Positions 1 to 47,846 of a stretch of DNA of 47,846 nucleotides are shown one piece after another. The stretch comes from Snodgrassella alvi. Its GTDB lineage: Bacteria > Pseudomonadota > Gammaproteobacteria > Burkholderiales > Neisseriaceae. The stretch is taken from NCBI RefSeq assembly GCF_002777425.1, contig NZ_MDVC01000003.1:1-47846 (forward strand). Direction: 5' to 3'. How positions within the stretch are numbered: the first letter of the stretch is position 1; each line of letters starts with the position of its first letter. Under the pieces are notes generated by a model. The model searched no databases. It was not told the DNA's origin and saw nothing but the letters and a program-made list of their open reading frames with translations. The translations under genes and the position numbers were made by a program.

Positions 1-96
1 ACCAGTTATAACACCGAAAGGCCTCATGAAGCATTAAATAATATGACGCCGATTGAGTATAAAACCCTAAGACAAGCAGTATTATTTTCTACTTGA
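1..96 (+). mobile_element. IS3-family transposase, C-terminal end (partial)
   Basis: Frame 1 of the window encodes the last 31 residues of an IS3-family transposase (OrfB/DDE integrase type), ending at a TGA at 94-96. The tail pattern YNTERPHEAL...TPIEY is the usual C-terminal signature of this family. The remainder lies to the left of the window. The right inverted repeat should lie within a few tens of bases after 96, but I could not fix its end without the other copy. The reading frame overlaps the 3' end of the next, opposite-strand gene. Confidence 0.85.
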
Positions 97-418
97 AGCT
101 TGTACTAAGTTTGGGGTATTTACATATTGAAAACCCGTTCTCTCCATTTTCATCTTCTATTAAATAAGCATTAGGTAAAGCAATAACTGTGTTAGAAAGT
201 AAATTTCTGATTTCTCCACAAACTGCACCACCACCACACCCATAAACCTTAACTAAATATTCATAAGCAAAGTTTGCATTTTTTATTTTTGCTTTAGTTT
301 CAACAGAGAAATCAGCAAAATTTAAATTAGTATTGGTTTTATTTTGATTTTGATTGGCGTTGGTGTAACCAAATGAAAATAATAAAAAAGATAAAATAGC
401 GTACTTAAATATTTTCAT
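89..418 (-). CDS. small secreted protein of unknown function, possibly truncated by the IS
   Basis: I do not recognise this 109-residue protein. It starts with a typical signal peptide (MKIFKYAILSFLLFSFGYTNA), so it is probably exported. The mature part is Asn-rich at first and then has a YGCGGGAVCGEIR segment with two cysteines that could pair, plus a third near the C-terminus (SICKY). The start at 418 is chosen over the ATG at 436 because a TTGGAG Shine-Dalgarno lies at the right distance and the signal peptide begins there. The stop codon overlaps the end of the IS3 transposase frame, so the last residues are probably encoded by the IS and the original C-terminus may be lost. Confidence 0.5.
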   Translation of the reverse strand: MKIFKYAILSFLLFSFGYTNANQNQNKTNTNLNFADFSVETKAKIKNANFAYEYLVKVYGCGGGAVCGEIRNLLSNTVIALPNAYLIEDENGENGFSICKYPKLSTSFK

Positions 419-583
419 TTTATCTCCAATTGCCATTTTTAGGCTTTATCGAGATTTCAACCACTTGATTAGGTAATATCTGTGTTGAATTCAAGCTGTC
501 GCTTTGGTAATCAGATGAGCTTTTAAAGGTCGCGATGTGTTTCCGATTTAATAGGCTATGCGTCTTGCAATTAGTTATGTATT

Positions 584-620
584 ACCCGGCCAGTTAATAG
601 TTTATTTTAACAGGCCGGGT
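584..620. terminator. hairpin terminator after pqiC
   Basis: ACCCGGCC (584-591) pairs with GGCCGGGT (613-620), with inner GTTAA/TTAAC pairing. The T-rich side is to the right (TTTGTGTTTG), so it terminates best on the plus strand, but its place 30 bases after pqiC suggests it also ends the pqi transcript. Confidence 0.55.
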
Positions 621-649
621 TTTGTGTTTGCTGTGGTGCAGATTAATGC

Positions 650-1186
650 TTAATTATATGGAGCAATGCTTTGGGCTACACTGGTTAATCCCTGTGCCAG
701 AGCTTTAACCATATTACTGTAGCCATTACCTTGCTGAGCAATGCGGACGTTAAAATTCTGTCCTGTTTCATCAGTACCCAGCCAGCTACTGTAGCCATTG
801 ATGTAGATATAACCATCGTAGCTGCCCTGAAAGGATTGGATATAAACAGTTAGTGTGGCGGCTTTGGGTTTGCTCTCAGGGGTAAACAGATAGTGAGCGC
901 TCTGTTTGTTCAGTTCATTGGCTAATGCCAAACTGATTTCATTGCCCAAATCATCTGCCCATAAATGTTGCTGGGCAAAATGCAGGGTGGTTGGGCTGTC
1001 CTGATAAACCAGATTTCCTTGATTGAGACGTTCGGCCAGTACGACTTTAAGCTGAACAGGGGTTCGCTGGCTGGTGGCAGGCAACTGATAATTACTGCCG
1101 GGTAACTGGTAATAGGTTACCGAATTGCTGGCACAGGCGCTGAGTGCCAGAGTGGCGGCGCAGACAAGTGGTAGCAGGATTTTCAT
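650..1186 (-). CDS. pqiC: PqiC-family outer-membrane lipoprotein
   Basis: This 178-residue protein has a lipoprotein signal with the lipobox LSAC (Cys at about residue 18), then the YYQLPG...TYYQL-like start and the (V)VLAERLNQGNLVYQ segment seen in the PqiC/YmbA (DUF330) family. Known PqiC anchors the periplasmic PqiB tube to the outer membrane. Its start overlaps the pqiB stop by one base (TAATG), so translation is probably coupled. The gene is third in the pqiA-pqiB-pqiC operon, and its length is close to the E. coli protein. The family call rests on sequence features and on operon position. Confidence 0.85.
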   Translation of the reverse strand: MKILLPLVCAATLALSACASNSVTYYQLPGSNYQLPATSQRTPVQLKVVLAERLNQGNLVYQDSPTTLHFAQQHLWADDLGNEISLALANELNKQSAHYLFTPESKPKAATLTVYIQSFQGSYDGYIYINGYSSWLGTDETGQNFNVRIAQQGNGYSNMVKALAQGLTSVAQSIAPYN

Positions 1187-2823
1187 TATCTGGCTCCTTT
1201 TGGCTCTGGGTCATGCCCGCGGCGGTTGAAAATCAGGGCATTGGGTTGCTGTTTCAGGGTTTTCAGTGTCGGCTGTGCCTCTTTCAGCGTGCTATCAATG
1301 CTTTTCAGGGTTTGCTGAATATCGCTATATAGTGGAGAGGTACTGGATACGCCTTGCAGGGTAGTACGCAACTCCTTCAGGGTAGCAGCCAGCTCGGCCG
1401 GTAGCTGTTGAGTTTTGTTTTGCGCCAGAAGCCGGTCAGCGCTGGCTAAAGTAGTTTTCAGTTGTGCCAGTGTGCTGTCTAGCTGATGCATGGAATGCTC
1501 TATTGGTAGGTTGTTTAGTTTGGTTAATAACGTCGATACTTGATTCTGAATCATATCGAATCCGGTATTGCTAGTGCCGATTACGGTATATCCCTGGTAG
1601 TATGCTACTGGTTTGAGTAGCGACTTGCCGGGTTGAGCCTGTGTTAGGCTGATATACTGATTACCTGTAAGTAGATTGTCTTTTTCTAGTGATGCAGACA
1701 GACCTTTATTGAGTGCCTGCTGGATTTGTTGCTGCCATATTTTATCATCCTGTTTGCTGGCATTGATTTCCATGCGTCCCGGTTCGATGCGCAGGCGTAC
1801 CGGTATCCAGCCATGCTGGAATAGTTTATGGCTGTCATTCAGGGCGAAGTAAGGTACGTCGGCAACGGAACCGATGTTGATTCCCTGATACTCTACTGGG
1901 GCGCCGACGCTCAGGCCTCGCACTGATTGCTGAAAAAATACCACGTAGTATTGTGCACGTTTGGTGGGCAGGTTATCCAGTTCGCGTTCACTGTTATACA
2001 GAGTAAATTCGGTATTGTTGGTAACAGGCTTGCCTTTGCCTTCAAACATGGTTTTGAAAACAATGGCTCCTGAGAGCAGGGCAGGCAGGGGAGCGGAATC
2101 GATGTGCACACCACCGCCTGATGCAGTAACCTGAATGCCGGTCTGCAACCAGAATTTAACTTTGTCGCCAATCAGACTGTCGTACGGACTGTTTATATAA
2201 ACCTGATAATGGACGCTGTTGTCTTTGGGATCAAAATCGGCTTTTTCAATTCGTCCTGCACTGATGTCGCCGTAAAGTACGGGGCTGCCCGGCGTTAGCA
2301 GCTTATCACTGTGACCTTTCAGGCGTAGACGGATGCCGCTTTGGGAAATGGCACTGACTGGCGGTAAATCTCCTACAGTAAAAGTTTCGGCCTTTTCTTT
2401 GCTATGGCCGGGGGTAAAGGCAATGTAGGAGCCAGATACCAAGGTATTAAGGCCGGTAATGCCACTTTGGTCTATGCGCGGTTTGACAATCCAGAACTGG
2501 GTATCTTTACGCAGCATATCTTTGACATCTGCGCTCATCTGCGCTTTGATCTGCACTCCTTTTTCATCCGGACTGATGCTGATGGAGGTAACTTTACCCA
2601 CGGTAACATTCAGTACTTTGATTGCCGTTGTGTTAATTTCAATTCCATCTGCATCGTTAATGTACAGGGTAATTTCCGGTCCTGTATGGCGCAGGTGCTG
2701 GATAAATAGCCAAGCTCCTGTTAATAACGCCAATACCGGGATAGTCCACACCAGAACATTAAATGGTGGGGTATGCTTTACTGTAGCCGTTGTTTGCGTA
2801 GATTCATTTTCTGTTTGGCTCAT
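1186..2823 (-). CDS. pqiB: PqiB, MCE-domain transport tunnel protein
   Basis: The product has 545 residues, the usual length of PqiB. One N-terminal transmembrane helix (about residues 23-44, VLVWTIPVLALLTGAWLFI) is followed by three MCE/MlaD domains, each starting with the typical G-I-x-V/L-x-Y/G pattern (for example DADGIEINTTAIKVLNVTVG and SVGAPVEYQGINIGSV). A long helical, Gln/Leu-rich C-terminal region (about 430-530) follows; it forms the periplasm-spanning needle in the E. coli homologue. Known PqiB makes a hexameric tunnel between the inner and outer membranes for lipids. The start overlaps the pqiA stop (ATGA). Confidence 0.93.
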   Translation of the reverse strand: MSQTENESTQTTATVKHTPPFNVLVWTIPVLALLTGAWLFIQHLRHTGPEITLYINDADGIEINTTAIKVLNVTVGKVTSISISPDEKGVQIKAQMSADVKDMLRKDTQFWIVKPRIDQSGITGLNTLVSGSYIAFTPGHSKEKAETFTVGDLPPVSAISQSGIRLRLKGHSDKLLTPGSPVLYGDISAGRIEKADFDPKDNSVHYQVYINSPYDSLIGDKVKFWLQTGIQVTASGGGVHIDSAPLPALLSGAIVFKTMFEGKGKPVTNNTEFTLYNSERELDNLPTKRAQYYVVFFQQSVRGLSVGAPVEYQGINIGSVADVPYFALNDSHKLFQHGWIPVRLRIEPGRMEINASKQDDKIWQQQIQQALNKGLSASLEKDNLLTGNQYISLTQAQPGKSLLKPVAYYQGYTVIGTSNTGFDMIQNQVSTLLTKLNNLPIEHSMHQLDSTLAQLKTTLASADRLLAQNKTQQLPAELAATLKELRTTLQGVSSTSPLYSDIQQTLKSIDSTLKEAQPTLKTLKQQPNALIFNRRGHDPEPKGAR

Positions 2824-4133
2824 GATGAATGCCTTTTAGTGCTACTTTTATGATGAGATGGATGTTGTTTTACCTCATCCCAGATTAAGCGTGGGTCGAA
2901 ACTGAGTGCTGAGATCATAGTTAAAATGACTACTGCGCAAAAATAAATGGTGGCGGCACCTGGTGCCACATTTGCCAGTGGTGTGGAAAATGCTGACATA
3001 AGTATGATAACGACGAAAATATCAATCATTGACCAGCGTCCGATTGATTCGGTAATGCGGTACAACATGGTTAATTTACGTGCAGACATTAGTGGCCGGT
3101 AAGCAGCCGAGTAAAGTAATACCAGCATGAATATGATTTTCAGCACGGGAATGGCCATGCTGGCACTGAAAATAACTACGGCTATGAGTACATCGCCATC
3201 ATTCCACATGTATTCAATACCATCAAGAATGGTACTGGCCAGATTGGTACCTGGGGAACGGGTTATCATCATGGGCAGTAAATTGGCTGGAATATAGAAA
3301 ATAATGGCTGCCAGTAAAAATGCCATGCTGATACTCAGGCTTAGAGGTTTGCGCCGGCTTAAATAGGAACCACAAACGTCACAGACATTCTGGGTATCCG
3401 GTTGTTCAAACAGGCAGTAATGACAATTGATGGTGTCAGCGTTATGGATTTGTAATGTTGGGTCATGGCCAGTAAGGCGCTGAATCTGATAAAAAATCCA
3501 GTGTTCGGGTACACCCTGAGAGGTGCGGATGAGCAGGATGGCCAGTACCATCATAAGCCAGAAAGCCAGCCCGAAGTGTATTTGTGCCATACCGCTGATT
3601 TTGATGTAAGACACCAGCGTAGCAATGTAAAATACATCTACCATGATCCAGTGGCGCAGACGTACCAGTGTACGGGTAGCGTATAACATGCCCGGTAGCA
3701 CTTGCTGATAGCGCAGGCCGGTATAAACGTACAGGCACAAGAGCAGAAACAGTACCGGTGAACCAAAGGTAAGAAAAAACATGATTTCTGCCAGCAGGGA
3801 ATAGTCCTGCTGTGCCAGTGACGCTACCATATAGGGAATAGTTAACTCTATATGCATGCCAAACAAATCTATGCTCATGTATAACTGGGTGTACACAATG
3901 GTCATGATAATCAGTGAGGCTATGGCATAAGCTGTCGGCGTATCAAGCGGATGTGTTTCGACCCGTACAAGATGCTGATGGCAGCGCGGACACAGAGCAG
4001 ATTCACCCGGAGTCAGGACAGGAATGAATAATGACAGACCACAACAGGGGCAGCCAACTTGATGGGCAGGCAGGCTGCCAACAGGCAAGTTGGTTGATGG
4101 CTGTTGCGCTGATTGTACGGAACGATAGCTCAA
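2820..4133 (-). CDS. pqiA: PqiA, inner-membrane partner of the Pqi system
   Basis: The 437-residue protein has two tandem PqiA domains. Each begins with a small zinc-ribbon-like four-Cys cluster (CPCC...CPRC near residue 29 and CHYC...CDVC near residue 236) and continues into about four transmembrane helices. PqiA is the inner-membrane component that is thought to deliver lipids to the PqiB tunnel; in E. coli the operon responds to redox-cycling agents such as paraquat. It is the first gene of the operon here. The start at 4133 (MSYRSVQS) has no strong Shine-Dalgarno sequence, so the exact start is less certain than the identity. Confidence 0.92.
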   Translation of the reverse strand: MSYRSVQSAQQPSTNLPVGSLPAHQVGCPCCGLSLFIPVLTPGESALCPRCHQHLVRVETHPLDTPTAYAIASLIIMTIVYTQLYMSIDLFGMHIELTIPYMVASLAQQDYSLLAEIMFFLTFGSPVLFLLLCLYVYTGLRYQQVLPGMLYATRTLVRLRHWIMVDVFYIATLVSYIKISGMAQIHFGLAFWLMMVLAILLIRTSQGVPEHWIFYQIQRLTGHDPTLQIHNADTINCHYCLFEQPDTQNVCDVCGSYLSRRKPLSLSISMAFLLAAIIFYIPANLLPMMITRSPGTNLASTILDGIEYMWNDGDVLIAVVIFSASMAIPVLKIIFMLVLLYSAAYRPLMSARKLTMLYRITESIGRWSMIDIFVVIILMSAFSTPLANVAPGAATIYFCAVVILTMISALSFDPRLIWDEVKQHPSHHKSSTKRHSS

Positions 4134-4174
4134 GATATCAGGTTTCAGTTGGGAAAGCAGCTATATAAAAAAAT

Positions 4175-4207
4175 AACTTAACAGAGTAGCAATTGCTCTG
4201 TTAAGTT
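4175..4207 (-). terminator. terminator of the leucine operon
   Basis: A ten-base perfect stem, CTTAACAGAG (4177-4186) with CTCTGTTAAG (4196-4205), is followed on the minus strand by TTATTTTTTTATA. It lies 36 bases after the leuB stop and before pqiA, so it separates the leu and pqi units. Confidence 0.8.
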
Positions 4208-4242
4208 TAATATACGTAATTTAAGGCCAATGTGCAATTGAC

Positions 4243-5313
4243 TTATAATGCAGTAAGTACTGCATCACCCATCTGACTACAGGAAACGCGCTGGCAGCCT
4301 TCTTCAAAAATATCACTGGTACGCAACCCTTGTGCCAGTACTTTACCCACGGCCTGCTCAATGCTTTGTGCTGCATGCTCATTATTCAGGCTGTAACGCA
4401 ATAGCATGGCCAGAGAAAGTATGGTTGCTAGTGGATTGGCCAGATTCTGGCCAGCTATATCAGGGGCGGAACCATGTGAAGGTTCATACATGCCTTTTCC
4501 TGTTTCGTTGAGAGAAGCAGAAGGTAGCATGCCAATGGAACCAGATAACATGGATGCCTGATCAGAGAGAATATCGCCAAAGATATTGCCGGTAACAATC
4601 ACATCAAACTGCTTGGGCGCTTTTACTAGCTGCATGGCTGCATTGTCTACATACATATGGCTGACGCTGACATCTGGATAATCCTTACTCATATCCGTGA
4701 TGATTTCACGCCACAGTTCGGTAGTTTCCAGTACATTGGCTTTATCAACGGAACACAGTTTTTTATTGCGTTTCTGCGCAGCTTCAAAGGCAATTTTACC
4801 AATGCGGCGGATTTCACTTTCATTGTAACGCATGGTATTGATGCCTTCACGTTCGCCATTGGGCAAAGTATGAATACCGCGGGGTTCGCCAAAGTAGATA
4901 TCACCGGTTAATTCGCGCACAATCAGTATATTCAGGCCAGAAACAACTTCCGGTTTCAGGGTTGAAGCATTGGCCAGCTCAGGATAGAGAATCGCCGGGC
5001 GCAGATTACCAAACAGGTTAAGGTCTTTGCGTATGGCCAGCAAACCACGTTCGGGGCGTAATGGACGTTCCAGCTTGTCATATTGTGGGCCACCAACGGC
5101 ACCCAGTAATACTGCATCTGCCTGACGACAGATATTTTGGGTAAATTCGGGGTAGGGGTGGCCATATTCATCATAGGCAGCTCCCCCTAACGGTGCGTAT
5201 TGATAATCTGCATCCAGCCCATCTGCAATAAGTTTGTCTAAAATGCGTACTGCCTGTGCAATGATTTCCGGCCCTATGCCGTCACCGGGAAGAATGGCAA
5301 TGTGTTTACTCAT
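4243..5313 (-). CDS. leuB: 3-isopropylmalate dehydrogenase
   Basis: LeuB oxidises and decarboxylates 3-isopropylmalate to 2-oxoisocaproate with NAD+, the third leucine-specific step, in the cytoplasm. The 356 residues are full length. Visible signatures are the N-terminal [10 protein letters not shown], the [14 protein letters not shown] loop, the catalytic Lys segment ([14 protein letters not shown]), the metal-binding aspartates in [12 protein letters not shown], and [13 protein letters not shown] near the nucleotide site. It is the last gene of the leuC-leuD-leuB group, about 96 bases after leuD, and ends at a clear terminator. Confidence 0.97.
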
Positions 5314-5409
5314 TTTATTCTTTCTGCATGTTAATTAATTGCCAATGGCCTTGCGGTCATCAGTTTGTTTATTCTGAATAAAAGAAAAATAAAAATTTAC
5401 CCGATTCAA

Positions 5410-6051
5410 TTAAGGCTGATACAGCCAGGGTTGCTGTTGCTGGTGTTTGGTTTCATATGCCTTGATGGCATCTGCGTGTTGTAAAGTCAGGCCAATTTCA
5501 TCCAGACCATTGAGCAAACAATGTTTGCGATGCTCGGTAATCTCAAAATGATAATGATTACCATTGGGTGTGCTGACGGTTTGTTCTGGCAGATTGATGC
5601 TGAGCTGGTAGCCTTCCTGAGCAACAACTTCCTGGAATAGCTGGTCAACGACTTCCTCAGGCAGAATAATCGGTAATAAACCATTTTTATAACAGTTATT
5701 AAAAAAGATATCTGCAAAAGAGGGAGCAATGATAGCTCGGAAGCCATAATCATCCAATGCCCATGGTGCGTGTTCTCGGCTGGAACCACAACCAAAATTT
5801 TTACGTGTGAGCAGAATATGTGCACCCTGATAACGTGGCTGGTTGAGCACAAAATCCGGATTTAAGGGGCGCTTGCTGTTATCCATACCGGGTTCACCGT
5901 GATCCAGATAACGCCATTCATCGAAAGCATTGGGACCAAAGCCACTGCGTTTGATTGATTTTAAAAATTGCTTTGGAATAATGGCATCTGTGTCTACATT
6001 GGCGCGATCCAGAGGTGCCACCAGAGCAGTAAGGGTAGTAAAAGATTTCAT
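5410..6051 (-). CDS. leuD: 3-isopropylmalate dehydratase small subunit
   Basis: LeuD is the swivel subunit that pairs with LeuC to isomerise 2-isopropylmalate to 3-isopropylmalate. At 213 residues it is full length. The conserved [11 protein letters not shown] near the N-terminus, the [20 protein letters not shown] active-site region and [16 protein letters not shown] are all present. Two entericidin-like lipoprotein genes lie between it and leuC, so the two subunits are not adjacent, although all are co-oriented and probably co-transcribed. Confidence 0.97.
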
Positions 6052-6118
6052 GCTGGTATTTCAGTATTGTGTAGTTAATGATTGAATTTTGAGCAAGCCC
6101 TGACGGGCTTGCGTACAG

Positions 6119-6259
6119 TTACATTTCTGAGCGTACGTGGTCAGAAGCATTACTTACTGCTTGGCCACCGGAGGAAATATCACGACCCACACCGGAAACA
6201 GTATGACAACCTGCCAGAAAACCAACAATGGCAATACTCAAAAGCATCAGTTTTTTCAT
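6119..6259 (-). CDS. entericidin A/B-family small lipoprotein (copy 2)
   Basis: This 46-residue protein has a lipoprotein signal MKKLMLLSIAIVGFLAGC with lipobox LAGC. After it comes HTVSGVGRDISSGGQAVSNAS, the short Gly/Ser-rich tail typical of entericidins (compare the xTxxGxGxDxxxxGxxIxxAA pattern). Entericidins are small membrane lipoproteins; in E. coli EcnB is linked to bacteriolysis and EcnA antagonises it. An AAGGA Shine-Dalgarno precedes the ATG. Together with its neighbour it forms a pair resembling an ecnA/ecnB arrangement, inserted inside the leucine operon. Confidence 0.75.
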   Translation of the reverse strand: MKKLMLLSIAIVGFLAGCHTVSGVGRDISSGGQAVSNASDHVRSEM

Positions 6260-6277
6260 GATCTTATCCTTGTATGA

Positions 6278-6403
6278 TTATTTATCGGCAGCATTGGACA
6301 AGTGCTGGCCACCGGCTCTTACATCCTGTCCCATTCCATGAATTGTGTGACAACCAGAGAGTACAGCCATAACCATTGCAGCAATTAACAACATTTTTTT
6401 CAT
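6278..6403 (-). CDS. entericidin A/B-family small lipoprotein (copy 1)
   Basis: This 41-residue product starts MKKMLLIAAMVMAVLSGC, a lipoprotein signal with lipobox LSGC, and continues HTIHGMGQDVRAGGQHLSNAADK, matching the entericidin tail pattern and clearly paralogous to the gene just downstream. A consensus AAGGAG Shine-Dalgarno lies seven bases before the ATG. The gene lies 95 bases after leuC on the same strand. Whether it is carried on the leucine transcript or has its own promoter cannot be decided here; no terminator is seen between leuC and it. Confidence 0.75.
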   Translation of the reverse strand: MKKMLLIAAMVMAVLSGCHTIHGMGQDVRAGGQHLSNAADK

Positions 6404-6498
6404 GCCTTACTCCTTAAACAAAGATAAAAGTAAACAAATTCAATCAGAACTACATGCTTATCATGCACTTGCTGGCCTAAAACTGCAAGTTATTCACT

Positions 6499-7905
6499 TT
6501 ATATCTGTCGCACATCGGTAAAATATCCGGTAATTGCTGCTGCGGCTGCCATGGCCGGACTAACCAGATGAGTACGCCCGCCATTGCCCTGCCGGCCTTC
6601 AAAATTGCGGTTGGAAGTAGAAGCACAGCGTTCCTGTGGCTGTAAGCGGTCTGCATTCATGGCCAGACACATTGAGCAGCCCGGTTCACGCCATTCAAAG
6701 CCAGCCGCAGTAAAGATTTTGTCCAGACCTTCTTCTTCCGCTTGTTGTTTAACTACACCAGAGCCGGGCACAATCAATACTCTTTTAACATTATCTGCCT
6801 TGTGTTGCCCTTCTGCGACTTTGGCGGCCATACGCAGGTCCTCAATGCGCCCGTTGGTGCATGAACCGATAAATACCACATCAACAGGAATTTCATTTAT
6901 TGGTGTGCCGGCAGTTAATCCCATATATTGTAAGGCGCGCTGCATGCCTTCGCGCTTAACCGGATCAGCCTCTGCTGCCGGGTCGGGTATCTGTTTGTTT
7001 ATTGCGATAACCATTTCCGGTGATGTGCCCCAAGTTACCTGAGGCTCTATATCTGCTGCGTTAAAATGATAGGTTTTATCAAAATGCGCGCTATCATCAG
7101 ACACCAGAGTCCGCCAGTAGCTGACAGCCTGTTCCCATAATGCCCCTTTGGGTGCAAAATGACGGTCTTTGATGTAATCAATGGTTGTCTGGTCTACGGC
7201 CACCAGACCAGAGCGGGCACCGGCTTCAATTGCCATATTGCAAAGTGTCATGCGCCCTTCCATTGATAGATTGCGTATGGCTTCGCCACCAAATTCAATT
7301 GCATAGCCGGTTCCGCCAGCTGTACCAATCTGGCCGATAATATATAAGGCAATATCTTTGGCGGTAATGCCGGGTTTGAGATTGCCATTAATTTCAATCA
7401 GCATGGTTTGTGATTTTTTGGCGGTAATGCACTGTGTTGCCATGACATGTTCTACTTCTGATGTGCCGATGCCATGAGCAAGTGCACCGAATGCGCCATG
7501 TGTGGACGTATGTGAATCGCCGCATACTACAGTCATGCCCGGTAGAGTCGCACCCTGTTCCGGGCCAACAACATGGACAATTCCCTGATTGATATTTTTA
7601 AATGGATAATATTTCTGTACGCCGAAATCCTGAATATTTTTATCCAGCGTATTGACCTGAAGTTTGGATATGGGATCAGTAATGCCTTCATCCCAGTGAT
7701 CAGTAGGGGTGTTGTGATCAGCTGTGGCCACAATGCTTTGCTCGCGCCAGAGCGGACGGTGCGCCAGTTTCAGGCCTTCAAATGCTTGCGGGCTGGTTAC
7801 TTCGTGCACCAGATGGCGGTCGATATAAAGTAATACTGTGCCATCTGCCTGTTCTTGGACAATATGGCTATTCCACAGTTTTTCATACAGGGTTTGTGCG
7901 TTCAT
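6499..7905 (-). CDS. leuC: 3-isopropylmalate dehydratase large subunit
   Basis: LeuC carries the [4Fe-4S] cluster of isopropylmalate isomerase. The 468 residues are full length for the bacterial LeuC class. Conserved pieces include [32 protein letters not shown], the cluster ligand in [15 protein letters not shown], the second and third ligands in [11 protein letters not shown], and the C-terminal [11 protein letters not shown]...[14 protein letters not shown]. It is the first gene of the leucine group. No strong Shine-Dalgarno is visible before the ATG at 7905, and a promoter-like region with palindromes lies directly upstream. Confidence 0.97.
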
Positions 7906-7943
7906 TGTAGTAGCTTTGTTTTGTTATGATTTCTGTGTGAGGA

Positions 7944-7972
7944 ATCTTAATACTGTTAAGACAGTTTTACAA
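7944..7972 (-). promoter_or_regulatory. candidate leuC promoter with internal palindrome
   Basis: On the minus strand TTGTAA (7967-7972), a 17-base spacer and TAAGAT (7944-7949) form a plausible sigma-70 promoter. The spacer contains the perfect inverted repeat ACTGT-CTTA-ACAGT (7952-7965), a likely operator. No leader peptide rich in Leu codons is visible, so classical attenuation is not supported. Confidence 0.45.
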
Positions 7973-8028
7973 GTATTTTTGTCTAAAAATAAAATAATCA
8001 GCAAATATAAGCAAAAAATTTAGGTAAT

Positions 8029-8047
8029 TTTAGACGAAATGTCTAAA
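8029..8047. promoter_or_regulatory. 19-bp palindrome, candidate regulator site
   Basis: TTTAGAC-GAAAT-GTCTAAA is a perfect seven-base inverted repeat with a five-base centre in the leuC/gshA divergent region. A further GTCTAAA half-site lies at 7981-7987. The geometry suits a dimeric (LysR-like or other) regulator; which one is unknown. Confidence 0.4.
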
Positions 8048-8122
8048 TTAACTAAACTGACATATCTAAATAATTTTCTGATAATGATTATATTTGCTAT
8101 TTTCTGCTGAATTGTCGTTTAT

Positions 8123-8131
8123 TGTTATAAT
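8123..8131 (+). promoter_or_regulatory. extended -10 promoter of gshA
   Basis: TGTTATAAT is a perfect extended -10 element 57 bases before the gshA start. No good -35 is visible, which is usual for extended -10 promoters. Confidence 0.5.
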
Positions 8132-8187
8132 GATGACTGCCATATGAAGCAAAAAATGCTGTGTGTGAATGTAGAAAGGAATGAAAT

Positions 8188-9549
8188 ATGAGTTTACCGG
8201 ATGTGGCCGCAGCGCATCGTATAGAGTTGCAGAATTTTGAACGTGCAATTTTAGCCAAACAAACCCAAATTGAATCATGGTTTCGTTCTCAATGGCGACA
8301 TCACCACGCTCCTTTTTACGGATCGGTGGACATTCGCAACAGCGGATATAAATTGGCCAGTATAGACATGAATCTGTTTCCCGGCGGCTTTAATAATCTG
8401 AATCCTGCTTTTCTGCCTCTGGCGTCGGTAGCGGCGCAGGATGCGGTGGAACGTGCCTGTGCTGAAGCGAAGTCGGTATTATTAATCCCCGAAAACCATA
8501 CGCGGAATACTTTTTATCTGCAAAATGTTTATGCATTGTATTCAATTCTGCGGCATGTTGGTTTAGATGTTCGTATTGGTACATTAAATCCTGAAATTAC
8601 TCAGGTGACCACGCTTGAAACCGCACTTGGTGACCACATCACACTGGAACCGGTACAACGACAGGGAAACCATTTGCAGCTCGCTGATGGGTTTACGCCA
8701 TGTATGATTCTGCTAAACAACGATTTGTCCGGTGGTGTGCCAGACATCTTACAGGGTCTGGCGCAGACATTGTTACCCCCAGTGAAAGCTGGCTGGACCA
8801 CAAGGCGTAAAAGTACCCATTTTCAGGCCTACAACCAAGTGGCGGCAGAATTTGCCCAGCTGGTAGGTATAGATGAATGGACAATCAATCCCTATTTTGA
8901 AGTATGCAGCGGTCTCGATTTCACTAGCCATGAAGGAGAAAATCGCTTGGCCGAAGCCGTAGAACGGCTGTTACAGCGTATTCAGCACAAATATGATGAG
9001 CTGGGGATTAAGGATAAGCCCTTTGTTATTGTTAAGGCTGATGCCGGCACTTATGGTATGGGCGTGATGAGCGTGCATTCTGCTGATGAAGTGCGTGGAC
9101 TCAATCGCAAAAAACGCAATAAAATGGCCAAAATCAAAGAAGGCCTGGAAGTTAGCGAAGTCATCGTGCAGGAAGGTATCTATACTTATGAAACACTGCA
9201 AGGCGCAACAGCCGAACCAGTGGTATACATGATGGATAGATTCGTTATCGGTGGCTTTTATCGCGTGCATCAGGATCGCGGGCCTGATGAGAATCTTAAT
9301 GCTATAGGTATGCATTTTGTCCCATTGAAATGTAATATCGCTTCACCGGAAACGCAAAATGCTGAAGAAGAAACTGTAAGCAAACGCGAGTTTAAGCCGT
9401 GGGAAAAGCTGAGCATACCGCAGACAGATGCTATTACTCAGGCTAATGATTGCGAAAGTACTCGCTTGTATGTGTATGGCGTACTGGCCAGATTATCTTT
9501 ACTGGCCGCAGCAATTGAACTGGAAAATATGCCTGAACCGACTGTTTAA
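8188..9549 (+). CDS. gshA: glutamate-cysteine ligase, proteobacterial type
   Basis: GshA joins glutamate and cysteine, the first step of glutathione synthesis, using ATP. The 453-residue length and motifs ([78 protein letters not shown]) match the separate family found in many beta- and some other proteobacteria, not the E. coli-type enzyme. An AAGGAATGA Shine-Dalgarno precedes the start. The second enzyme, gshB, lies 1.2 kb downstream with trpS in between, so the two glutathione genes are near each other but not adjacent. Confidence 0.9.
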
Positions 9550-9650
9550 TTTACCTGAACTGCCTTGATTGTATTGTTGCGCTGATTTTCAGAACTCAGC
9601 AAATCAGCTTCAGTTTTAGTAAATCGCTAATTGATAAAGTATTATACCTA

Positions 9651-10661
9651 ATGAAAAAAACTCGAGTATTAACCGGCGTTACCCCCAGTGGGATACCACA
9701 TCTGGGCAATTATGTTGGGGCAATTCGCCCGGCGATTCAGGCCAGCCTGAACCCTGACGTGGAATCATTTCTGTTTTTATCAGATTATCATGCCTTGATT
9801 AAATGTCATGAACCTGAAAAAGTGTACGAATCCACAAAAGCGGTGGCGGCAACCTGGCTTGCCTGCGGTCTCGACCCAGAGCGTACCACTTTCTATCGTC
9901 AGACAGATATTCCCGAAATAATGGAATTAAACTGGATTCTTACCTGCAATACCGCTAAAGGGCTGATGAACCGCGCACATGCCTATAAGGCAGCCATGCA
10001 GGATAATGCTGAAAAAGGGCAGGAAGACCCGGATCATGGTATTGAAATGGGGCTGTTCTGTTATCCGATGCTGATGAGTGCGGATATTCTGATGTTTAAT
10101 GCAGATAAAGTACCCGTGGGGCGTGACCAGATTCAGCATCTGGAAATGGCTCGCGATATTGCCGGCCGTTTCAATCATCGTTTCAGACCGTTGTTTACCT
10201 TGCCGGAAGCGCAAATCGATGACAATGTTGAAACACTTGTGGGATTGGATGGCCGTAAAATGAGCAAAAGTTATGGCAATACCATTCCGCTGTTTGAGTC
10301 TGAAAAGAAATTGCAGAAAGCAGTTAATAAGATTGTCACTAATCTGAAAGAACCCGGCGAAGCGAAACAGCCGGATGAAAGTCCTTTGTTTGATATTTAC
10401 AAGGCATTTGCCACACCAGCAGAAACCGACCAGTTCACACAGATGCTCGCAGATGGACTGGCCTGGGGTGAAGCCAAGAAAATTCTGGCGGCAAAAATCA
10501 ATGAGGAACTGGCTGAGAAGCGTGAACGCTTTGCGCAACTGAACGCACAGCCTGCCCTGATTGAAGATATTTTGCAGGCTGGTGCTGTAAAAGCGCGCCA
10601 GCAGGCACAGCCGCTGCTGGAGGCAGTACGCGAAGCAGTGGGTATCCGTTCATTAAAATAG
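9651..10661 (+). CDS. trpS: tryptophanyl-tRNA synthetase
   Basis: Class I aminoacyl-tRNA synthetase that charges tRNA-Trp. At 336 residues it is full length. The HIGH-like motif appears as [15 protein letters not shown] near the N-terminus and the KMSKS motif as [10 protein letters not shown] near residue 200. Conserved [15 protein letters not shown] lies between them. It is plus-strand, about 100 bases after gshA, and has its own spacing to gshB. Confidence 0.97.
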
Positions 10662-10728
10662 AGTACATTTTTATCCGGAAGGGAAAATGACTCTCCCTGC
10701 CGGATAAACAATCCGACAGGTAAACTCA

Positions 10729-11700
10729 ATGAAAATCCTATTTATTGCCGACCCGATGGCAGGTTTTAAAACCTATAAAGACACCACGTATGCCATGATG
10801 CGGGAGATGGCCAGACGCGGCTGGAAACTGTTTCATACATTAGCCAGTCAGCTGAGTGTGCAACAGGAATGTGTTGTCGCCAGTGCGAGCGAGTTCAGCT
10901 TTACTGATGCCAGAGATGAGCATGATCATGATTGGTTTAACTCTTTGCCACCGCAGCAATGCCCACTGAATCGTTTTGATGCCGTTATCATGCGTACCGA
11001 TCCGCCTTTTGATATGCAGTATCTGTATGCTACTCAATTGTTGACACTGGCCGCCAAACAGGGTGCCTATGTGTATAACAGTGGTCAGGCAATGCGTGAT
11101 TTTAATGAAAAACTGGCCATTCTGGATTTCCCTGAGTTTACCGCCCCAACACTGGTTACTACACACGCAGCTGATGTGCGGGCGTTTCTAAATGAACATC
11201 AAGACATTATTATCAAGCCGCTAGATGGAATGGGCGGTATGGGCATCTTTCGCTTAAAACAGAACGACCCAAATATTGGCAGTATTCTGGAAATGTTGAT
11301 GCGTCTGGATAGCCGCACCATCATGGCACAACGTTATATTCCCGAAATTGTTCATGGCGATAAACGTATACTGATTATTGGCGGTAAAGTAGTGCCGTAT
11401 GCGCTGGCACGTATCCCGCAGCAGGGTGAAACGCGTGGCAATCTGGCTGCTGGTGGCAGAGGTGTAGCCCAGCCATTAAGTGAACGTGATCTGCAGATTG
11501 CAGAAACACTGGCTCCAGAACTGGTACGCAGAGGTATTTTACTGGCCGGTCTGGATGTTATTGGTGATTATCTCACTGAAATCAATGTTACCAGCCCAAC
11601 TGGTTTTCAGGAAATTACCAAACAAACCGATTGTGATGTAGCCGCACTGTTTGCCGATGCAGTGGAAGAAGCTGCGCGCTTGCATGGTTCACCTGTGTAG
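10729..11700 (+). CDS. gshB: glutathione synthetase
   Basis: GshB adds glycine to gamma-glutamylcysteine to give glutathione. It is an ATP-grasp enzyme of 323 residues, full length for the prokaryotic family. Diagnostic pieces are the N-terminal [35 protein letters not shown], the ATP-grasp [18 protein letters not shown] and the C-terminal [13 protein letters not shown]. The gene follows trpS after 67 bases. Confidence 0.97.
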
Positions 11701-11751
11701 CTTTTCATATATTTTATAAAAATCAGATGATAAAAGGGAAAAATTATTGTC

Positions 11752-12159
11752 ATGTCGGAAAATAACAATCAGTACGCCACAAATATTAAAGGTAAAAAAG
11801 GTTTACGCCGTATATTCAATGCTTATGGTTATTCTCTGGCCGGTTTGAAAGCCGCCTGTAGCGAGTCAGGTTTTCGTCAGTTGTTATTATTAAACAGCGT
11901 ATTGATTGTACTGGTATTTGTGCTGGATTTTGGTATGCTGACACGGATGGTATTGATTATGGCCTCATTTTTAAGCTGGATTGTTGAGCTGTTTAATACC
12001 GCTATTGAGGCTGCCGTAGATCATACTTCGTTGGCTAAACATCCTTTGGCCAAACGTGCCAAAGATACAGCTTCGGCCGCTCAGTTGTTAACTATGCTAC
12101 TTCTGGCTATCTTGTGGTTATTGGCATTATGGCGTGATTATCTGGTTAACTGGTTTTAA
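11752..12159 (+). CDS. dgkA: diacylglycerol kinase
   Basis: DgkA phosphorylates diacylglycerol to phosphatidic acid in the inner membrane, recycling lipid from membrane-derived glycan synthesis and lipid A modification. The 135-residue protein has three transmembrane helices and the family signature SWIVELFNTAIEAAVDH with the catalytic Glu, followed by KRAKDTASAAQLL. It has a short cytoplasmic N-terminal extension (about 25 residues) with a Lys/Gly-rich start. Confidence 0.93.
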   Translation: MSENNNQYATNIKGKKGLRRIFNAYGYSLAGLKAACSESGFRQLLLLNSVLIVLVFVLDFGMLTRMVLIMASFLSWIVELFNTAIEAAVDHTSLAKHPLAKRAKDTASAAQLLTMLLLAILWLLALWRDYLVNWF

Positions 12160-12278
12160 ACAATACTGTATTTCTACTATAGATAGTCGAATTGCTGATG
12201 CGGGTATTGTTAACTTTTTACAAAAATTGCTGACTGAATATAAATCTGGACTGCTGTCTGAAAAATAGAAAGTAAACA

Positions 12279-13205
12279 ATGCATTTTTTGATAATTCTAT
12301 TACCTGTATTCGGTATTTTTGTCACAGGTTTTATTGCGCAGAAAGTATTAAAATTTGATATTGCCAGTTTATCAAAAATGTCGTTGTATATTCTTTCGCC
12401 ATTTTTAGCCTTTAAAACGTTCTATAGCCATCAGTTAACTGCTGCCTATGCTTATTATGCCTTTTATGTACTGGCTTTATGTGTCGGGCTTATTATACTG
12501 GTTTATCTCTGGTCGAAAGTGTGTCATTACCAGAATCAGGATAATTGCGCCCTGATTCTGGCGTCATGCTTTATGAATAACGGTAACTACGGTACGCCGG
12601 TTATTCTGGTATTTTTCGGTTCTGCCGGTTTTGATGTGGCTGTTATCCTGATGGTATTACAGCAGTTTATCATGAGTACTCTCGGTACCTATTATGCAGC
12701 CAAAGGCAGCAGTGATGTCGAAGGTGTCAGCCAGCGGACGATACTGAAAAAAGTTTTACGGATGCCGATTGTCTATGGTGCTCTGCTCGGGCTGATATTT
12801 CAATTGCTGCATATTCCCTTGAGTAAAGAAATTATGCTGGCCGTGGGCATGATAGGGGATTCATCTATTCCAGTAATCATGCTGATTCTGGGTATGCAAT
12901 TGGCTACATTACATATCAGGCAAATTGAAGTTGCCAAAATAAGCTTTGCACTGGTTATCAGATTACTGATTTCACCCCTCTGGGCAGTACTGCTGGTGTA
13001 TTTTATGCCGATAGACCTGATGTCCAAAAAAGTACTCATTGTGCTGGCGGCAATGCCTACAGCCGCCAATACTACCTTACTGTCTGTACAGTTCAACACC
13101 AGACCACAGCTGGTATCTACGGCAACATTTATCAGCACAGTATTAAGTCTGATTACTTTGCCTGTTGTTCTGATGCTGGTGCAGCCACCGGTAATACATT
13201 TGTAA
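12279..13205 (+). CDS. AEC-family membrane transporter
   Basis: The 308-residue protein has about ten hydrophobic helices and the fold pattern of the auxin efflux carrier (AEC) family: an N-terminal LPVFGIFVTGFIAQKV, the conserved MNNGNYGTPVILVFFG in the middle and GALLGLIFQL...MIGDSSIPVIMLILGMQL later. Bacterial members carry malate, malonate or related anions, but the substrate cannot be read from the sequence. It stands alone, about 120 bases after dgkA. No terminator-like hairpin was noticed right after it. Confidence 0.85.
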   Translation: MHFLIILLPVFGIFVTGFIAQKVLKFDIASLSKMSLYILSPFLAFKTFYSHQLTAAYAYYAFYVLALCVGLIILVYLWSKVCHYQNQDNCALILASCFMNNGNYGTPVILVFFGSAGFDVAVILMVLQQFIMSTLGTYYAAKGSSDVEGVSQRTILKKVLRMPIVYGALLGLIFQLLHIPLSKEIMLAVGMIGDSSIPVIMLILGMQLATLHIRQIEVAKISFALVIRLLISPLWAVLLVYFMPIDLMSKKVLIVLAAMPTAANTTLLSVQFNTRPQLVSTATFISTVLSLITLPVVLMLVQPPVIHL

Positions 13206-14089
13206 GCAGTATAAATATAGTTTAAATAGGATATCAGGTAATAAATGAACTTGAGAGCGGCAGGTAGATAGGTTTCAACGTTGGCACATAATTTGATAAC
13301 GATACACCCAATACTAGCTGTTACCTGATGTAGCTATAATTATTACCATTTCCTTAATGCTTTTTAGTCTGAGAACAGCAATAATAATTAGTTTTAAATT
13401 AAATCAGGCTCAATAGTACGAAAGTATGCATACCGTAAAAATGTAGAAGTGCATTGTATTTACCGATTACAGTAGTAGGCTGAGAAATTATGTACTTCGT
13501 ATCAAAACATGCCGTATCTAGTATTATAGATGGCAATTATCTTACCTTTATCCATTATGTACTGGGTGCCATACTGTTTAAACTAGTATTAATTACATGG
13601 CAATTTTGTTTTCTCTATCTGAGACTAATAAAATTTGGCAAAGCTTAGGGTTTTTATCGATTATTTCAATAAAAGAATAGAATAACTTTTTACTTATCTT
13701 GTTTGGCATGAATATTCTGATTGGTAAAAACATTCAGCCTATTCAGGTTGATTCATCAAAATATTGTTTTTGATTGCCCAAATCAGTGTTATTACCAACT
13801 CTCCCAAATAGAATAAACCATAAGCTATTTATATTTGTTTTAATATTTATTGCTATAATAACAGGAAGTTTGCTTTTGCAACTGTTGTATATAATTGAAG
13901 CAAAAAACTGTTTTGTTATCGTAGCAATCAAAAGGCTACTAAATAAAGATAACACGGTTATCTTTAGCGTTTTAGAACCATTACTCTATCAAGATATTGG
14001 CTGATTACTGCTTCCCAAAACTTATCGTTATCACTATAAACCGGTATCATAGCCGCTTAAACCTGTTGTGATAACAAATTGAATGGCAC
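13206..14089. other. 884-bp AT-rich region without a supported gene
   Basis: I find no reading frame with a credible start and Shine-Dalgarno here, no tRNA and no clear terminator. The longest frame (13774-14004) begins with TTG and is a low-complexity hydrophobic read. It may be a decayed gene or a long regulatory spacer before dapF. Confidence 0.6.
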
Positions 14090-14950
14090 ATGACTAGATT
14101 AAAATTTACCAAAATGCATGGTTTGGGTAATGATTTCATGGTTATTGATGGTATCAACCAGAAATTTGACCCGACAACAGCACCTATTGCTGCATGGGCA
14201 CAACGGCATACAGGTGTAGGATTCGACCAGCTTCTTTTGATTGAAGCGCCGCAGACAGCAAAAGCTGATTTTCGGTATCGTATCTTTAATGCCGATGGTT
14301 CAGAAGTGGAACAGTGTGGCAATGGTGCACGCTGTTTTGCCCGCTTTGTCTACGATAAAGGCCTAACCAGCAAGCAACAGATTGTGGTAGAAACAGCCGG
14401 TGGGGTGATTGTGCCGCATTTAAATGATGATGGTACAGTAACAGTAGATATGGGCGTGCCATTATTTGCACCCGAACAGATTCCGTTTGCTGCCATTGAT
14501 GAAGATGATGCCCAGCGTATCAGCCATCAGCTGATTGTTGGCACTGATATGGTTGATGTGACCTGTATCAATATGGGTAATCCGCACGCCGTAATGGTTG
14601 TGGAAGACATCGACCAGGCACCAGTACATCGGCTGGGTGCTGCAATTGAAAATCATAAACAGTTTCCACAGCGGGTTAATGTGGGATTTATGCAAATACT
14701 GTCACCACAACAGATTCGCTTGCGTGTCTTTGAGCGTGGTGTTGGCGAAACACAGGCTTGTGGTACCGGTGCATGTGCAGCGGTAGTGGCCGGAATCAGT
14801 CTGGGTTTACTAGGCGATGATGAACCGGTACAAGTTAATTTACCCGGTGGGCTGCTATCGATTAGTTGGCAGCAACAGCCAGAAGATGCTCATGTCTGGA
14901 TGACTGGCCCGGTGCAGACTGTATTTGAGGGGGAGATTAATTACTTATGA
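14090..14950 (+). CDS. dapF: diaminopimelate epimerase
   Basis: DapF converts LL- to meso-diaminopimelate for lysine and peptidoglycan synthesis. It has 286 residues, full length. The N-terminal [16 protein letters not shown], the first catalytic Cys in [13 protein letters not shown] and the second in [15 protein letters not shown] are all present. The stop overlaps the next start (ATGA at 14947-14950), so the DUF484 gene is translationally coupled, a common dapF neighbourhood in proteobacteria. Confidence 0.97.
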
Positions 14951-15600
14951 GTATTGATGAAGCAAAAGTGCGTGCTTTTTTACATGCACAACCACAGTGG
15001 CTGTACGAACATGCTGCCGAGTTTAATTTGCGCCCGATCGAAAGCAAGATATTGTCATTTCAGCAGGGCAAGATGCAAGTGATGCAGCGTAAAACCGAAA
15101 AAATGGCCTCACAACTGATTCAGATGCTGGGTGATGCTGATGCAAATCACACACTGATGGCTAAATTTATGGCATTTGATCAGCGCCTGCTTACTGTAAA
15201 TACAGTGACACAGTGGCAGTGTGCAATCAGGGATGGGTTGAAGAATGAATTTGCTTTATCTTACTATGCGCTGAAAATTGTTGCCGATATACCAAAAAAT
15301 GTGCGTGTGCCTGTAACTTTACTGGCTGAAAACAGAATTAAAGCCATTAGTGAAAAATTAACTGCTCCTGTTTGTGGTGCCTTGCCGGCAGCGGCTTTAT
15401 TAGAGTTATTACCTGCGCAGCCACGTCTGGAAAGTTTTTTACAGTTACCACTGCTCTGGAAAGATCAAGTGCTTGCCATACTGGTTATTGGCCATGAAAA
15501 TGAAGCGCATTTTGCTCCCGATATGGCCACTGAATGGGTAACAGCCATGGCTGATAATATGGCTATTGTTCTGGCGCGTTTGCTGAAATTGGTACGCTAA
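14947..15600 (+). CDS. DUF484 (GAF-like) family protein
   Basis: A 217-residue cytoplasmic protein. The N-terminal [21 protein letters not shown] and the C-terminal GAF-like section ([51 protein letters not shown]) fit the DUF484 family, whose function is not established and which typically sits between dapF and xerC. Here the next gene is not xerC. It overlaps dapF at its start and the following gene at its stop (TAATG). Confidence 0.85.
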
Positions 15601-16154
15601 TGGGTACACTAATAAGTAATGCTGTTGTACTGATATATGCTGTACTGTTTGTCTGGCAATGCTGCAAATATCAGCTTGATGGCTGGTTGGCGGCATCAGT
15701 AACTGTCTGGTTGGTTTTGACCAACATCAGTAGTGAGATTTTGCCGGGTATTGCTGGTCCTTTTAAGCCGGTAAATTCGTTTCTGGTGCCTGTGTACGTA
15801 TTGCTAGGGTCATGTTTCGCTATGCACCAAGGCCGCAAACTCAGGAATAGCCCTTATTTAACTATGTTGTTCTACAGTTGCTGGTTACAGCTTGGATCAT
15901 TGGCTATTTGTCTGGCTTTAGTTCTGTGCCTGATAACAAAAGCTGCTCTGATTATCCCTTTTCTGGTAAGTTTGCTCCAGATGTTTGCCTGGCAACCGAT
16001 TTTCTGGATTGGTAGTCAATGGATATTGATGATGATGCTGTTTTTGCGTGGCGCTGATAACGAAAAGCCAATATGGCGTTGGCAGACTTTGCTGCTTTTC
16101 AGTTTATTTACACAGCTGGTATATATGACGTTAAGTTTTAGAGGAAAATTGTAA
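15600..16154 (+). CDS. small polytopic membrane protein of unknown function
   Basis: I do not recognise this 184-residue protein. It is strongly hydrophobic with about five to six predicted membrane helices (for example 5-20, 30-50, 60-75, 95-130, 135-150, 160-180) and few charged residues. Its ATG overlaps the DUF484 stop, so it is coupled to that gene and sits where xerC often occurs. A strong hairpin terminator lies 60 bases after its stop. Confidence 0.65.
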   Translation: MGTLISNAVVLIYAVLFVWQCCKYQLDGWLAASVTVWLVLTNISSEILPGIAGPFKPVNSFLVPVYVLLGSCFAMHQGRKLRNSPYLTMLFYSCWLQLGSLAICLALVLCLITKAALIIPFLVSLLQMFAWQPIFWIGSQWILMMMLFLRGADNEKPIWRWQTLLLFSLFTQLVYMTLSFRGKL

Positions 16155-16212
16155 TTAGGATTGGTAATGAACACCTAAGATAATTTCTATTGTTTTAAAA
16201 AATCACATAACA

Positions 16213-16245
16213 AAAAAGCCAGACTAAACAGTCTGGCTTTTTTGA
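16213..16245. terminator. bidirectional terminator
   Basis: AAAAAAGCCAGACT...AGTCTGGCTTTTTT, a near-perfect palindrome with a short AAAC loop and T runs on both strands, lies between convergent genes and can serve both. Confidence 0.85.
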
Positions 16246-16256
16246 TTTGTGTGTGC

Positions 16257-16484
16257 TTATTTAGAAGCAGCAGCTGCTGAAGCTTCGGCTTCAGCTTCAG
16301 AAGCAACAACAGGAGCAGAAACTTCAGAAGCGGCAGCTGCTGGTTCAGAAGCAGGAGCAACTGCTTCAGAAGCAGGAGCCGCAACTTCAGAAGCAGCAGA
16401 AGCAGCAGGAGCTGCTTCGTCTTTAGTACAAGCAGCCAAGAACAAAGACATCAGGGCAGCAGCAGCTAACAAAGATTTTTTCAT
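16257..16484 (-). CDS. Ala/Glu/Ser-rich small lipoprotein
   Basis: This 75-residue product starts MKKSLLAAAALMSLFLAAC, a lipoprotein signal with lipobox LAAC. The mature part is almost only Ala, Ser, Glu, Pro and Val in imperfect repeats such as SEVAAPASEAVAPASE. The DNA repeats TCAGAAGC-like units, so copy number could vary by slippage in multiples of three. Such tails behave as flexible spacers; no function can be assigned. It ends at the bidirectional terminator. The start at 16484 is well placed after AGGTACATAATC. Confidence 0.75.
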   Translation of the reverse strand: MKKSLLAAAALMSLFLAACTKDEAAPAASAASEVAAPASEAVAPASEPAAAASEVSAPVVASEAEAEASAAAASK

Positions 16485-17514
16485 GATTATGTACCTTAAT
16501 CTGTATCAAAAAGTATTACTTTAATGATGGAAGTCCAGTTTTTGCACACCATATCGTTTCATCAACAAATAGCTATAGTGCGCATAACTTGTGCAAATCG
16601 AATTATGCCCCGCCTTGCAAACTAATGCAATCAGCCATGCGTGTATTTTTGTTAAATAAGGCGGTTGGTAAAGTCTGTTGCCTAATTGAAAATGCTGTTT
16701 GATGATATACAAGCTTCTGTATGCAATTACAGGCGATTGGTAAAATTAAAAATATAAGATATTGATAAAATTTAGTAAAAGTAAATAATATTCGACAATA
16801 ATTTTACAGTTAGGTGATTACATATCCAAATTGTTAAAATAAACATCAGTTGCTTTTTTACAACATGTTTGCATGTTTGTGGCTTTATTGCCTCATATAA
16901 ACTTTTCAACTGTTACTAAACGGAGTACTTATTTCATATATAGGAACGAAGTACCTCATTTTTGCTGACTGTGGTTGTATAAAAAAGGCGTTTTATAAAT
17001 GATTTTTTGAATACTCATCATGTGGTCGTAATTAACCTCAAATCTGCAATTCAATTATCTTATGTATTCAGATTAGTATTATTAATAATACAACCGTTCA
17101 ATACCTCAATAACCAGCGACAGCTTATTTGCCGTTTTAAACTCTACAGTCTTCATGTTGGATTTAACATTTTGACTTGGTATAGCAAATAGTTGAAAATT
17201 GTTAATCTATTACTGAATGCATCTGCTATTAAAATACAAAATTTAAGATAGCAGCAATTTTTATGATTTCAAATTAAATTTAGTTAATGGGTGAGTATTG
17301 CTGGCTATAACTTATTTATCTGTATCTGGCTGGTTTATCACTCTTTTTTTACATCTTAATTTGTTTGCATCTTTTATTAATCTGTCTATACAGCTAGTCA
17401 AAGACCGTTTAATTGCCATTGTTCGTTATAATGACAAGTTTTGAATATCCGGCATGCGTATATTAGGCATGCTAGCTGTTTTAGTTATCATTGTTTCAAT
17501 TCAGGAAGCTTACC
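16485..17514. other. 1-kb AT-rich intergenic region
   Basis: No credible gene is seen between the lipoprotein gene and ETF-QO. It holds many short A/T runs and small palindromes. A TATAAT hexamer lies at 17427-17432, 82 bases before the ETF-QO start, but without a convincing -35. Confidence 0.55.
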
Positions 17515-19170
17515 ATGACAGAAACCGTTGAACGCGAAAGCATGCAGTATGATGTTGTGATTGTTGGTGCTGGTCCGTCAGGTTTATCTGCTGCCATCCG
17601 TCTGAAGCAACTGGCAGCACGGCAGCAACGTGACATCAGTGTGTGCATAGTCGATAAAGGTTCTGAGGTGGGGGCACATATTCTGTCTGGTGCAGTTATT
17701 GACCCTCGTTCTTTATCTGAGCTAATTGAAAACTGGCAGGAGAAGGATGCGCCATTATCCTGTCCTGTTAAGGAAGACCGGCTGCTGTTTCTAACCCAGA
17801 AGAAAGCCTATCGATTGCCCACTCCGCCAAGCTTTAACAATCATGGTAATTATATTATCAGTCTGGGGGTATTTTGTCGCTGGCTGGCGCAGCAGGCAGA
17901 AGAGCTGGGTGTAGAAATCTATCCGGGTTTTGCTGCTGCGGAAGTACTGTATCACTCTGATGGTTCCGTGCGTGGCATAGCTACCGGAGATATGGGGCTA
18001 AACCGTGATGGTAAGCCCGGAGACAATTATCAGCAGGGTATGGAGCTATTGGCGCAGCAAACCATCTTTGCGGAGGGCTGTCGTGGTTCGCTTACCAAAA
18101 CCTTGATTCAGCAGTTTGGATTAAACAGGGATTGTCAGCATCAGACATACGGACTCGGGATTAAAGAGTTATGGGAAATCGCGCCAGAAAAATCCAGACC
18201 AGGCACGGTAATACATTCAATTGGCTGGCCACTGGATCAGCAGACATATGGCGGCTCATTCCTGTATCACTTGAATGATAATAAAGTGGCTGTGGGATTT
18301 GTAATCGGTCTGGATTACCAGAATCCCTATTTGTCGCCTTTTGCTGAAATGCAACGCTATAAAACCCATCCGGCCATTCGGGAAGTGCTTGAAGGTGGTA
18401 AGTGTATTGCTTATGGTGCACGCGCGTTAAGCGAAGGAGGGCTGCAAAGTCTGCCCAAGCTGACTTTCCCCGGTGGTGTACTGGTTGGTGATACAGCTGG
18501 CTTTCTGAATGTGCCGCGTATCAAAGGGATCCACGCCGCCATGAAATCGGGAATGTTGGCAGCAGAAGCCGTGATTGACGTATTGAATGCAGAAGGCATC
18601 GATGAGAGTAGTAATAGTGAAGCTGTAAGGTATACTGAATTGTTCCGAAACAGTTGGTTACATACGGAATTGCATAAAGTTCGCAATATGCGGCCAGCGT
18701 TCAAATGGGGGCTGTTTGGCGGTCTGGCTTATGGTGCACTTGAAGAATATCTGTTCAGAGGCAAAACCCCATGGACACTTCGCCATTACTGTGCAGATTA
18801 TGCATCTTTGCGTAAAGCGCAGGACTGCCAGCCTATTGATTATCCTAAGGCAGATGGTAAATTAACCTTTGATCGCATGAGCAGCGTTTTTCTGGCAGGA
18901 ATCAGCCACAATGAAAGCCAGCCGGTACATTTACAACTGCATAACCCGGCACTGGCCATCAGTGTCAATTATCGTGATTATGCCAGCCCAGAAATCCGTT
19001 ATTGTCCTGCTGGTGTGTATGAAATTGTTGAAAAAGCAGGAAACCCACACTTGCAGATTAATGCACAGAATTGTGTACACTGCAAAACCTGTGATATTAA
19101 GGATCCCGCCCAGAATATTAACTGGGTGTGTCCAGAAGGTGGCAGTGGCCCCAATTATGCGGAAATGTAA
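17515..19170 (+). CDS. electron transfer flavoprotein-ubiquinone oxidoreductase
   Basis: ETF-QO passes electrons from ETF (fed by acyl-CoA and other dehydrogenases) to ubiquinone at the inner membrane. The 551 residues match the single-chain bacterial enzyme. The FAD-binding VVIVGAGPSGLSAAIRLKQ is near residue 15. GVLVGDTAGFLNVPRIKGIHAAMKSG follows in the middle. The C-terminal 4Fe-4S domain has CVHCKTCDIKDPAQNINWVCPEGG, with four cysteines. The start at ATG 17515 is preferred over TTG 17491 because AGGAAGC lies just before it. No ETF alpha/beta genes are in the window. Confidence 0.93.
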   Translation: MTETVERESMQYDVVIVGAGPSGLSAAIRLKQLAARQQRDISVCIVDKGSEVGAHILSGAVIDPRSLSELIENWQEKDAPLSCPVKEDRLLFLTQKKAYRLPTPPSFNNHGNYIISLGVFCRWLAQQAEELGVEIYPGFAAAEVLYHSDGSVRGIATGDMGLNRDGKPGDNYQQGMELLAQQTIFAEGCRGSLTKTLIQQFGLNRDCQHQTYGLGIKELWEIAPEKSRPGTVIHSIGWPLDQQTYGGSFLYHLNDNKVAVGFVIGLDYQNPYLSPFAEMQRYKTHPAIREVLEGGKCIAYGARALSEGGLQSLPKLTFPGGVLVGDTAGFLNVPRIKGIHAAMKSGMLAAEAVIDVLNAEGIDESSNSEAVRYTELFRNSWLHTELHKVRNMRPAFKWGLFGGLAYGALEEYLFRGKTPWTLRHYCADYASLRKAQDCQPIDYPKADGKLTFDRMSSVFLAGISHNESQPVHLQLHNPALAISVNYRDYASPEIRYCPAGVYEIVEKAGNPHLQINAQNCVHCKTCDIKDPAQNINWVCPEGGSGPNYAEM

Positions 19171-19207
19171 ATGTTAAAATAAGCTTAAATTAGCAAGTCC
19201 TGATATA

Positions 19208-19244
19208 AAACAGGCTGGTAATAGTACTATTACCAGCCTGTTTT
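19208..19244. terminator. bidirectional terminator after ETF-QO
   Basis: AACAGGCTGGTAATAG and its perfect complement CTATTACCAGCCTGTT flank a minimal centre and are followed by T runs on both sides. It lies between the convergent ETF-QO and 84-residue genes. Confidence 0.85.
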
Positions 19245-19247
19245 ATA

Positions 19248-19502
19248 TCAGTGTTCGCGTTCATGAAAGAATGCGTATGTTGCGTCATGAAATAGTTCCA
19301 CTTGCGGATTTTCTTCATACTGCAACCGTGCAACTTCGTTATCAAAAGCTGCACGAATGGATTCTGTGGCCAGTTCTGCTATATCTGCCGGCAGTGCTCG
19401 TAATAAGCCTTTCAGTGCTGTAGCCAGAACCCGGTTTTGCATGATTAAGGCTTCGTTACTTTCTTCAAGAAACTCAATACGCTGTTCGATTGTATTCATC
19501 AT
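19248..19502 (-). CDS. small coiled-coil protein of unknown function
   Basis: An 84-residue acidic, mainly helical protein. The N-terminal IEQRIEFLEESNEALIMQNRVLATALKGLLRAL has the heptad pattern of a short coiled coil, and the C-terminus is His/Glu-rich (FFHEREH). I do not recognise the family; length and N-terminal pattern recall SlyX-like proteins, but the characteristic C-terminus is missing. Two adjacent ATGs (19502 and 19499) follow AGGATTGA; either may be used. It shares the terminator with ETF-QO. Confidence 0.6.
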   Translation of the reverse strand: MMNTIEQRIEFLEESNEALIMQNRVLATALKGLLRALPADIAELATESIRAAFDNEVARLQYEENPQVELFHDATYAFFHEREH

Positions 19503-19643
19503 TCAATCCTAATTTAATTGGGAAAAATATACATTATTTTAGCATTTTAAACTATAAAAGTTGTTATAATTACTAAGATATGGCGCACTAAAAAATCATG
19601 TGCAGCCTGTTTAAAATATATCGGGATAGCGAGAAGAGGGGGC

Positions 19644-20588
19644 ATGGTGAAAAACCAGTATGAACAACAAAATCAATTTGTTTTTACTCTGAGTGAAGAT
19701 AATCCACCTAAACAGCAAGCTGTGGCCAGTACGACTACCAGTGCGGCAACAATGACAACAGATGTGATGCCCGAGTGGGAGCGCCGTCTTGAACAGTTGC
19801 GACAACATAAAAAAAAGCAGGATGGCGGGTCTGTTCACCATGAGAATGCAAAAATCACTAAACCGTCAGTGGCCGCACGCAAAACCAGAAGGCCGGAGGA
19901 ACATGGTTTCAATTTACCACCGGCGGTAACGGGTACTGTAGCAGGCCGTAGCGCATATACAAGGCCTAATCCCAGAAACAATAACCTGCCTCAGCCTAAT
20001 AATGAAGTTTTACTTGATCCAGTACAGCGGGAGCGGGTTTATCGTGCTTACCTGAAGCAATGGCAGCAGCAAAGTACTCTGGAAGTACAACAGCAGGAAT
20101 CTGCTTTAAATGATACAGCCTTACTGATTCAGGAAGACTGGCTGGCTGCACAGAACTGTTTACAAAGCGCACCCATCGATGAAAATTTGCCTTCAAGCTG
20201 TACTATTCAACTAAAGGGTAATCAGTCTACTGTCTTACAAACAGAAACCAGCCAGAATAATGCTGATGGTGAGTTGCCTGCTACAACAGAAAACGGCCAA
20301 CCAATTATTCATGTACATATGCATGTGATCGAACCACGCGGGACGGCCAACAGGGCAGTAGCCTGTATTTCCGAGCAGGCATTATTGCAGCAGTTAAGCG
20401 AGAAATTACGTCCCCATCTGGCCGATGTATTGTCAGGTATGGTGCGTGTTGCCGTACAAAAACATACTGCCGGACTGGTAAGTACCTTGCAGCGTGAATT
20501 ACTGGCAGAAGTGCCTGCGGCGGTAGAAGATGTATTGCAGCATAATCTGGCGCAAGTAATGAGTAATTTTAAGAAAAAACAACGCTAA
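19644..20588 (+). CDS. uncharacterised protein with disordered N-terminus and helical C-terminus
   Basis: The 314-residue protein is not recognised. About the first 200 residues are Gln/Asn/Thr-rich and low in hydrophobic residues, so probably disordered, with a short charged segment WERRLEQLRQHKKKQ near residue 35. The last 75 residues (SEQALLQQLSEKLRPHLADVLSGMVRVAVQKH...VLQHNLAQVMSNFKKK) are amphipathic helix and resemble the C-terminal helical tails of host proteins annotated only as hypothetical. A purine-rich AGAAGAGGGGG precedes the ATG. It is the last host gene before the prophage. Confidence 0.6.
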   Translation: MVKNQYEQQNQFVFTLSEDNPPKQQAVASTTTSAATMTTDVMPEWERRLEQLRQHKKKQDGGSVHHENAKITKPSVAARKTRRPEEHGFNLPPAVTGTVAGRSAYTRPNPRNNNLPQPNNEVLLDPVQRERVYRAYLKQWQQQSTLEVQQQESALNDTALLIQEDWLAAQNCLQSAPIDENLPSSCTIQLKGNQSTVLQTETSQNNADGELPATTENGQPIIHVHMHVIEPRGTANRAVACISEQALLQQLSEKLRPHLADVLSGMVRVAVQKHTAGLVSTLQRELLAEVPAAVEDVLQHNLAQVMSNFKKKQR

Positions 20589-20895
20589 AAGCTGATTTTA
20601 TTTTGCCGGTTATGCACAGTGGACTAAAAATTTTTATCTGTAGTTCTGTAGTGATACAAAAATAATTGCAGTTTCATCAGTTTTGTCACATAACCAAAAG
20701 ATTAAAAATTAAGGTAGCCAAATATCAGTTTGGATAATATTCATTTTGCTTTATAGGATAGCGGTTTTGAGTAATCGATAATATTGTTATCGCCCGTTTT
20801 ATCGCAAACTGGCAAAACTATTTATTTTTAGAGCTACCCTAAAATTTGTATTGATTTACTACTGCGGGAAAAGTTTAAATGCATTCAGTGAATAA
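20589..20895. other. 307-bp intergenic spacer before the tRNA promoter
   Basis: AT-rich DNA between the last host protein gene and the tRNA-Thr promoter. No gene, terminator with a clear stem, or repeat was found. Confidence 0.5.
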
Positions 20896-20924
20896 TGGAG
20901 AACAACAGGCAATTATGCTATACT
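20896..20924 (+). promoter_or_regulatory. promoter of tRNA-Thr
   Basis: TGGAGA (20896-20901), a 17-base spacer and TATACT (20919-20924) are followed by the G+C discriminator GCGCGCC typical of stringently controlled stable-RNA promoters. Confidence 0.6.
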
Positions 20925-20954
20925 GCGCGCCATTCTGATTAAAATCAATGCAAT

Positions 20955-21030
20955 GCCAGTATAGCTCAGTTGGTAGAGCAGCGCACTCGTAACGCGAAGG
21001 TCACAGGTTCGATTCCTGCTACTGGCACCA
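20955..21030 (+). tRNA. tRNA-Thr (anticodon CGT)
   Basis: A 76-base cloverleaf can be drawn: acceptor GCCAGTA/TACTGGC, D arm GCTC...GAGC, anticodon loop CTCGTAA giving anticodon CGT, T arm ACAGG-TTCGATT-CCTGC... and an encoded ACCA end. The anticodon stem contains an A-C pair next to the loop and a G-A pair at its base; the latter is also usual in proteobacterial tRNA-Thr(CGT). The prophage integrase lies 118 bases downstream, so the 3' half is very likely the attachment site. Confidence 0.95.
20990..21030 (+). other. probable prophage attachment site (attL) in tRNA-Thr
   Basis: Integrase genes of this class sit beside the attachment core, commonly the anticodon-to-3' part of a tRNA. The tRNA is intact here and host genes lie to its left, so this is the left junction. 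The exact core cannot be fixed because the right junction is beyond the window. Confidence 0.5.
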
Positions 21031-21067
21031 TTATATTTAATAAAATTAAGTGATTAACCGTGTTTTG

Positions 21068-21083
21068 TGTCAATATTGTGACA
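21068..21083. repeat. inverted repeat between tRNA and integrase
   Basis: TGTCA-ATATTG-TGACA lies 38 bases after the tRNA and 65 bases before int. It could be an integrase arm-type or a regulatory site. Confidence 0.3.
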
Positions 21084-21148
21084 ATTAACTTTTAAAAATA
21101 ACTGTTTTGGGGTATGGTGTGTGATTCCCAATCAGTCAATTTTTATAT

Positions 21149-22138
21149 ATGGCTTCCATCTTCAAACGCGGGGACAAATATACTGCGCGCGTCCGCCTTA
21201 AAGGTAAAGAAGTAACCAAAACGTTCTCTACCAAAGCCGAGGCGCGCGAATGGGCAGTACAAACAGAATCAGATATCAATAGCAGACGACTAGGATTGAC
21301 GCCGAAGAATATTACTGTTGGCGACCTTATCCGTCGATATTTGTTAGAAGTAACGCCTTTGAAGCGAGGGCATAGAAATGAGCATATTAGACTTAACCTA
21401 GTACTAAAAACTGATTTGGCCAATGTTCTTGTCTCTGAATTAATGCCAACCCATATTGCTCAATGGCGGGATGATCGTCTAAAGAAAGTACAATCTCCTA
21501 GCGTCGCCCGTGAACTAACTACTATTTCTAGCGTACTTAATCATGCAATGAAAGAGTGGGGGCTCATCTACGACAATCCTGCCCGTAAGATCAAAAGGCC
21601 ACAAGGAAATAAAGCGCGTACACGCAGGCCTACAGACGATGAAATACATCGCATTTGCTTATGGTGTCATTATGATGATAGCACCCCTCCTAAACTGAAA
21701 AAACAGCGTGTAGCCTTGGCTTTCTTGTTTGCAATTGAAACAGCTATGCGAGCTGGTGAATTATGTGGTTTGGAGTGGGGCGATATCGATTTTAACCGCA
21801 GGGTGGCGCACTTAGAAATGACTAAAAACGGCTACTCTCGCGATGTCCCGTTATCTAAGGCTGCAATAAAACTACTTCATCAGCTTGAGCAGGTTAATTT
21901 GCCTACTGTTTTCGACCTTGATCCAGATTCATTAAGCACCACATTCAGGCGGGCTTGTCGCGTTTGCGGAATATCTGACCTGCATTTTCATGATTCACGC
22001 CGTGAAGCCTTGACAAGAATGTCTAAAAAGGTGAATGTGATGGATTTGGCAAAGATTTCAGGGCATAGAGATATAAAAATATTGCTTAATACCTATTATG
22101 CCCCAGACGCAGCTAATCTGGCAGATTTACTTGATTGA
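21149..22138 (+). CDS. phage tyrosine integrase
   Basis: The 329-residue site-specific recombinase has an N-terminal arm-binding region (FKRGDKYTARVRLKGKEVTKTF), a SAM-like core-binding domain (about 60-150) and a C-terminal catalytic domain. The catalytic residues are visible: Arg in ETAMRAGELCGLEW, His and Arg in HFHDSRREALTRM, His in KISGHRDI and the nucleophile Tyr in LNTYYAPD. The start has no Shine-Dalgarno (it follows ATTTTTATAT), so translation initiation may be weak or the start could differ. It converges on the excisionase-like gene with a 12-base overlap. Confidence 0.93.
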   Translation: MASIFKRGDKYTARVRLKGKEVTKTFSTKAEAREWAVQTESDINSRRLGLTPKNITVGDLIRRYLLEVTPLKRGHRNEHIRLNLVLKTDLANVLVSELMPTHIAQWRDDRLKKVQSPSVARELTTISSVLNHAMKEWGLIYDNPARKIKRPQGNKARTRRPTDDEIHRICLWCHYDDSTPPKLKKQRVALAFLFAIETAMRAGELCGLEWGDIDFNRRVAHLEMTKNGYSRDVPLSKAAIKLLHQLEQVNLPTVFDLDPDSLSTTFRRACRVCGISDLHFHDSRREALTRMSKKVNVMDLAKISGHRDIKILLNTYYAPDAANLADLLD

Positions 22139-22408
22139 TTGCTTTCGTTTGGCATAATCTTTTACATCTGCTGGAATCCATAAAGAATGCGCCGTTTGAT
22201 TCAATTTTACCGGCCTTGGAAAATCAGGCTTACACGCGATGCGACTTTTAAAATGCCCAATTGAGCATGAAAAGAATCGGGCGCATCGTTCTGCATTCCA
22301 TAAATTGCTATTATCATTTTGCGCAAGAATAAGCGCATCTAGTCTATTAAGGATGTCGGACAATAGTGTGCCTAAATCAGCTTGTGCGGTTTGCATTTGT
22401 CGTTCCAT
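22127..22408 (-). CDS. excisionase-like / AlpA-type DNA-binding protein
   Basis: A 93-residue protein whose second half (LWNAERCARFFSCSIGHFKSRIACKPDFPRPVKLNQTAHSLWIPADVKDYAKRKQ) has the winged helix-turn-helix pattern of MerR-like excisionases and AlpA regulators: a recognition helix, then FPRPV and a W-x-P-A-D wing end. Its position beside int and at the downstream end of the early leftward operon suggests excision (directionality) control. The ATG at 22408 lacks a Shine-Dalgarno; the Met at 22396 has GGAACGACAA before it and may be the true start. Confidence 0.65.
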   Translation of the reverse strand: MERQMQTAQADLGTLLSDILNRLDALILAQNDNSNLWNAERCARFFSCSIGHFKSRIACKPDFPRPVKLNQTAHSLWIPADVKDYAKRKQSIK

Positions 22409-22418
22409 TAATAAAAAT

Positions 22419-22433
22419 CCGGCAGATTGCCGG
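22419..22433 (-). terminator. intergenic hairpin unit before the excisionase-like gene
   Basis: CCGGC-N5-GCCGG, followed on the minus strand by ATTTTTATT. Member of the early-operon hairpin series, with a different stem sequence from the main AGCCAGC type. Confidence 0.5.
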
Positions 22434-22452
22434 TGTGTGTTGTTACGTTTGC

Positions 22453-22704
22453 TTAGGGTTGTTTAGGTTGCTGTGTGTTATGCCAGTCGCAGGATAGGCC
22501 TGAGGCTTTGTCTTGGTTATTACTTTCGTAAAGCTGTTCGTTGTAAACAATGCAGGTGATTTTGCGCCCATCATGTAACACAATCTGTGTTTCTATAATA
22601 CGTTTACTAGCCCGTTCTGCTAATTTGGCGTTCCGCTCTTCTGCGAAATCACAACCGGCAATAAAAAAAGCCGCTATGCCATCTATAATCAATTTAGTTT
22701 TCAT
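22453..22704 (-). CDS. small prophage lipoprotein
   Basis: The 83-residue product starts MKTKLIIDGIAAFFIAGC, a lipoprotein-type signal with lipobox IAGC, though Asp at position 8 in the hydrophobic stretch is unusual. The mature part is charged at first (EERNAKLAERASKR) and then has VLHDGRKITCIVYNEQ. I do not recognise it. Lipoproteins in the early part of temperate phages often block superinfection or phage adsorption, which is only a possibility here. The start at 22704 is chosen because AGGACAGATAAC precedes it. Confidence 0.55.
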   Translation of the reverse strand: MKTKLIIDGIAAFFIAGCDFAEERNAKLAERASKRIIETQIVLHDGRKITCIVYNEQLYESNNQDKASGLSCDWHNTQQPKQP

Positions 22705-22730
22705 GTTATCTGTCCTGATAATCAAAATTA

Positions 22731-22751
22731 AAGCCAGCTTTGAGCCGGCTT
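22731..22751 (-). terminator. intergenic hairpin unit before the lipoprotein gene
   Basis: AAGCCGGC-N5-GCTGGCTT on the minus strand with one C-A mismatch, then TAATTTTGATT. The stem matches the AGCCAGC family. Confidence 0.55.
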
Positions 22752-22754
22752 GTG

Positions 22755-23393
22755 TTAGGACGGGTCAGGAATGCGTTTATCTATAGTAAATACATACACC
22801 CAAACCCACGGATTATCGTCCCATGAGCCTTGTCCATTAATTTCTTCCCATATTCTTTTATAGTTGGTTACGTATGATCCATCCTCAATAACTGCGCCCT
22901 CGGCTTTGGCATCCGCTTCGCTAATGTCATGTAACCTTTCAAGCCTAACAGCTATGAGGTTCAGGAATAACCTGCATATTTGCTTGGGCATATGTAGGTT
23001 TGGCCGCCACTTGTTGGCTGGGTTTCCGGCACATCTTGTCAATTGATAATAATCTATACTATCAATCATAGCTTTCACGGTTTGATTGCCACCTGCTTTA
23101 TACTCTACTTTATACTCTACGGTGTAATGGGTGTAATGGGTGTAATGGGTGTCATGAGTGTATGAAAGCAAGTCACCGCATTTAGTCACCTTGAATGATT
23201 CACGTACCCATAATTTATCTCCCGCCATGCCATGAGGTGGCGAGAAGTTGCCATTTGTTCCGGGAATGGTAAAAGCACCATCTTTTTTAAGATGCGCTGG
23301 TTTTAATAATCGGCGCGTTTGTGTTTTATCTCCATTCCGTAGTGCCGCGACCATTTCCGTGCAAAATAGAATAGGGCGTTCTTTTGGGGTCAT
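22755..23393 (-). CDS. ASCH/PUA-like phage protein
   Basis: A 212-residue protein with the start KERPILFCTEMVAALRNGDKTQTRRLLKP, the pattern of a large phage family related to ASCH (RNA-binding PUA-like) domains, in which P-I-L-F...M-V-x-A-x-L-x-G-x-K-T-Q-T-R-R is conserved. Further typical pieces are GDKLWVRESF and RLHDISEADAKAEG. Function is not established. Residues about 75-95 are a low-complexity run (THDTHYTHYTHYT, VEYKVEYK) made by short tandem DNA repeats. The start at 23393 follows TTGGAG by six bases. Confidence 0.75.
   Translation of the reverse strand: MTPKERPILFCTEMVAALRNGDKTQTRRLLKPAHLKKDGAFTIPGTNGNFSPPHGMAGDKLWVRESFKVTKCGDLLSYTHDTHYTHYTHYTVEYKVEYKAGGNQTVKAMIDSIDYYQLTRCAGNPANKWRPNLHMPKQICRLFLNLIAVRLERLHDISEADAKAEGAVIEDGSYVTNYKRIWEEINGQGSWDDNPWVWVYVFTIDKRIPDPS
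23097..23165. repeat. two adjacent in-frame tandem repeats
   Basis: TTTATACTCTAC occurs twice in tandem (23097-23120), directly followed by GGTGTAATG three times and the variants GGTGTCATG and AGTGTATG. Unit lengths of 12 and 9 keep the reading frame. Confidence 0.85.
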
Positions 23394-23415
23394 ATTAGTC
23401 TCCAAAATAATTAAA

Positions 23416-23432
23416 GCCAGCTGGTAGCTGAC
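23416..23432 (-). terminator. intergenic hairpin unit before the ASCH-like gene
   Basis: GTCAGC-TACCA-GCTGGC on the minus strand (one T-G pair), then TTTAATTATTTTGGAG, the last part being the Shine-Dalgarno of the next gene. A slightly decayed member of the series. Confidence 0.5.
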
Positions 23433-23435
23433 AAA

Positions 23436-23903
23436 TTAACCTTTTATAAAAGCAAACCAGTGCGTGCCGCCATGTCTTTTAGTCACATGACCAAACAATG
23501 GTTTATGCGGTGTGAGGGCTAAAATATCTTTAACCTTGATTTGGGTTTCATTCCATTTAAAGATTAAAGTGCCGTTTGGTTTTAAAACTCGGAAACATTC
23601 AGCAAAACCTTTCCGTAAGTCATCTCGCCAGTCTTGTCCTAGTTTTCCATACTTCTTAGCCAGCCACGATTTAGAACCGGCTTTGTTCAAATGTGGAGGG
23701 TCAAAAACAACAAGATGAAAAGCGTCGTCTAGGAATGGCAAATCCGTAAAATCAAGAAGAACATCTGGGTTAATATCTAACGCGCGACCATCGCATAAAA
23801 TATGGGATTCCTGACGTTTATCACCAAATAGGCAGCGTTCATCTTTCTTGTCAAACCACATCATGCGACTGCCGCAGCAGGGGTCTAGTACAGGGCTGTT
23901 CAT
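23436..23903 (-). CDS. SAM-dependent methyltransferase
   Basis: The 155-residue protein has a Rossmann-type methyltransferase core: motif I near the N-terminus (LDPCCGSRMMWFD), an acidic residue binding SAM ribose (CDGRALDINPDVLLDFTDLPF), and motif IV FDPPH, the (D/N/S)PP(Y/F/H) form seen in N6-adenine or N4-cytosine and some RNA methyltransferases. C-terminal FRVLKPNGTLIFKWNE follows. No partner restriction gene is near, so it is probably a solitary phage modification enzyme. The target is unknown. The start at 23903 follows TTGGAG. Confidence 0.8.
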   Translation of the reverse strand: MNSPVLDPCCGSRMMWFDKKDERCLFGDKRQESHILCDGRALDINPDVLLDFTDLPFLDDAFHLVVFDPPHLNKAGSKSWLAKKYGKLGQDWRDDLRKGFAECFRVLKPNGTLIFKWNETQIKVKDILALTPHKPLFGHVTKRHGGTHWFAFIKG

Positions 23904-23920
23904 GTTAAACTCCAAAATTA

Positions 23921-23941
23921 AAGCCAGCTAGTAGCTGGCTT
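23921..23941 (-). terminator. intergenic hairpin unit before the methyltransferase gene
   Basis: Perfect AAGCCAGC-N5-GCTGGCTT, then TAATTTTGGAG and the ATG 19 bases after the stem. The hairpin overlaps the stop codon of the upstream gene. Confidence 0.65.
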
Positions 23942-24359
23942 ATGGATTTACAAATACTTTTTTTAAATCATCTTCGGTTAATGTGATTTTTTCAACTAAT
24001 TTGCCAGACTCATAATAAGGAATTTTAATATGCTCATCTAAAACCTTATCAATCTTGTCTTGTAACGCTTTAACTTCGTCATCAGACAACGAATCAGCTA
24101 CTTCAGCCCCCTCAAACCCGTTATCCTCAAGCCTTTCATCTAATTCCAAAAGCAAATCGCCCACATCAATAAGACTAACACCACTAGGTGAGATTGGCAC
24201 TTGCTCATACGCGTGAACAGTTGTGAATACTCTTGACTTTACGAATTCGTCAGCAAACGATATAGCTTCTTCAATAGAATCATGTACTGTGTCGTTGTAG
24301 GCGTCACCGTTGTCATCGATAACCGCGTAACAAAGTTTTGTTTCTTTATTTGCTTCCAT
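23940..24359 (-). CDS. acidic phage protein of unknown function
   Basis: I do not recognise this 139-residue, strongly acidic protein. It starts with a compact section (KLCYAVIDDNGDAYNDTVHDSIEEAISFADEFVKS) that looks like a small alpha/beta domain and continues with acidic helical segments (LLLELDERLEDNGFEGAEVADSLSDDEVKALQDKIDKVLDEHI). The high negative charge would suit a DNA-mimic or inhibitor, but nothing specific supports this. The ATG at 24359 is taken as start because the longer read begins with TTG. It lies in the tightly packed early operon. Confidence 0.6.
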   Translation of the reverse strand: MEANKETKLCYAVIDDNGDAYNDTVHDSIEEAISFADEFVKSRVFTTVHAYEQVPISPSGVSLIDVGDLLLELDERLEDNGFEGAEVADSLSDDEVKALQDKIDKVLDEHIKIPYYESGKLVEKITLTEDDLKKVFVNP

Positions 24360-24380
24360 AATAAATTTTCCCAAAAATTA

Positions 24381-24400
24381 AAGCCGCATAAAAGCGGCTT
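24381..24400 (-). terminator. intergenic hairpin unit
   Basis: AAGCCGC-N6-GCGGCTT followed on the minus strand by TAATTTTTGGGA. Same layout as its neighbours, with the stem core changed on both arms together (GCCGC/GCGGC instead of GCCAGC/GCTGGC). Confidence 0.6.
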
Positions 24401-24413
24401 GTTGTTCAACTGG

Positions 24414-24737
24414 TCACCACTCCTCTAAATCAATTACAAGTACTTGATCTGTTCCGAGTTGTTCTACAACCTCCTTGGGATAATGGCAAGACACTTTAAC
24501 GCTATCGCCATTATCGTCGTTATATTCATAATCTGAACCAACATCTTTATATTTGCCATCATTTATATCTTCTACAACCATTTCTAGGGAATCGTTTCCG
24601 AATTCATTGCCGTTTTTTATGTTTTCGTTTATTAAATTTAAAAGATATACTTTTATACTCTCTATATCATAAGCTATGTAAATATTGGGCTCATCGCCAA
24701 TTTGGAAATATTTAATCTCTAAATTTTCATTACTCAT
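24414..24737 (-). CDS. acidic phage protein of unknown function
   Basis: The 107-residue product is acidic and rich in Asp/Asn, with a repeated aromatic pattern (KYFQIGDEPNIYIAYDIESIKVYLLNLI, DVGSDYEYNDDNGDSVKVSCHYPKEVVEQL). I do not recognise it. The start at 24737 (MSNENLEIK) follows GGAGAGTAACA; the longer frame to 24794 would reach past the hairpin and into the upstream gene and is not supported. Confidence 0.55.
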   Translation of the reverse strand: MSNENLEIKYFQIGDEPNIYIAYDIESIKVYLLNLINENIKNGNEFGNDSLEMVVEDINDGKYKDVGSDYEYNDDNGDSVKVSCHYPKEVVEQLGTDQVLVIDLEEW

Positions 24738-24756
24738 TGTTACTCTCCAAAATAAA

Positions 24757-24779
24757 ATAGCCAGTGTGGTGCTGGCTAT
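24757..24779 (-). terminator. intergenic hairpin unit
   Basis: ATAGCCAG-N7-CTGGCTAT, an eight-base perfect stem, then TTTATTTTGGAG on the minus strand. Confidence 0.65.
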
Positions 24780-24786
24780 AAGTTGT

Positions 24787-25383
24787 TTAATCAAATACCC
24801 ATTCGGGAATGGTTGGTTCCTTCAACGGCCAAAAGGGGGATATCCCTCCAATAAAATTGGGTGTCTGCTGAAAAAGCACTGTTACAGATGCCATTCCTCT
24901 TTGGATTAAAATAGGCGTATTATTAGAGTCAAGTATTTTGCCTACCTTACGGAATCTATTTAATAATTCGGGGTCAAAATTAGATGGTTTAATCTCCTTG
25001 CTACATTGGTCTTTAAACCATTTAGGTATATCTGGATAAATAGCCTGTATTTCGGGTTCTGACGCGCAAAACCCATCGCTTTTAATAGAAATTATGCCAT
25101 CTTCCTGTGTAATAATATAATGTACTTTGGGGTTAATTTTAGCCAAACATTCAATAGGGATTATGCAGCAATCATCTGGCTGAAATTGATTTTCTCCCCC
25201 AACTTGTTCTGGCAAATCAATTTTTAATGCACCAACAACCAAGTGATCAGTCGCCTCTATAATTACACTGTTTGTTTTGAAGCGCAGATTTACTGCATTT
25301 ACATAATACCTAATATCATCTTTAGCACTTAACAAAGATAATGCTCGTAAATACTTTCCGTTAATAAAGACTTGTTTTTTCAT
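24787..25383 (-). CDS. DNA sliding-clamp (beta subunit)-like phage protein
   Basis: The 198-residue protein has the pattern AKDDIRYYVNAVNLRF...IIEATDHLVVGALKIDLP...IIPIECL...YPDIPKWF...NFDPELLNRFRKVGK, which recalls phage proteins described as DnaN-like: a KDIRYYLNGV start, ATDGHRL, then IPRDLL and FNPEYL. Real beta clamps have three such domains and about 370 residues; this has room for about one and a half, so it may work as an oligomer or bind clamp partners. The family link is from memory of the motif order. It lies among recombination and SSB genes, consistent with a replication role. Confidence 0.65.
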   Translation of the reverse strand: MKKQVFINGKYLRALSLLSAKDDIRYYVNAVNLRFKTNSVIIEATDHLVVGALKIDLPEQVGGENQFQPDDCCIIPIECLAKINPKVHYIITQEDGIISIKSDGFCASEPEIQAIYPDIPKWFKDQCSKEIKPSNFDPELLNRFRKVGKILDSNNTPILIQRGMASVTVLFQQTPNFIGGISPFWPLKEPTIPEWVFD

Positions 25384-25400
25384 TATTCAACTCCAAAATA

Positions 25401-25423
25401 ATAGCCAGCACTAGGCTGGCTAT
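25401..25423 (-). terminator. intergenic hairpin unit before the clamp-like gene
   Basis: ATAGCCAGC-N5-GCTGGCTAT, nine-base perfect stem and five-base loop, then TATTTTGGAG on the minus strand. The best-preserved member. Confidence 0.7.
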
Positions 25424-25452
25424 AGTCGTTAAGTTATGGTTGGTATTTAGGG

Positions 25453-26028
25453 TTATTTATTGTCGGATGATTTCACTACTTCAACTTTACCAAAGATGCC
25501 CCCAAAAGCACTGATATTAGTTTTCTCAGCATAAACATCCCCAAGGATATATCCATCAGCATATATAGTAAGCTCTCTGGTTCTAACATCTCCATGGATG
25601 GAACCACTATCATCGATGGCAATGTTATCAGCTTCGACACCTCCACTAATGTTTCCGTCATTAGTAATAACAACGATCTTTGAGTTGACATTCCCAAGGA
25701 TGAACCGTCTACCTTTAACGATAAGCTTACCATCAACCGATAATGTGCCGTTAACAATAATATTGCCAGTAAGCATGCATTCTTTTTTGATATGCACGTC
25801 ACCGGGATAATAGATATCCCCGCCTTTATATTCTTCTATTACTAAAGGTTCCATTTTAGACGGGAGTTCATCTAGTAACCACATGGCAAAGGCGAAATAG
25901 CCCAATTCTTCCCATTTTTTCAGTACCTTTAAAGCGTCAGCTTCACCAGATGGAAAACGCCGGTTGAACTCATTAATGTAGTCATGTCCGAAGTTATTTG
26001 CTTCTAACCATTCGCTTGTAATAATCAT
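25453..26028 (-). CDS. bactofilin-like beta-helix protein with helical N-terminal domain
   Basis: Residues 1-50 (EANNFGHDYINEFNRRFPSGEADALKVLKKWEELGYFAFAMWLLDELP) look helical and resemble an N-terminal module of several phage-encoded proteins. From about residue 65 the protein is a series of short turns (GDIYYPGDVHIKKECMLTGNIIVNGTLSVDGKLIVKG..., GNISGGVEADNIAIDDSGSIHGDVRTRELTIYADGYILGDVYAEKTNISAFGGIFGKV) matching the right-handed beta-helix of bactofilins. Bactofilins polymerise; why a phage should encode one is unclear. The start at 26028 follows AAGGACAATACC. 191 residues. Confidence 0.6.
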   Translation of the reverse strand: MIITSEWLEANNFGHDYINEFNRRFPSGEADALKVLKKWEELGYFAFAMWLLDELPSKMEPLVIEEYKGGDIYYPGDVHIKKECMLTGNIIVNGTLSVDGKLIVKGRRFILGNVNSKIVVITNDGNISGGVEADNIAIDDSGSIHGDVRTRELTIYADGYILGDVYAEKTNISAFGGIFGKVEVVKSSDNK

Positions 26029-26058
26029 GGTATTGTCCTTAGTATCTCGTAATAAAAA

Positions 26059-26077
26059 AGCCAGCATTTAGCTGGCT
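26059..26077 (-). terminator. intergenic hairpin unit before the bactofilin-like gene
   Basis: AGCCAGC-N5-GCTGGCT on the minus strand, then TTTTTTATTACG. Here the distance from the hairpin to the start codon is longer (about 30 bases). Confidence 0.65.
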
Positions 26078-26078
26078 G

Positions 26079-26134
26079 TGTCTACTCATCCACGAAAATG
26101 CACTCATTGAATGCATTTAAATTGATAAGCTTTA
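26079..26134 (-). repeat. conserved 3' element, copy A (also at 31809-31862)
   Basis: About 50 bases immediately after the stop of the 72-residue repeat protein match those after the stop of the 147-residue paralogue, with only a few differences. The core AAATGCA...TGCATTT can form a seven-base stem. Each copy is followed by a hairpin unit of the early-operon series. Confidence 0.8.
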
Positions 26135-26350
26135 TCCATAAATGTGTATGTCTACTGGTTCCCACTCATCTTCATTCATGCATGAGATTAACCCATCATA
26201 TGTACCCCCAGCGTCGGCCTTGGCTTCACCCTGTAAAACAATAGTAGCACGCGTCTCTTTCCAAAAGATAACAACCGACCCGTCACACTTTCTTTTTCTA
26301 CCTACAGGGAATTTAATTCCAGATGCATCGGGCTTCTTAACTTCAAGCAT
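26132..26350 (-). CDS. single-repeat member of the YPV(G/A)R repeat family
   Basis: The 72-residue protein is one copy of a repeat found twice each in two proteins about 5.7 kb upstream in the same operon: IKFPVGRKRKCDGSVVIFW...ATIVLQGEA...W-E-P-V-D-I-H-I-Y-G. The N-terminus (MLEVKKPDASG) matches the start of the others (ML(K/E)(I/V)...P). I do not know this family. The pattern of short beta-strand-like stretches suggests a small beta domain. An AAGGAG Shine-Dalgarno precedes the ATG. Confidence 0.7.
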   Translation of the reverse strand: MLEVKKPDASGIKFPVGRKRKCDGSVVIFWKETRATIVLQGEAKADAGGTYDGLISCMNEDEWEPVDIHIYG

Positions 26351-26396
26351 GATTAACTCCTTTCAATTTGCGTTGTTTGTAAGAGATAAAATAAAA

Positions 26397-26412
26397 CCCG
26401 CTGGTTGGCGGG
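26397..26412 (-). terminator. intergenic hairpin unit before the 72-residue gene
   Basis: CCCGC-N6-GCGGG, then TTTTATTTTATC on the minus strand. It resembles an intrinsic terminator and lies 47 bases before the start codon. Confidence 0.6.
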
Positions 26413-26428
26413 CTGGGTTATTGATATT

Positions 26429-26698
26429 TTAATTCTCATCAATTCTAGATATTGAGAACAACGGTCGCCACTCAACTTCAATGTAAAAAGTAGCAATATC
26501 TTTATCATTATGAGTAATGGTTATTTTAATAGGAGAATCATCGCTCCATCCGCCATCATGATTATAGTGATAATCCGCAGCCATCACTTTCGCAAGGAGG
26601 CTCAAGCTATCCGGATTGTTCAAATCATATTCATAATATGGTTCAATTTTATACAGGTTATCACGTTCACCATCTACAAAATATCTATAAGTAGCCAT
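26429..26698 (-). CDS. small phage protein of unknown function
   Basis: This 89-residue protein (MATYRYFVDGERDNLYKIEPYYEYDLNNPDSLSLLAKVMAADYHYNHDGGWSDD...) is rich in Tyr and acidic residues and contains a His-containing YHYNHDGGW motif. I do not recognise it. The start is placed at 26698 because AGGAG lies eight bases before it. The Shine-Dalgarno overlaps the ssb stop (TAG), so it is coupled to ssb. Confidence 0.6.
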   Translation of the reverse strand: MATYRYFVDGERDNLYKIEPYYEYDLNNPDSLSLLAKVMAADYHYNHDGGWSDDSPIKITITHNDKDIATFYIEVEWRPLFSISRIDEN

Positions 26699-26709
26699 AA
26701 TCATCTCTC

Positions 26710-27180
26710 CTAGAATGGAATGGAATCATCAATATCATCTACAGGTGCCGGTGTGGGTGCTGGCCGTGGTGCCTGACGCCGTGGCGCGGCTGGTGGTGGG
26801 TTGGAAGCAGTAGGTGCGGCATCATAACTGCCGCCTGAATTAGAGGCGTTATTGCTATCGCCCAGCATTTTCATTTCATTCCCAATGATATCGTAAGCGA
26901 TGCGTTCGATACCGTCCTTTCCGCTGTATTTACGGCTTTGAATGCGACCCTCAATAAATACCTGACTACCCTTATGCAAATACTGGCCGGCTATTTCCCC
27001 CAGTTTCCCAAATAGGGTAATATTGTGCCATTCGGTACGGGTTTGAGGCTGTCCAGATTTATCTTTCCATCTTTCTTCTGTAGCAATAGAAAAATTGGTT
27101 ACTGCTTCGCCGCTGGGCATATATCGAGCTTCAGGGTCACGACCCAAACGGCCAACCAGGATTACTTTATTTACAGACAT
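26710..27180 (-). CDS. ssb: single-stranded DNA-binding protein
   Basis: A 156-residue SSB. The OB-fold start [90 protein letters not shown] is nearly canonical, followed by a flexible Pro/Ala-rich linker and the acidic tip DDIDDSIPF that recruits partner proteins. As in many lambdoid phages it sits beside the recombination genes and probably works with RecT and the exonuclease. AAAGGATGATCC precedes the start. Confidence 0.97.
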
Positions 27181-27191
27181 GGATCATCCTT

Positions 27192-27830
27192 TCATGCAAC
27201 CTGTTTTATCAGGCTTTCATAATAGTCCTGACAAATTTCAACCTTTTCTTTAATCTTCTCAATTGCCTTTTCATCCCTTTCTACCGTTACAGTAGTAACC
27301 CGTTTAAGCAACGGAATATCCTCGACCGCATCAACCAGCACTTCCGTGCGGTCGTAAGTGCCCAATAAGTTTTCAGGGCAGGGGAATAGCCAAAAATCAA
27401 TATCGGCCTTATCGCAATCATAAAGCCACATATAGCCCTGCATCTGATGAATATATCCGGCCTTTTGAGCTTTCTTTTGAGCCTCATCGACAAACTGCGG
27501 GTGTGTAAAAACATCCCATGAACATTTTGTATCAATAATTAGTCGTTCGCTTGGCACATAAATATCGCATTCACCTGTAATCCAGTCATTTTCCAAACGG
27601 GTAGTATTTTTAGTAAATACCCGCCCGCGCTTCATTCCGCTTGCCTTTATAGCTATATCTTCCAATTGCTTGCCTTTAGCCGTTTCCTTATCACCGGCGA
27701 ATCTCTGAACGCCGTACAGGTTTTCTTTTGCCAAGGTCATCAAGTACGATTTAGCCGTATCAGAAAGGGGATTGCCTTTAGTTCGACCATCCCCGATTAT
27801 CAGTGATATTGCTGAGCATCTTATTTTCAC
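27192..27830 (-). CDS. PD-(D/E)XK phage exonuclease (lambda-exonuclease/YqaJ-like)
   Basis: A 212-residue protein with the nuclease core LENDWITGECDIYVPSERLIIDTKCSWDVFTHPQ: the Glu/Asp before the strand, then D-T-K form the PD-(D/E)XK metal site, followed by a tyrosine-rich QMQGYMWLYD helix as in viral recombinase exonucleases. It would chew dsDNA to give the 3' ssDNA used by RecT. The start is GTG at 27830, one base after the recT stop, with GAGGGA as Shine-Dalgarno; co-translation with recT is likely. Confidence 0.85.
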   Translation of the reverse strand: MKIRCSAISLIIGDGRTKGNPLSDTAKSYLMTLAKENLYGVQRFAGDKETAKGKQLEDIAIKASGMKRGRVFTKNTTRLENDWITGECDIYVPSERLIIDTKCSWDVFTHPQFVDEAQKKAQKAGYIHQMQGYMWLYDCDKADIDFWLFPCPENLLGTYDRTEVLVDAVEDIPLLKRVTTVTVERDEKAIEKIKEKVEICQDYYESLIKQVA

Positions 27831-27831
27831 T

Positions 27832-28716
27832 TCAAAGTCCCTCGATTACTTCCCGTTGCTCGGGTGTAAATTTGTAATCCCCGTTTAATACCGCTTCTTT
27901 ACTTACCTCTCCTGTAGTAATATTTTCTACAAGCGTTTGCATCAACTCATCATCAACTGTCACGGATAAATCCAGAGATGTATTTTGATTGTCTATATAA
28001 TCAAACTTATCCTCAGTCACGTCCTTAATGACTGATTGGTCTGATAAAACGGCCTTTTGCAGCTCAATAGACAAGGGAGCATATTTAGATAACAACAATT
28101 TAGTTACTGTTTTCAAGGCCATCTGCTCATAATTATCAGCCCATACACCATAACCCTTTTTAAATGACTGGCTGTAGCGTTTAGCATGCTCATCAATTTG
28201 ACTTGTTGTCATATAAAGCTCAGCAGTAAAGTCATTAATTAACTTGAAATAAGCATAAAAGCCGATAGGTTTTTCATTTTCATCAGGCTCAACCTCCCAG
28301 TCAAACTTGAAGCCATTAATTAAATCTTTCTCAGCTAATTGAGCTTTATAAACCGGCAATGAAACAAGGCGCCTAAACTGCCCTGAACGCTGAGCCAACT
28401 GTATTAGCCCTTTGTAGCCAAGCTGAAATTGCGCATCAACTCGCCCTGTTTTTTTATTATGGTAGGGGACGATATAGGCAAAGCCGAAGCTGTTATTAAT
28501 TGGCAGGTTTAAAGTTGCCGCCATGCACGCTGCATTAAAAATAGATAATGGGTCAGCATTCAGAAGCATTTCATTATTGTTCACAATCTGCATGATTGAG
28601 GTTGCAAAGCTGGCGGCATTTTTATTAACCAGCTCATGCATTTTTTTCTGAATGGCTGGGTTGTTTAAAAAGGATTTAATATCTTTTGCCTTTTGGATTG
28701 CGTTGGTGTTACTCAT
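27832..28716 (-). CDS. recT: RecT-family ssDNA annealing recombinase
   Basis: RecT anneals complementary single strands in phage recombination. The 294-residue protein has the typical middle: DPLSIFNAACMAATLNLPINNSFGFAYIVPYHNKKTGRVDAQFQLGYKGLIQLAQRSGQF, which includes the conserved Q-x-G-Y-K-G segment, and an acidic C-terminal tail. The start is put at 28716 because TTGGAG lies seven bases before it and the longer read begins with TTG. It is coupled to the following exonuclease gene; SSB follows. Together they form a complete annealing module. Confidence 0.95.
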   Translation of the reverse strand: MSNTNAIQKAKDIKSFLNNPAIQKKMHELVNKNAASFATSIMQIVNNNEMLLNADPLSIFNAACMAATLNLPINNSFGFAYIVPYHNKKTGRVDAQFQLGYKGLIQLAQRSGQFRRLVSLPVYKAQLAEKDLINGFKFDWEVEPDENEKPIGFYAYFKLINDFTAELYMTTSQIDEHAKRYSQSFKKGYGVWADNYEQMALKTVTKLLLSKYAPLSIELQKAVLSDQSVIKDVTEDKFDYIDNQNTSLDLSVTVDDELMQTLVENITTGEVSKEAVLNGDYKFTPEQREVIEGL

Positions 28717-28736
28717 TTTCAAACTCCAATAAAAAA

Positions 28737-28753
28737 GCCAGCATTAGGCTGGC
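28737..28753 (-). terminator. intergenic hairpin unit before recT
   Basis: GCCAGC-N5-GCTGGC, then TTTTTTATTGGAG on the minus strand. This looks like a true intrinsic terminator. Confidence 0.7.
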
Positions 28754-28783
28754 ATGTTTTTTGCTTATTAGGCTTATTCAAGA

Positions 28784-29134
28784 TTAATAAATGTGATCAT
28801 CAAGGGCGCAGCCGTTTGCAAGTGCAACAGCGAACGAGGCAAGATTGTCTCTTGCGCATTCGACTATGTTAGGATCGTTTGATTGCATTTGTTCTTGGGC
28901 TTGCCATATTAATTGACGAATTGTTACAGGGTTATCTGGATCATATCCGCAAGGCTGGATAATCATATCTATATATTGCTTAGCGTCTTTGATTGTTGAG
29001 CAAGTTGTAGAATGCGCCGAACAAGTTGCCGAACTTGGGACTTTTACTTTAAATCCTGGATTTGCTCTTGTAACCACAATGCCGCTTTTTTCATGAATCC
29101 ATTTACAGCTCTGCAATTGTTTTAATTTTGCCAT
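28784..29134 (-). CDS. phage protein of unknown function
   Basis: The 116-residue product starts with a basic strand-rich part (MAKLKQLQSCKWIHEKSGIVVTRANPGFKVKVPSSATCSAHSTTCSTIKDAKQYIDMI) and ends in a helical part with six cysteines overall. I do not recognise it. The first half has the shape of an AP2/integrase-N-like or small DNA-binding domain, but no motif decides this. The start at 29134 is chosen because AAGGA stands eight bases before it. Confidence 0.55.
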   Translation of the reverse strand: MAKLKQLQSCKWIHEKSGIVVTRANPGFKVKVPSSATCSAHSTTCSTIKDAKQYIDMIIQPCGYDPDNPVTIRQLIWQAQEQMQSNDPNIVECARDNLASFAVALANGCALDDHIY

Positions 29135-29162
29135 CTTATACATCCTTATTTTTCAATAAACA

Positions 29163-29177
29163 CCAGCTAATGACTGG
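29163..29177 (-). terminator. weak intergenic hairpin unit
   Basis: CCAG-N7-CTGG overlapping the stop of the zinc protein, followed by TGTTTATTG. Weaker than the others. Confidence 0.35.
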
Positions 29178-29574
29178 CCGGAAATTCTTTTTTTAAAAAT
29201 TCAATAGCTTTTCGGCATCTATCAATGCTAAACAAGCTAATATGGCATTTTCTATAGCGTATGCCTAAATGCTTTGCCAGCTTCCTGTAAACATCTCTTC
29301 GCCCCATCTGTTTAGATTGCCAGATAGGGTCTAGTACGGAATGCGCAGCTTGTCGCCACATTCTTAACTCAGCATTAGCAAGACTGCCTAACGGTAATGT
29401 GCCATCACTTTTCCCAATTCTTGGAATGTTTGCGCCTTTTTTATGGCAGCCTACATACGCATCACAGGGAGCACACAGCCAAAAGTTAAGCGCGTATAAA
29501 TCTGGCCGGTGAGGGTAAATTCTTTCTCCAGTAACCAGCTCCGCATCATTGCCGCAGTATGTGCATTTAACCAT
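29167..29574 (-). CDS. zinc-finger phage protein, DUF3268-like
   Basis: A 135-residue protein starting MVKCTYCGNDAELVTGERIYPHRPDLYALNFWLCAPCDAYVGCHKKGA, with paired CxxC motifs (CTYC and CAPC) that form a zinc ribbon, followed by GTLPLGSLANAELRMWRQAAHSVLDPIW and a helical C-terminus. This matches the DUF3268 family of phage proteins of unknown function. The upstream frame to 29712 is open by chance and overlaps another gene; the start at 29574 fits the domain start. Confidence 0.75.
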   Translation of the reverse strand: MVKCTYCGNDAELVTGERIYPHRPDLYALNFWLCAPCDAYVGCHKKGANIPRIGKSDGTLPLGSLANAELRMWRQAAHSVLDPIWQSKQMGRRDVYRKLAKHLGIRYRKCHISLFSIDRCRKAIEFLKKEFPASH

Positions 29575-29607
29575 TTCAATTCCGATAATTTGTTTTGAAT
29601 AACGACC

Positions 29608-29624
29608 GCTTACGGCGGTCAGTC
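29608..29624. repeat. hairpin GACCGC...GCGGTC upstream of the zinc protein
   Basis: GACCGC-N5-GCGGTC, a perfect six-base inverted repeat 34 bases before the start. It is not of the AGCCAGC type. Confidence 0.5.
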
Positions 29625-29654
29625 GGCACACACGAAAGCAAAGGAGGACTAACC

Positions 29655-29729
29655 ATGTGCTGCGCGCTGTTATTAATCCCGCCACCTGCGCGCTGGGCGG
29701 GTCAGAACACACCTACACCAAAAAACTGA
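29655..29729 (+). CDS. possible micro-ORF on the opposite strand
   Basis: A 24-residue frame (MCCALLLIPPPARWAGQNTP...) begins with ATG after a near-consensus Shine-Dalgarno AAGGAGGACTAACC on the plus strand, against the direction of the early operon. It has a locally higher G+C content than its surroundings. Whether it is translated is unknown; it may be a regulatory peptide or simply a relic. Confidence 0.3.
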   Translation: MCCALLLIPPPARWAGQNTPTPKN

Positions 29730-29911
29730 TTACTCCACGCGTAAGCTGCATCCCATCCATCCAATGTTTTTTCTGCGATAACTTTTTTGACAGATTTGCA
29801 TTTACCGCGGCCTAAGTTATTTGCTCGGTTACTTTTTTCTTTCTTCATGACTGTACGGAAGACAACAACATGAATACCTGCTTTTACAGGCTTGTAAGTT
29901 ACATTATTCAT
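29702..29911 (-). CDS. small basic phage protein of unknown function
   Basis: The 69-residue protein is strongly basic in its middle (RTVMKKEKSNRANNLGRGKCKSVKKVIAEK) and ends with aromatic residues (GWDAAYAWSNQFFGVGVF). Such size and charge suggest nucleic-acid binding, but no fold is recognised. AAGGATATACAA before the ATG is a good Shine-Dalgarno. Confidence 0.55.
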   Translation of the reverse strand: MNNVTYKPVKAGIHVVVFRTVMKKEKSNRANNLGRGKCKSVKKVIAEKTLDGWDAAYAWSNQFFGVGVF

Positions 29912-29941
29912 TTGTATATCCTTGAACTAGATACTAGCTGT

Positions 29942-30289
29942 TTAATTATTTAAATTTCTATCGATCCGGATCATACTTTTATATAATCTATCAAGTATGC
30001 CCTCAACACTGTCCCCAGCAACAAAGTTCAATGAACTGAAAGAAAGATGTGGAGAAATCGATTTAAGGGCTGAAAAGCTATCTCTGCTTGATTTTAATAA
30101 ATCAAGCAAAAAGCTGAGGTTTTCCTTGACATGATCGCCGTACAACAATTCAAAAGGTTTTGTATTAGGTATTATTTTGGTGAATACCTGCTTGTTATAA
30201 ATAATCCCTACGCCTATATTTAATAGCTCGCCAGTAGCTAAATCAGGCGAAAGCCTAATTACAAACCATCTTGCAGAAGTGTCCGACAT
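29942..30289 (-). CDS. DUF3037-like protein
   Basis: The 115-residue protein starts MSDTSARWFVIRLSPDLATGELLNIGVGIIYNKQVF, which fits the start of DUF3037 proteins (Y-x-V-x-R-x-x-P-D...G-E-x-x-N-V-G-V). DUF3037 genes are known beside HipA-like kinase genes in bacteria, but no kinase is seen here; the adjacent genes are DUF1828-like. The start at 30289 is supported by GGAGG six bases upstream and by a one-base overlap with the upstream stop (TGATG). The longer frame to 30376 is not needed. Confidence 0.6.
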   Translation of the reverse strand: MSDTSARWFVIRLSPDLATGELLNIGVGIIYNKQVFTKIIPNTKPFELLYGDHVKENLSFLLDLLKSSRDSFSALKSISPHLSFSSLNFVAGDSVEGILDRLYKSMIRIDRNLNN

Positions 30290-30681
30290 CAATCCCTCCG
30301 ACCCCGAATGTAATAGTAAAATACCATCATATTTTTCAATTGTCTTGCTTCGTGAATCGCTATTAACAACGCCCATCTCTTGCTACTTGATGCTATGATT
30401 TCCCCACTGGAAGTTATTCGGGCATAGTTATAATTGGCATATGCAAAACGATTTAACTTATCAATTACTTTTTCTGGCATATTCCATCCACGGTGAGACA
30501 AGGTCATTGCGACGTAATTGTCATCCGTTAATTCGAACTCCTCATCATTAACAGTAAGAAAAAGACAAAAGTTTTCACCATCCACAATCTCGTATGGAGA
30601 AAAAAGCAGAATTCGACCGTCATCGCGGCGTTCAATCTCCCAAGAGTCTTCTTTTAATGTTAATTCTTCATTCTTAGTCAT
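30289..30681 (-). CDS. DUF1828-like protein, copy 2
   Basis: A 130-residue protein paralogous to its upstream neighbour. Shared pattern: SPYEIVDGENFCLFLTVNDEEFELTDD, then YARITSSGEIIA, then a helix with A-R-Q-L-K-N-M. The segment D-G-x-x-x-x-L-F-L-...-L-T-D-D is the hallmark of DUF1828. Function is not known. AGGAGGTGTTAAG gives a perfect Shine-Dalgarno. Its stop overlaps the next start, so the two are made together. Confidence 0.65.
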   Translation of the reverse strand: MTKNEELTLKEDSWEIERRDDGRILLFSPYEIVDGENFCLFLTVNDEEFELTDDNYVAMTLSHRGWNMPEKVIDKLNRFAYANYNYARITSSGEIIASSSKRWALLIAIHEARQLKNMMVFYYYIRGRRD

Positions 30682-30692
30682 CTTAACACCTC

Positions 30693-31079
30693 CTAATTAG
30701 GGCACCTAAATACCATAGCGAGTGCCAACTTTGCTGCGTCCTCGACGGCTTTGTGCAATAGATTTAAATCCCTGTGCTCTGCTATGATTTCGCCGCAGGC
30801 TTCAACATGTGCGTATTTAATGCCGTGCGTATTATTTAATTCATGTATTAATTCTTCTGTTAGGTCTAATTCTCTATCAGCGACGTAATTGGCAGCTCGA
30901 CCATCGTCCGTCAACTTAAAAGATAATTCGTCTCTACTGTGAATATACAAAAAAAGCCGTTCCCCATAGCCAAGTTCAAATGGGGCGAGGATTGCCGCGT
31001 TCTTGTCATTAAGCTTCAAAACAGCCCAGCTGGGAAGGGTTGATACCACGTCTACAAATTTAGTCATATACATATACAT
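30693..31079 (-). CDS. DUF1828-like protein, copy 1
   Basis: The 128-residue protein has the DUF1828 pattern: APFELGYGERLFLYIHSRDELSFKLTDDGRAANYV, then KYAHVEACGEIIAEHRDLNLLHKAVEDAAKLALAM. It aligns end to end with the next gene, so the pair arose by tandem duplication and diverged strongly. The Met at 31079 has GAGAGG nine bases upstream and is preferred over the ATG at 31136, which lies inside the upstream gene. Confidence 0.65.
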   Translation of the reverse strand: MYMYMTKFVDVVSTLPSWAVLKLNDKNAAILAPFELGYGERLFLYIHSRDELSFKLTDDGRAANYVADRELDLTEELIHELNNTHGIKYAHVEACGEIIAEHRDLNLLHKAVEDAAKLALAMVFRCPN

Positions 31080-31092
31080 TTTTTCTGACCTC

Positions 31093-31329
31093 TCAATATA
31101 AAGCCTCAGCATCACCGCGTAGCCGTTCTGCATCACTCATTCGCGCATACGCATCAGCTATCCGTTTAACTTCTAAATCTGCTAACCGCTCTTTTTGTTG
31201 CATTTGTTTGGCGACGTATTCGCGCTGCATCTGTAGCTGCTCTGTCTCAGTAGGTACAGGTAATATCATCATTGAAGCAGTCATAAAAAAAACTGCAATA
31301 AATGCAGTTATCTGTAGTTTAATCACCAT
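31093..31329 (-). CDS. small single-pass membrane protein with a coiled coil
   Basis: The 78-residue protein has an N-terminal transmembrane helix or uncleaved signal (KLQITAFIAVFFMTASMMILPV) and a charged helical remainder (TETEQLQMQREYVAKQMQQKERLADLEVKRIADAYARMSDAERLRGDAEALY) with heptad-like spacing. The layout resembles small phage accessory proteins anchored in the inner membrane. Function unknown. AGGGAGATAG precedes the ATG. Confidence 0.55.
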   Translation of the reverse strand: MVIKLQITAFIAVFFMTASMMILPVPTETEQLQMQREYVAKQMQQKERLADLEVKRIADAYARMSDAERLRGDAEALY

Positions 31330-31416
31330 CTATCTCCCTAAAATAGTTATCTTTTACTTTCTAACTTGAATGTATTCATCAGTGGTCCTTTACTCCAATA
31401 AAGGTAATGTTCGTGG

Positions 31417-31770
31417 CTAGGGCAATCTTACATATGTGTCATACATTTCATCCCATACCTTACGCATATTGTCTACTTCATAAGGTTCTAATGGTTTATT
31501 GCTATTATTGAATTGGATGGCAGCAAAAGAAGTATCGTATGCTTGCTCAACATCAATATAACTATTAGTCTCATTACTCAAATACATAGCTTCATAAATC
31601 GCTAACCAAACTTCCCAAAGGAATTGAACTTCCTCGTTATCGTATTTCTCTTCATTAAAATAACGAGCACTGAAGGGATAACTCATATAAATGTCTGGCG
31701 TGCGAGATATCCAATTTTCAAAAAAACTTCTCTGGATATCAATTTGCTCCTTGGTTAGATTGGGTTGCAT
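31417..31770 (-). CDS. acidic phage protein of unknown function
   Basis: This 117-residue protein is acidic and rich in aromatic residues (SFFENWISRTPDIYMSYPFSARYFNEEKYDNEEVQFLWEVWLAIYEAMYL). A W-E-V-W-L-A-I-Y-E-A-M type helix occurs in several phage proteins of this size. The start at 31770 follows TTGGAG by six bases; the longer read would use TTG. Confidence 0.55.
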   Translation of the reverse strand: MQPNLTKEQIDIQRSFFENWISRTPDIYMSYPFSARYFNEEKYDNEEVQFLWEVWLAIYEAMYLSNETNSYIDVEQAYDTSFAAIQFNNSNKPLEPYEVDNMRKVWDEMYDTYVRLP

Positions 31771-31786
31771 TTCAATCTCCAATAAA

Positions 31787-31809
31787 AACGCCAGCTAATA
31801 GCCGGCGTT
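31787..31809 (-). terminator. intergenic hairpin unit
   Basis: AACGCCGGC-N5-GCTGGCGTT with one mismatch on the minus strand, then TTTATTGGAG. Confidence 0.6.
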
Positions 31810-31862
31810 GTCTACTCATCCACGCAAATGCACTCATCGAATGCATTTGAATTGATAAGTTA
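31809..31862 (-). repeat. conserved 3' element, copy B (also at 26079-26134)
   Basis: TGTCTACTCATCCACG, AAATGCACTCAT, GAATGCATTT and AATTGATAAG are shared in order with copy A, differing at single bases between them. It starts where the 147-residue gene ends and runs into the hairpin unit. Confidence 0.8.
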
Positions 31863-32303
31863 TCCACAAATTTTTAGATTAACCGCCGTCCATACACTGC
31901 TTGTTTCACATAAGTGATACTTCTCCCCAATTTCCCTATCCATATGTTCGCTATTTCCCGGATCAGCTATTACCCCAACATTAGGCTCAGTAAGGATAAC
32001 AATCATGTTGTTTTTATTATTTCGCATAGCTACTGGATATATAACTTCATCCCCTGTAACCGTGTTACCCTCTATGGATATTTGCCCTGCTGATATTTTT
32101 ATATCTACCGGCTTCCAATCACTAATTAACACATGGAATGCCGAATCTCCTGTTATATAGCCAAGAGGGGTATTGGACGTCCCTTTACAAACAACCGTAC
32201 ATTTACACTCACCCCAGAAAATAGCAACCACATCATCATAACTCCGTCTTCTACCTACTGGATATTTAATTTCCGGTATATTCCGTTCAGTAATTTTAAG
32301 CAT
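31860..32303 (-). CDS. two-repeat member of the YPV(G/A)R repeat family
   Basis: The 147-residue protein contains two copies of the repeat: IKYPVGRRRSYDDVVAIFW...VVCKG...W-K-P-V-D-I-K-I-S (about 12-72) and VIYPVAMRNNKNNMIVIL...VGVIADPG...W-T-A-V-N-L-K-I-C-G (about 85-147). The second copy has lost the F-W and the basic run. The protein begins MLKITERNIPE like its relatives. Unknown function. It lies 23 bases after the related upstream gene. Confidence 0.7.
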   Translation of the reverse strand: MLKITERNIPEIKYPVGRRRSYDDVVAIFWGECKCTVVCKGTSNTPLGYITGDSAFHVLISDWKPVDIKISAGQISIEGNTVTGDEVIYPVAMRNNKNNMIVILTEPNVGVIADPGNSEHMDREIGEKYHLCETSSVWTAVNLKICG

Positions 32304-32326
32304 GATTAATCATAACCTTTAATAGA

Positions 32327-32806
32327 TTACCCATAAATTTTTAAATTGACCGGTTCCCACTCAGAATCCGTAGACTTCATAGCCTCATCCCAATAATCCC
32401 TAGCGCAAGAACCCACATACGTATCCTTATTAGGTTTTCCTCTTCTACCCACATTGGCTACTACTCCAGCTTTATAAGCAGTATAGATAACAAGCAATCC
32501 ATCGTATTTCCGTCTTCTAGCTACTGGGTATATAATTTCTTCTTTAACAATTTTACCGCCATCAAAAATAATACATCCCTCTGATATTTCGAAATCCACG
32601 GGTAGCCACTTAACGTAATTATCACAAGGTATGAGAAAAGCTGTACGCCCGACAAGCCCGCTAGCACTATTACCGCATAGGATTGCACCCTGAAACCTAT
32701 TCCAAAAAATAGCAACCGTAGTTTCTTCGTCCTCATCATCAGGTTTCCATTGTCTACCTACTGGATATTTAATTTCGGGTTCTGCTTTTTCAGTAACTTC
32801 AATCAT
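32327..32806 (-). CDS. two-repeat member of the YPV(G/A)R repeat family
   Basis: The 159-residue protein has the repeat twice: IKYPVGRQWKPDDEDEETTVAIFW...AILCGNS...W-L-P-V-D-F-E-I-S-E-G and IIYPVARRRKYDGLLVIY...VVANVGRRG...W-E-P-V-N-L-K-I-Y-G. Both copies keep the Y-P-V and the W-x-P-V-(D/N) ends. Pairwise likeness to the other two proteins is clear by eye, but they are well diverged. Second gene of the early leftward operon; function unknown. Confidence 0.7.
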   Translation of the reverse strand: MIEVTEKAEPEIKYPVGRQWKPDDEDEETTVAIFWNRFQGAILCGNSASGLVGRTAFLIPCDNYVKWLPVDFEISEGCIIFDGGKIVKEEIIYPVARRRKYDGLLVIYTAYKAGVVANVGRRGKPNKDTYVGSCARDYWDEAMKSTDSEWEPVNLKIYG

Positions 32807-32818
32807 GATTAAATACTT

Positions 32819-33175
32819 TCAATTTGCGTTCTCTTTAATATACTCAGTAACCATTTTTTCAGCCTCTAGTGGTAGATGGCTTAATATCTGGCCTACTGTC
32901 TGCTGTCTGTAATGGCCGCCTAAATAAATTGCCTTAACCAGCTCATTTGCTACCTTTTGTATATCCTCATAGAATTTTGAGCTATACAGTTCCCCGATAG
33001 CGTCATCAGCAACCTGTATCAACTCATCATCAGCTAGCTGTTCTTCTGTTTCTGCATTCTTTTCTGCGAGTAGGTCGCTTGCTGCCCATGCAGCATCTTC
33101 ACGCGCCATAAAATCCAAATATCCGTGAGGTTCTGGGTTGGTGATGTTTGTATTTAATGAAGCAGCATATTTCAT
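32819..33175 (-). CDS. first gene of the leftward operon, unknown function
   Basis: The 118-residue protein is acidic and almost wholly helical (REDAAWAASDLLAEKNAETEEQLADDELIQVADDAIGELYSSKFYEDIQKVANELVKAIYL...QTVGQILSHLPLEAEKMVTEYIKENAN). I do not recognise it. As the first product from the left promoter, ahead of many attenuator-like hairpins, it is where a lambda N-type antiterminator would sit; it lacks the arginine-rich motif of N proteins, so that role is not supported. TAAAGGAG precedes the start. Confidence 0.6.
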   Translation of the reverse strand: MKYAASLNTNITNPEPHGYLDFMAREDAAWAASDLLAEKNAETEEQLADDELIQVADDAIGELYSSKFYEDIQKVANELVKAIYLGGHYRQQTVGQILSHLPLEAEKMVTEYIKENAN

Positions 33176-33214
33176 TTTTTACTCCTTTAGCTTTATTTAA
33201 ATTCAAAAACTAAA

Positions 33215-33234
33215 GCCCACTCGTTAGAATGGGC
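33215..33234 (-). terminator. first hairpin unit, in the operon leader
   Basis: GCCCATTC-TAAC-GAGTGGGC, an eight-base stem with one G-T pair, then TTTAGTTTTTG on the minus strand, 40 bases before the first start codon. Confidence 0.65.
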
Positions 33235-33284
33235 TGCGATTTTTAAACTCGTTTCATACTTGTCTCAGATTTTTCGGCAGCTTA

Positions 33285-33295
33285 TTTAAAGAACA
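33285..33295 (-). promoter_or_regulatory. boxA-like motif in the leader
   Basis: TGTTCTTTAAA on the minus strand resembles the boxA antitermination element (TGCTCTTTA core in rRNA and lambda nut sites). It lies about 120 bases into the leader. Confidence 0.4.
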
Positions 33296-33422
33296 ATGAA
33301 CAATCCATTGTCGCTATCAACTTATAGCAGCGTGGCAACCTAGCCTGTCTTTCCTTTTGCTGCGTTTCCCCAGTTCTTTTTCATACTGAGGTCATCGGTG
33401 TCTGTGTTTGTTCAATGGGTGT

Positions 33423-33451
33423 ATATTACTAGCGGTAATTAAATATATCAA
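33423..33451 (-). promoter_or_regulatory. left early promoter (PL-like)
   Basis: TTGATA (33446-33451), a 17-base spacer and TAATAT (33423-33428) face leftward. Two repressor operators overlap it, one at the -35 side and one at the -10 side. Confidence 0.7.
33426..33438. promoter_or_regulatory. left operator 1
   Basis: TTACTAGCGGTAA, matching the consensus TTACC-N3-GGTAA of the five operators. Confidence 0.65.
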
Positions 33452-33463
33452 TACCGCAGGTAA
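33451..33463. promoter_or_regulatory. left operator 2
   Basis: ATACCGCAGGTAA, 25 bases from left operator 1. Confidence 0.65.
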
Positions 33464-33553
33464 TAAATATTTAGATAATTTTATTAAGCTGTTGATATTT
33501 ATATGTTTGTTTTTTGTCGCTTGGAAATTTTTATTATTTAAAGACAACAAAAA

Positions 33554-33578
33554 AAGCCACAACCGAAAGTTGTGGCTT
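33554..33578 (-). terminator. terminator of the repressor gene
   Basis: AAGCCACAAC-N5-GTTGTGGCTT, a ten-base perfect stem, then TTTTTGTTG on the minus strand, 85 bases after the repressor stop. Confidence 0.85.
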
Positions 33579-33592
33579 GGTGTTTATAATAA

Positions 33593-33622
33593 AATACTAT
33601 TAGTCAATCAACTAATAGTATT
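33593..33622. repeat. 11-bp inverted repeat after the repressor gene
   Basis: AATACTATTAG and CTAATAGTATT flank TCAATCAA. AT-rich; it lies between the repressor stop and its terminator and has no T tract. Confidence 0.6.
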
Positions 33623-33662
33623 GATACTTTCTACCTCAAAATAAAAATATTACTAATTAAGT

Positions 33663-34430
33663 TCAAGGGATATATCTAATTACCGACCATGTAAAGACAT
33701 GTCCAATAATTTCCATCTCTTCTAAGTATGCGGTTTCGTCTTTTCTAGATAAATTGAAGCTGTGGATATTAATAGTATTATCCTTGTTCCATGATAATTG
33801 CTTTATGCGGAGAACGTCGGAATGCCTGAATGCATAAATCTCATTATTTATTATTCTTTTTCTATCTAAGTTGACGCCAACGATAGCACCATCCGGCAGT
33901 ACTGGTTCCATGGAATCCCCTTTAACCGTCATGCAAACTGCCTTGTTTGGCGAGACGCCACATTTCCTTAATGCATTACGTGGAAACGCAATTTTAAAGT
34001 CATTATAGTCGGTGCAATCATATGACCCATCTCCCGCAGCAAGACGCACATCTTTATAATAATTGACAAGCACGTACTCATCTTCTGGCAGAGGATTATC
34101 ATCGTCCCATAAAAGGTAATTTCCTTTAGCGCCGACATTGCTGGCAAAATCTCTTGGAACTAGAGTTTGTATTTTTTTTGCCAAACGGGGGCTGAAATCG
34201 GAAACGGGGACTTGAAGAATTTTCGCAAATTGTGAAGCAGATTCATAATTGAGTGCATTTATCCCGTTTAGATAATGGTTTACGGCACCTTGGCTAATAT
34301 TCATTAGATCACCAACTTTCAATTGATTTAAATTCAATTCTTTTTTCTTTGCCTTGTAAATTTCATTTAGTTTTTTAGCTTCGAGTAACTCCTCAGATGT
34401 TAAAGGGCGTTTTTTCACAGATTTAGTCAT
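33663..34430 (-). CDS. CI-like prophage repressor with S24 self-cleavage domain
   Basis: The 255-residue protein keeps the prophage silent. The N-terminal helix-turn-helix (about 35-80: LNLNQLKVGDLMNISQGAVNHYLNGINALNYESASQFAKILQV) binds operators. The C-terminal LexA/S24 peptidase domain shows the Ala-Gly cleavage site (VRLAAGDGS), the catalytic Ser in VKGDSMEPVLPDGAIVGV and the Lys in VLRIKQLS. So it should be inactivated by RecA on DNA damage. It is transcribed leftward from a promoter overlapped by the right operators and ends at a strong terminator. Confidence 0.93.
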   Translation of the reverse strand: MTKSVKKRPLTSEELLEAKKLNEIYKAKKKELNLNQLKVGDLMNISQGAVNHYLNGINALNYESASQFAKILQVPVSDFSPRLAKKIQTLVPRDFASNVGAKGNYLLWDDDNPLPEDEYVLVNYYKDVRLAAGDGSYDCTDYNDFKIAFPRNALRKCGVSPNKAVCMTVKGDSMEPVLPDGAIVGVNLDRKRIINNEIYAFRHSDVLRIKQLSWNKDNTINIHSFNLSRKDETAYLEEMEIIGHVFTWSVIRYIP

Positions 34431-34457
34431 AAGTTCACCATTGAATTTTAATAATTA

Positions 34458-34470
34458 TTACCGTTGGTAT
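34458..34470. promoter_or_regulatory. right operator 3 (nearest the repressor gene)
   Basis: TTACCGTTGGTAT. It lies in the spacer of a leftward promoter-like pair TTGTGA-N17-TATTAA, suiting repressor autoregulation. Confidence 0.65.
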
Positions 34471-34483
34471 TCACAAAAAACAA

Positions 34484-34496
34484 CAACCGCCGGTAT
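34484..34496. promoter_or_regulatory. right operator 2
   Basis: CAACCGCCGGTAT, touching the -35 of the rightward promoter. Confidence 0.6.
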
Positions 34497-34527
34497 TGAC
34501 AATGATAATTACAAGCGGTAATAATAT
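34496..34527 (+). promoter_or_regulatory. right early promoter (PR-like)
   Basis: A consensus TTGACA (34496-34501) is followed at 17-20 bases by the AT-rich TAATAATAT (34519-34527). Right operator 1 covers the region between them. Confidence 0.6.
34509..34521. promoter_or_regulatory. right operator 1
   Basis: TTACAAGCGGTAA, nearly the same as left operator 1. Distances between the three right operators are 26 and 25 bases. Confidence 0.65.
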
Positions 34528-34554
34528 GTTTAAAACTTATTACTCAGGTGCTAA

Positions 34555-34773
34555 ATGAAAAAAATACCTTTATCGGATTATGTAAAAAATAATGGACAGC
34601 ACAAGACTGCCAAGGAACTTGGATTAACTCAGGGCGCTATAAGTAAGGCGCTAAGAAGTGGAAGAAATATCTTTATTCACGCCAGCTATTCTGGGAAGGT
34701 GCAAGCGGTTGAAATTCGTCCATTCCCGCTTCCTCTTAATAGCAAACGCCAGAAAAAAGGATGCTCGCAATGA
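34555..34773 (+). CDS. cro: Cro-family repressor
   Basis: The 72-residue protein has the layout of lambda Cro: I-P-L-S-D-Y-V-x(3)-G-Q-x-K-T-A-K-E-L-G-L-T-Q-G-A-I-S-K-A-L (helix-turn-helix), then RSGRNIFIHASYSGKVQAVEIRPFP, corresponding to the Cro strand region up to K-P-F-P. It is the first gene from the right promoter and should turn off repressor synthesis at the shared operators. Its stop overlaps the next start (ATGA). Confidence 0.93.
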   Translation: MKKIPLSDYVKNNGQHKTAKELGLTQGAISKALRSGRNIFIHASYSGKVQAVEIRPFPLPLNSKRQKKGCSQ

Positions 34774-34988
34774 CAACTAAAACAACTCAGACAAGTCAGA
34801 TTCTTGAGTATATGAGAGCTGGCAATTCAATAACGCCATTAGATGCCTTGCGCAAGTTTGGCTGTATGCGACTAGGCGCGCGGATTTATGACCTAAAGCA
34901 AGATGGGTACGTAATTAATACGCTGATGGTGAAAGATGAAAAATCAGGGAGACGTTACGCGCGTTACTCACTGGTTAGCCTAGGTTAG
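34770..34988 (+). CDS. winged-helix phage regulator
   Basis: A 72-residue protein with a helix-turn-helix and wing: QTSQILEYMRAGNSITPLDALRKFGCMRLGARIYDLKQDGYVINTLMV...GRRYARYSL. The phrase S-I-T-P-L-D-A-L-x-x-F-G-C-M-R-L-x-A-R-I-Y-D-L is widespread in phage helix-turn-helix proteins beside replication genes. In lambda this place is held by CII, but no CII-like sequence is seen. The start at 34770 overlaps the cro stop. Confidence 0.75.
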   Translation: MTTKTTQTSQILEYMRAGNSITPLDALRKFGCMRLGARIYDLKQDGYVINTLMVKDEKSGRRYARYSLVSLG

Positions 34989-34996
34989 AGGTGAAT

Positions 34997-35935
34997 ATGA
35001 GCCCATCAGAGACATTAAAACTGCTAGGTAGGCCAATAGCCTATCACCCGAGACTAGCAAGGCTGCTAGGTAGTGTAAATGCAGCCATATTATTCGGACA
35101 GTTAGTGTATTGGTCAGATAAGACTGAGCACGAGCTTGGAATATATAAAACTGCTGCACAGATTGAAGATGAAACCGGATTAAGTGCAAAAGAGCAGGAA
35201 ACGGCTCGGAAGAAATTAAAAGAGCATGGAGTTCTGCATGAGACACATAAAAGGCTAGAACACCGGCTTTATTTTAGGATTGATTTTGCTGCTTATGACG
35301 AGCTTGTTTACAAGCATTTGGCGGATAGCGAAACAGAAAATACCGAATCGCCGAATGACGAATCACCAAACGACAAATCGGAGATTCCCGAAACGCAAAA
35401 AGGGGATTCGGGAATCGACAAATCAGGTATTCGCGAAGCTACAAATGAGGGATTCGCGGGGGCACAAATGGGGGATTCGTATAAAGGAGCATTAGATTAC
35501 AGCAATAGATTACTGCATAAGAATACAGAAAATATAGGCACGGGGGTTGCTAACGCACCCACAGTGCCATCGGAGCAAGTGAAAAAATCAAAACATGCGA
35601 ACCCTGACAACATCGCTTGCTGGGAAGCTTACGCAAAAGCCTATCGCAATCGGTACGGGATACTACCAGCCGCCAATCCAAAAACCAGAGGGCAGGTTGC
35701 AACGTTGGTTCGATACGTTGGCAAGGAGGTTGCACCATCACTGGCTGAATATTTTGTATCACACAACGATAGCTGGTTTGTGAAGTCTAGGCATGGATTT
35801 GGTTGCTTGCTCCAGAACTATCAGCAGGTATTGACTGACATGCATAGGGGCGAGCAGATGACGCAAATCAATGCAGTTAAGCCAAGCGTTAAAGACGTGC
35901 CACGCCACACAGAGGGAGGAAGATTGTCATGGTAA
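34997..35935 (+). CDS. phage replication initiator (O-like)
   Basis: The 312-residue protein has an N-terminal winged-helix domain (GRPIAYHPRLARLLGSVNAAILFGQLVYWSDKTEHELGIYKTAAQIEDETGLSAKEQETARKKLKEHGVLHE...), a polar linker (about 110-190) and a C-terminal helical domain (IACWEAYAKAYRNRYGILPAANPKTRGQVATLVRYVG...SWFVKSRHGFGCLLQNYQQVL) of the kind that contacts the helicase loader. As in lambda O, the linker DNA contains short repeats that may be the origin. The ATG at 34997 follows AGAGGTG; the DnaC-like gene follows with overlap. Confidence 0.8.
   Translation: MSPSETLKLLGRPIAYHPRLARLLGSVNAAILFGQLVYWSDKTEHELGIYKTAAQIEDETGLSAKEQETARKKLKEHGVLHETHKRLEHRLYFRIDFAAYDELVYKHLADSETENTESPNDESPNDKSEIPETQKGDSGIDKSGIREATNEGFAGAQMGDSYKGALDYSNRLLHKNTENIGTGVANAPTVPSEQVKKSKHANPDNIACWEAYAKAYRNRYGILPAANPKTRGQVATLVRYVGKEVAPSLAEYFVSHNDSWFVKSRHGFGCLLQNYQQVLTDMHRGEQMTQINAVKPSVKDVPRHTEGGRLSW
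35344..35480. repeat. iteron-like repeats inside the initiator gene, candidate origin
   Basis: CGAATC/G-type units occur at 35344, 35352 and 35359, followed by inverse GATTCG-type units at 35402-35410, 35447-35456 and 35471-35479 and related TATTCGCG at 35428-35435. In lambdoid phages the origin lies within the initiator gene, at the linker-coding part. Confidence 0.45.
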
Positions 35936-36738
35936 GCGGATTGACATCGGTAGGCAGCATGTTTGCCCACCACCCGCAGTTTGTGGTTGCCGGACAAAGC
36001 ACAGCCACATGCAGCACACATGGTGAATACCAGCAAACGAAATACCAATCTGGCCGCGTTACCAAATGCCCAGAGTGCGAACGTGAACGTGAACAACAAC
36101 GCATTGCAGACGAAAAAGCAGCGCAGTTACGAGAAGCTGCCGAACGCAAAAGCAAACTGATTGACGAACTAATCGGCAATTCAGGCATTCCAAAACGCTT
36201 TCTTGGCAAAACGCTGAAAAGCTATCAGGTGAGCTGCAAAGAGCAACAGGATGTAATTAACGACGCCAAGGCTTTTTTGATTGAATTTAGCAGCCCTCAG
36301 GGGCACTCTGGGCGCTGTATGACAATGCTGGGCAATACTGGTACAGGAAAATCTCACATCGCCAGCGCGATGGCTTTATGCGTCATTAAACACTATGGTG
36401 GTACAGCGCGATTTACCAGCGTTTCAGAGATTAACAGGCTGGTTAGAGAATCGAAGAGCTACAACGCTGAATACACTGAAACAGAAATCATTACAGCCTT
36501 TGGAAATTATGACCTGCTGATTGTTGATGAGGTTGGCATTCAGTCTGGTACAGATGCAGAAAGCCGTGCGTTATTCGATGTCTTTAATGCCCGCTATCAG
36601 AACATGAAACCGACGATTGTTATTAGCAATCTGAATATAAACCAGCTTAAAGACGCATTGGGTGAACGCATCGTCGACAGGCTAAAAGAGGGTGGTGGCT
36701 TAATTCTTGGCTTTAACTGGGGGTCGTATCGTGGCTAA
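35929..36738 (+). CDS. DnaC-like helicase loader
   Basis: The 269-residue AAA+ ATPase would load the host DnaB helicase at the phage origin. There is an N-terminal four-ligand zinc site (CSTHGEY...CPEC, about 28-50), a charged helix, the Walker A GNTGTGKSH (about 135), Walker B YDLLIVDEVG and the sensor region TIVISNLNINQL, then GERIVDRLKEGGG, the arginine-finger segment of DnaC/IstB proteins. It starts within the 3' end of the initiator gene. The next start lies inside its last codons. Confidence 0.92.
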   Translation: MVSGLTSVGSMFAHHPQFVVAGQSTATCSTHGEYQQTKYQSGRVTKCPECEREREQQRIADEKAAQLREAAERKSKLIDELIGNSGIPKRFLGKTLKSYQVSCKEQQDVINDAKAFLIEFSSPQGHSGRCMTMLGNTGTGKSHIASAMALCVIKHYGGTARFTSVSEINRLVRESKSYNAEYTETEIITAFGNYDLLIVDEVGIQSGTDAESRALFDVFNARYQNMKPTIVISNLNINQLKDALGERIVDRLKEGGGLILGFNWGSYRG

Positions 36739-37021
36739 AAACACCTGTATAGCTTGCCGTCACTGGATGCTGAAACGAAAAAATAATAAAGGCGAATATG
36801 TCGCCGATGAGATGACAAGGAAAGGTGGCTGGGGCTGGTGTCGGTTTGATGAGATATGGAGATATTGCTCCTATCGCAAAGAATGTTCAAAAGGCAAATT
36901 TGAGCCAATAGAAGACGAGCTGAGAAAGAAGCGGGAAGAGTGGATAGCCAGAAAAAATGCAGAACAACAAAAACGCTGCCAAGAACTGATGCGAGCTGAA
37001 AGATTAAGGACAAGGAAATGA
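36731..37021 (+). CDS. Cys-rich phage protein of unknown function
   Basis: The 96-residue protein begins KNTCIACRHWMLK and has further cysteines in GWCRFDEIWRYCSYRKECSKG, enough for one zinc site; the rest is a charged helix (ELRKKREEWIARKNAEQQKRCQELMRAERLR). The start is GTG at 36731, preceded by GGGG, overlapping the loader stop by eight bases. It overlaps ninG by four bases (ATGA). Similar small Cys proteins are common in phage nin regions. Confidence 0.65.
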   Translation: MAKNTCIACRHWMLKRKNNKGEYVADEMTRKGGWGWCRFDEIWRYCSYRKECSKGKFEPIEDELRKKREEWIARKNAEQQKRCQELMRAERLRTRK

Positions 37022-37599
37022 AGCAGCTACGAAAATCACCCAAGCGCAAATGCCGCTGGTGTGGTGCAGAGTTTGAAAAGCTGCGCCCATTACAGATTGT
37101 TTGCAGTTCAGCTTGCGCTATATCCTTGAACAAAAGGAAACGTGAGGCTGCAAACAAAAAAGCACAGGCGGAGGCAAAACGACGGGAAAGAGCGGTTATA
37201 AAAGCCCGCAGGCACGCATTAGAAACCAAACCGCAGCTTACGAAGCGCGCACAGGCGGCATTTAATGCCTTTATCAGATTGAGAGATAAGCACCAGTCTT
37301 GCATTAGCTGTGGTAATCCTTTGCCTGATACACCTAACGGTTACGATGCAGGGCATTATCGTTCGGTAGGTTCAGCACCTAATCTACGCTTTAATGAAGA
37401 TAACTGCCATGGCCAGTGTAAGCGTTGCAACAATTATTTAAGTGGCAACCATGTCAACTATCGCTGCGGGTTAATTGAGCGTATTGGATTGGAGGCTGTA
37501 GAAGCACTGGAGTCTGATAACGCGCCACGCCACTACACTAAAGACGATTTACGCCAGCTAGAGAGGTTATACAAAGAAAAAAGGCGGGCATTGCTATGA
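37018..37599 (+). CDS. ninG: NinG/Rap-family recombination protein
   Basis: NinG (Rap) is a structure-specific nuclease for branched DNA that aids phage recombination. The 193-residue protein has an N-terminal zinc site (KCRWCGAEFEKLRPLQIVCSSAC), a basic helix (NKRKREAANKKAQAEAKRRERAVIKARR) and the C-terminal core QSCISCGNPLPDTPNGYDAGHYRSVGSAPNLRFNEDNCHGQCKRCNNYLSGNHVNYR, all hallmarks of the family. It overlaps ninB by four bases. Confidence 0.95.
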   Translation: MKQLRKSPKRKCRWCGAEFEKLRPLQIVCSSACAISLNKRKREAANKKAQAEAKRRERAVIKARRHALETKPQLTKRAQAAFNAFIRLRDKHQSCISCGNPLPDTPNGYDAGHYRSVGSAPNLRFNEDNCHGQCKRCNNYLSGNHVNYRCGLIERIGLEAVEALESDNAPRHYTKDDLRQLERLYKEKRRALL

Positions 37600-38030
37600 C
37601 TGAAAGATTCAAACGCAGAATTAACAAAAAAAATAAACGGGATGTAATGACGCTTGCTTGGGATTTTGTAGGCACATTACTAAATACTCATGATGTAATT
37701 TCCATTGAGGTGCGAAGCATTACCCGATCAGATGAACAGAATGCAAAGCTGCATGCCATGCTGGGAGATATTGCCAAACAGAAGACTTTCAACGGCAAAA
37801 AACTGAGTATTGAACAGTGGAAGATGATTTTTGTAAGTGGTCATCGGATAGCCACTGGCGGGCAGGCAGAAATGGCGATAGGGCTAGAGGGTGAGGTTAT
37901 CAATCTAAGGGAATCGACGGCGCAGATGGGGGTTAAGCGCATGGCTAGTCTGATTGAGTATATAACAGCTTGGGGAGCTGAAAATGATGTTAAGTTTAAA
38001 GACTGGAGAAAATATGACATGTACAGCTAA
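37596..38030 (+). CDS. ninB: NinB-family recombination protein
   Basis: The 144-residue protein matches NinB (Orf), which binds ssDNA and SSB and can replace host RecFOR functions. Conserved pieces are VEVRSITRSDEQNAKLHAMLGDIAKQ, LSIEQWKMIFVSGHRI, EGEVINLRESTAQMGVKRMASLIEYITAWGAENDVKF. Gene order here is ninG then ninB, the reverse of lambda. Its last 17 bases overlap the next gene in another frame. Confidence 0.9.
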   Translation: MTERFKRRINKKNKRDVMTLAWDFVGTLLNTHDVISIEVRSITRSDEQNAKLHAMLGDIAKQKTFNGKKLSIEQWKMIFVSGHRIATGGQAEMAIGLEGEVINLRESTAQMGVKRMASLIEYITAWGAENDVKFKDWRKYDMYS

Positions 38031-38541
38031 TTTAATCAAAAGCACCGCCTCAATGTGTTGGGAATCAGTTGATGAAATACTGTGTCAGGCGTTTTATATT
38101 AAAAACACATTGATTATGGGTAAAAGCAATTCGGCAAGAATTGAGGAATGGATTAAAAGCAAAGGGGTTGTTGATCGTTGCTGCTCAGGGTTAAGTCAGC
38201 ACGATTGGCATGCAAATAGCGCAATGGTTCTATGCCGGGTGGAAAATATTTTAAACGATATTGAATGGACGCTGATTAAAGCTGAATATGGTTATGACTT
38301 ATCAGGCATTATTGATTTAACAAGTTATGTACTAGATAGAGATTCATATATTCAGCCATTGGAGTGCGATGCGTTGCTGGAGTATTTATTTTTGAAGAAT
38401 AGAACTTACACTCAAATGCAGGATAAATTTAATTTTAGCGCGCCGAAACTAAACAGAAAATTGAGGCACATAAAAACTATAATAAATAAACTGCATTGTG
38501 ACTGCATTTCAAAGCTAGACGGTCAAATAAACGAAGATTGA
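38014..38541 (+). CDS. candidate late-gene regulator in the Q position
   Basis: I do not recognise the 175-residue protein by sequence. It has a small Cys/His cluster in the middle (DRCCSGLSQHDWHANSAMVLCRVE) and a C-terminal helix-turn-helix-like segment (LLEYLFLKNRTYTQMQDKFNFSAPKLNRKLRHIKTIINKLHCDC) reminiscent of sigma-region-4 folds. It is the last gene of the early rightward operon and lies 40 bases before a consensus promoter that is followed by a terminator, exactly where lambda-type phages keep antiterminator Q. The start at 38014 has GGAG at the right distance. The Q role is inferred from position. Confidence 0.5.
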   Translation: MTCTANLIKSTASMCWESVDEILCQAFYIKNTLIMGKSNSARIEEWIKSKGVVDRCCSGLSQHDWHANSAMVLCRVENILNDIEWTLIKAEYGYDLSGIIDLTSYVLDRDSYIQPLECDALLEYLFLKNRTYTQMQDKFNFSAPKLNRKLRHIKTIINKLHCDCISKLDGQINED

Positions 38542-38580
38542 AAAATAATGTAAAATAGATGCATTAACAGTCATTTATGC

Positions 38581-38609
38581 TTGAAAAAAGCGTAGTGAAA
38601 AATTATAAT
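38581..38609 (+). promoter_or_regulatory. late promoter (pR'-like)
   Basis: TTGAAA (38581-38586), exactly 17 bases, TATAAT (38604-38609): the best promoter match in the prophage. Confidence 0.75.
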
Positions 38610-38703
38610 TCAGCTATTCTTCGGATAAGACTTAAGATAAATCTTGTTCAAGAATATTGTTTCTTAAAATCTCCTTTTATGTACATCAATTTTTGAATCT
38701 TTC

Positions 38704-38730
38704 AACCCGCCCACCTCAGGCGGGTTTTTT
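38704..38730 (+). terminator. leader terminator of the late operon (tR'-like)
   Basis: AACCCGCC-N7-GGCGGGTT then a run of six T in all (38725-38730), about 90 bases after the late transcription start. A TTGGAG Shine-Dalgarno follows it directly. Confidence 0.8.
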
Positions 38731-38744
38731 GTTGGAGTTGGGAT

Positions 38745-39164
38745 ATGAGTAACCCTATAGATTTTGCACAGGCGTATTACAACGGCCTTGAAGTTGTCAG
38801 AAATAAGAAAAAAGAGGCGGCAGAAATTGATGCTGTGCTTACCCGGTTTTGCGAAGAGGTACATACTGCCAGCAAGGGCAAGTTGGTGTTAGAGGTTGGC
38901 AGACGGCCTTACTGTAATCCATCTGATTTAAAAGTGATTGCGATAAAGCGAAGTAAAAGTAAAGCTAGAGTACGCAAGACGCTAGTAGATATTGAGCCAT
39001 CACAGGGCGGGTATCCGTGCGTGATTAGGCATGGTGGCTGGTTTAAATCCGTTATTGATAAAGATGGCTTTGAAGCAACGCTTGCCGAAGTACTGCAAAG
39101 CTATAGCGCAGCCCATAAGATTCACTACCTACTGACACGAAGCCATGAAGATACCAACGCTTAA
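38745..39164 (+). CDS. phage protein of unknown function, first late gene
   Basis: The 139-residue, basic protein has a helical start (PIDFAQAYYNGLEVVRNKKKEAAEIDAVLTRFCEEVHTASKGK) and a strand-rich remainder (LVLEVGRRPYCNPSDLKVIAIKRSKSKARVRKTLVDIEPSQGGYPCVIRHGGWFKSVIDKDGFEATLAEVLQS). I do not recognise it. It has the place of small phage genes upstream of the HNH endonuclease and terminase. A TTGGAG Shine-Dalgarno follows the leader terminator. It overlaps the HNH gene by 20 bases. Confidence 0.6.
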   Translation: MSNPIDFAQAYYNGLEVVRNKKKEAAEIDAVLTRFCEEVHTASKGKLVLEVGRRPYCNPSDLKVIAIKRSKSKARVRKTLVDIEPSQGGYPCVIRHGGWFKSVIDKDGFEATLAEVLQSYSAAHKIHYLLTRSHEDTNA

Positions 39165-39459
39165 AAGTAGCCTACCTGAGTTTAACAGTTCATCTGCCAC
39201 GGTACTCAGGGATAAACCGGGGGCTACAAAGCGCATACGAGGCTATCAATGGCAGGAGATAAAGAAGCGGGTGCTGGCACGGGATAGTTTTCGATGCCGA
39301 TCCTGCGGTTGTATTGGTGGCAGCTTACAGGTTGACCATATCATTCCATTGGAGTTAGGTGGCAGTAATGATGATAGCAATTTGCAAGTGCTATGCGCGG
39401 ATTGTCATAAGCATAAAACCACCAAAGAACTGCGGCAGCGATACAAGCGTGGATGGTAA
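39145..39459 (+). CDS. HNH endonuclease (packaging-associated)
   Basis: The 104-residue protein has the HNH motif: a CRSCGC zinc pair, LQVDHIIPLELGGSNDDSNLQVLCADCHKHKT, including the two catalytic His and the Asn. HNH proteins next to the terminase are known to be needed for DNA cutting by the terminase in cos-type siphoviruses. The DNA just downstream has a G+C-rich island that may be the cos site. Confidence 0.92.
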   Translation: MKIPTLKSSLPEFNSSSATVLRDKPGATKRIRGYQWQEIKKRVLARDSFRCRSCGCIGGSLQVDHIIPLELGGSNDDSNLQVLCADCHKHKTTKELRQRYKRGW

Positions 39460-39727
39460 ATCTACTTAGTGATGGATGTAGCCGGTTAGATTATTACGCA
39501 TACAGATAGTAACGTTATGTTATCGCTTTGGTTTATATTCTTATGTGGAATAGTAACATTGAGTAACTATTTATTATTATTTTTAGGTTGCTTAAAAAGT
39601 AGGCAGGGGTGGTAGTAAAGTTGGGTTACTATCGCCGCCGACACCGCGCGCCCTCTCATTTATAAAAAAAATGGCCTGAAAACACCTGTTAATTAACAAA
39701 ATCTGCTCAAAAAATAGGCAATTTGCT
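39460..39727. other. 268-bp region with candidate cos site
   Basis: No gene. A 25-base G+C-rich island (39632-39656, CGCCGCCGACACCGCGCGCC core) stands in AT-rich DNA. TAGTAAC occurs at 39507-39513 and 39551-39557, GAGTAAC at 39561-39567 and the inverse GTTACTA at 39625-39631. This layout resembles cosN with flanking protein-binding sites. Confidence 0.45.
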
Positions 39728-40204
39728 ATGTCACTTAATGATAAACAGGAATTATTCGCATTGAATGTGGCTGCGGGGATAAATCAGACGGAAGCCTGTG
39801 TTAATGCGGGTTACAGCAGGAATGGTGCAGCCGCTGCCGCATGTCGTTTAATGAAAAATCAGGCCGTTTTAGCACGCATTGAGGAGCTGAAAAAACAGCA
39901 AAACAGACTTAACAAAAATATTAACAAAATTGTTAACAATGATATTAACACGGATGTTAATCCTGTTAAGTCTGCATCACCGCCCAGTGATGACCCTTTG
40001 CAGTTTTTGGTGATGGTAATGAATGATGACAGCTGGCCGCACAAGCTGCGGATTGATGCCGCTAAAACCCTGATGCCTTATAAGCATGGGCGTATTGGCG
40101 AGACCGGCAAGAAAGAGGCGGCCAGAGATGTGGCCATTGAAAAATCACGCGCTGGCGGACTGTCTGCGCGGCTAGAGCAGAAAGGTTTGAAACAGGTGAA
40201 GTAA
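39728..40204 (+). CDS. terminase small subunit
   Basis: The 158-residue protein recognises phage DNA for packaging. Its N-terminal helix-turn-helix (LNDKQELFALNVAAGINQTEACVNAGYSRNGAAAAACRLMKNQAVLARIEELKKQQ) is the Terminase_2/P27-like pattern. The linker LNKNINKIVNNDINTDVN is a four-residue repeat encoded by a 12-base tandem repeat. The C-terminal part (PLQFLVMVMNDDSWPHKLRIDAAKTLMPYKH) is the usual oligomerisation region. It stops directly before terL. Confidence 0.9.
   Translation: MSLNDKQELFALNVAAGINQTEACVNAGYSRNGAAAAACRLMKNQAVLARIEELKKQQNRLNKNINKIVNNDINTDVNPVKSASPPSDDPLQFLVMVMNDDSWPHKLRIDAAKTLMPYKHGRIGETGKKEAARDVAIEKSRAGGLSARLEQKGLKQVK
39909..39970. repeat. 12-bp-periodic TTAAC repeats in terS
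   Basis: TTAAC begins at 39909, 39921, 39933 and 39945, then TTAAT at 39957 and TTAAG at 39966. The first five are exactly 12 bases apart. Confidence 0.85.
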
Positions 40205-41926
40205 ATGGCTGATTGGGTGACAGCCTGCCCTGACTGGGAAGAGCGGATTGTTAACCGGCAGTCATTGGTGCCCAGTGAACCGCTATTTCCTATCGTGGCA
40301 GAGATTGCGATTGAGGTATTTGGTGATCTGATAGTGCCCGACATGACCGGATTGCCAAGAATGCGTGATGTAATGCCGCAGTGGGTATTTGATTTTGTTG
40401 GTGCGATTTTTGGCGCACTTGATCCAGATACGCAGCGCAGACTAATCAAAAAGTTCTTTCTGCTGATTAGCAAGAAAAACGCTAAATCAACCATTGCTGC
40501 CGGAATTATGATAACCGCCCTCGAACTGAATGAACGTAATTTAGCTGAGGCTATCATTCTGGCGCCAACGAAAGAAGTGGCTGATAATTCGTTTAAACCT
40601 GCGGCGGGTATGATTGAGTTTGACCCGGAAATGCAGGACAAATACAGCATTTCCAAGCATACAAGGACGATAACGCATTTAGCTACTAAGTCAACCCTGA
40701 AAGTTGTGGCTGCGGACGATAAAACAGCAGGTGGCCTGAAAGCCGCCTTTGTTTTGATTGATGAACATCATTTATTTGGCGCGATGGCGAATGCGGAATC
40801 CATAATTAAAGAAGCCACCGGCGGCCTGATGTCTAAAGTGGATGGTTTTTTAATTATTTTGTCCACGCAATCCCGAGAGCCGCCCGCTGGTGTGTTTAAA
40901 ACGGAACTGGAGTATGCGCGTTCGGTACGGGATGGCAAGACGGCAGAGGGTAAAGAGCTTGTTGATAAGACTTATTTGCCGGTTTTATATGAGTTTCCGG
41001 CTGCGCTTATTAAGTCGGGAGCGTATAAGAAGCCTGAAAACTTCTATATAACCAATCCAAGCCTTGGCTACTCAGTAGACGAGGCTTTTCTGATTAGTGA
41101 GTATCGACAGGCCGAACTGAAAGGCGAAGAAACGCTGATTGAGTTTGAGGCCAAGCACTTAAACAAGGAAGTCGGGTTAAATTTACGCTCAGATCGCTGG
41201 AGTGGTGCAGATTACTGGCTAGCGCAGACAGATGACACGTTGACGCTAGATACGCTGCTAGAACGCAGCGAGGTGGTTGTAATAGGGCTTGACGGCGGTG
41301 GTAATGATGACCTGTTTGGGTTGGCCGTGGTTGGGCGGGAAAAAGACACTCAGCGCTGGCTTTCATGGTGTTATGCATGGGCAAACCCGCCGGTGCTGAA
41401 TAATCGCAAGGACATCCTGCCGCAACTGGATAGTTTTGTGAAAGACGGTGACATGACCTTTTGCCAAAATGTAGGCGATGACCTGAAAGAAGTGGCTGAG
41501 ATATGTTTGAAAGTGGGCGAAACGGGTTTGTTGCACTCTATAGCAGTTGACCGCTATGGCATGGAACCAGTTTTACAAACCATCCATAATAAATTTGTTG
41601 ACAGTGGCTATGCTTTCCCTGCTGATGGTCTGTTTAAAGCGATATCGCAAGGCTTCAAAATGACAGGCACTATTAAAGCCACAGAGCGCGCTTTAGCCAG
41701 CAAAAATATGTGGCACGCTAATCAACCACTGATGAACTGGAATGTTGGTAACGCCCGCGTTATCCAATCGGGCAACGGTATTCAGGTAACCAAACAGTAT
41801 GCAGGTTTTGCCAAGATTGACAGCCTGATGGCGCTGTTTGATGCCGTGGCCGTGATGGCGACCAATCCGACCTCACGATATAACGGCGGCCTTGATTCTT
41901 TTCTAGACAACTACATAATAGGTTAA
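40205..41926 (+). CDS. terminase large subunit (HK97-type)
   Basis: The 573-residue ATPase-nuclease drives DNA into the head. The ATPase has a Walker-A-like SKKNAKSTIAAGIM (about 90), ILAPTKEVADNSFKPAAGM, Walker B AAFVLIDEHHLFG (about 185) and the coupling segment LIILSTQSREP. The nuclease domain starts with VVIGLDGGGNDDLFGLAVVG (about 360), with its metal-binding Asp. Length and motifs are those of the HK97-type TerL. The ATG follows the terS stop without a gap; portal follows after three bases. Confidence 0.95.
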   Translation: MADWVTACPDWEERIVNRQSLVPSEPLFPIVAEIAIEVFGDLIVPDMTGLPRMRDVMPQWVFDFVGAIFGALDPDTQRRLIKKFFLLISKKNAKSTIAAGIMITALELNERNLAEAIILAPTKEVADNSFKPAAGMIEFDPEMQDKYSISKHTRTITHLATKSTLKVVAADDKTAGGLKAAFVLIDEHHLFGAMANAESIIKEATGGLMSKVDGFLIILSTQSREPPAGVFKTELEYARSVRDGKTAEGKELVDKTYLPVLYEFPAALIKSGAYKKPENFYITNPSLGYSVDEAFLISEYRQAELKGEETLIEFEAKHLNKEVGLNLRSDRWSGADYWLAQTDDTLTLDTLLERSEVVVIGLDGGGNDDLFGLAVVGREKDTQRWLSWCYAWANPPVLNNRKDILPQLDSFVKDGDMTFCQNVGDDLKEVAEICLKVGETGLLHSIAVDRYGMEPVLQTIHNKFVDSGYAFPADGLFKAISQGFKMTGTIKATERALASKNMWHANQPLMNWNVGNARVIQSGNGIQVTKQYAGFAKIDSLMALFDAVAVMATNPTSRYNGGLDSFLDNYIIG

Positions 41927-41929
41927 ACA

Positions 41930-43180
41930 ATGGCTGATTTACAGGATACTGGCTTTTTTCGCCGCATTCTGAGTGCTTTCAGGCCGCAGTTAAAGCTAGG
42001 CAAAGGCGAGAGCATCATGGCAATTGATAGCGCATCGTCGGTTAGTGGCGTCATGGTGACGCCAGAAAAAGCGTTAAAGCTTTCGGCTGTGTGGGCATGT
42101 ATTAATTTACGCTCCGGACTGGTGTCTACCCTGCCTTTTGCCTTACGAACTGCGGATAAAAATATTGCTACTGAGCATCCTTTGTATGACATCTTTCGCT
42201 ATGCGCCCAATGCCGACATGAACCCATGCGAATTCTGGCAGGCATTGATGACTTCAATAGACATATATGGCAATGCATTTGCTGAAATCAAACGCAAAGG
42301 TGAGCGGATTATATCGCTGGAAGTGCTTGATGCGGCCAGAATGAAAATAACCCGCCTGCAAACGGGTGCGGTAGTATATGAATACAATGAAAGGGATGGA
42401 ACGCGAAAACTGCCCGACCGAGATGTTTTTCATTTGAAAGATTTCACGATGGACGGAATAACTGGGCTTTCTCCGCTGTCCTATGGCGCAGAAATCCTAG
42501 GATTGCAAATGGAAGCCAATGATACTACAGCACACGATTACAAGAATCGTTTCAAAGGGCGCGATGTACTTGTATACAGAGGTACAGGGCAAGGCGGGGC
42601 GCCGATATTGAATGAGGAGCAGCGTAAGAAAACCCGCAAATGGCTGCAAGAGTTTTCAGAGGCAAGTGCCGCAGGGAAGACACCAATACTTGAGGGTGGT
42701 TTTGACCTTTTAAACCGAGCGCCGTCATTAAGCCCGATTGATGCCCAATTGCTTGAATCACGCCTGTTTGGCATTGAGGAAATCTGCCGCTGTTTTTCGG
42801 TACCACCGCAATTAATTGGCCACACCAGTAAATCGTCTAGCTGGGCATCCAGTTACGAAAACACGGTGCTTAGTTTTCAGGCATTTGTAATGGTGCCGAA
42901 GCTGGCGCGGATTGAGCAGACGATTACGCGCAAATTGTTAAGTCCGGCGGAGCGCAAGATTTATACACCCAAATTTAATACCGAGGGGCTATTGCGCGCT
43001 TCACCCGCCAACCGCGCCAGCTTTTATACCTCAATGGTGCAAAACGGGATTTATTCACGCAATCATGTGCGCGACCTTGAAGACTTGCCGGCCGTGGAGG
43101 GCGGGGACGAATTAACCGTGCAGTTAAATATGGGTACGTTGAATCATGCAGCAAATGAAACATTAAAGAGGCAAGAATGA
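41930..43180 (+). CDS. portal protein (HK97-type)
   Basis: The 416-residue protein forms the dodecameric ring at the head vertex. Diagnostic parts: KALKLSAVWACINLRSGLVSTLPFALR, PCEFWQALMTSIDIYGNAFAEIKR, DVFHLKDFTMDGITGLSPLSYGAEILGLQ, and EEICRCFSVPPQLIGHTSKSSSWASSYENTVLSFQAFVMVPKLARIEQTITRKLL, the typical phage_portal signature. The stop overlaps the protease start (ATGA). Confidence 0.95.
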   Translation: MADLQDTGFFRRILSAFRPQLKLGKGESIMAIDSASSVSGVMVTPEKALKLSAVWACINLRSGLVSTLPFALRTADKNIATEHPLYDIFRYAPNADMNPCEFWQALMTSIDIYGNAFAEIKRKGERIISLEVLDAARMKITRLQTGAVVYEYNERDGTRKLPDRDVFHLKDFTMDGITGLSPLSYGAEILGLQMEANDTTAHDYKNRFKGRDVLVYRGTGQGGAPILNEEQRKKTRKWLQEFSEASAAGKTPILEGGFDLLNRAPSLSPIDAQLLESRLFGIEEICRCFSVPPQLIGHTSKSSSWASSYENTVLSFQAFVMVPKLARIEQTITRKLLSPAERKIYTPKFNTEGLLRASPANRASFYTSMVQNGIYSRNHVRDLEDLPAVEGGDELTVQLNMGTLNHAANETLKRQE

Positions 43181-43827
43181 TGCAGACAAAACGTCTTGAT
43201 ATGCCGCTTGAAATTAAATCCGTCAAAGAAGACGGTTTTTTTTCGGGTTACGGTTCTATAAATGGCAATGTAGATTCTTATGGTGATGTGGTAGTGCCGG
43301 GGGCGTTCGCAAAGTCGCTGGCGGAATGGGAAGCCCGCGGCCGCATGCCACCAGTGTTATTCAATCATGACTGGAACGCACCTATTGGCTGCTATACCAA
43401 ACTGGTTGAAGATGAGCGAGGGCTGTATGTCGAGGGTAGATTGCTGATCGACCAGATAGGAAAAGCGCGGGAAACGCATGCATTATTGCAGGCCAAGGCG
43501 ATTGATGGCCTGTCGATTGGTTATAGCATCGAGCGGCAGGAATACGACCGGCAAGCAGATACCAACAAACTGATAGAAGTAAAACTATATGAAATATCCG
43601 TCGTCATTTTTCCAGCCAATCCGGAAGCCAGGGTGGACTATGTCAAGCATGATCATGGCTTACCCTCATCTGAACAGTTCAAAGCGCTGTTAATGCAAAA
43701 CGGATTTAATGCAAAGCAGGCCGCTGTCATTCACGACAGCGGTTTTTTTTCGTTGTCACAAAAGGCAACACCAACCAACCACGTGTCTGAAATAGACGAA
43801 GTTATACGAATTTTAGGAGCTAACTAG
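43177..43827 (+). CDS. prohead maturation protease (HK97-type)
   Basis: The 216-residue serine protease cleaves the capsid protein's delta domain. The fold start LEIKSVKEDGFFSGYGSINGNVDSYGDVVVPGAFAKSL, the catalytic His in MPPVLFNHDWNAPIG and the catalytic Ser in IDGLSIGYSIERQEYD are present. After about residue 160 comes a variable C-terminal tail. An intrinsic-terminator-like sequence lies in its last part (43721-43750). The first ATG overlaps the portal stop. Confidence 0.93.
   Translation: MMQTKRLDMPLEIKSVKEDGFFSGYGSINGNVDSYGDVVVPGAFAKSLAEWEARGRMPPVLFNHDWNAPIGCYTKLVEDERGLYVEGRLLIDQIGKARETHALLQAKAIDGLSIGYSIERQEYDRQADTNKLIEVKLYEISVVIFPANPEARVDYVKHDHGLPSSEQFKALLMQNGFNAKQAAVIHDSGFFSLSQKATPTNHVSEIDEVIRILGAN
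43721..43750 (+). terminator. terminator-like hairpin inside the protease gene
   Basis: CCGCTGTC-N6-GACAGCGG (43721-43742) followed by eight T (43743-43750), within the coding sequence and 78 bases before the capsid gene. It has all features of a strong intrinsic terminator. Confidence 0.7.
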
Positions 43828-45072
43828 ATGGCTGATGCAGATGAAATCAAAGCAGGTGAACTGGCTAAAGTGCTGAAAGAAAAGCAGGAAGCGGTTAATA
43901 AGGCCGTTGACGAAGTTAAGGGACTTGGCGAGGAGCTTAAAGGCAAGCTTGCGAAAGGTGACAAAGTTACCGAAGAACTTAAAAACGATGTTGACAAGCT
44001 GCTGACCGAAGTTAATGGCCTTAAGTCGCAAGTGCTGGATATGGAACAGGCGCAGGCGCGCAATCCTGTCACCCCGCAGGGCAAGCAGACTTTGGGGAGT
44101 ATGGTGGTTAAGTCTGAACAGTTTAAAAACTGCGCCAACATATCACAAGGCGACAAGCTGCGCATTCCTATTAATACTAAAGAGTTGGGCGGTTCAGACA
44201 ACACGAGTTACAGTGCCGGTGCATTAGTACAGCCACACGTTGTTAGTACTGTCACCTTGCCGGAGCAGCGATTAATGGTGCGTGATTTGCTTACGCCGGG
44301 CAATACCGATAGAGACATGATAATCGTACCCAGAGAAGAATTTTTTGATAATAAAGCTGATATAGTACCTGAGGGGCGTATAAAGCCTGAATCACATTTA
44401 AACTTTGTGCAGGAAACGGTGCCGGTTGTAACTATTGCCCACTGGCTTAAAGCAACCAGACAGATATTGAGTGACGCTTCCGGCTTGCAATCTATGATTG
44501 ATGGCCGCCTGCGGTACGGCCTGAAACTCAAGGAAGAGCAGCAGCTATTAAATGGCGCTGGTGGTGGCGCGCAGATAACAGGTCTGATACCTAACGCTAC
44601 AAAGTTTCAAAATAAAAGTAACGTTAAGGACTTTACCATTATTGACCAGTTACGTCTGGCCATGTTGCAGGTGGTATTGTCTGGTTACAGTGCTACCGGC
44701 CATGTACTCAACCCGGTGCAATGGGCAGAAATTGAAATGGCCAAGGATGACATTGGCCGCTATGTCATCGGTAATCCGCAGGGGCAGGCAATCCCGACAT
44801 TATGGGGGCAGCCAGTTGTTGCCACGCCGTCTATGGAACAAGGCGAGTTTCTGACTGGCGCTTTCAAAATGGGGGCACAAATCTTTGACCGCTGGGATAT
44901 GGGTATTAATATCGCCTTTAATAACGAGGATGATTTTGTTCGCAATATGGTAACCATATTGTGCGAGGAGCGGCTGGCACTGGCTATTTACCGGAAAGAT
45001 GCATTTGTAACGGGTAAATTGCAGGGTGTTCAGAGTACACAGCCTGCGCCACCTACGCCGCCGAATTCCTAA
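43828..45072 (+). CDS. major capsid protein (HK97 fold)
   Basis: The 414-residue protein builds the head shell. The first 75 residues are a Lys/Glu-rich coiled coil ([34 protein letters not shown]...) that fits the scaffolding delta domain removed by the protease. The fold proper starts near [27 protein letters not shown] and has the usual E-loop and P-domain text ([41 protein letters not shown]) and the C-terminal [43 protein letters not shown] precedes the ATG. Confidence 0.95.
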
Positions 45073-45092
45073 ACAAACCAAAACCGTTTATT

Positions 45093-45110
45093 CCGCCCCG
45101 CAAGGGGCGG
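45093..45110 (+). other. RNA hairpin with GNRA tetraloop after the capsid gene
   Basis: CCGCCCC-GCAA-GGGGCGG has a perfect seven-base stem and a GNRA-type loop, and no T tract. It may protect the capsid mRNA 3' end or slow polymerase. Confidence 0.6.
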
Positions 45111-45122
45111 CTGAGGGCGATT

Positions 45123-45437
45123 ATGATTAGTATTGAAGATATTCGTAATAATTGCCGGATTGATGACGATAGCGAAGATGATTTGCTTAGAATTTATCTA
45201 GCAGCGGCACAGGAAACAGTAAAACAGTTCACCGGACGCAACTGGTACGAAAATGAAGTGCCGGATACAGACCCGACAGGCATGTTGTACAACTCCGCAG
45301 TCGACATGGCAATGTTACTGCTAACCGCCAACTGGTATAAAAACCGTGAGGCGGTTTCTGCAATGAATGCCGCATGGCTGCCTTTTGGTGTCGGGTTTTT
45401 ATTGCAGCCGTACCGGATTATGTGGGGGGATGCATGA
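45123..45437 (+). CDS. head-tail connector protein (gp6-like)
   Basis: The 104-residue helical protein has the pattern MISIEDIRNNCRIDDDSEDDLLRIYLAAAQETVKQFTGR, then PTGMLYNSAVDMAMLLLTANWYKNREAV and the C-terminal PFGVGFLLQPYRI, typical of the HK97 gp6-like connector (phage_gp6) that sits under the portal. GAGGGCGATT precedes the ATG. The stop overlaps the next start. Confidence 0.9.
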   Translation: MISIEDIRNNCRIDDDSEDDLLRIYLAAAQETVKQFTGRNWYENEVPDTDPTGMLYNSAVDMAMLLLTANWYKNREAVSAMNAAWLPFGVGFLLQPYRIMWGDA

Positions 45438-45775
45438 GTATTGCGGCAGGCAAACTTGATAAACGGGTATTGATTCAACGCCCGGAAATCAGTAAGGGCA
45501 GTCTGGGGGATATTGAAAAAAACTGGGTTGATGTCGGCAAGGTATGGGCAAACATGTCCTATCTGTCTGGCCGTGAGTTTGTTAAAAACGGGCTGGATTC
45601 GGCAAGTTGTACCGTGTCGATACAGGTGCGCACAAGCAAACTGACAGCCAACATTACTCCTGAATACCGGATTATGTACAAAGGCAGTATTTTCAATATT
45701 CAGGCAGTATTACCGGATTCGACTCACCCCGAAGTAATTAATTTACCTTGTACAACGGGTATGAACGAGGGTTAA
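45434..45775 (+). CDS. head closure / head-tail joining protein
   Basis: The 113-residue beta-rich protein has the pattern of the phage head-tail joining family: LDKRVLIQRPEISKGSLGDIEKNWVDVGKVWANMSYLSGREFVKNG, then SIQVRTSKLTANITPEYRIMYKGSIFNIQAVLPD. It closes the head beneath the connector. The start at 45434 (MSIAAGKL) overlaps the upstream stop (ATGA); a frame to 45374 lies inside the connector gene. Confidence 0.88.
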   Translation: MSIAAGKLDKRVLIQRPEISKGSLGDIEKNWVDVGKVWANMSYLSGREFVKNGLDSASCTVSIQVRTSKLTANITPEYRIMYKGSIFNIQAVLPDSTHPEVINLPCTTGMNEG

Positions 45776-45777
45776 AA

Positions 45778-46260
45778 ATGGCATTCAACTTTAAGGTTAA
45801 CGGGCTGGAGCGGTTGCAGAAAAAGCTAAGGCGACTTGGTAAGAGCGTTCAGGAAGACATTGCCAAAAAAGCCACCGGCAAAGGTGCAGCCATCATCCGG
45901 GACGAGGCAAAAAACAATGCCTACAAGGCATCAAAACCTTACCGGGTTTACAACAGTGACGGCAAGGGCGGTAAAACCTGTACAGTAGTGAAGCCCGGCC
46001 ATGTCGGGCGCAGCATCATCATGAAGCGCATCCCTGCCTCGGAACGGCACGGGCTGGCTTCCAAGCATATCGTCACCGTATCCAATTCCAAGGAAATTCC
46101 CAAAGGAGCAAAACAGATTGCCACCTTTGTGGAATACGGTATTAACATGCCGCAGCCGCATCCGTTTATGCGTCCAGCTTATGACAATAAGCGCGGGGAG
46201 GCTAAAAAGGAAGCAGCCAAAATATTGCTGGAAGAGGTGCAGAAAGAATGGAAGAAATAG
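45778..46260 (+). CDS. HK97 gp10-family tail component
   Basis: The 160-residue basic protein begins NFKVNGLERLQKKLRRLGKSVQEDIAKKATGKGAAIIRDEAKNNA and ends in EYGINMPQPHPFMRPAYDNKRGEAKKEAAKILLEEVQK, both hallmarks of the gp10 family (the P-x-P-F-M-R-P-A element). It has a role at the head-tail joint or tail end. GAGGGTTAAAA precedes the ATG. It overlaps the next gene by 13 bases. Confidence 0.92.
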   Translation: MAFNFKVNGLERLQKKLRRLGKSVQEDIAKKATGKGAAIIRDEAKNNAYKASKPYRVYNSDGKGGKTCTVVKPGHVGRSIIMKRIPASERHGLASKHIVTVSNSKEIPKGAKQIATFVEYGINMPQPHPFMRPAYDNKRGEAKKEAAKILLEEVQKEWKK

Positions 46261-46604
46261 CTATTTTTTACAGCACCATAAAGGATTTATGCGGCGGGCG
46301 CGTTTATCCAGACCTGATACCGGTGCAGAACAGCGCCACAGACCCGGCCATGTGGCCAGCTATGCGTTATGTACTTGTTTCCGGGCAAGTGGAGACAACA
46401 AACTGTTATCAGAGTTTCAACCCGCGGGTGCAGGTGGATATTTATGCCAGCACGGCGCAGGAGCGCGCGCAATGTGTGCAGCAGGTGATGGATACGATAC
46501 AGGCTAGCGACGAAATCGAATGCCTGCTTAAAACAGCGCCATTCTTTTCTTACGATATTGACAGAAAGAAATATCTGGCAACCTTTGATTATCTGATTGT
46601 TTAA
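46248..46604 (+). CDS. tail terminator protein (DUF3168-like)
   Basis: The 118-residue protein has the tail-completion family layout: IFYSTIKDLCGGRVYPDLIPVQNSATDPAMWPAMRYVLVSGQVETT, then NPRVQVDIYASTAQERAQCVQQVMDTIQASD, and the final strands. It caps the tail tube and fixes its length. Its start lies inside the gp10-like gene, after GAGGTGCAG. A hairpin with seven T follows its stop. Confidence 0.8.
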   Translation: MEEIAIFYSTIKDLCGGRVYPDLIPVQNSATDPAMWPAMRYVLVSGQVETTNCYQSFNPRVQVDIYASTAQERAQCVQQVMDTIQASDEIECLLKTAPFFSYDIDRKKYLATFDYLIV

Positions 46605-46626
46605 CTGACAATTGTTTTTTATACGA

Positions 46627-46651
46627 GCCACGGTTATCCGTGGCTTTTTTT
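46627..46651 (+). terminator. terminator-like hairpin before the tail tube gene
   Basis: GCCACGG-TTAT-CCGTGGC and seven T, then ATGGAG as Shine-Dalgarno region. Same layout as the early-operon hairpin units, on the other strand. Confidence 0.7.
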
Positions 46652-46663
46652 ATGGAGTTTTTT

Positions 46664-47350
46664 ATGGCAAAAACACAAGGGCAACCGGCTATTAAGAAAA
46701 GTGCGAAGCGCGGGATGAGTTTTAATAGCCGCACTTACTTTTACGACCTGCCGGAGACGCCGACAAAAGTTATTAGTGATTTAACAAACACTAAACCAGC
46801 CATTGCTACATCTGTGGGTCATGGCTTGAAAACGGGTGATGCGGTTTGGGTTGAGAGCGTCGAAAACGATGCTATTAATGGCTATTATCTTGTTAGCGTG
46901 AGTAACGAAGACTCATTTGCGCTGATGACGCTGGACGGGGAAGATATCGGCACGGTGACCGATGCTAAATTTACCACCGTGAAAAGATACAGCTTCTGTG
47001 ATGCCACCAGCGTCAAGATAGCGGCGCTCAAGACTAAAGCAATTGATGCAACCACCATCTGCGACGAGGGCGCTGTCACTGAGCTGGAAAAAGAGCCGGG
47101 CACCATTAGCCTGTCCGGATTGTGGGCGCCAGACAAAGAAGTTCAGGATTTTCTGGAAGAGATGGCCGAGGAGCTGGAGACCATATTTTTTACCTTAAAA
47201 CCCAAAGGCAGCAAGTATATGCGCGGTTATCAGGTAAAAATCACCAGCTTGGACTGGGATGGTAAAAGTGGCGATAAATGGCAGTTTTCTATCGAACTGC
47301 AAATTAATGGTCGCAGCCGTAAGTTAGATATGACAACAGGAGCAAAATAA
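46664..47350 (+). CDS. major tail tube protein
   Basis: The 228-residue protein is in the tail tube position. Residues about 30-95 (TPTKVISDLTNTKPAIATSVGHGLKTGDAVWVESVENDAINGYYLVSVSNEDSFALMTLDG) are an inserted domain like the H-G-L-x-x-G-D repeat domain found in several phage tail proteins. The rest (ISLSGLWAPDKEVQDFLEEMAEELETIFFTLKPKGSKYMRGYQVKITSLDWDGKSGDKWQFSIELQINGR) fits the tube fold of siphoviruses. The start is taken at 46664, where GGAG lies six bases upstream. Confidence 0.82.
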   Translation: MAKTQGQPAIKKSAKRGMSFNSRTYFYDLPETPTKVISDLTNTKPAIATSVGHGLKTGDAVWVESVENDAINGYYLVSVSNEDSFALMTLDGEDIGTVTDAKFTTVKRYSFCDATSVKIAALKTKAIDATTICDEGAVTELEKEPGTISLSGLWAPDKEVQDFLEEMAEELETIFFTLKPKGSKYMRGYQVKITSLDWDGKSGDKWQFSIELQINGRSRKLDMTTGAK

Positions 47351-47351
47351 G

Positions 47352-47741
47352 ATGACCAACACCGCAAACACAAAAGAAGCCTTTATCAATGCCGCCCGCC
47401 AGTATATGCGCAAGGCAGTAATCAGCGCCGTACCGGATATTGCCCCGTACGATGGACATCTGCATGTCAAGATGTTCAATGTGCGCGAAATGACCGATTT
47501 TTTTCAGCGGTGCAGCGAATTTGAAAGCAGCTACGATGATGGTTTAAACGGCGTGCGTGAAAAAGCGCTGATGATTGTCGACCAGGATGGCAATCCCATG
47601 TTTTACCCGGATAGCCGCGAAGATTTGGAGTTTCTGGCTGACCTGCCCAGCAAAGTACTGGCGGCCGTACAAGATCATTTCTTCCTGATCAACGGAGATG
47701 CAGGGTTAAAAAAGCAGTTACAAGACGCGAAAAATTCATAA
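47352..47741 (+). CDS. tail assembly chaperone (lambda gpG-like)
   Basis: The 129-residue protein lies after the tail tube gene, where siphoviruses encode the chaperone that binds the tape measure protein. Visible parts are DGHLHVKMFNVREMTDFFQRC and the C-terminal GLKKQLQDAKNS. AGGAGCAAAATAAG precedes the ATG. Close to the end the codons TTA AAA AAG contain the slippery heptamer A AAA AAG (47708-47714), and the -1 frame continues as a coding sequence to the window edge, so a longer fusion product is expected. Confidence 0.85.
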   Translation: MTNTANTKEAFINAARQYMRKAVISAVPDIAPYDGHLHVKMFNVREMTDFFQRCSEFESSYDDGLNGVREKALMIVDQDGNPMFYPDSREDLEFLADLPSKVLAAVQDHFFLINGDAGLKKQLQDAKNS

Positions 47742-47846
47742 TTGAGCTGTCTTTTCTGTTGCATATCCCGGCCAGAGAAATTGACGGCTGGCCGGTAAGC
47801 GAATTTAACCGCTATCTGAATTATTACAACCGCTTCGGCTTCCCGC
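47708..47846 (+). CDS. -1 frameshift extension of the tail chaperone (gpT-like, partial)
   Basis: After a -1 slip on A AAA AAG the reading continues AVTRREKFIIELSFLLHI, PAREIDGWPVSEFNRYL and NYYNRFGFP up to the window edge, with no stop. The -1 frame has no ATG start of its own before this text. This corresponds to the gpT part of the lambda gpG-T fusion. The 3' end is outside the window. Confidence 0.75.

Follow-up and report, generated by a model that had tools for sequence, protein, structure and literature searches.

The window, i.e. the whole stretch of 47,846 nucleotides of DNA analysed here from the bee-gut bacterium Snodgrassella alvi, carries a prophage whose leftward early operon contains 24 called genes on the minus strand (Table 1). 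A GC hairpin followed by a T-rich tail, a Shine-Dalgarno sequence and a start codon, referred to as a terminator-RBS unit, was found in 11 of the 15 operon gaps of at least 20 nt, against a summed expectation of 0.045 in shuffled sequences. In all but one of these 11 gaps, the hairpin ends at most 40 nt from the start codon. A twelfth hairpin, the leader terminator t1, precedes the first gene.

Table 1. Positions of the predicted features in the window
Feature	Position	Strand	Remarks
Left early promoter TTGATA-17-TAATAT	33423..33451	minus	consensus match only
R1 leader RNA, ~110 nt, starting near the predicted +1	33308..33418	minus	H1 CCTCAGT/ACTGGGG, H2 GCAGC/GCTGC, H3 GGC/GCC
boxA-like TGTTCTTTAAA	33285..33295	minus	compare host rRNA leader CGCTCTTTAACAG
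Leader terminator t1, ahead of first gene	33214..33235	minus	
Terminator-RBS unit	31787..31809	minus	
Weak, degenerate unit	29162..29178	minus	outside the 11 counted
Terminator-RBS unit	28737..28753	minus	ahead of recT
recT-like gene	27832..28707	minus	
Exonuclease-like gene	27192-27830	minus	after recT-like gene
SSB-like gene	26710-27180	minus	after recT-like gene
Terminator-RBS unit	26395..26414	minus	44 nt ahead of its start codon
Terminator-RBS unit	26059..26077	minus	
Terminator-RBS unit	25401..25423	minus	
Terminator-RBS unit	24757..24779	minus	
Terminator-RBS unit	24381..24400	minus	
Terminator-RBS unit	23921..23941	minus	
Terminator-RBS unit	23416..23432	minus	
Terminator-RBS unit	22731..22751	minus	
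Terminator-RBS unit	22419..22433	minus	
Terminator-RBS-type unit, rightward region	38704..38726	plus	
Terminator-RBS-type unit, rightward region	46626..46645	plus	

Anatomy and position of the units

The scoring left out 8 of the 23 gene pairs, with gaps below 20 nt, and used a scan that allowed one G-U pair and genes called on a single strand. A Watson-Crick-only scan gave 6 gaps rather than 11 because three stems contain G-U pairs and because one gene, missed by the two-strand caller, took two gaps with it. The first-pass annotation of this DNA had listed twelve hairpins and a weak thirteenth, all of which are present on the minus strand where it placed them, and had called for the comparison with shuffled controls from which the excess emerged. 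Its statement that they precede nearly every gene was overstated, as four gaps of at least 20 nt have no unit by the scoring rule, one of them containing the weak hairpin. Loops mostly of five are obtained when only the core AGCCAGC/GCTGGCT is read, whereas fully extended stems give loops of 3-7, with five in 3 of 12. TTGGAG lies behind 6 of the 12 hairpins, the others being followed by other Shine-Dalgarno-like forms (by eye). Units also occur beyond the leftward operon, on the plus strand.

Between 20 and 38 kb, both strands pooled, 39 terminator-like sites were counted as compared with 15.0 +/- 4.0 in shuffles. In nine Snodgrassella-type operons, followed for at most 12.5 kb past their leaders, 51 of 85 distinct gaps of 20-150 nt contained a hairpin of at least 6 bp (tail ignored), versus 1.5 in shuffles. 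A T-rich stretch was present downstream of 47 of these 51 hairpins and on the other side of 18. Being GC-rich and directly followed by a U-tract, as intrinsic (rho-independent) terminators are, the operon hairpins would be expected to end transcription. Several U-tracts are interrupted (TAATTTT) and T-scores range from 1.9 to 4.8 on a rough home-made scale, so that some hairpins may hardly terminate. The T fraction before the Shine-Dalgarno sequence is 0.61 in the units, which were chosen for T-rich tails, and 0.33 at other starts. Part of this T-richness could be a U-rich translation enhancer.

The units sit between stop and start codons, at a median of 16 nt past the former and 21 nt ahead of the latter (47 distinct units). 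This location would also suit hairpins that act post-transcriptionally, by protecting the upstream 3' end, setting the next 5' end or insulating the ribosome site, but a stabiliser has no need of the U-tract that follows most of them, and we consider such a role quite unlikely. Alternatively, ribosomes at the upstream stop could cover the hairpin, so that termination would take place only if the upstream gene is untranslated and no antitermination would be required. Some stop codons of the window do touch or overlap the hairpin, for instance at 23941 and 23432, yet the stop-to-hairpin distances are broad and reach 54 nt at 26077. Since this translation-coupled polarity would also leave the conserved leader RNA described below unaccounted for, it is highly improbable.

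The first-pass observation that the hairpin persists through changes of stem sequence is borne out in relatives. Upstream of recT, the stem reads GCCAGC/GCTGGC in L001, as it does in the window, and GCCCATTA/TAATGGGC in L005. It had also been proposed that the units are recombination linkers, and they could likewise be remnants of gene cassettes, in which case each accessory gene would have brought along a terminator and an RBS, with exchange aided by the repeats. By eye, the window contains a 116-codon gene and a unit between recT and gene 29167-29574; at this place L002 shows the end of the latter gene, one unit and recT. Near-identical units were found ahead of ORFs of differing length in relatives. 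A comparison of seven Snodgrassella-type operons gave 236 homology ends, which are not independent of each other. Unit gaps held 63 of them (23.3 expected), but plain gene boundaries were enriched too, with 46 against 23.0 expected. Moreover, wholly different stem sequences occupy the same place in relatives and would be poor substrates for homologous exchange. The proposal is weakly supported, and we consider it quite unlikely.

A conserved leader RNA at the operon start

The operon opens with a structured RNA, R1, whose consensus (RNAalifold) comprises 15 pairs, 9 of them with two-sided compensatory changes. Its alignment has 98.5% of cells paired, as compared with 26.5-47.6% in slid versions. 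None of 500 shuffles reached the observed level of pairing, of compensatory pairs or cells, or of the covariation score, and 2 of 500 did so for further pair types. When 15 leaders were aligned on an R1 motif, which itself served as anchor, mean identity was 37-53% as far as 10 nt ahead of the motif and 89-96% in the 20 nt that follow. Promoter sequences vary among these relatives and R1 is kept, including conserved unpaired stretches. Three further candidate features were rejected. The frame of a short leader peptide (ATG at about 33382) is not kept and in L153 reads ATG AAA TAG, with a stop as third codon; an outer 5' helix CATCG/CGATG pairs in 78.5% of cells but shows no compensatory change, and 150 of 500 shuffles do equally well; the H1 loop can pair with the boxA-like stretch in L006 (by eye) but not in L153 or L154. 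Judged by eye, the boxA-like site itself is well formed in the window, L003, L004, L173 and L174 and degenerate in L005-L007, and none was seen after R1 of L180.

A leader terminator was found by script behind 13 of the 15 R1 leaders, 41-92 nt past the last conserved R1 motif, and its stems vary on both arms. Such a terminator would yield a discrete RNA. It is therefore conceivable, although unlikely, that transcription from the left promoter mostly stops at t1 and frees an RNA of about 200 nt acting in trans or as an attenuator, the units being ordinary leaky terminators. The immunity RNAs of phages P4 and P1 provide the model for such a released RNA, and the conserved unpaired stretches could be its contact sites. 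Nevertheless, no convincing complement of the conserved loops was seen by eye elsewhere in the leader, and the serial terminators are left unexplained, three and the weak one lying ahead of recT, exonuclease and SSB and twelve ahead of the last gene.

R1 has a narrow spread. It was found in 8 of 83 family genomes, belonging to 2 of 12 genera, and in 1 of 369 class genomes, which is its own genome (10 first-look candidates per genome scored, in the rows listed). Among 40 chosen sources (the window and related-phage loci, L003, L004 and L007 being left out), strong matches were restricted to the window, L005 and L006. The R1 model had no match in HK022, lambda, HK97, HK620, T1 or D3, and Rfam gave only sub-threshold hits to R1, none above gathering score. 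R1 or R2 DNA (R2 being a leader of other prophages, see below) had no match in named phages (E 0.01, 50,697 records).

Relation to known units and leaders

According to the first-pass annotation, such density in one operon is not known from standard lambdoid phages. This holds for density only, since lambda and HK97, and also T1, carry such units, without R1. Hairpins at most 40 nt from a start were found in 10 of 15 gaps of this operon, 6 of 24 in lambda, 10 of 39 in T1, 3 of 15 in HK97 and 4 of 163 in the host. The units of these three phages have the same succession of hairpin, T-tract, Shine-Dalgarno sequence and start codon, one in T1 reading TTTTTTATTGGAG; in the T1 record, rho-independent terminators are annotated directly next to RBSs, and in that of HK97 putative terminators a little ahead of genes. 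Unlike in this early operon, 4 of 6 lambda units and 2 of 5 HK97 units fall in the structural region. The terminator-RBS unit is thus of an already known kind, and what is unusual here is the density and the operon leader. Among the literature matches listed, none described such a series of units in early operons of phages, nor antitermination in phages of Snodgrassella, and the words 'terminator' and 'antitermination' are both absent from the honey-bee prophage paper PMC10259446.

In the passages cited here, lambdoid phage early genes are described as having terminators ahead of them, and the putL/putR elements of the temperate phage HK022 as structured RNAs just past the left early promoter with stem-loops in series (PMC9378689). 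The action of put is blocked by polymerase mutations in the beta' zinc-binding domain (PMC9378689). R1 resembles put in this position and architecture but is longer (~110 versus ~70 nt) and is followed in some cases by a boxA-like site; homology to put was not detected by the R1 model searched against HK022 (this direction only, E up to 10, default filters). Of the elements of lambda nut/N, a boxA-like site alone follows R1, and the product of the first gene has a single Pfam hit, which lies below the cut-off. In the parts of the sources used, conAn of pLS20-type conjugative plasmids opens an operon with more than 20 terminators (PMC8955417), canT of Tn916 lies ahead of internal intrinsic terminators (PMC11658703), and both arrangements are proposed to stop spurious transcripts. 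They belong to Gram-positive conjugative elements, and conAn also needs a protein, whereas the Snodgrassella operon is an early one of a phage, and its predicted terminators are joined to RBSs. The SAS/ESAS repeats of cluster K mycobacteriophages (PMC3203893) also lie immediately before the starts of genes in non-structural operons, and roughly half of them contain inverted repeats, but that paper finds scant evidence that the arms pair as RNA; in the Snodgrassella units, the hairpin is kept as stems change and a U-tract follows. A search of the window for the 13-bp SAS GGGATAGGAGCCC given there, allowing up to 2 mismatches, yielded 0 matches.

Candidate antitermination and the other leaders

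As a structured RNA that opens an operon with predicted downstream terminators, R1 is comparable to antitermination RNAs of the put/EAR/canT kind and would act as an antiterminator. The operon leader RNA probably lets polymerase run through the units. Of the roles proposed in the first-pass annotation, leaky terminators overcome by antitermination have the most support, from the downstream T-rich stretches, the changing stems and the conserved leader RNA with its terminator. We infer, with somewhat better than even confidence, that the series consists of intrinsic terminators which an RNA-marked polymerase bypasses in a put/conAn/canT-like manner, and that this is what it serves for. The units would be weak-to-moderate intrinsic terminators whose U-tract runs directly into the next Shine-Dalgarno sequence, so that one short element would stop stray transcription and start translation of the next gene. 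The operon would be read by polymerase that has transcribed R1 right after starting at the left promoter; nascent R1, either by itself or together with Nus factors of the host at the boxA-like site, would mark this polymerase, which could then pass t1 and the rest of the series. Polymerases starting elsewhere, for instance by chromosomal read-through or spurious starts in a lysogen, would be unmarked and would tend to stop within about one gene.

In some prophages lacking R1, its slot is taken by a different leader RNA, R2/R3, and an identical promoter sequence stands ahead of R1, R2 or R3 in different prophages. The R2/R3 alignment is 100% paired with a covariation score that 0 of 500 shuffles equalled, but its pairs with two-sided changes (5 versus 4.2 +/- 0.8, 202 of 500 shuffles) and further pair types (401 of 500) are near shuffles because the changes separate only two clades. 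Rfam gave 0 hits to L201, L252 and L241, which hold R2/R3. Pasteurellaceae-type relatives often open with an rRNA-like boxB-boxA leader, namely a GAGAT/ATCTC hairpin followed by a GCTCTTTAA-like boxA; a hairpin with rRNA-like boxA was found by pattern at the operon start in 30 of 63 loci (L011-L073). These leaders resemble those of rRNA operons, of which the Snodgrassella-type one contains CGCTCTTTAACAG, but drive a phage operon; R1 and R2/R3 are structured otherwise.

More tentatively, and with slightly less than even confidence, R1 and the unrelated-looking R2/R3 may be two new put-like RNA families of Neisseriaceae prophages that convert polymerase directly and can be exchanged as modules placed between promoter and operon, Pasteurellaceae-type relatives having captured the rRNA-type boxB-boxA, and all may serve operons in which the terminator-RBS units of many gaps act as a firewall against unmarked polymerases. 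In the parts of PMC8955417, PMC9378689 and PMC11658703 relied on here, put and EAR are the sole antitermination factors said to consist just of RNA, canT being a probable addition. A strongly covarying leader RNA ahead of a dozen predicted terminators is a ready test case, and comparison of two leader families in one slot could reveal what polymerase recognises. The search for serial terminator-RBS operons, followed by inspection of their first 150 nt, is suggested as a route to antitermination elements.

Finally, units were counted behind each leader, in sums that combine operons related to one another and contain some copies of the leader terminator. They occupied 46 of 78 gaps behind R1, 43 of 79 behind R2 and 48 of 112 behind Pasteurellaceae-type boxB-boxA leaders (1.15 expected in the latter). 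They were sparse behind R3 (4 in 18 gaps), and the R1 operon L177 had 0 units in 3 gaps. In the plus-strand right part of the window, units were present in 2 of 4 gaps, without R1.

Hairpin units of the leftward operon

The window represents a prophage carried by a Snodgrassella-type genome, a host assignment resting on relatives: those of RecT (76-96% identity) sit in named Snodgrassella records, and a match at 100% comes from IMG/VR contig L001. Besides its recT-, exonuclease- and SSB-like genes, the leftward operon encodes a DNA methyltransferase, a protein with matches to RusA-like and clamp-like families, and numerous small genes of unknown function. The first-pass annotation had described terminator-like hairpins before nearly every gene (22419-33234, minus strand). 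Every hairpin that it listed is present, and comparison with shuffled controls bears the series out. Units, i.e. a GC hairpin followed by a T-rich tail, a Shine-Dalgarno and a start codon, were found in 11 of the 15 gaps of at least 20 nt, the summed shuffled expectation being 0.045 (stem of at least 5 bp with no fewer than 4 GC pairs, loop of 3-8, a single G-U allowed, and 5 or more T among the 8 nt just downstream). The operon has 24 called genes, and 8 of its 23 gene pairs, with gaps below 20 nt, fall outside this score. A twelfth hairpin stands before the first gene, while one degenerate site was left out of the 11. Hairpin energies range from -6.5 to -14.8 kcal/mol and T-scores from 1.9 to 4.8; by this rough measure, the units would be weak to moderate terminators. 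Several of their U-tracts are interrupted, which counts against the terminator reading. Elsewhere in the window, units occupy 2/4 gaps of the plus-strand right part, which has no R1 leader RNA, and 0/14 gaps of the left part.

The T rule was dropped, with stems of at least 6 bp, for 85 distinct gaps from nine Snodgrassella-type operons. Hairpins were observed in 51 of them (shuffles 1.5), with a T-rich stretch downstream in 47/51 and on the other side in 18/51. In the host control without the T rule, 18/118 gaps held a hairpin (shuffles 2.8), 5 of these with a T-rich stretch. Among 47 distinct units, whose T profile is biased since they were chosen for T-rich tails, 21 distinct hexamers end the 3' arm, many being a shifted GCTGGCT core, and TTGGAG is present in 21. 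The proposal that the hairpin is kept while its sequence changes holds upstream of recT in all seven Snodgrassella-type loci (L001-L007, 7 of 24 non-redundant loci), where the stem varies from GCCAGC/GCTGGC to GCCCATTA/TAATGGGC (L005), but not beyond them, this hairpin being found in 0 of the other 17. That the units serve as recombination linkers has some appeal, as a gene plus unit appears by eye to be inserted before recT in the window relative to the related locus L002, but the ends of homology do not single the units out.

Unit density in other phages and the host

With the same metric throughout (gaps of 20-300 nt, simple gene caller), units were counted in 6/24 gaps of lambda, 5/15 of HK97, 1/11 of HK620, 16/39 of T1, 5/16 of the P2-like PHL101, 5/29 of the first 50 kb of D3 and 12/163 of 340 kb of the host. 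Those within 40 nt of a start numbered 6, 3, 1, 10, 2, 4 and 4, respectively; in the window operon they occur in 10/15 gaps. T1 units finish with TTTTTTATTGGAG or TTTTATTGGAG ahead of the start. The T1 record annotates rho-independent terminators abutting ribosome-binding sites, and the HK97 record putative terminators shortly upstream of genes. The terminator-RBS unit, present in lambda, HK97 and T1, is thus a known kind of element; what had seemed unfamiliar for a lambdoid phage is its density, which is extreme among the phages compared.

The leader RNA R1 and its promoters

The first ~110 nt of the operon, upstream of the first gene and outside the region annotated at first, are conserved and form the structured leader RNA R1. 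RNAalifold on 14 sequences (13 distinct, 116 columns) gave three helices with 15 pairs, 9 of them with changes on both sides. In shuffle statistics that ignore relatedness and use a structure from the same alignment, 0/500 shuffles were as high for cells paired (98.5% vs 88.7 +/- 1.2), two-sided pairs (9 vs 2.3 +/- 1.0) and covariation score (0.291 vs 0.112 +/- 0.019), and 2/500 for further pair types (13 vs 8.8 +/- 1.0). Slid versions of the structure pair only 26.5-47.6%. The leader at 33410-33262 folds with z = -2.39 (2/200 shuffles as good).

The distribution of R1 is narrow, which counts against the mechanism proposed below. DNA search and covariance model each place it in 8/83 family genomes, the latter in 2/12 genera; the class scan, restricted to 10 first-look candidates per genome so that distant copies may be missed, finds it in at least 1 of 369 genomes, its own. 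An exact 33-base pattern of the stretch occurs in 11 viral contigs, and HK022 gave no R1 match. The genome of the window carries R1 once more on a separate contig (L174), with a different promoter upstream and units in 3/4 gaps downstream.

The distance from the end of the best -10 hexamer to the same R1 motif is 21 nt in 11/15 leaders, the script picking a different hexamer in the other 4. In an ungapped profile anchored on the R1 motif itself, mean pairwise identity stays at 37-53% until 10 nt ahead of the motif and reaches 89-96% in the 20 nt that follow. R1 probably begins near the transcription start. Promoters vary while R1 is retained, and one promoter sequence can stand ahead of different leaders, as would be expected of an RNA module whose action starts at its 5' end: TTAGTTTTCTATACT precedes R1 (L173, L174) and two other leader RNAs, R2 (L214, L226) and R3 (L238, L262), and CGCTAGTAATAT likewise R1 (window, L003), R2 (L218) and R3 (L252).

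The script found a terminator-like hairpin with a T-rich tail behind R1 in 13/15 leaders, with stems including AGCCCATTC/GAGTGGGCT, AGCGCATTT/AAGTGCGCT and AAGCCAATTC/GAGTTGGCTT; it found none in L177 and L178, although L178 shows, by eye, a hairpin containing two or more G-U pairs. For R2/R3 it gave such a hairpin in 9 of the 23 loci supplied, duplicates included. By eye, a boxA-like site is degenerate in several R1 leaders and none was seen in L180.

For the conjugation operon of pLS20, which holds over 20 terminators, transcription is described as open only to polymerases that received a mark at the main promoter, unmarked ones halting at the first terminator (PMC8955417), and a similar arrangement is described for canT of Tn916 (PMC11658703). 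Because of these two systems, the units probably form a firewall, with R1 providing the mark on the polymerase, and from the conserved leader RNA we infer antitermination. The main rival is that R1 is a trans-acting or attenuating RNA. Units without R1, which occur in other phages and in the right part of the window, count against this mechanism, and so do the degenerate boxA-like sites, the sparse units of R3 operons, the lack of any unit in L177 and the missing match in HK022.

Other leaders and minor features

Many units occur in L002, which shows 96% RecT identity, as does L097, a named Snodgrassella communis locus; R1 is absent from the operon of L002, the rest of its record and the S. 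communis genome. Its leader is a different RNA, R2, detected in 6/83 family genomes (one a 26-nt partial match). A 15-base motif occurs in 56 viral stretches, a subset of which hold this leader, the others looking like chance matches. The 18-pair structure of R2 and the related R3 has 100% of cells paired, two-sided changes affecting 5/18 pairs solely between two clades, and Rfam gave 0 matches in three loci holding them. They look like an unclassified structured RNA. R2/R3 occupy the position of R1 in L201-L209, a subset of L214-L265, L002, L009 and L010.

Units were present in 46/78 gaps (20-400 nt) of R1 operons (from 16 loci, leaving out L006 because L175 is identical; five had 0 gaps where the script ended the operon early), L177 having none. 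R2 operons had units in 43/79 gaps, ~6 being leader-terminator copies, and R3 operons few (4/18), on the basis of 23 loci, from which L243, L009, L010 and L207 were removed as duplicates, some by contig name, of L002, L252, L238 and L223. All these operons are related to one another. A pattern search matched a GAGAT/ATCTC hairpin with a GCTCTTTAA-like boxA after it in 30/63 Pasteurellaceae-type or other loci (L011-L073), the host label resting on named relatives, e.g. Haemophilus aegyptius (L102). Fifteen non-redundant operons of this kind had units in 48/112 gaps (expectation 1.15).

In Pasteurellaceae-type loci (L013-L062), this hairpin and rRNA-like boxA lie at the early operon start, an order resembling that of rRNA leaders, for which boxB, boxA and boxC are named (PMC10250234). 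Such phage operons could possibly use the host rRNA antitermination complex. In the own genome, CGCTCTTTAACAG is found in the three rRNA leaders examined of six.

Features of the window and of the second R1 leader
Feature	Position	Strand	Remark
R1 leader	33418-33308	-	
Second R1 leader	G000 C6:16789-16898		L174
Degenerate hairpin site	29178	-	
Small gene	32327-32806	-	start region similar to next two, by eye
Small gene	31860-32303	-	followed by shared stretch, then unit
Small gene	26132-26350	-	followed by shared stretch, then unit
TTTATTGGAG without hairpin	31402-31393	-	only a ten-codon frame downstream
Bactofilin-domain protein	25453-26028	-	PF04519, E 6e-12
329-codon frame	21149-22138		
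tRNA match (Rfam)	20955-21027	+	near operon end and 329-codon frame

The stretch shared by two of the small genes is near-identical and ends in GTGGATGAGTAGACA; by eye, small genes with this spacer would be duplicated gene-plus-spacer modules. The hairpin-less TTTATTGGAG may be left over from a gene since lost, and the tRNA-match region is a possible attachment site. The bactofilin-domain protein of the early operon is unusual phage cargo.
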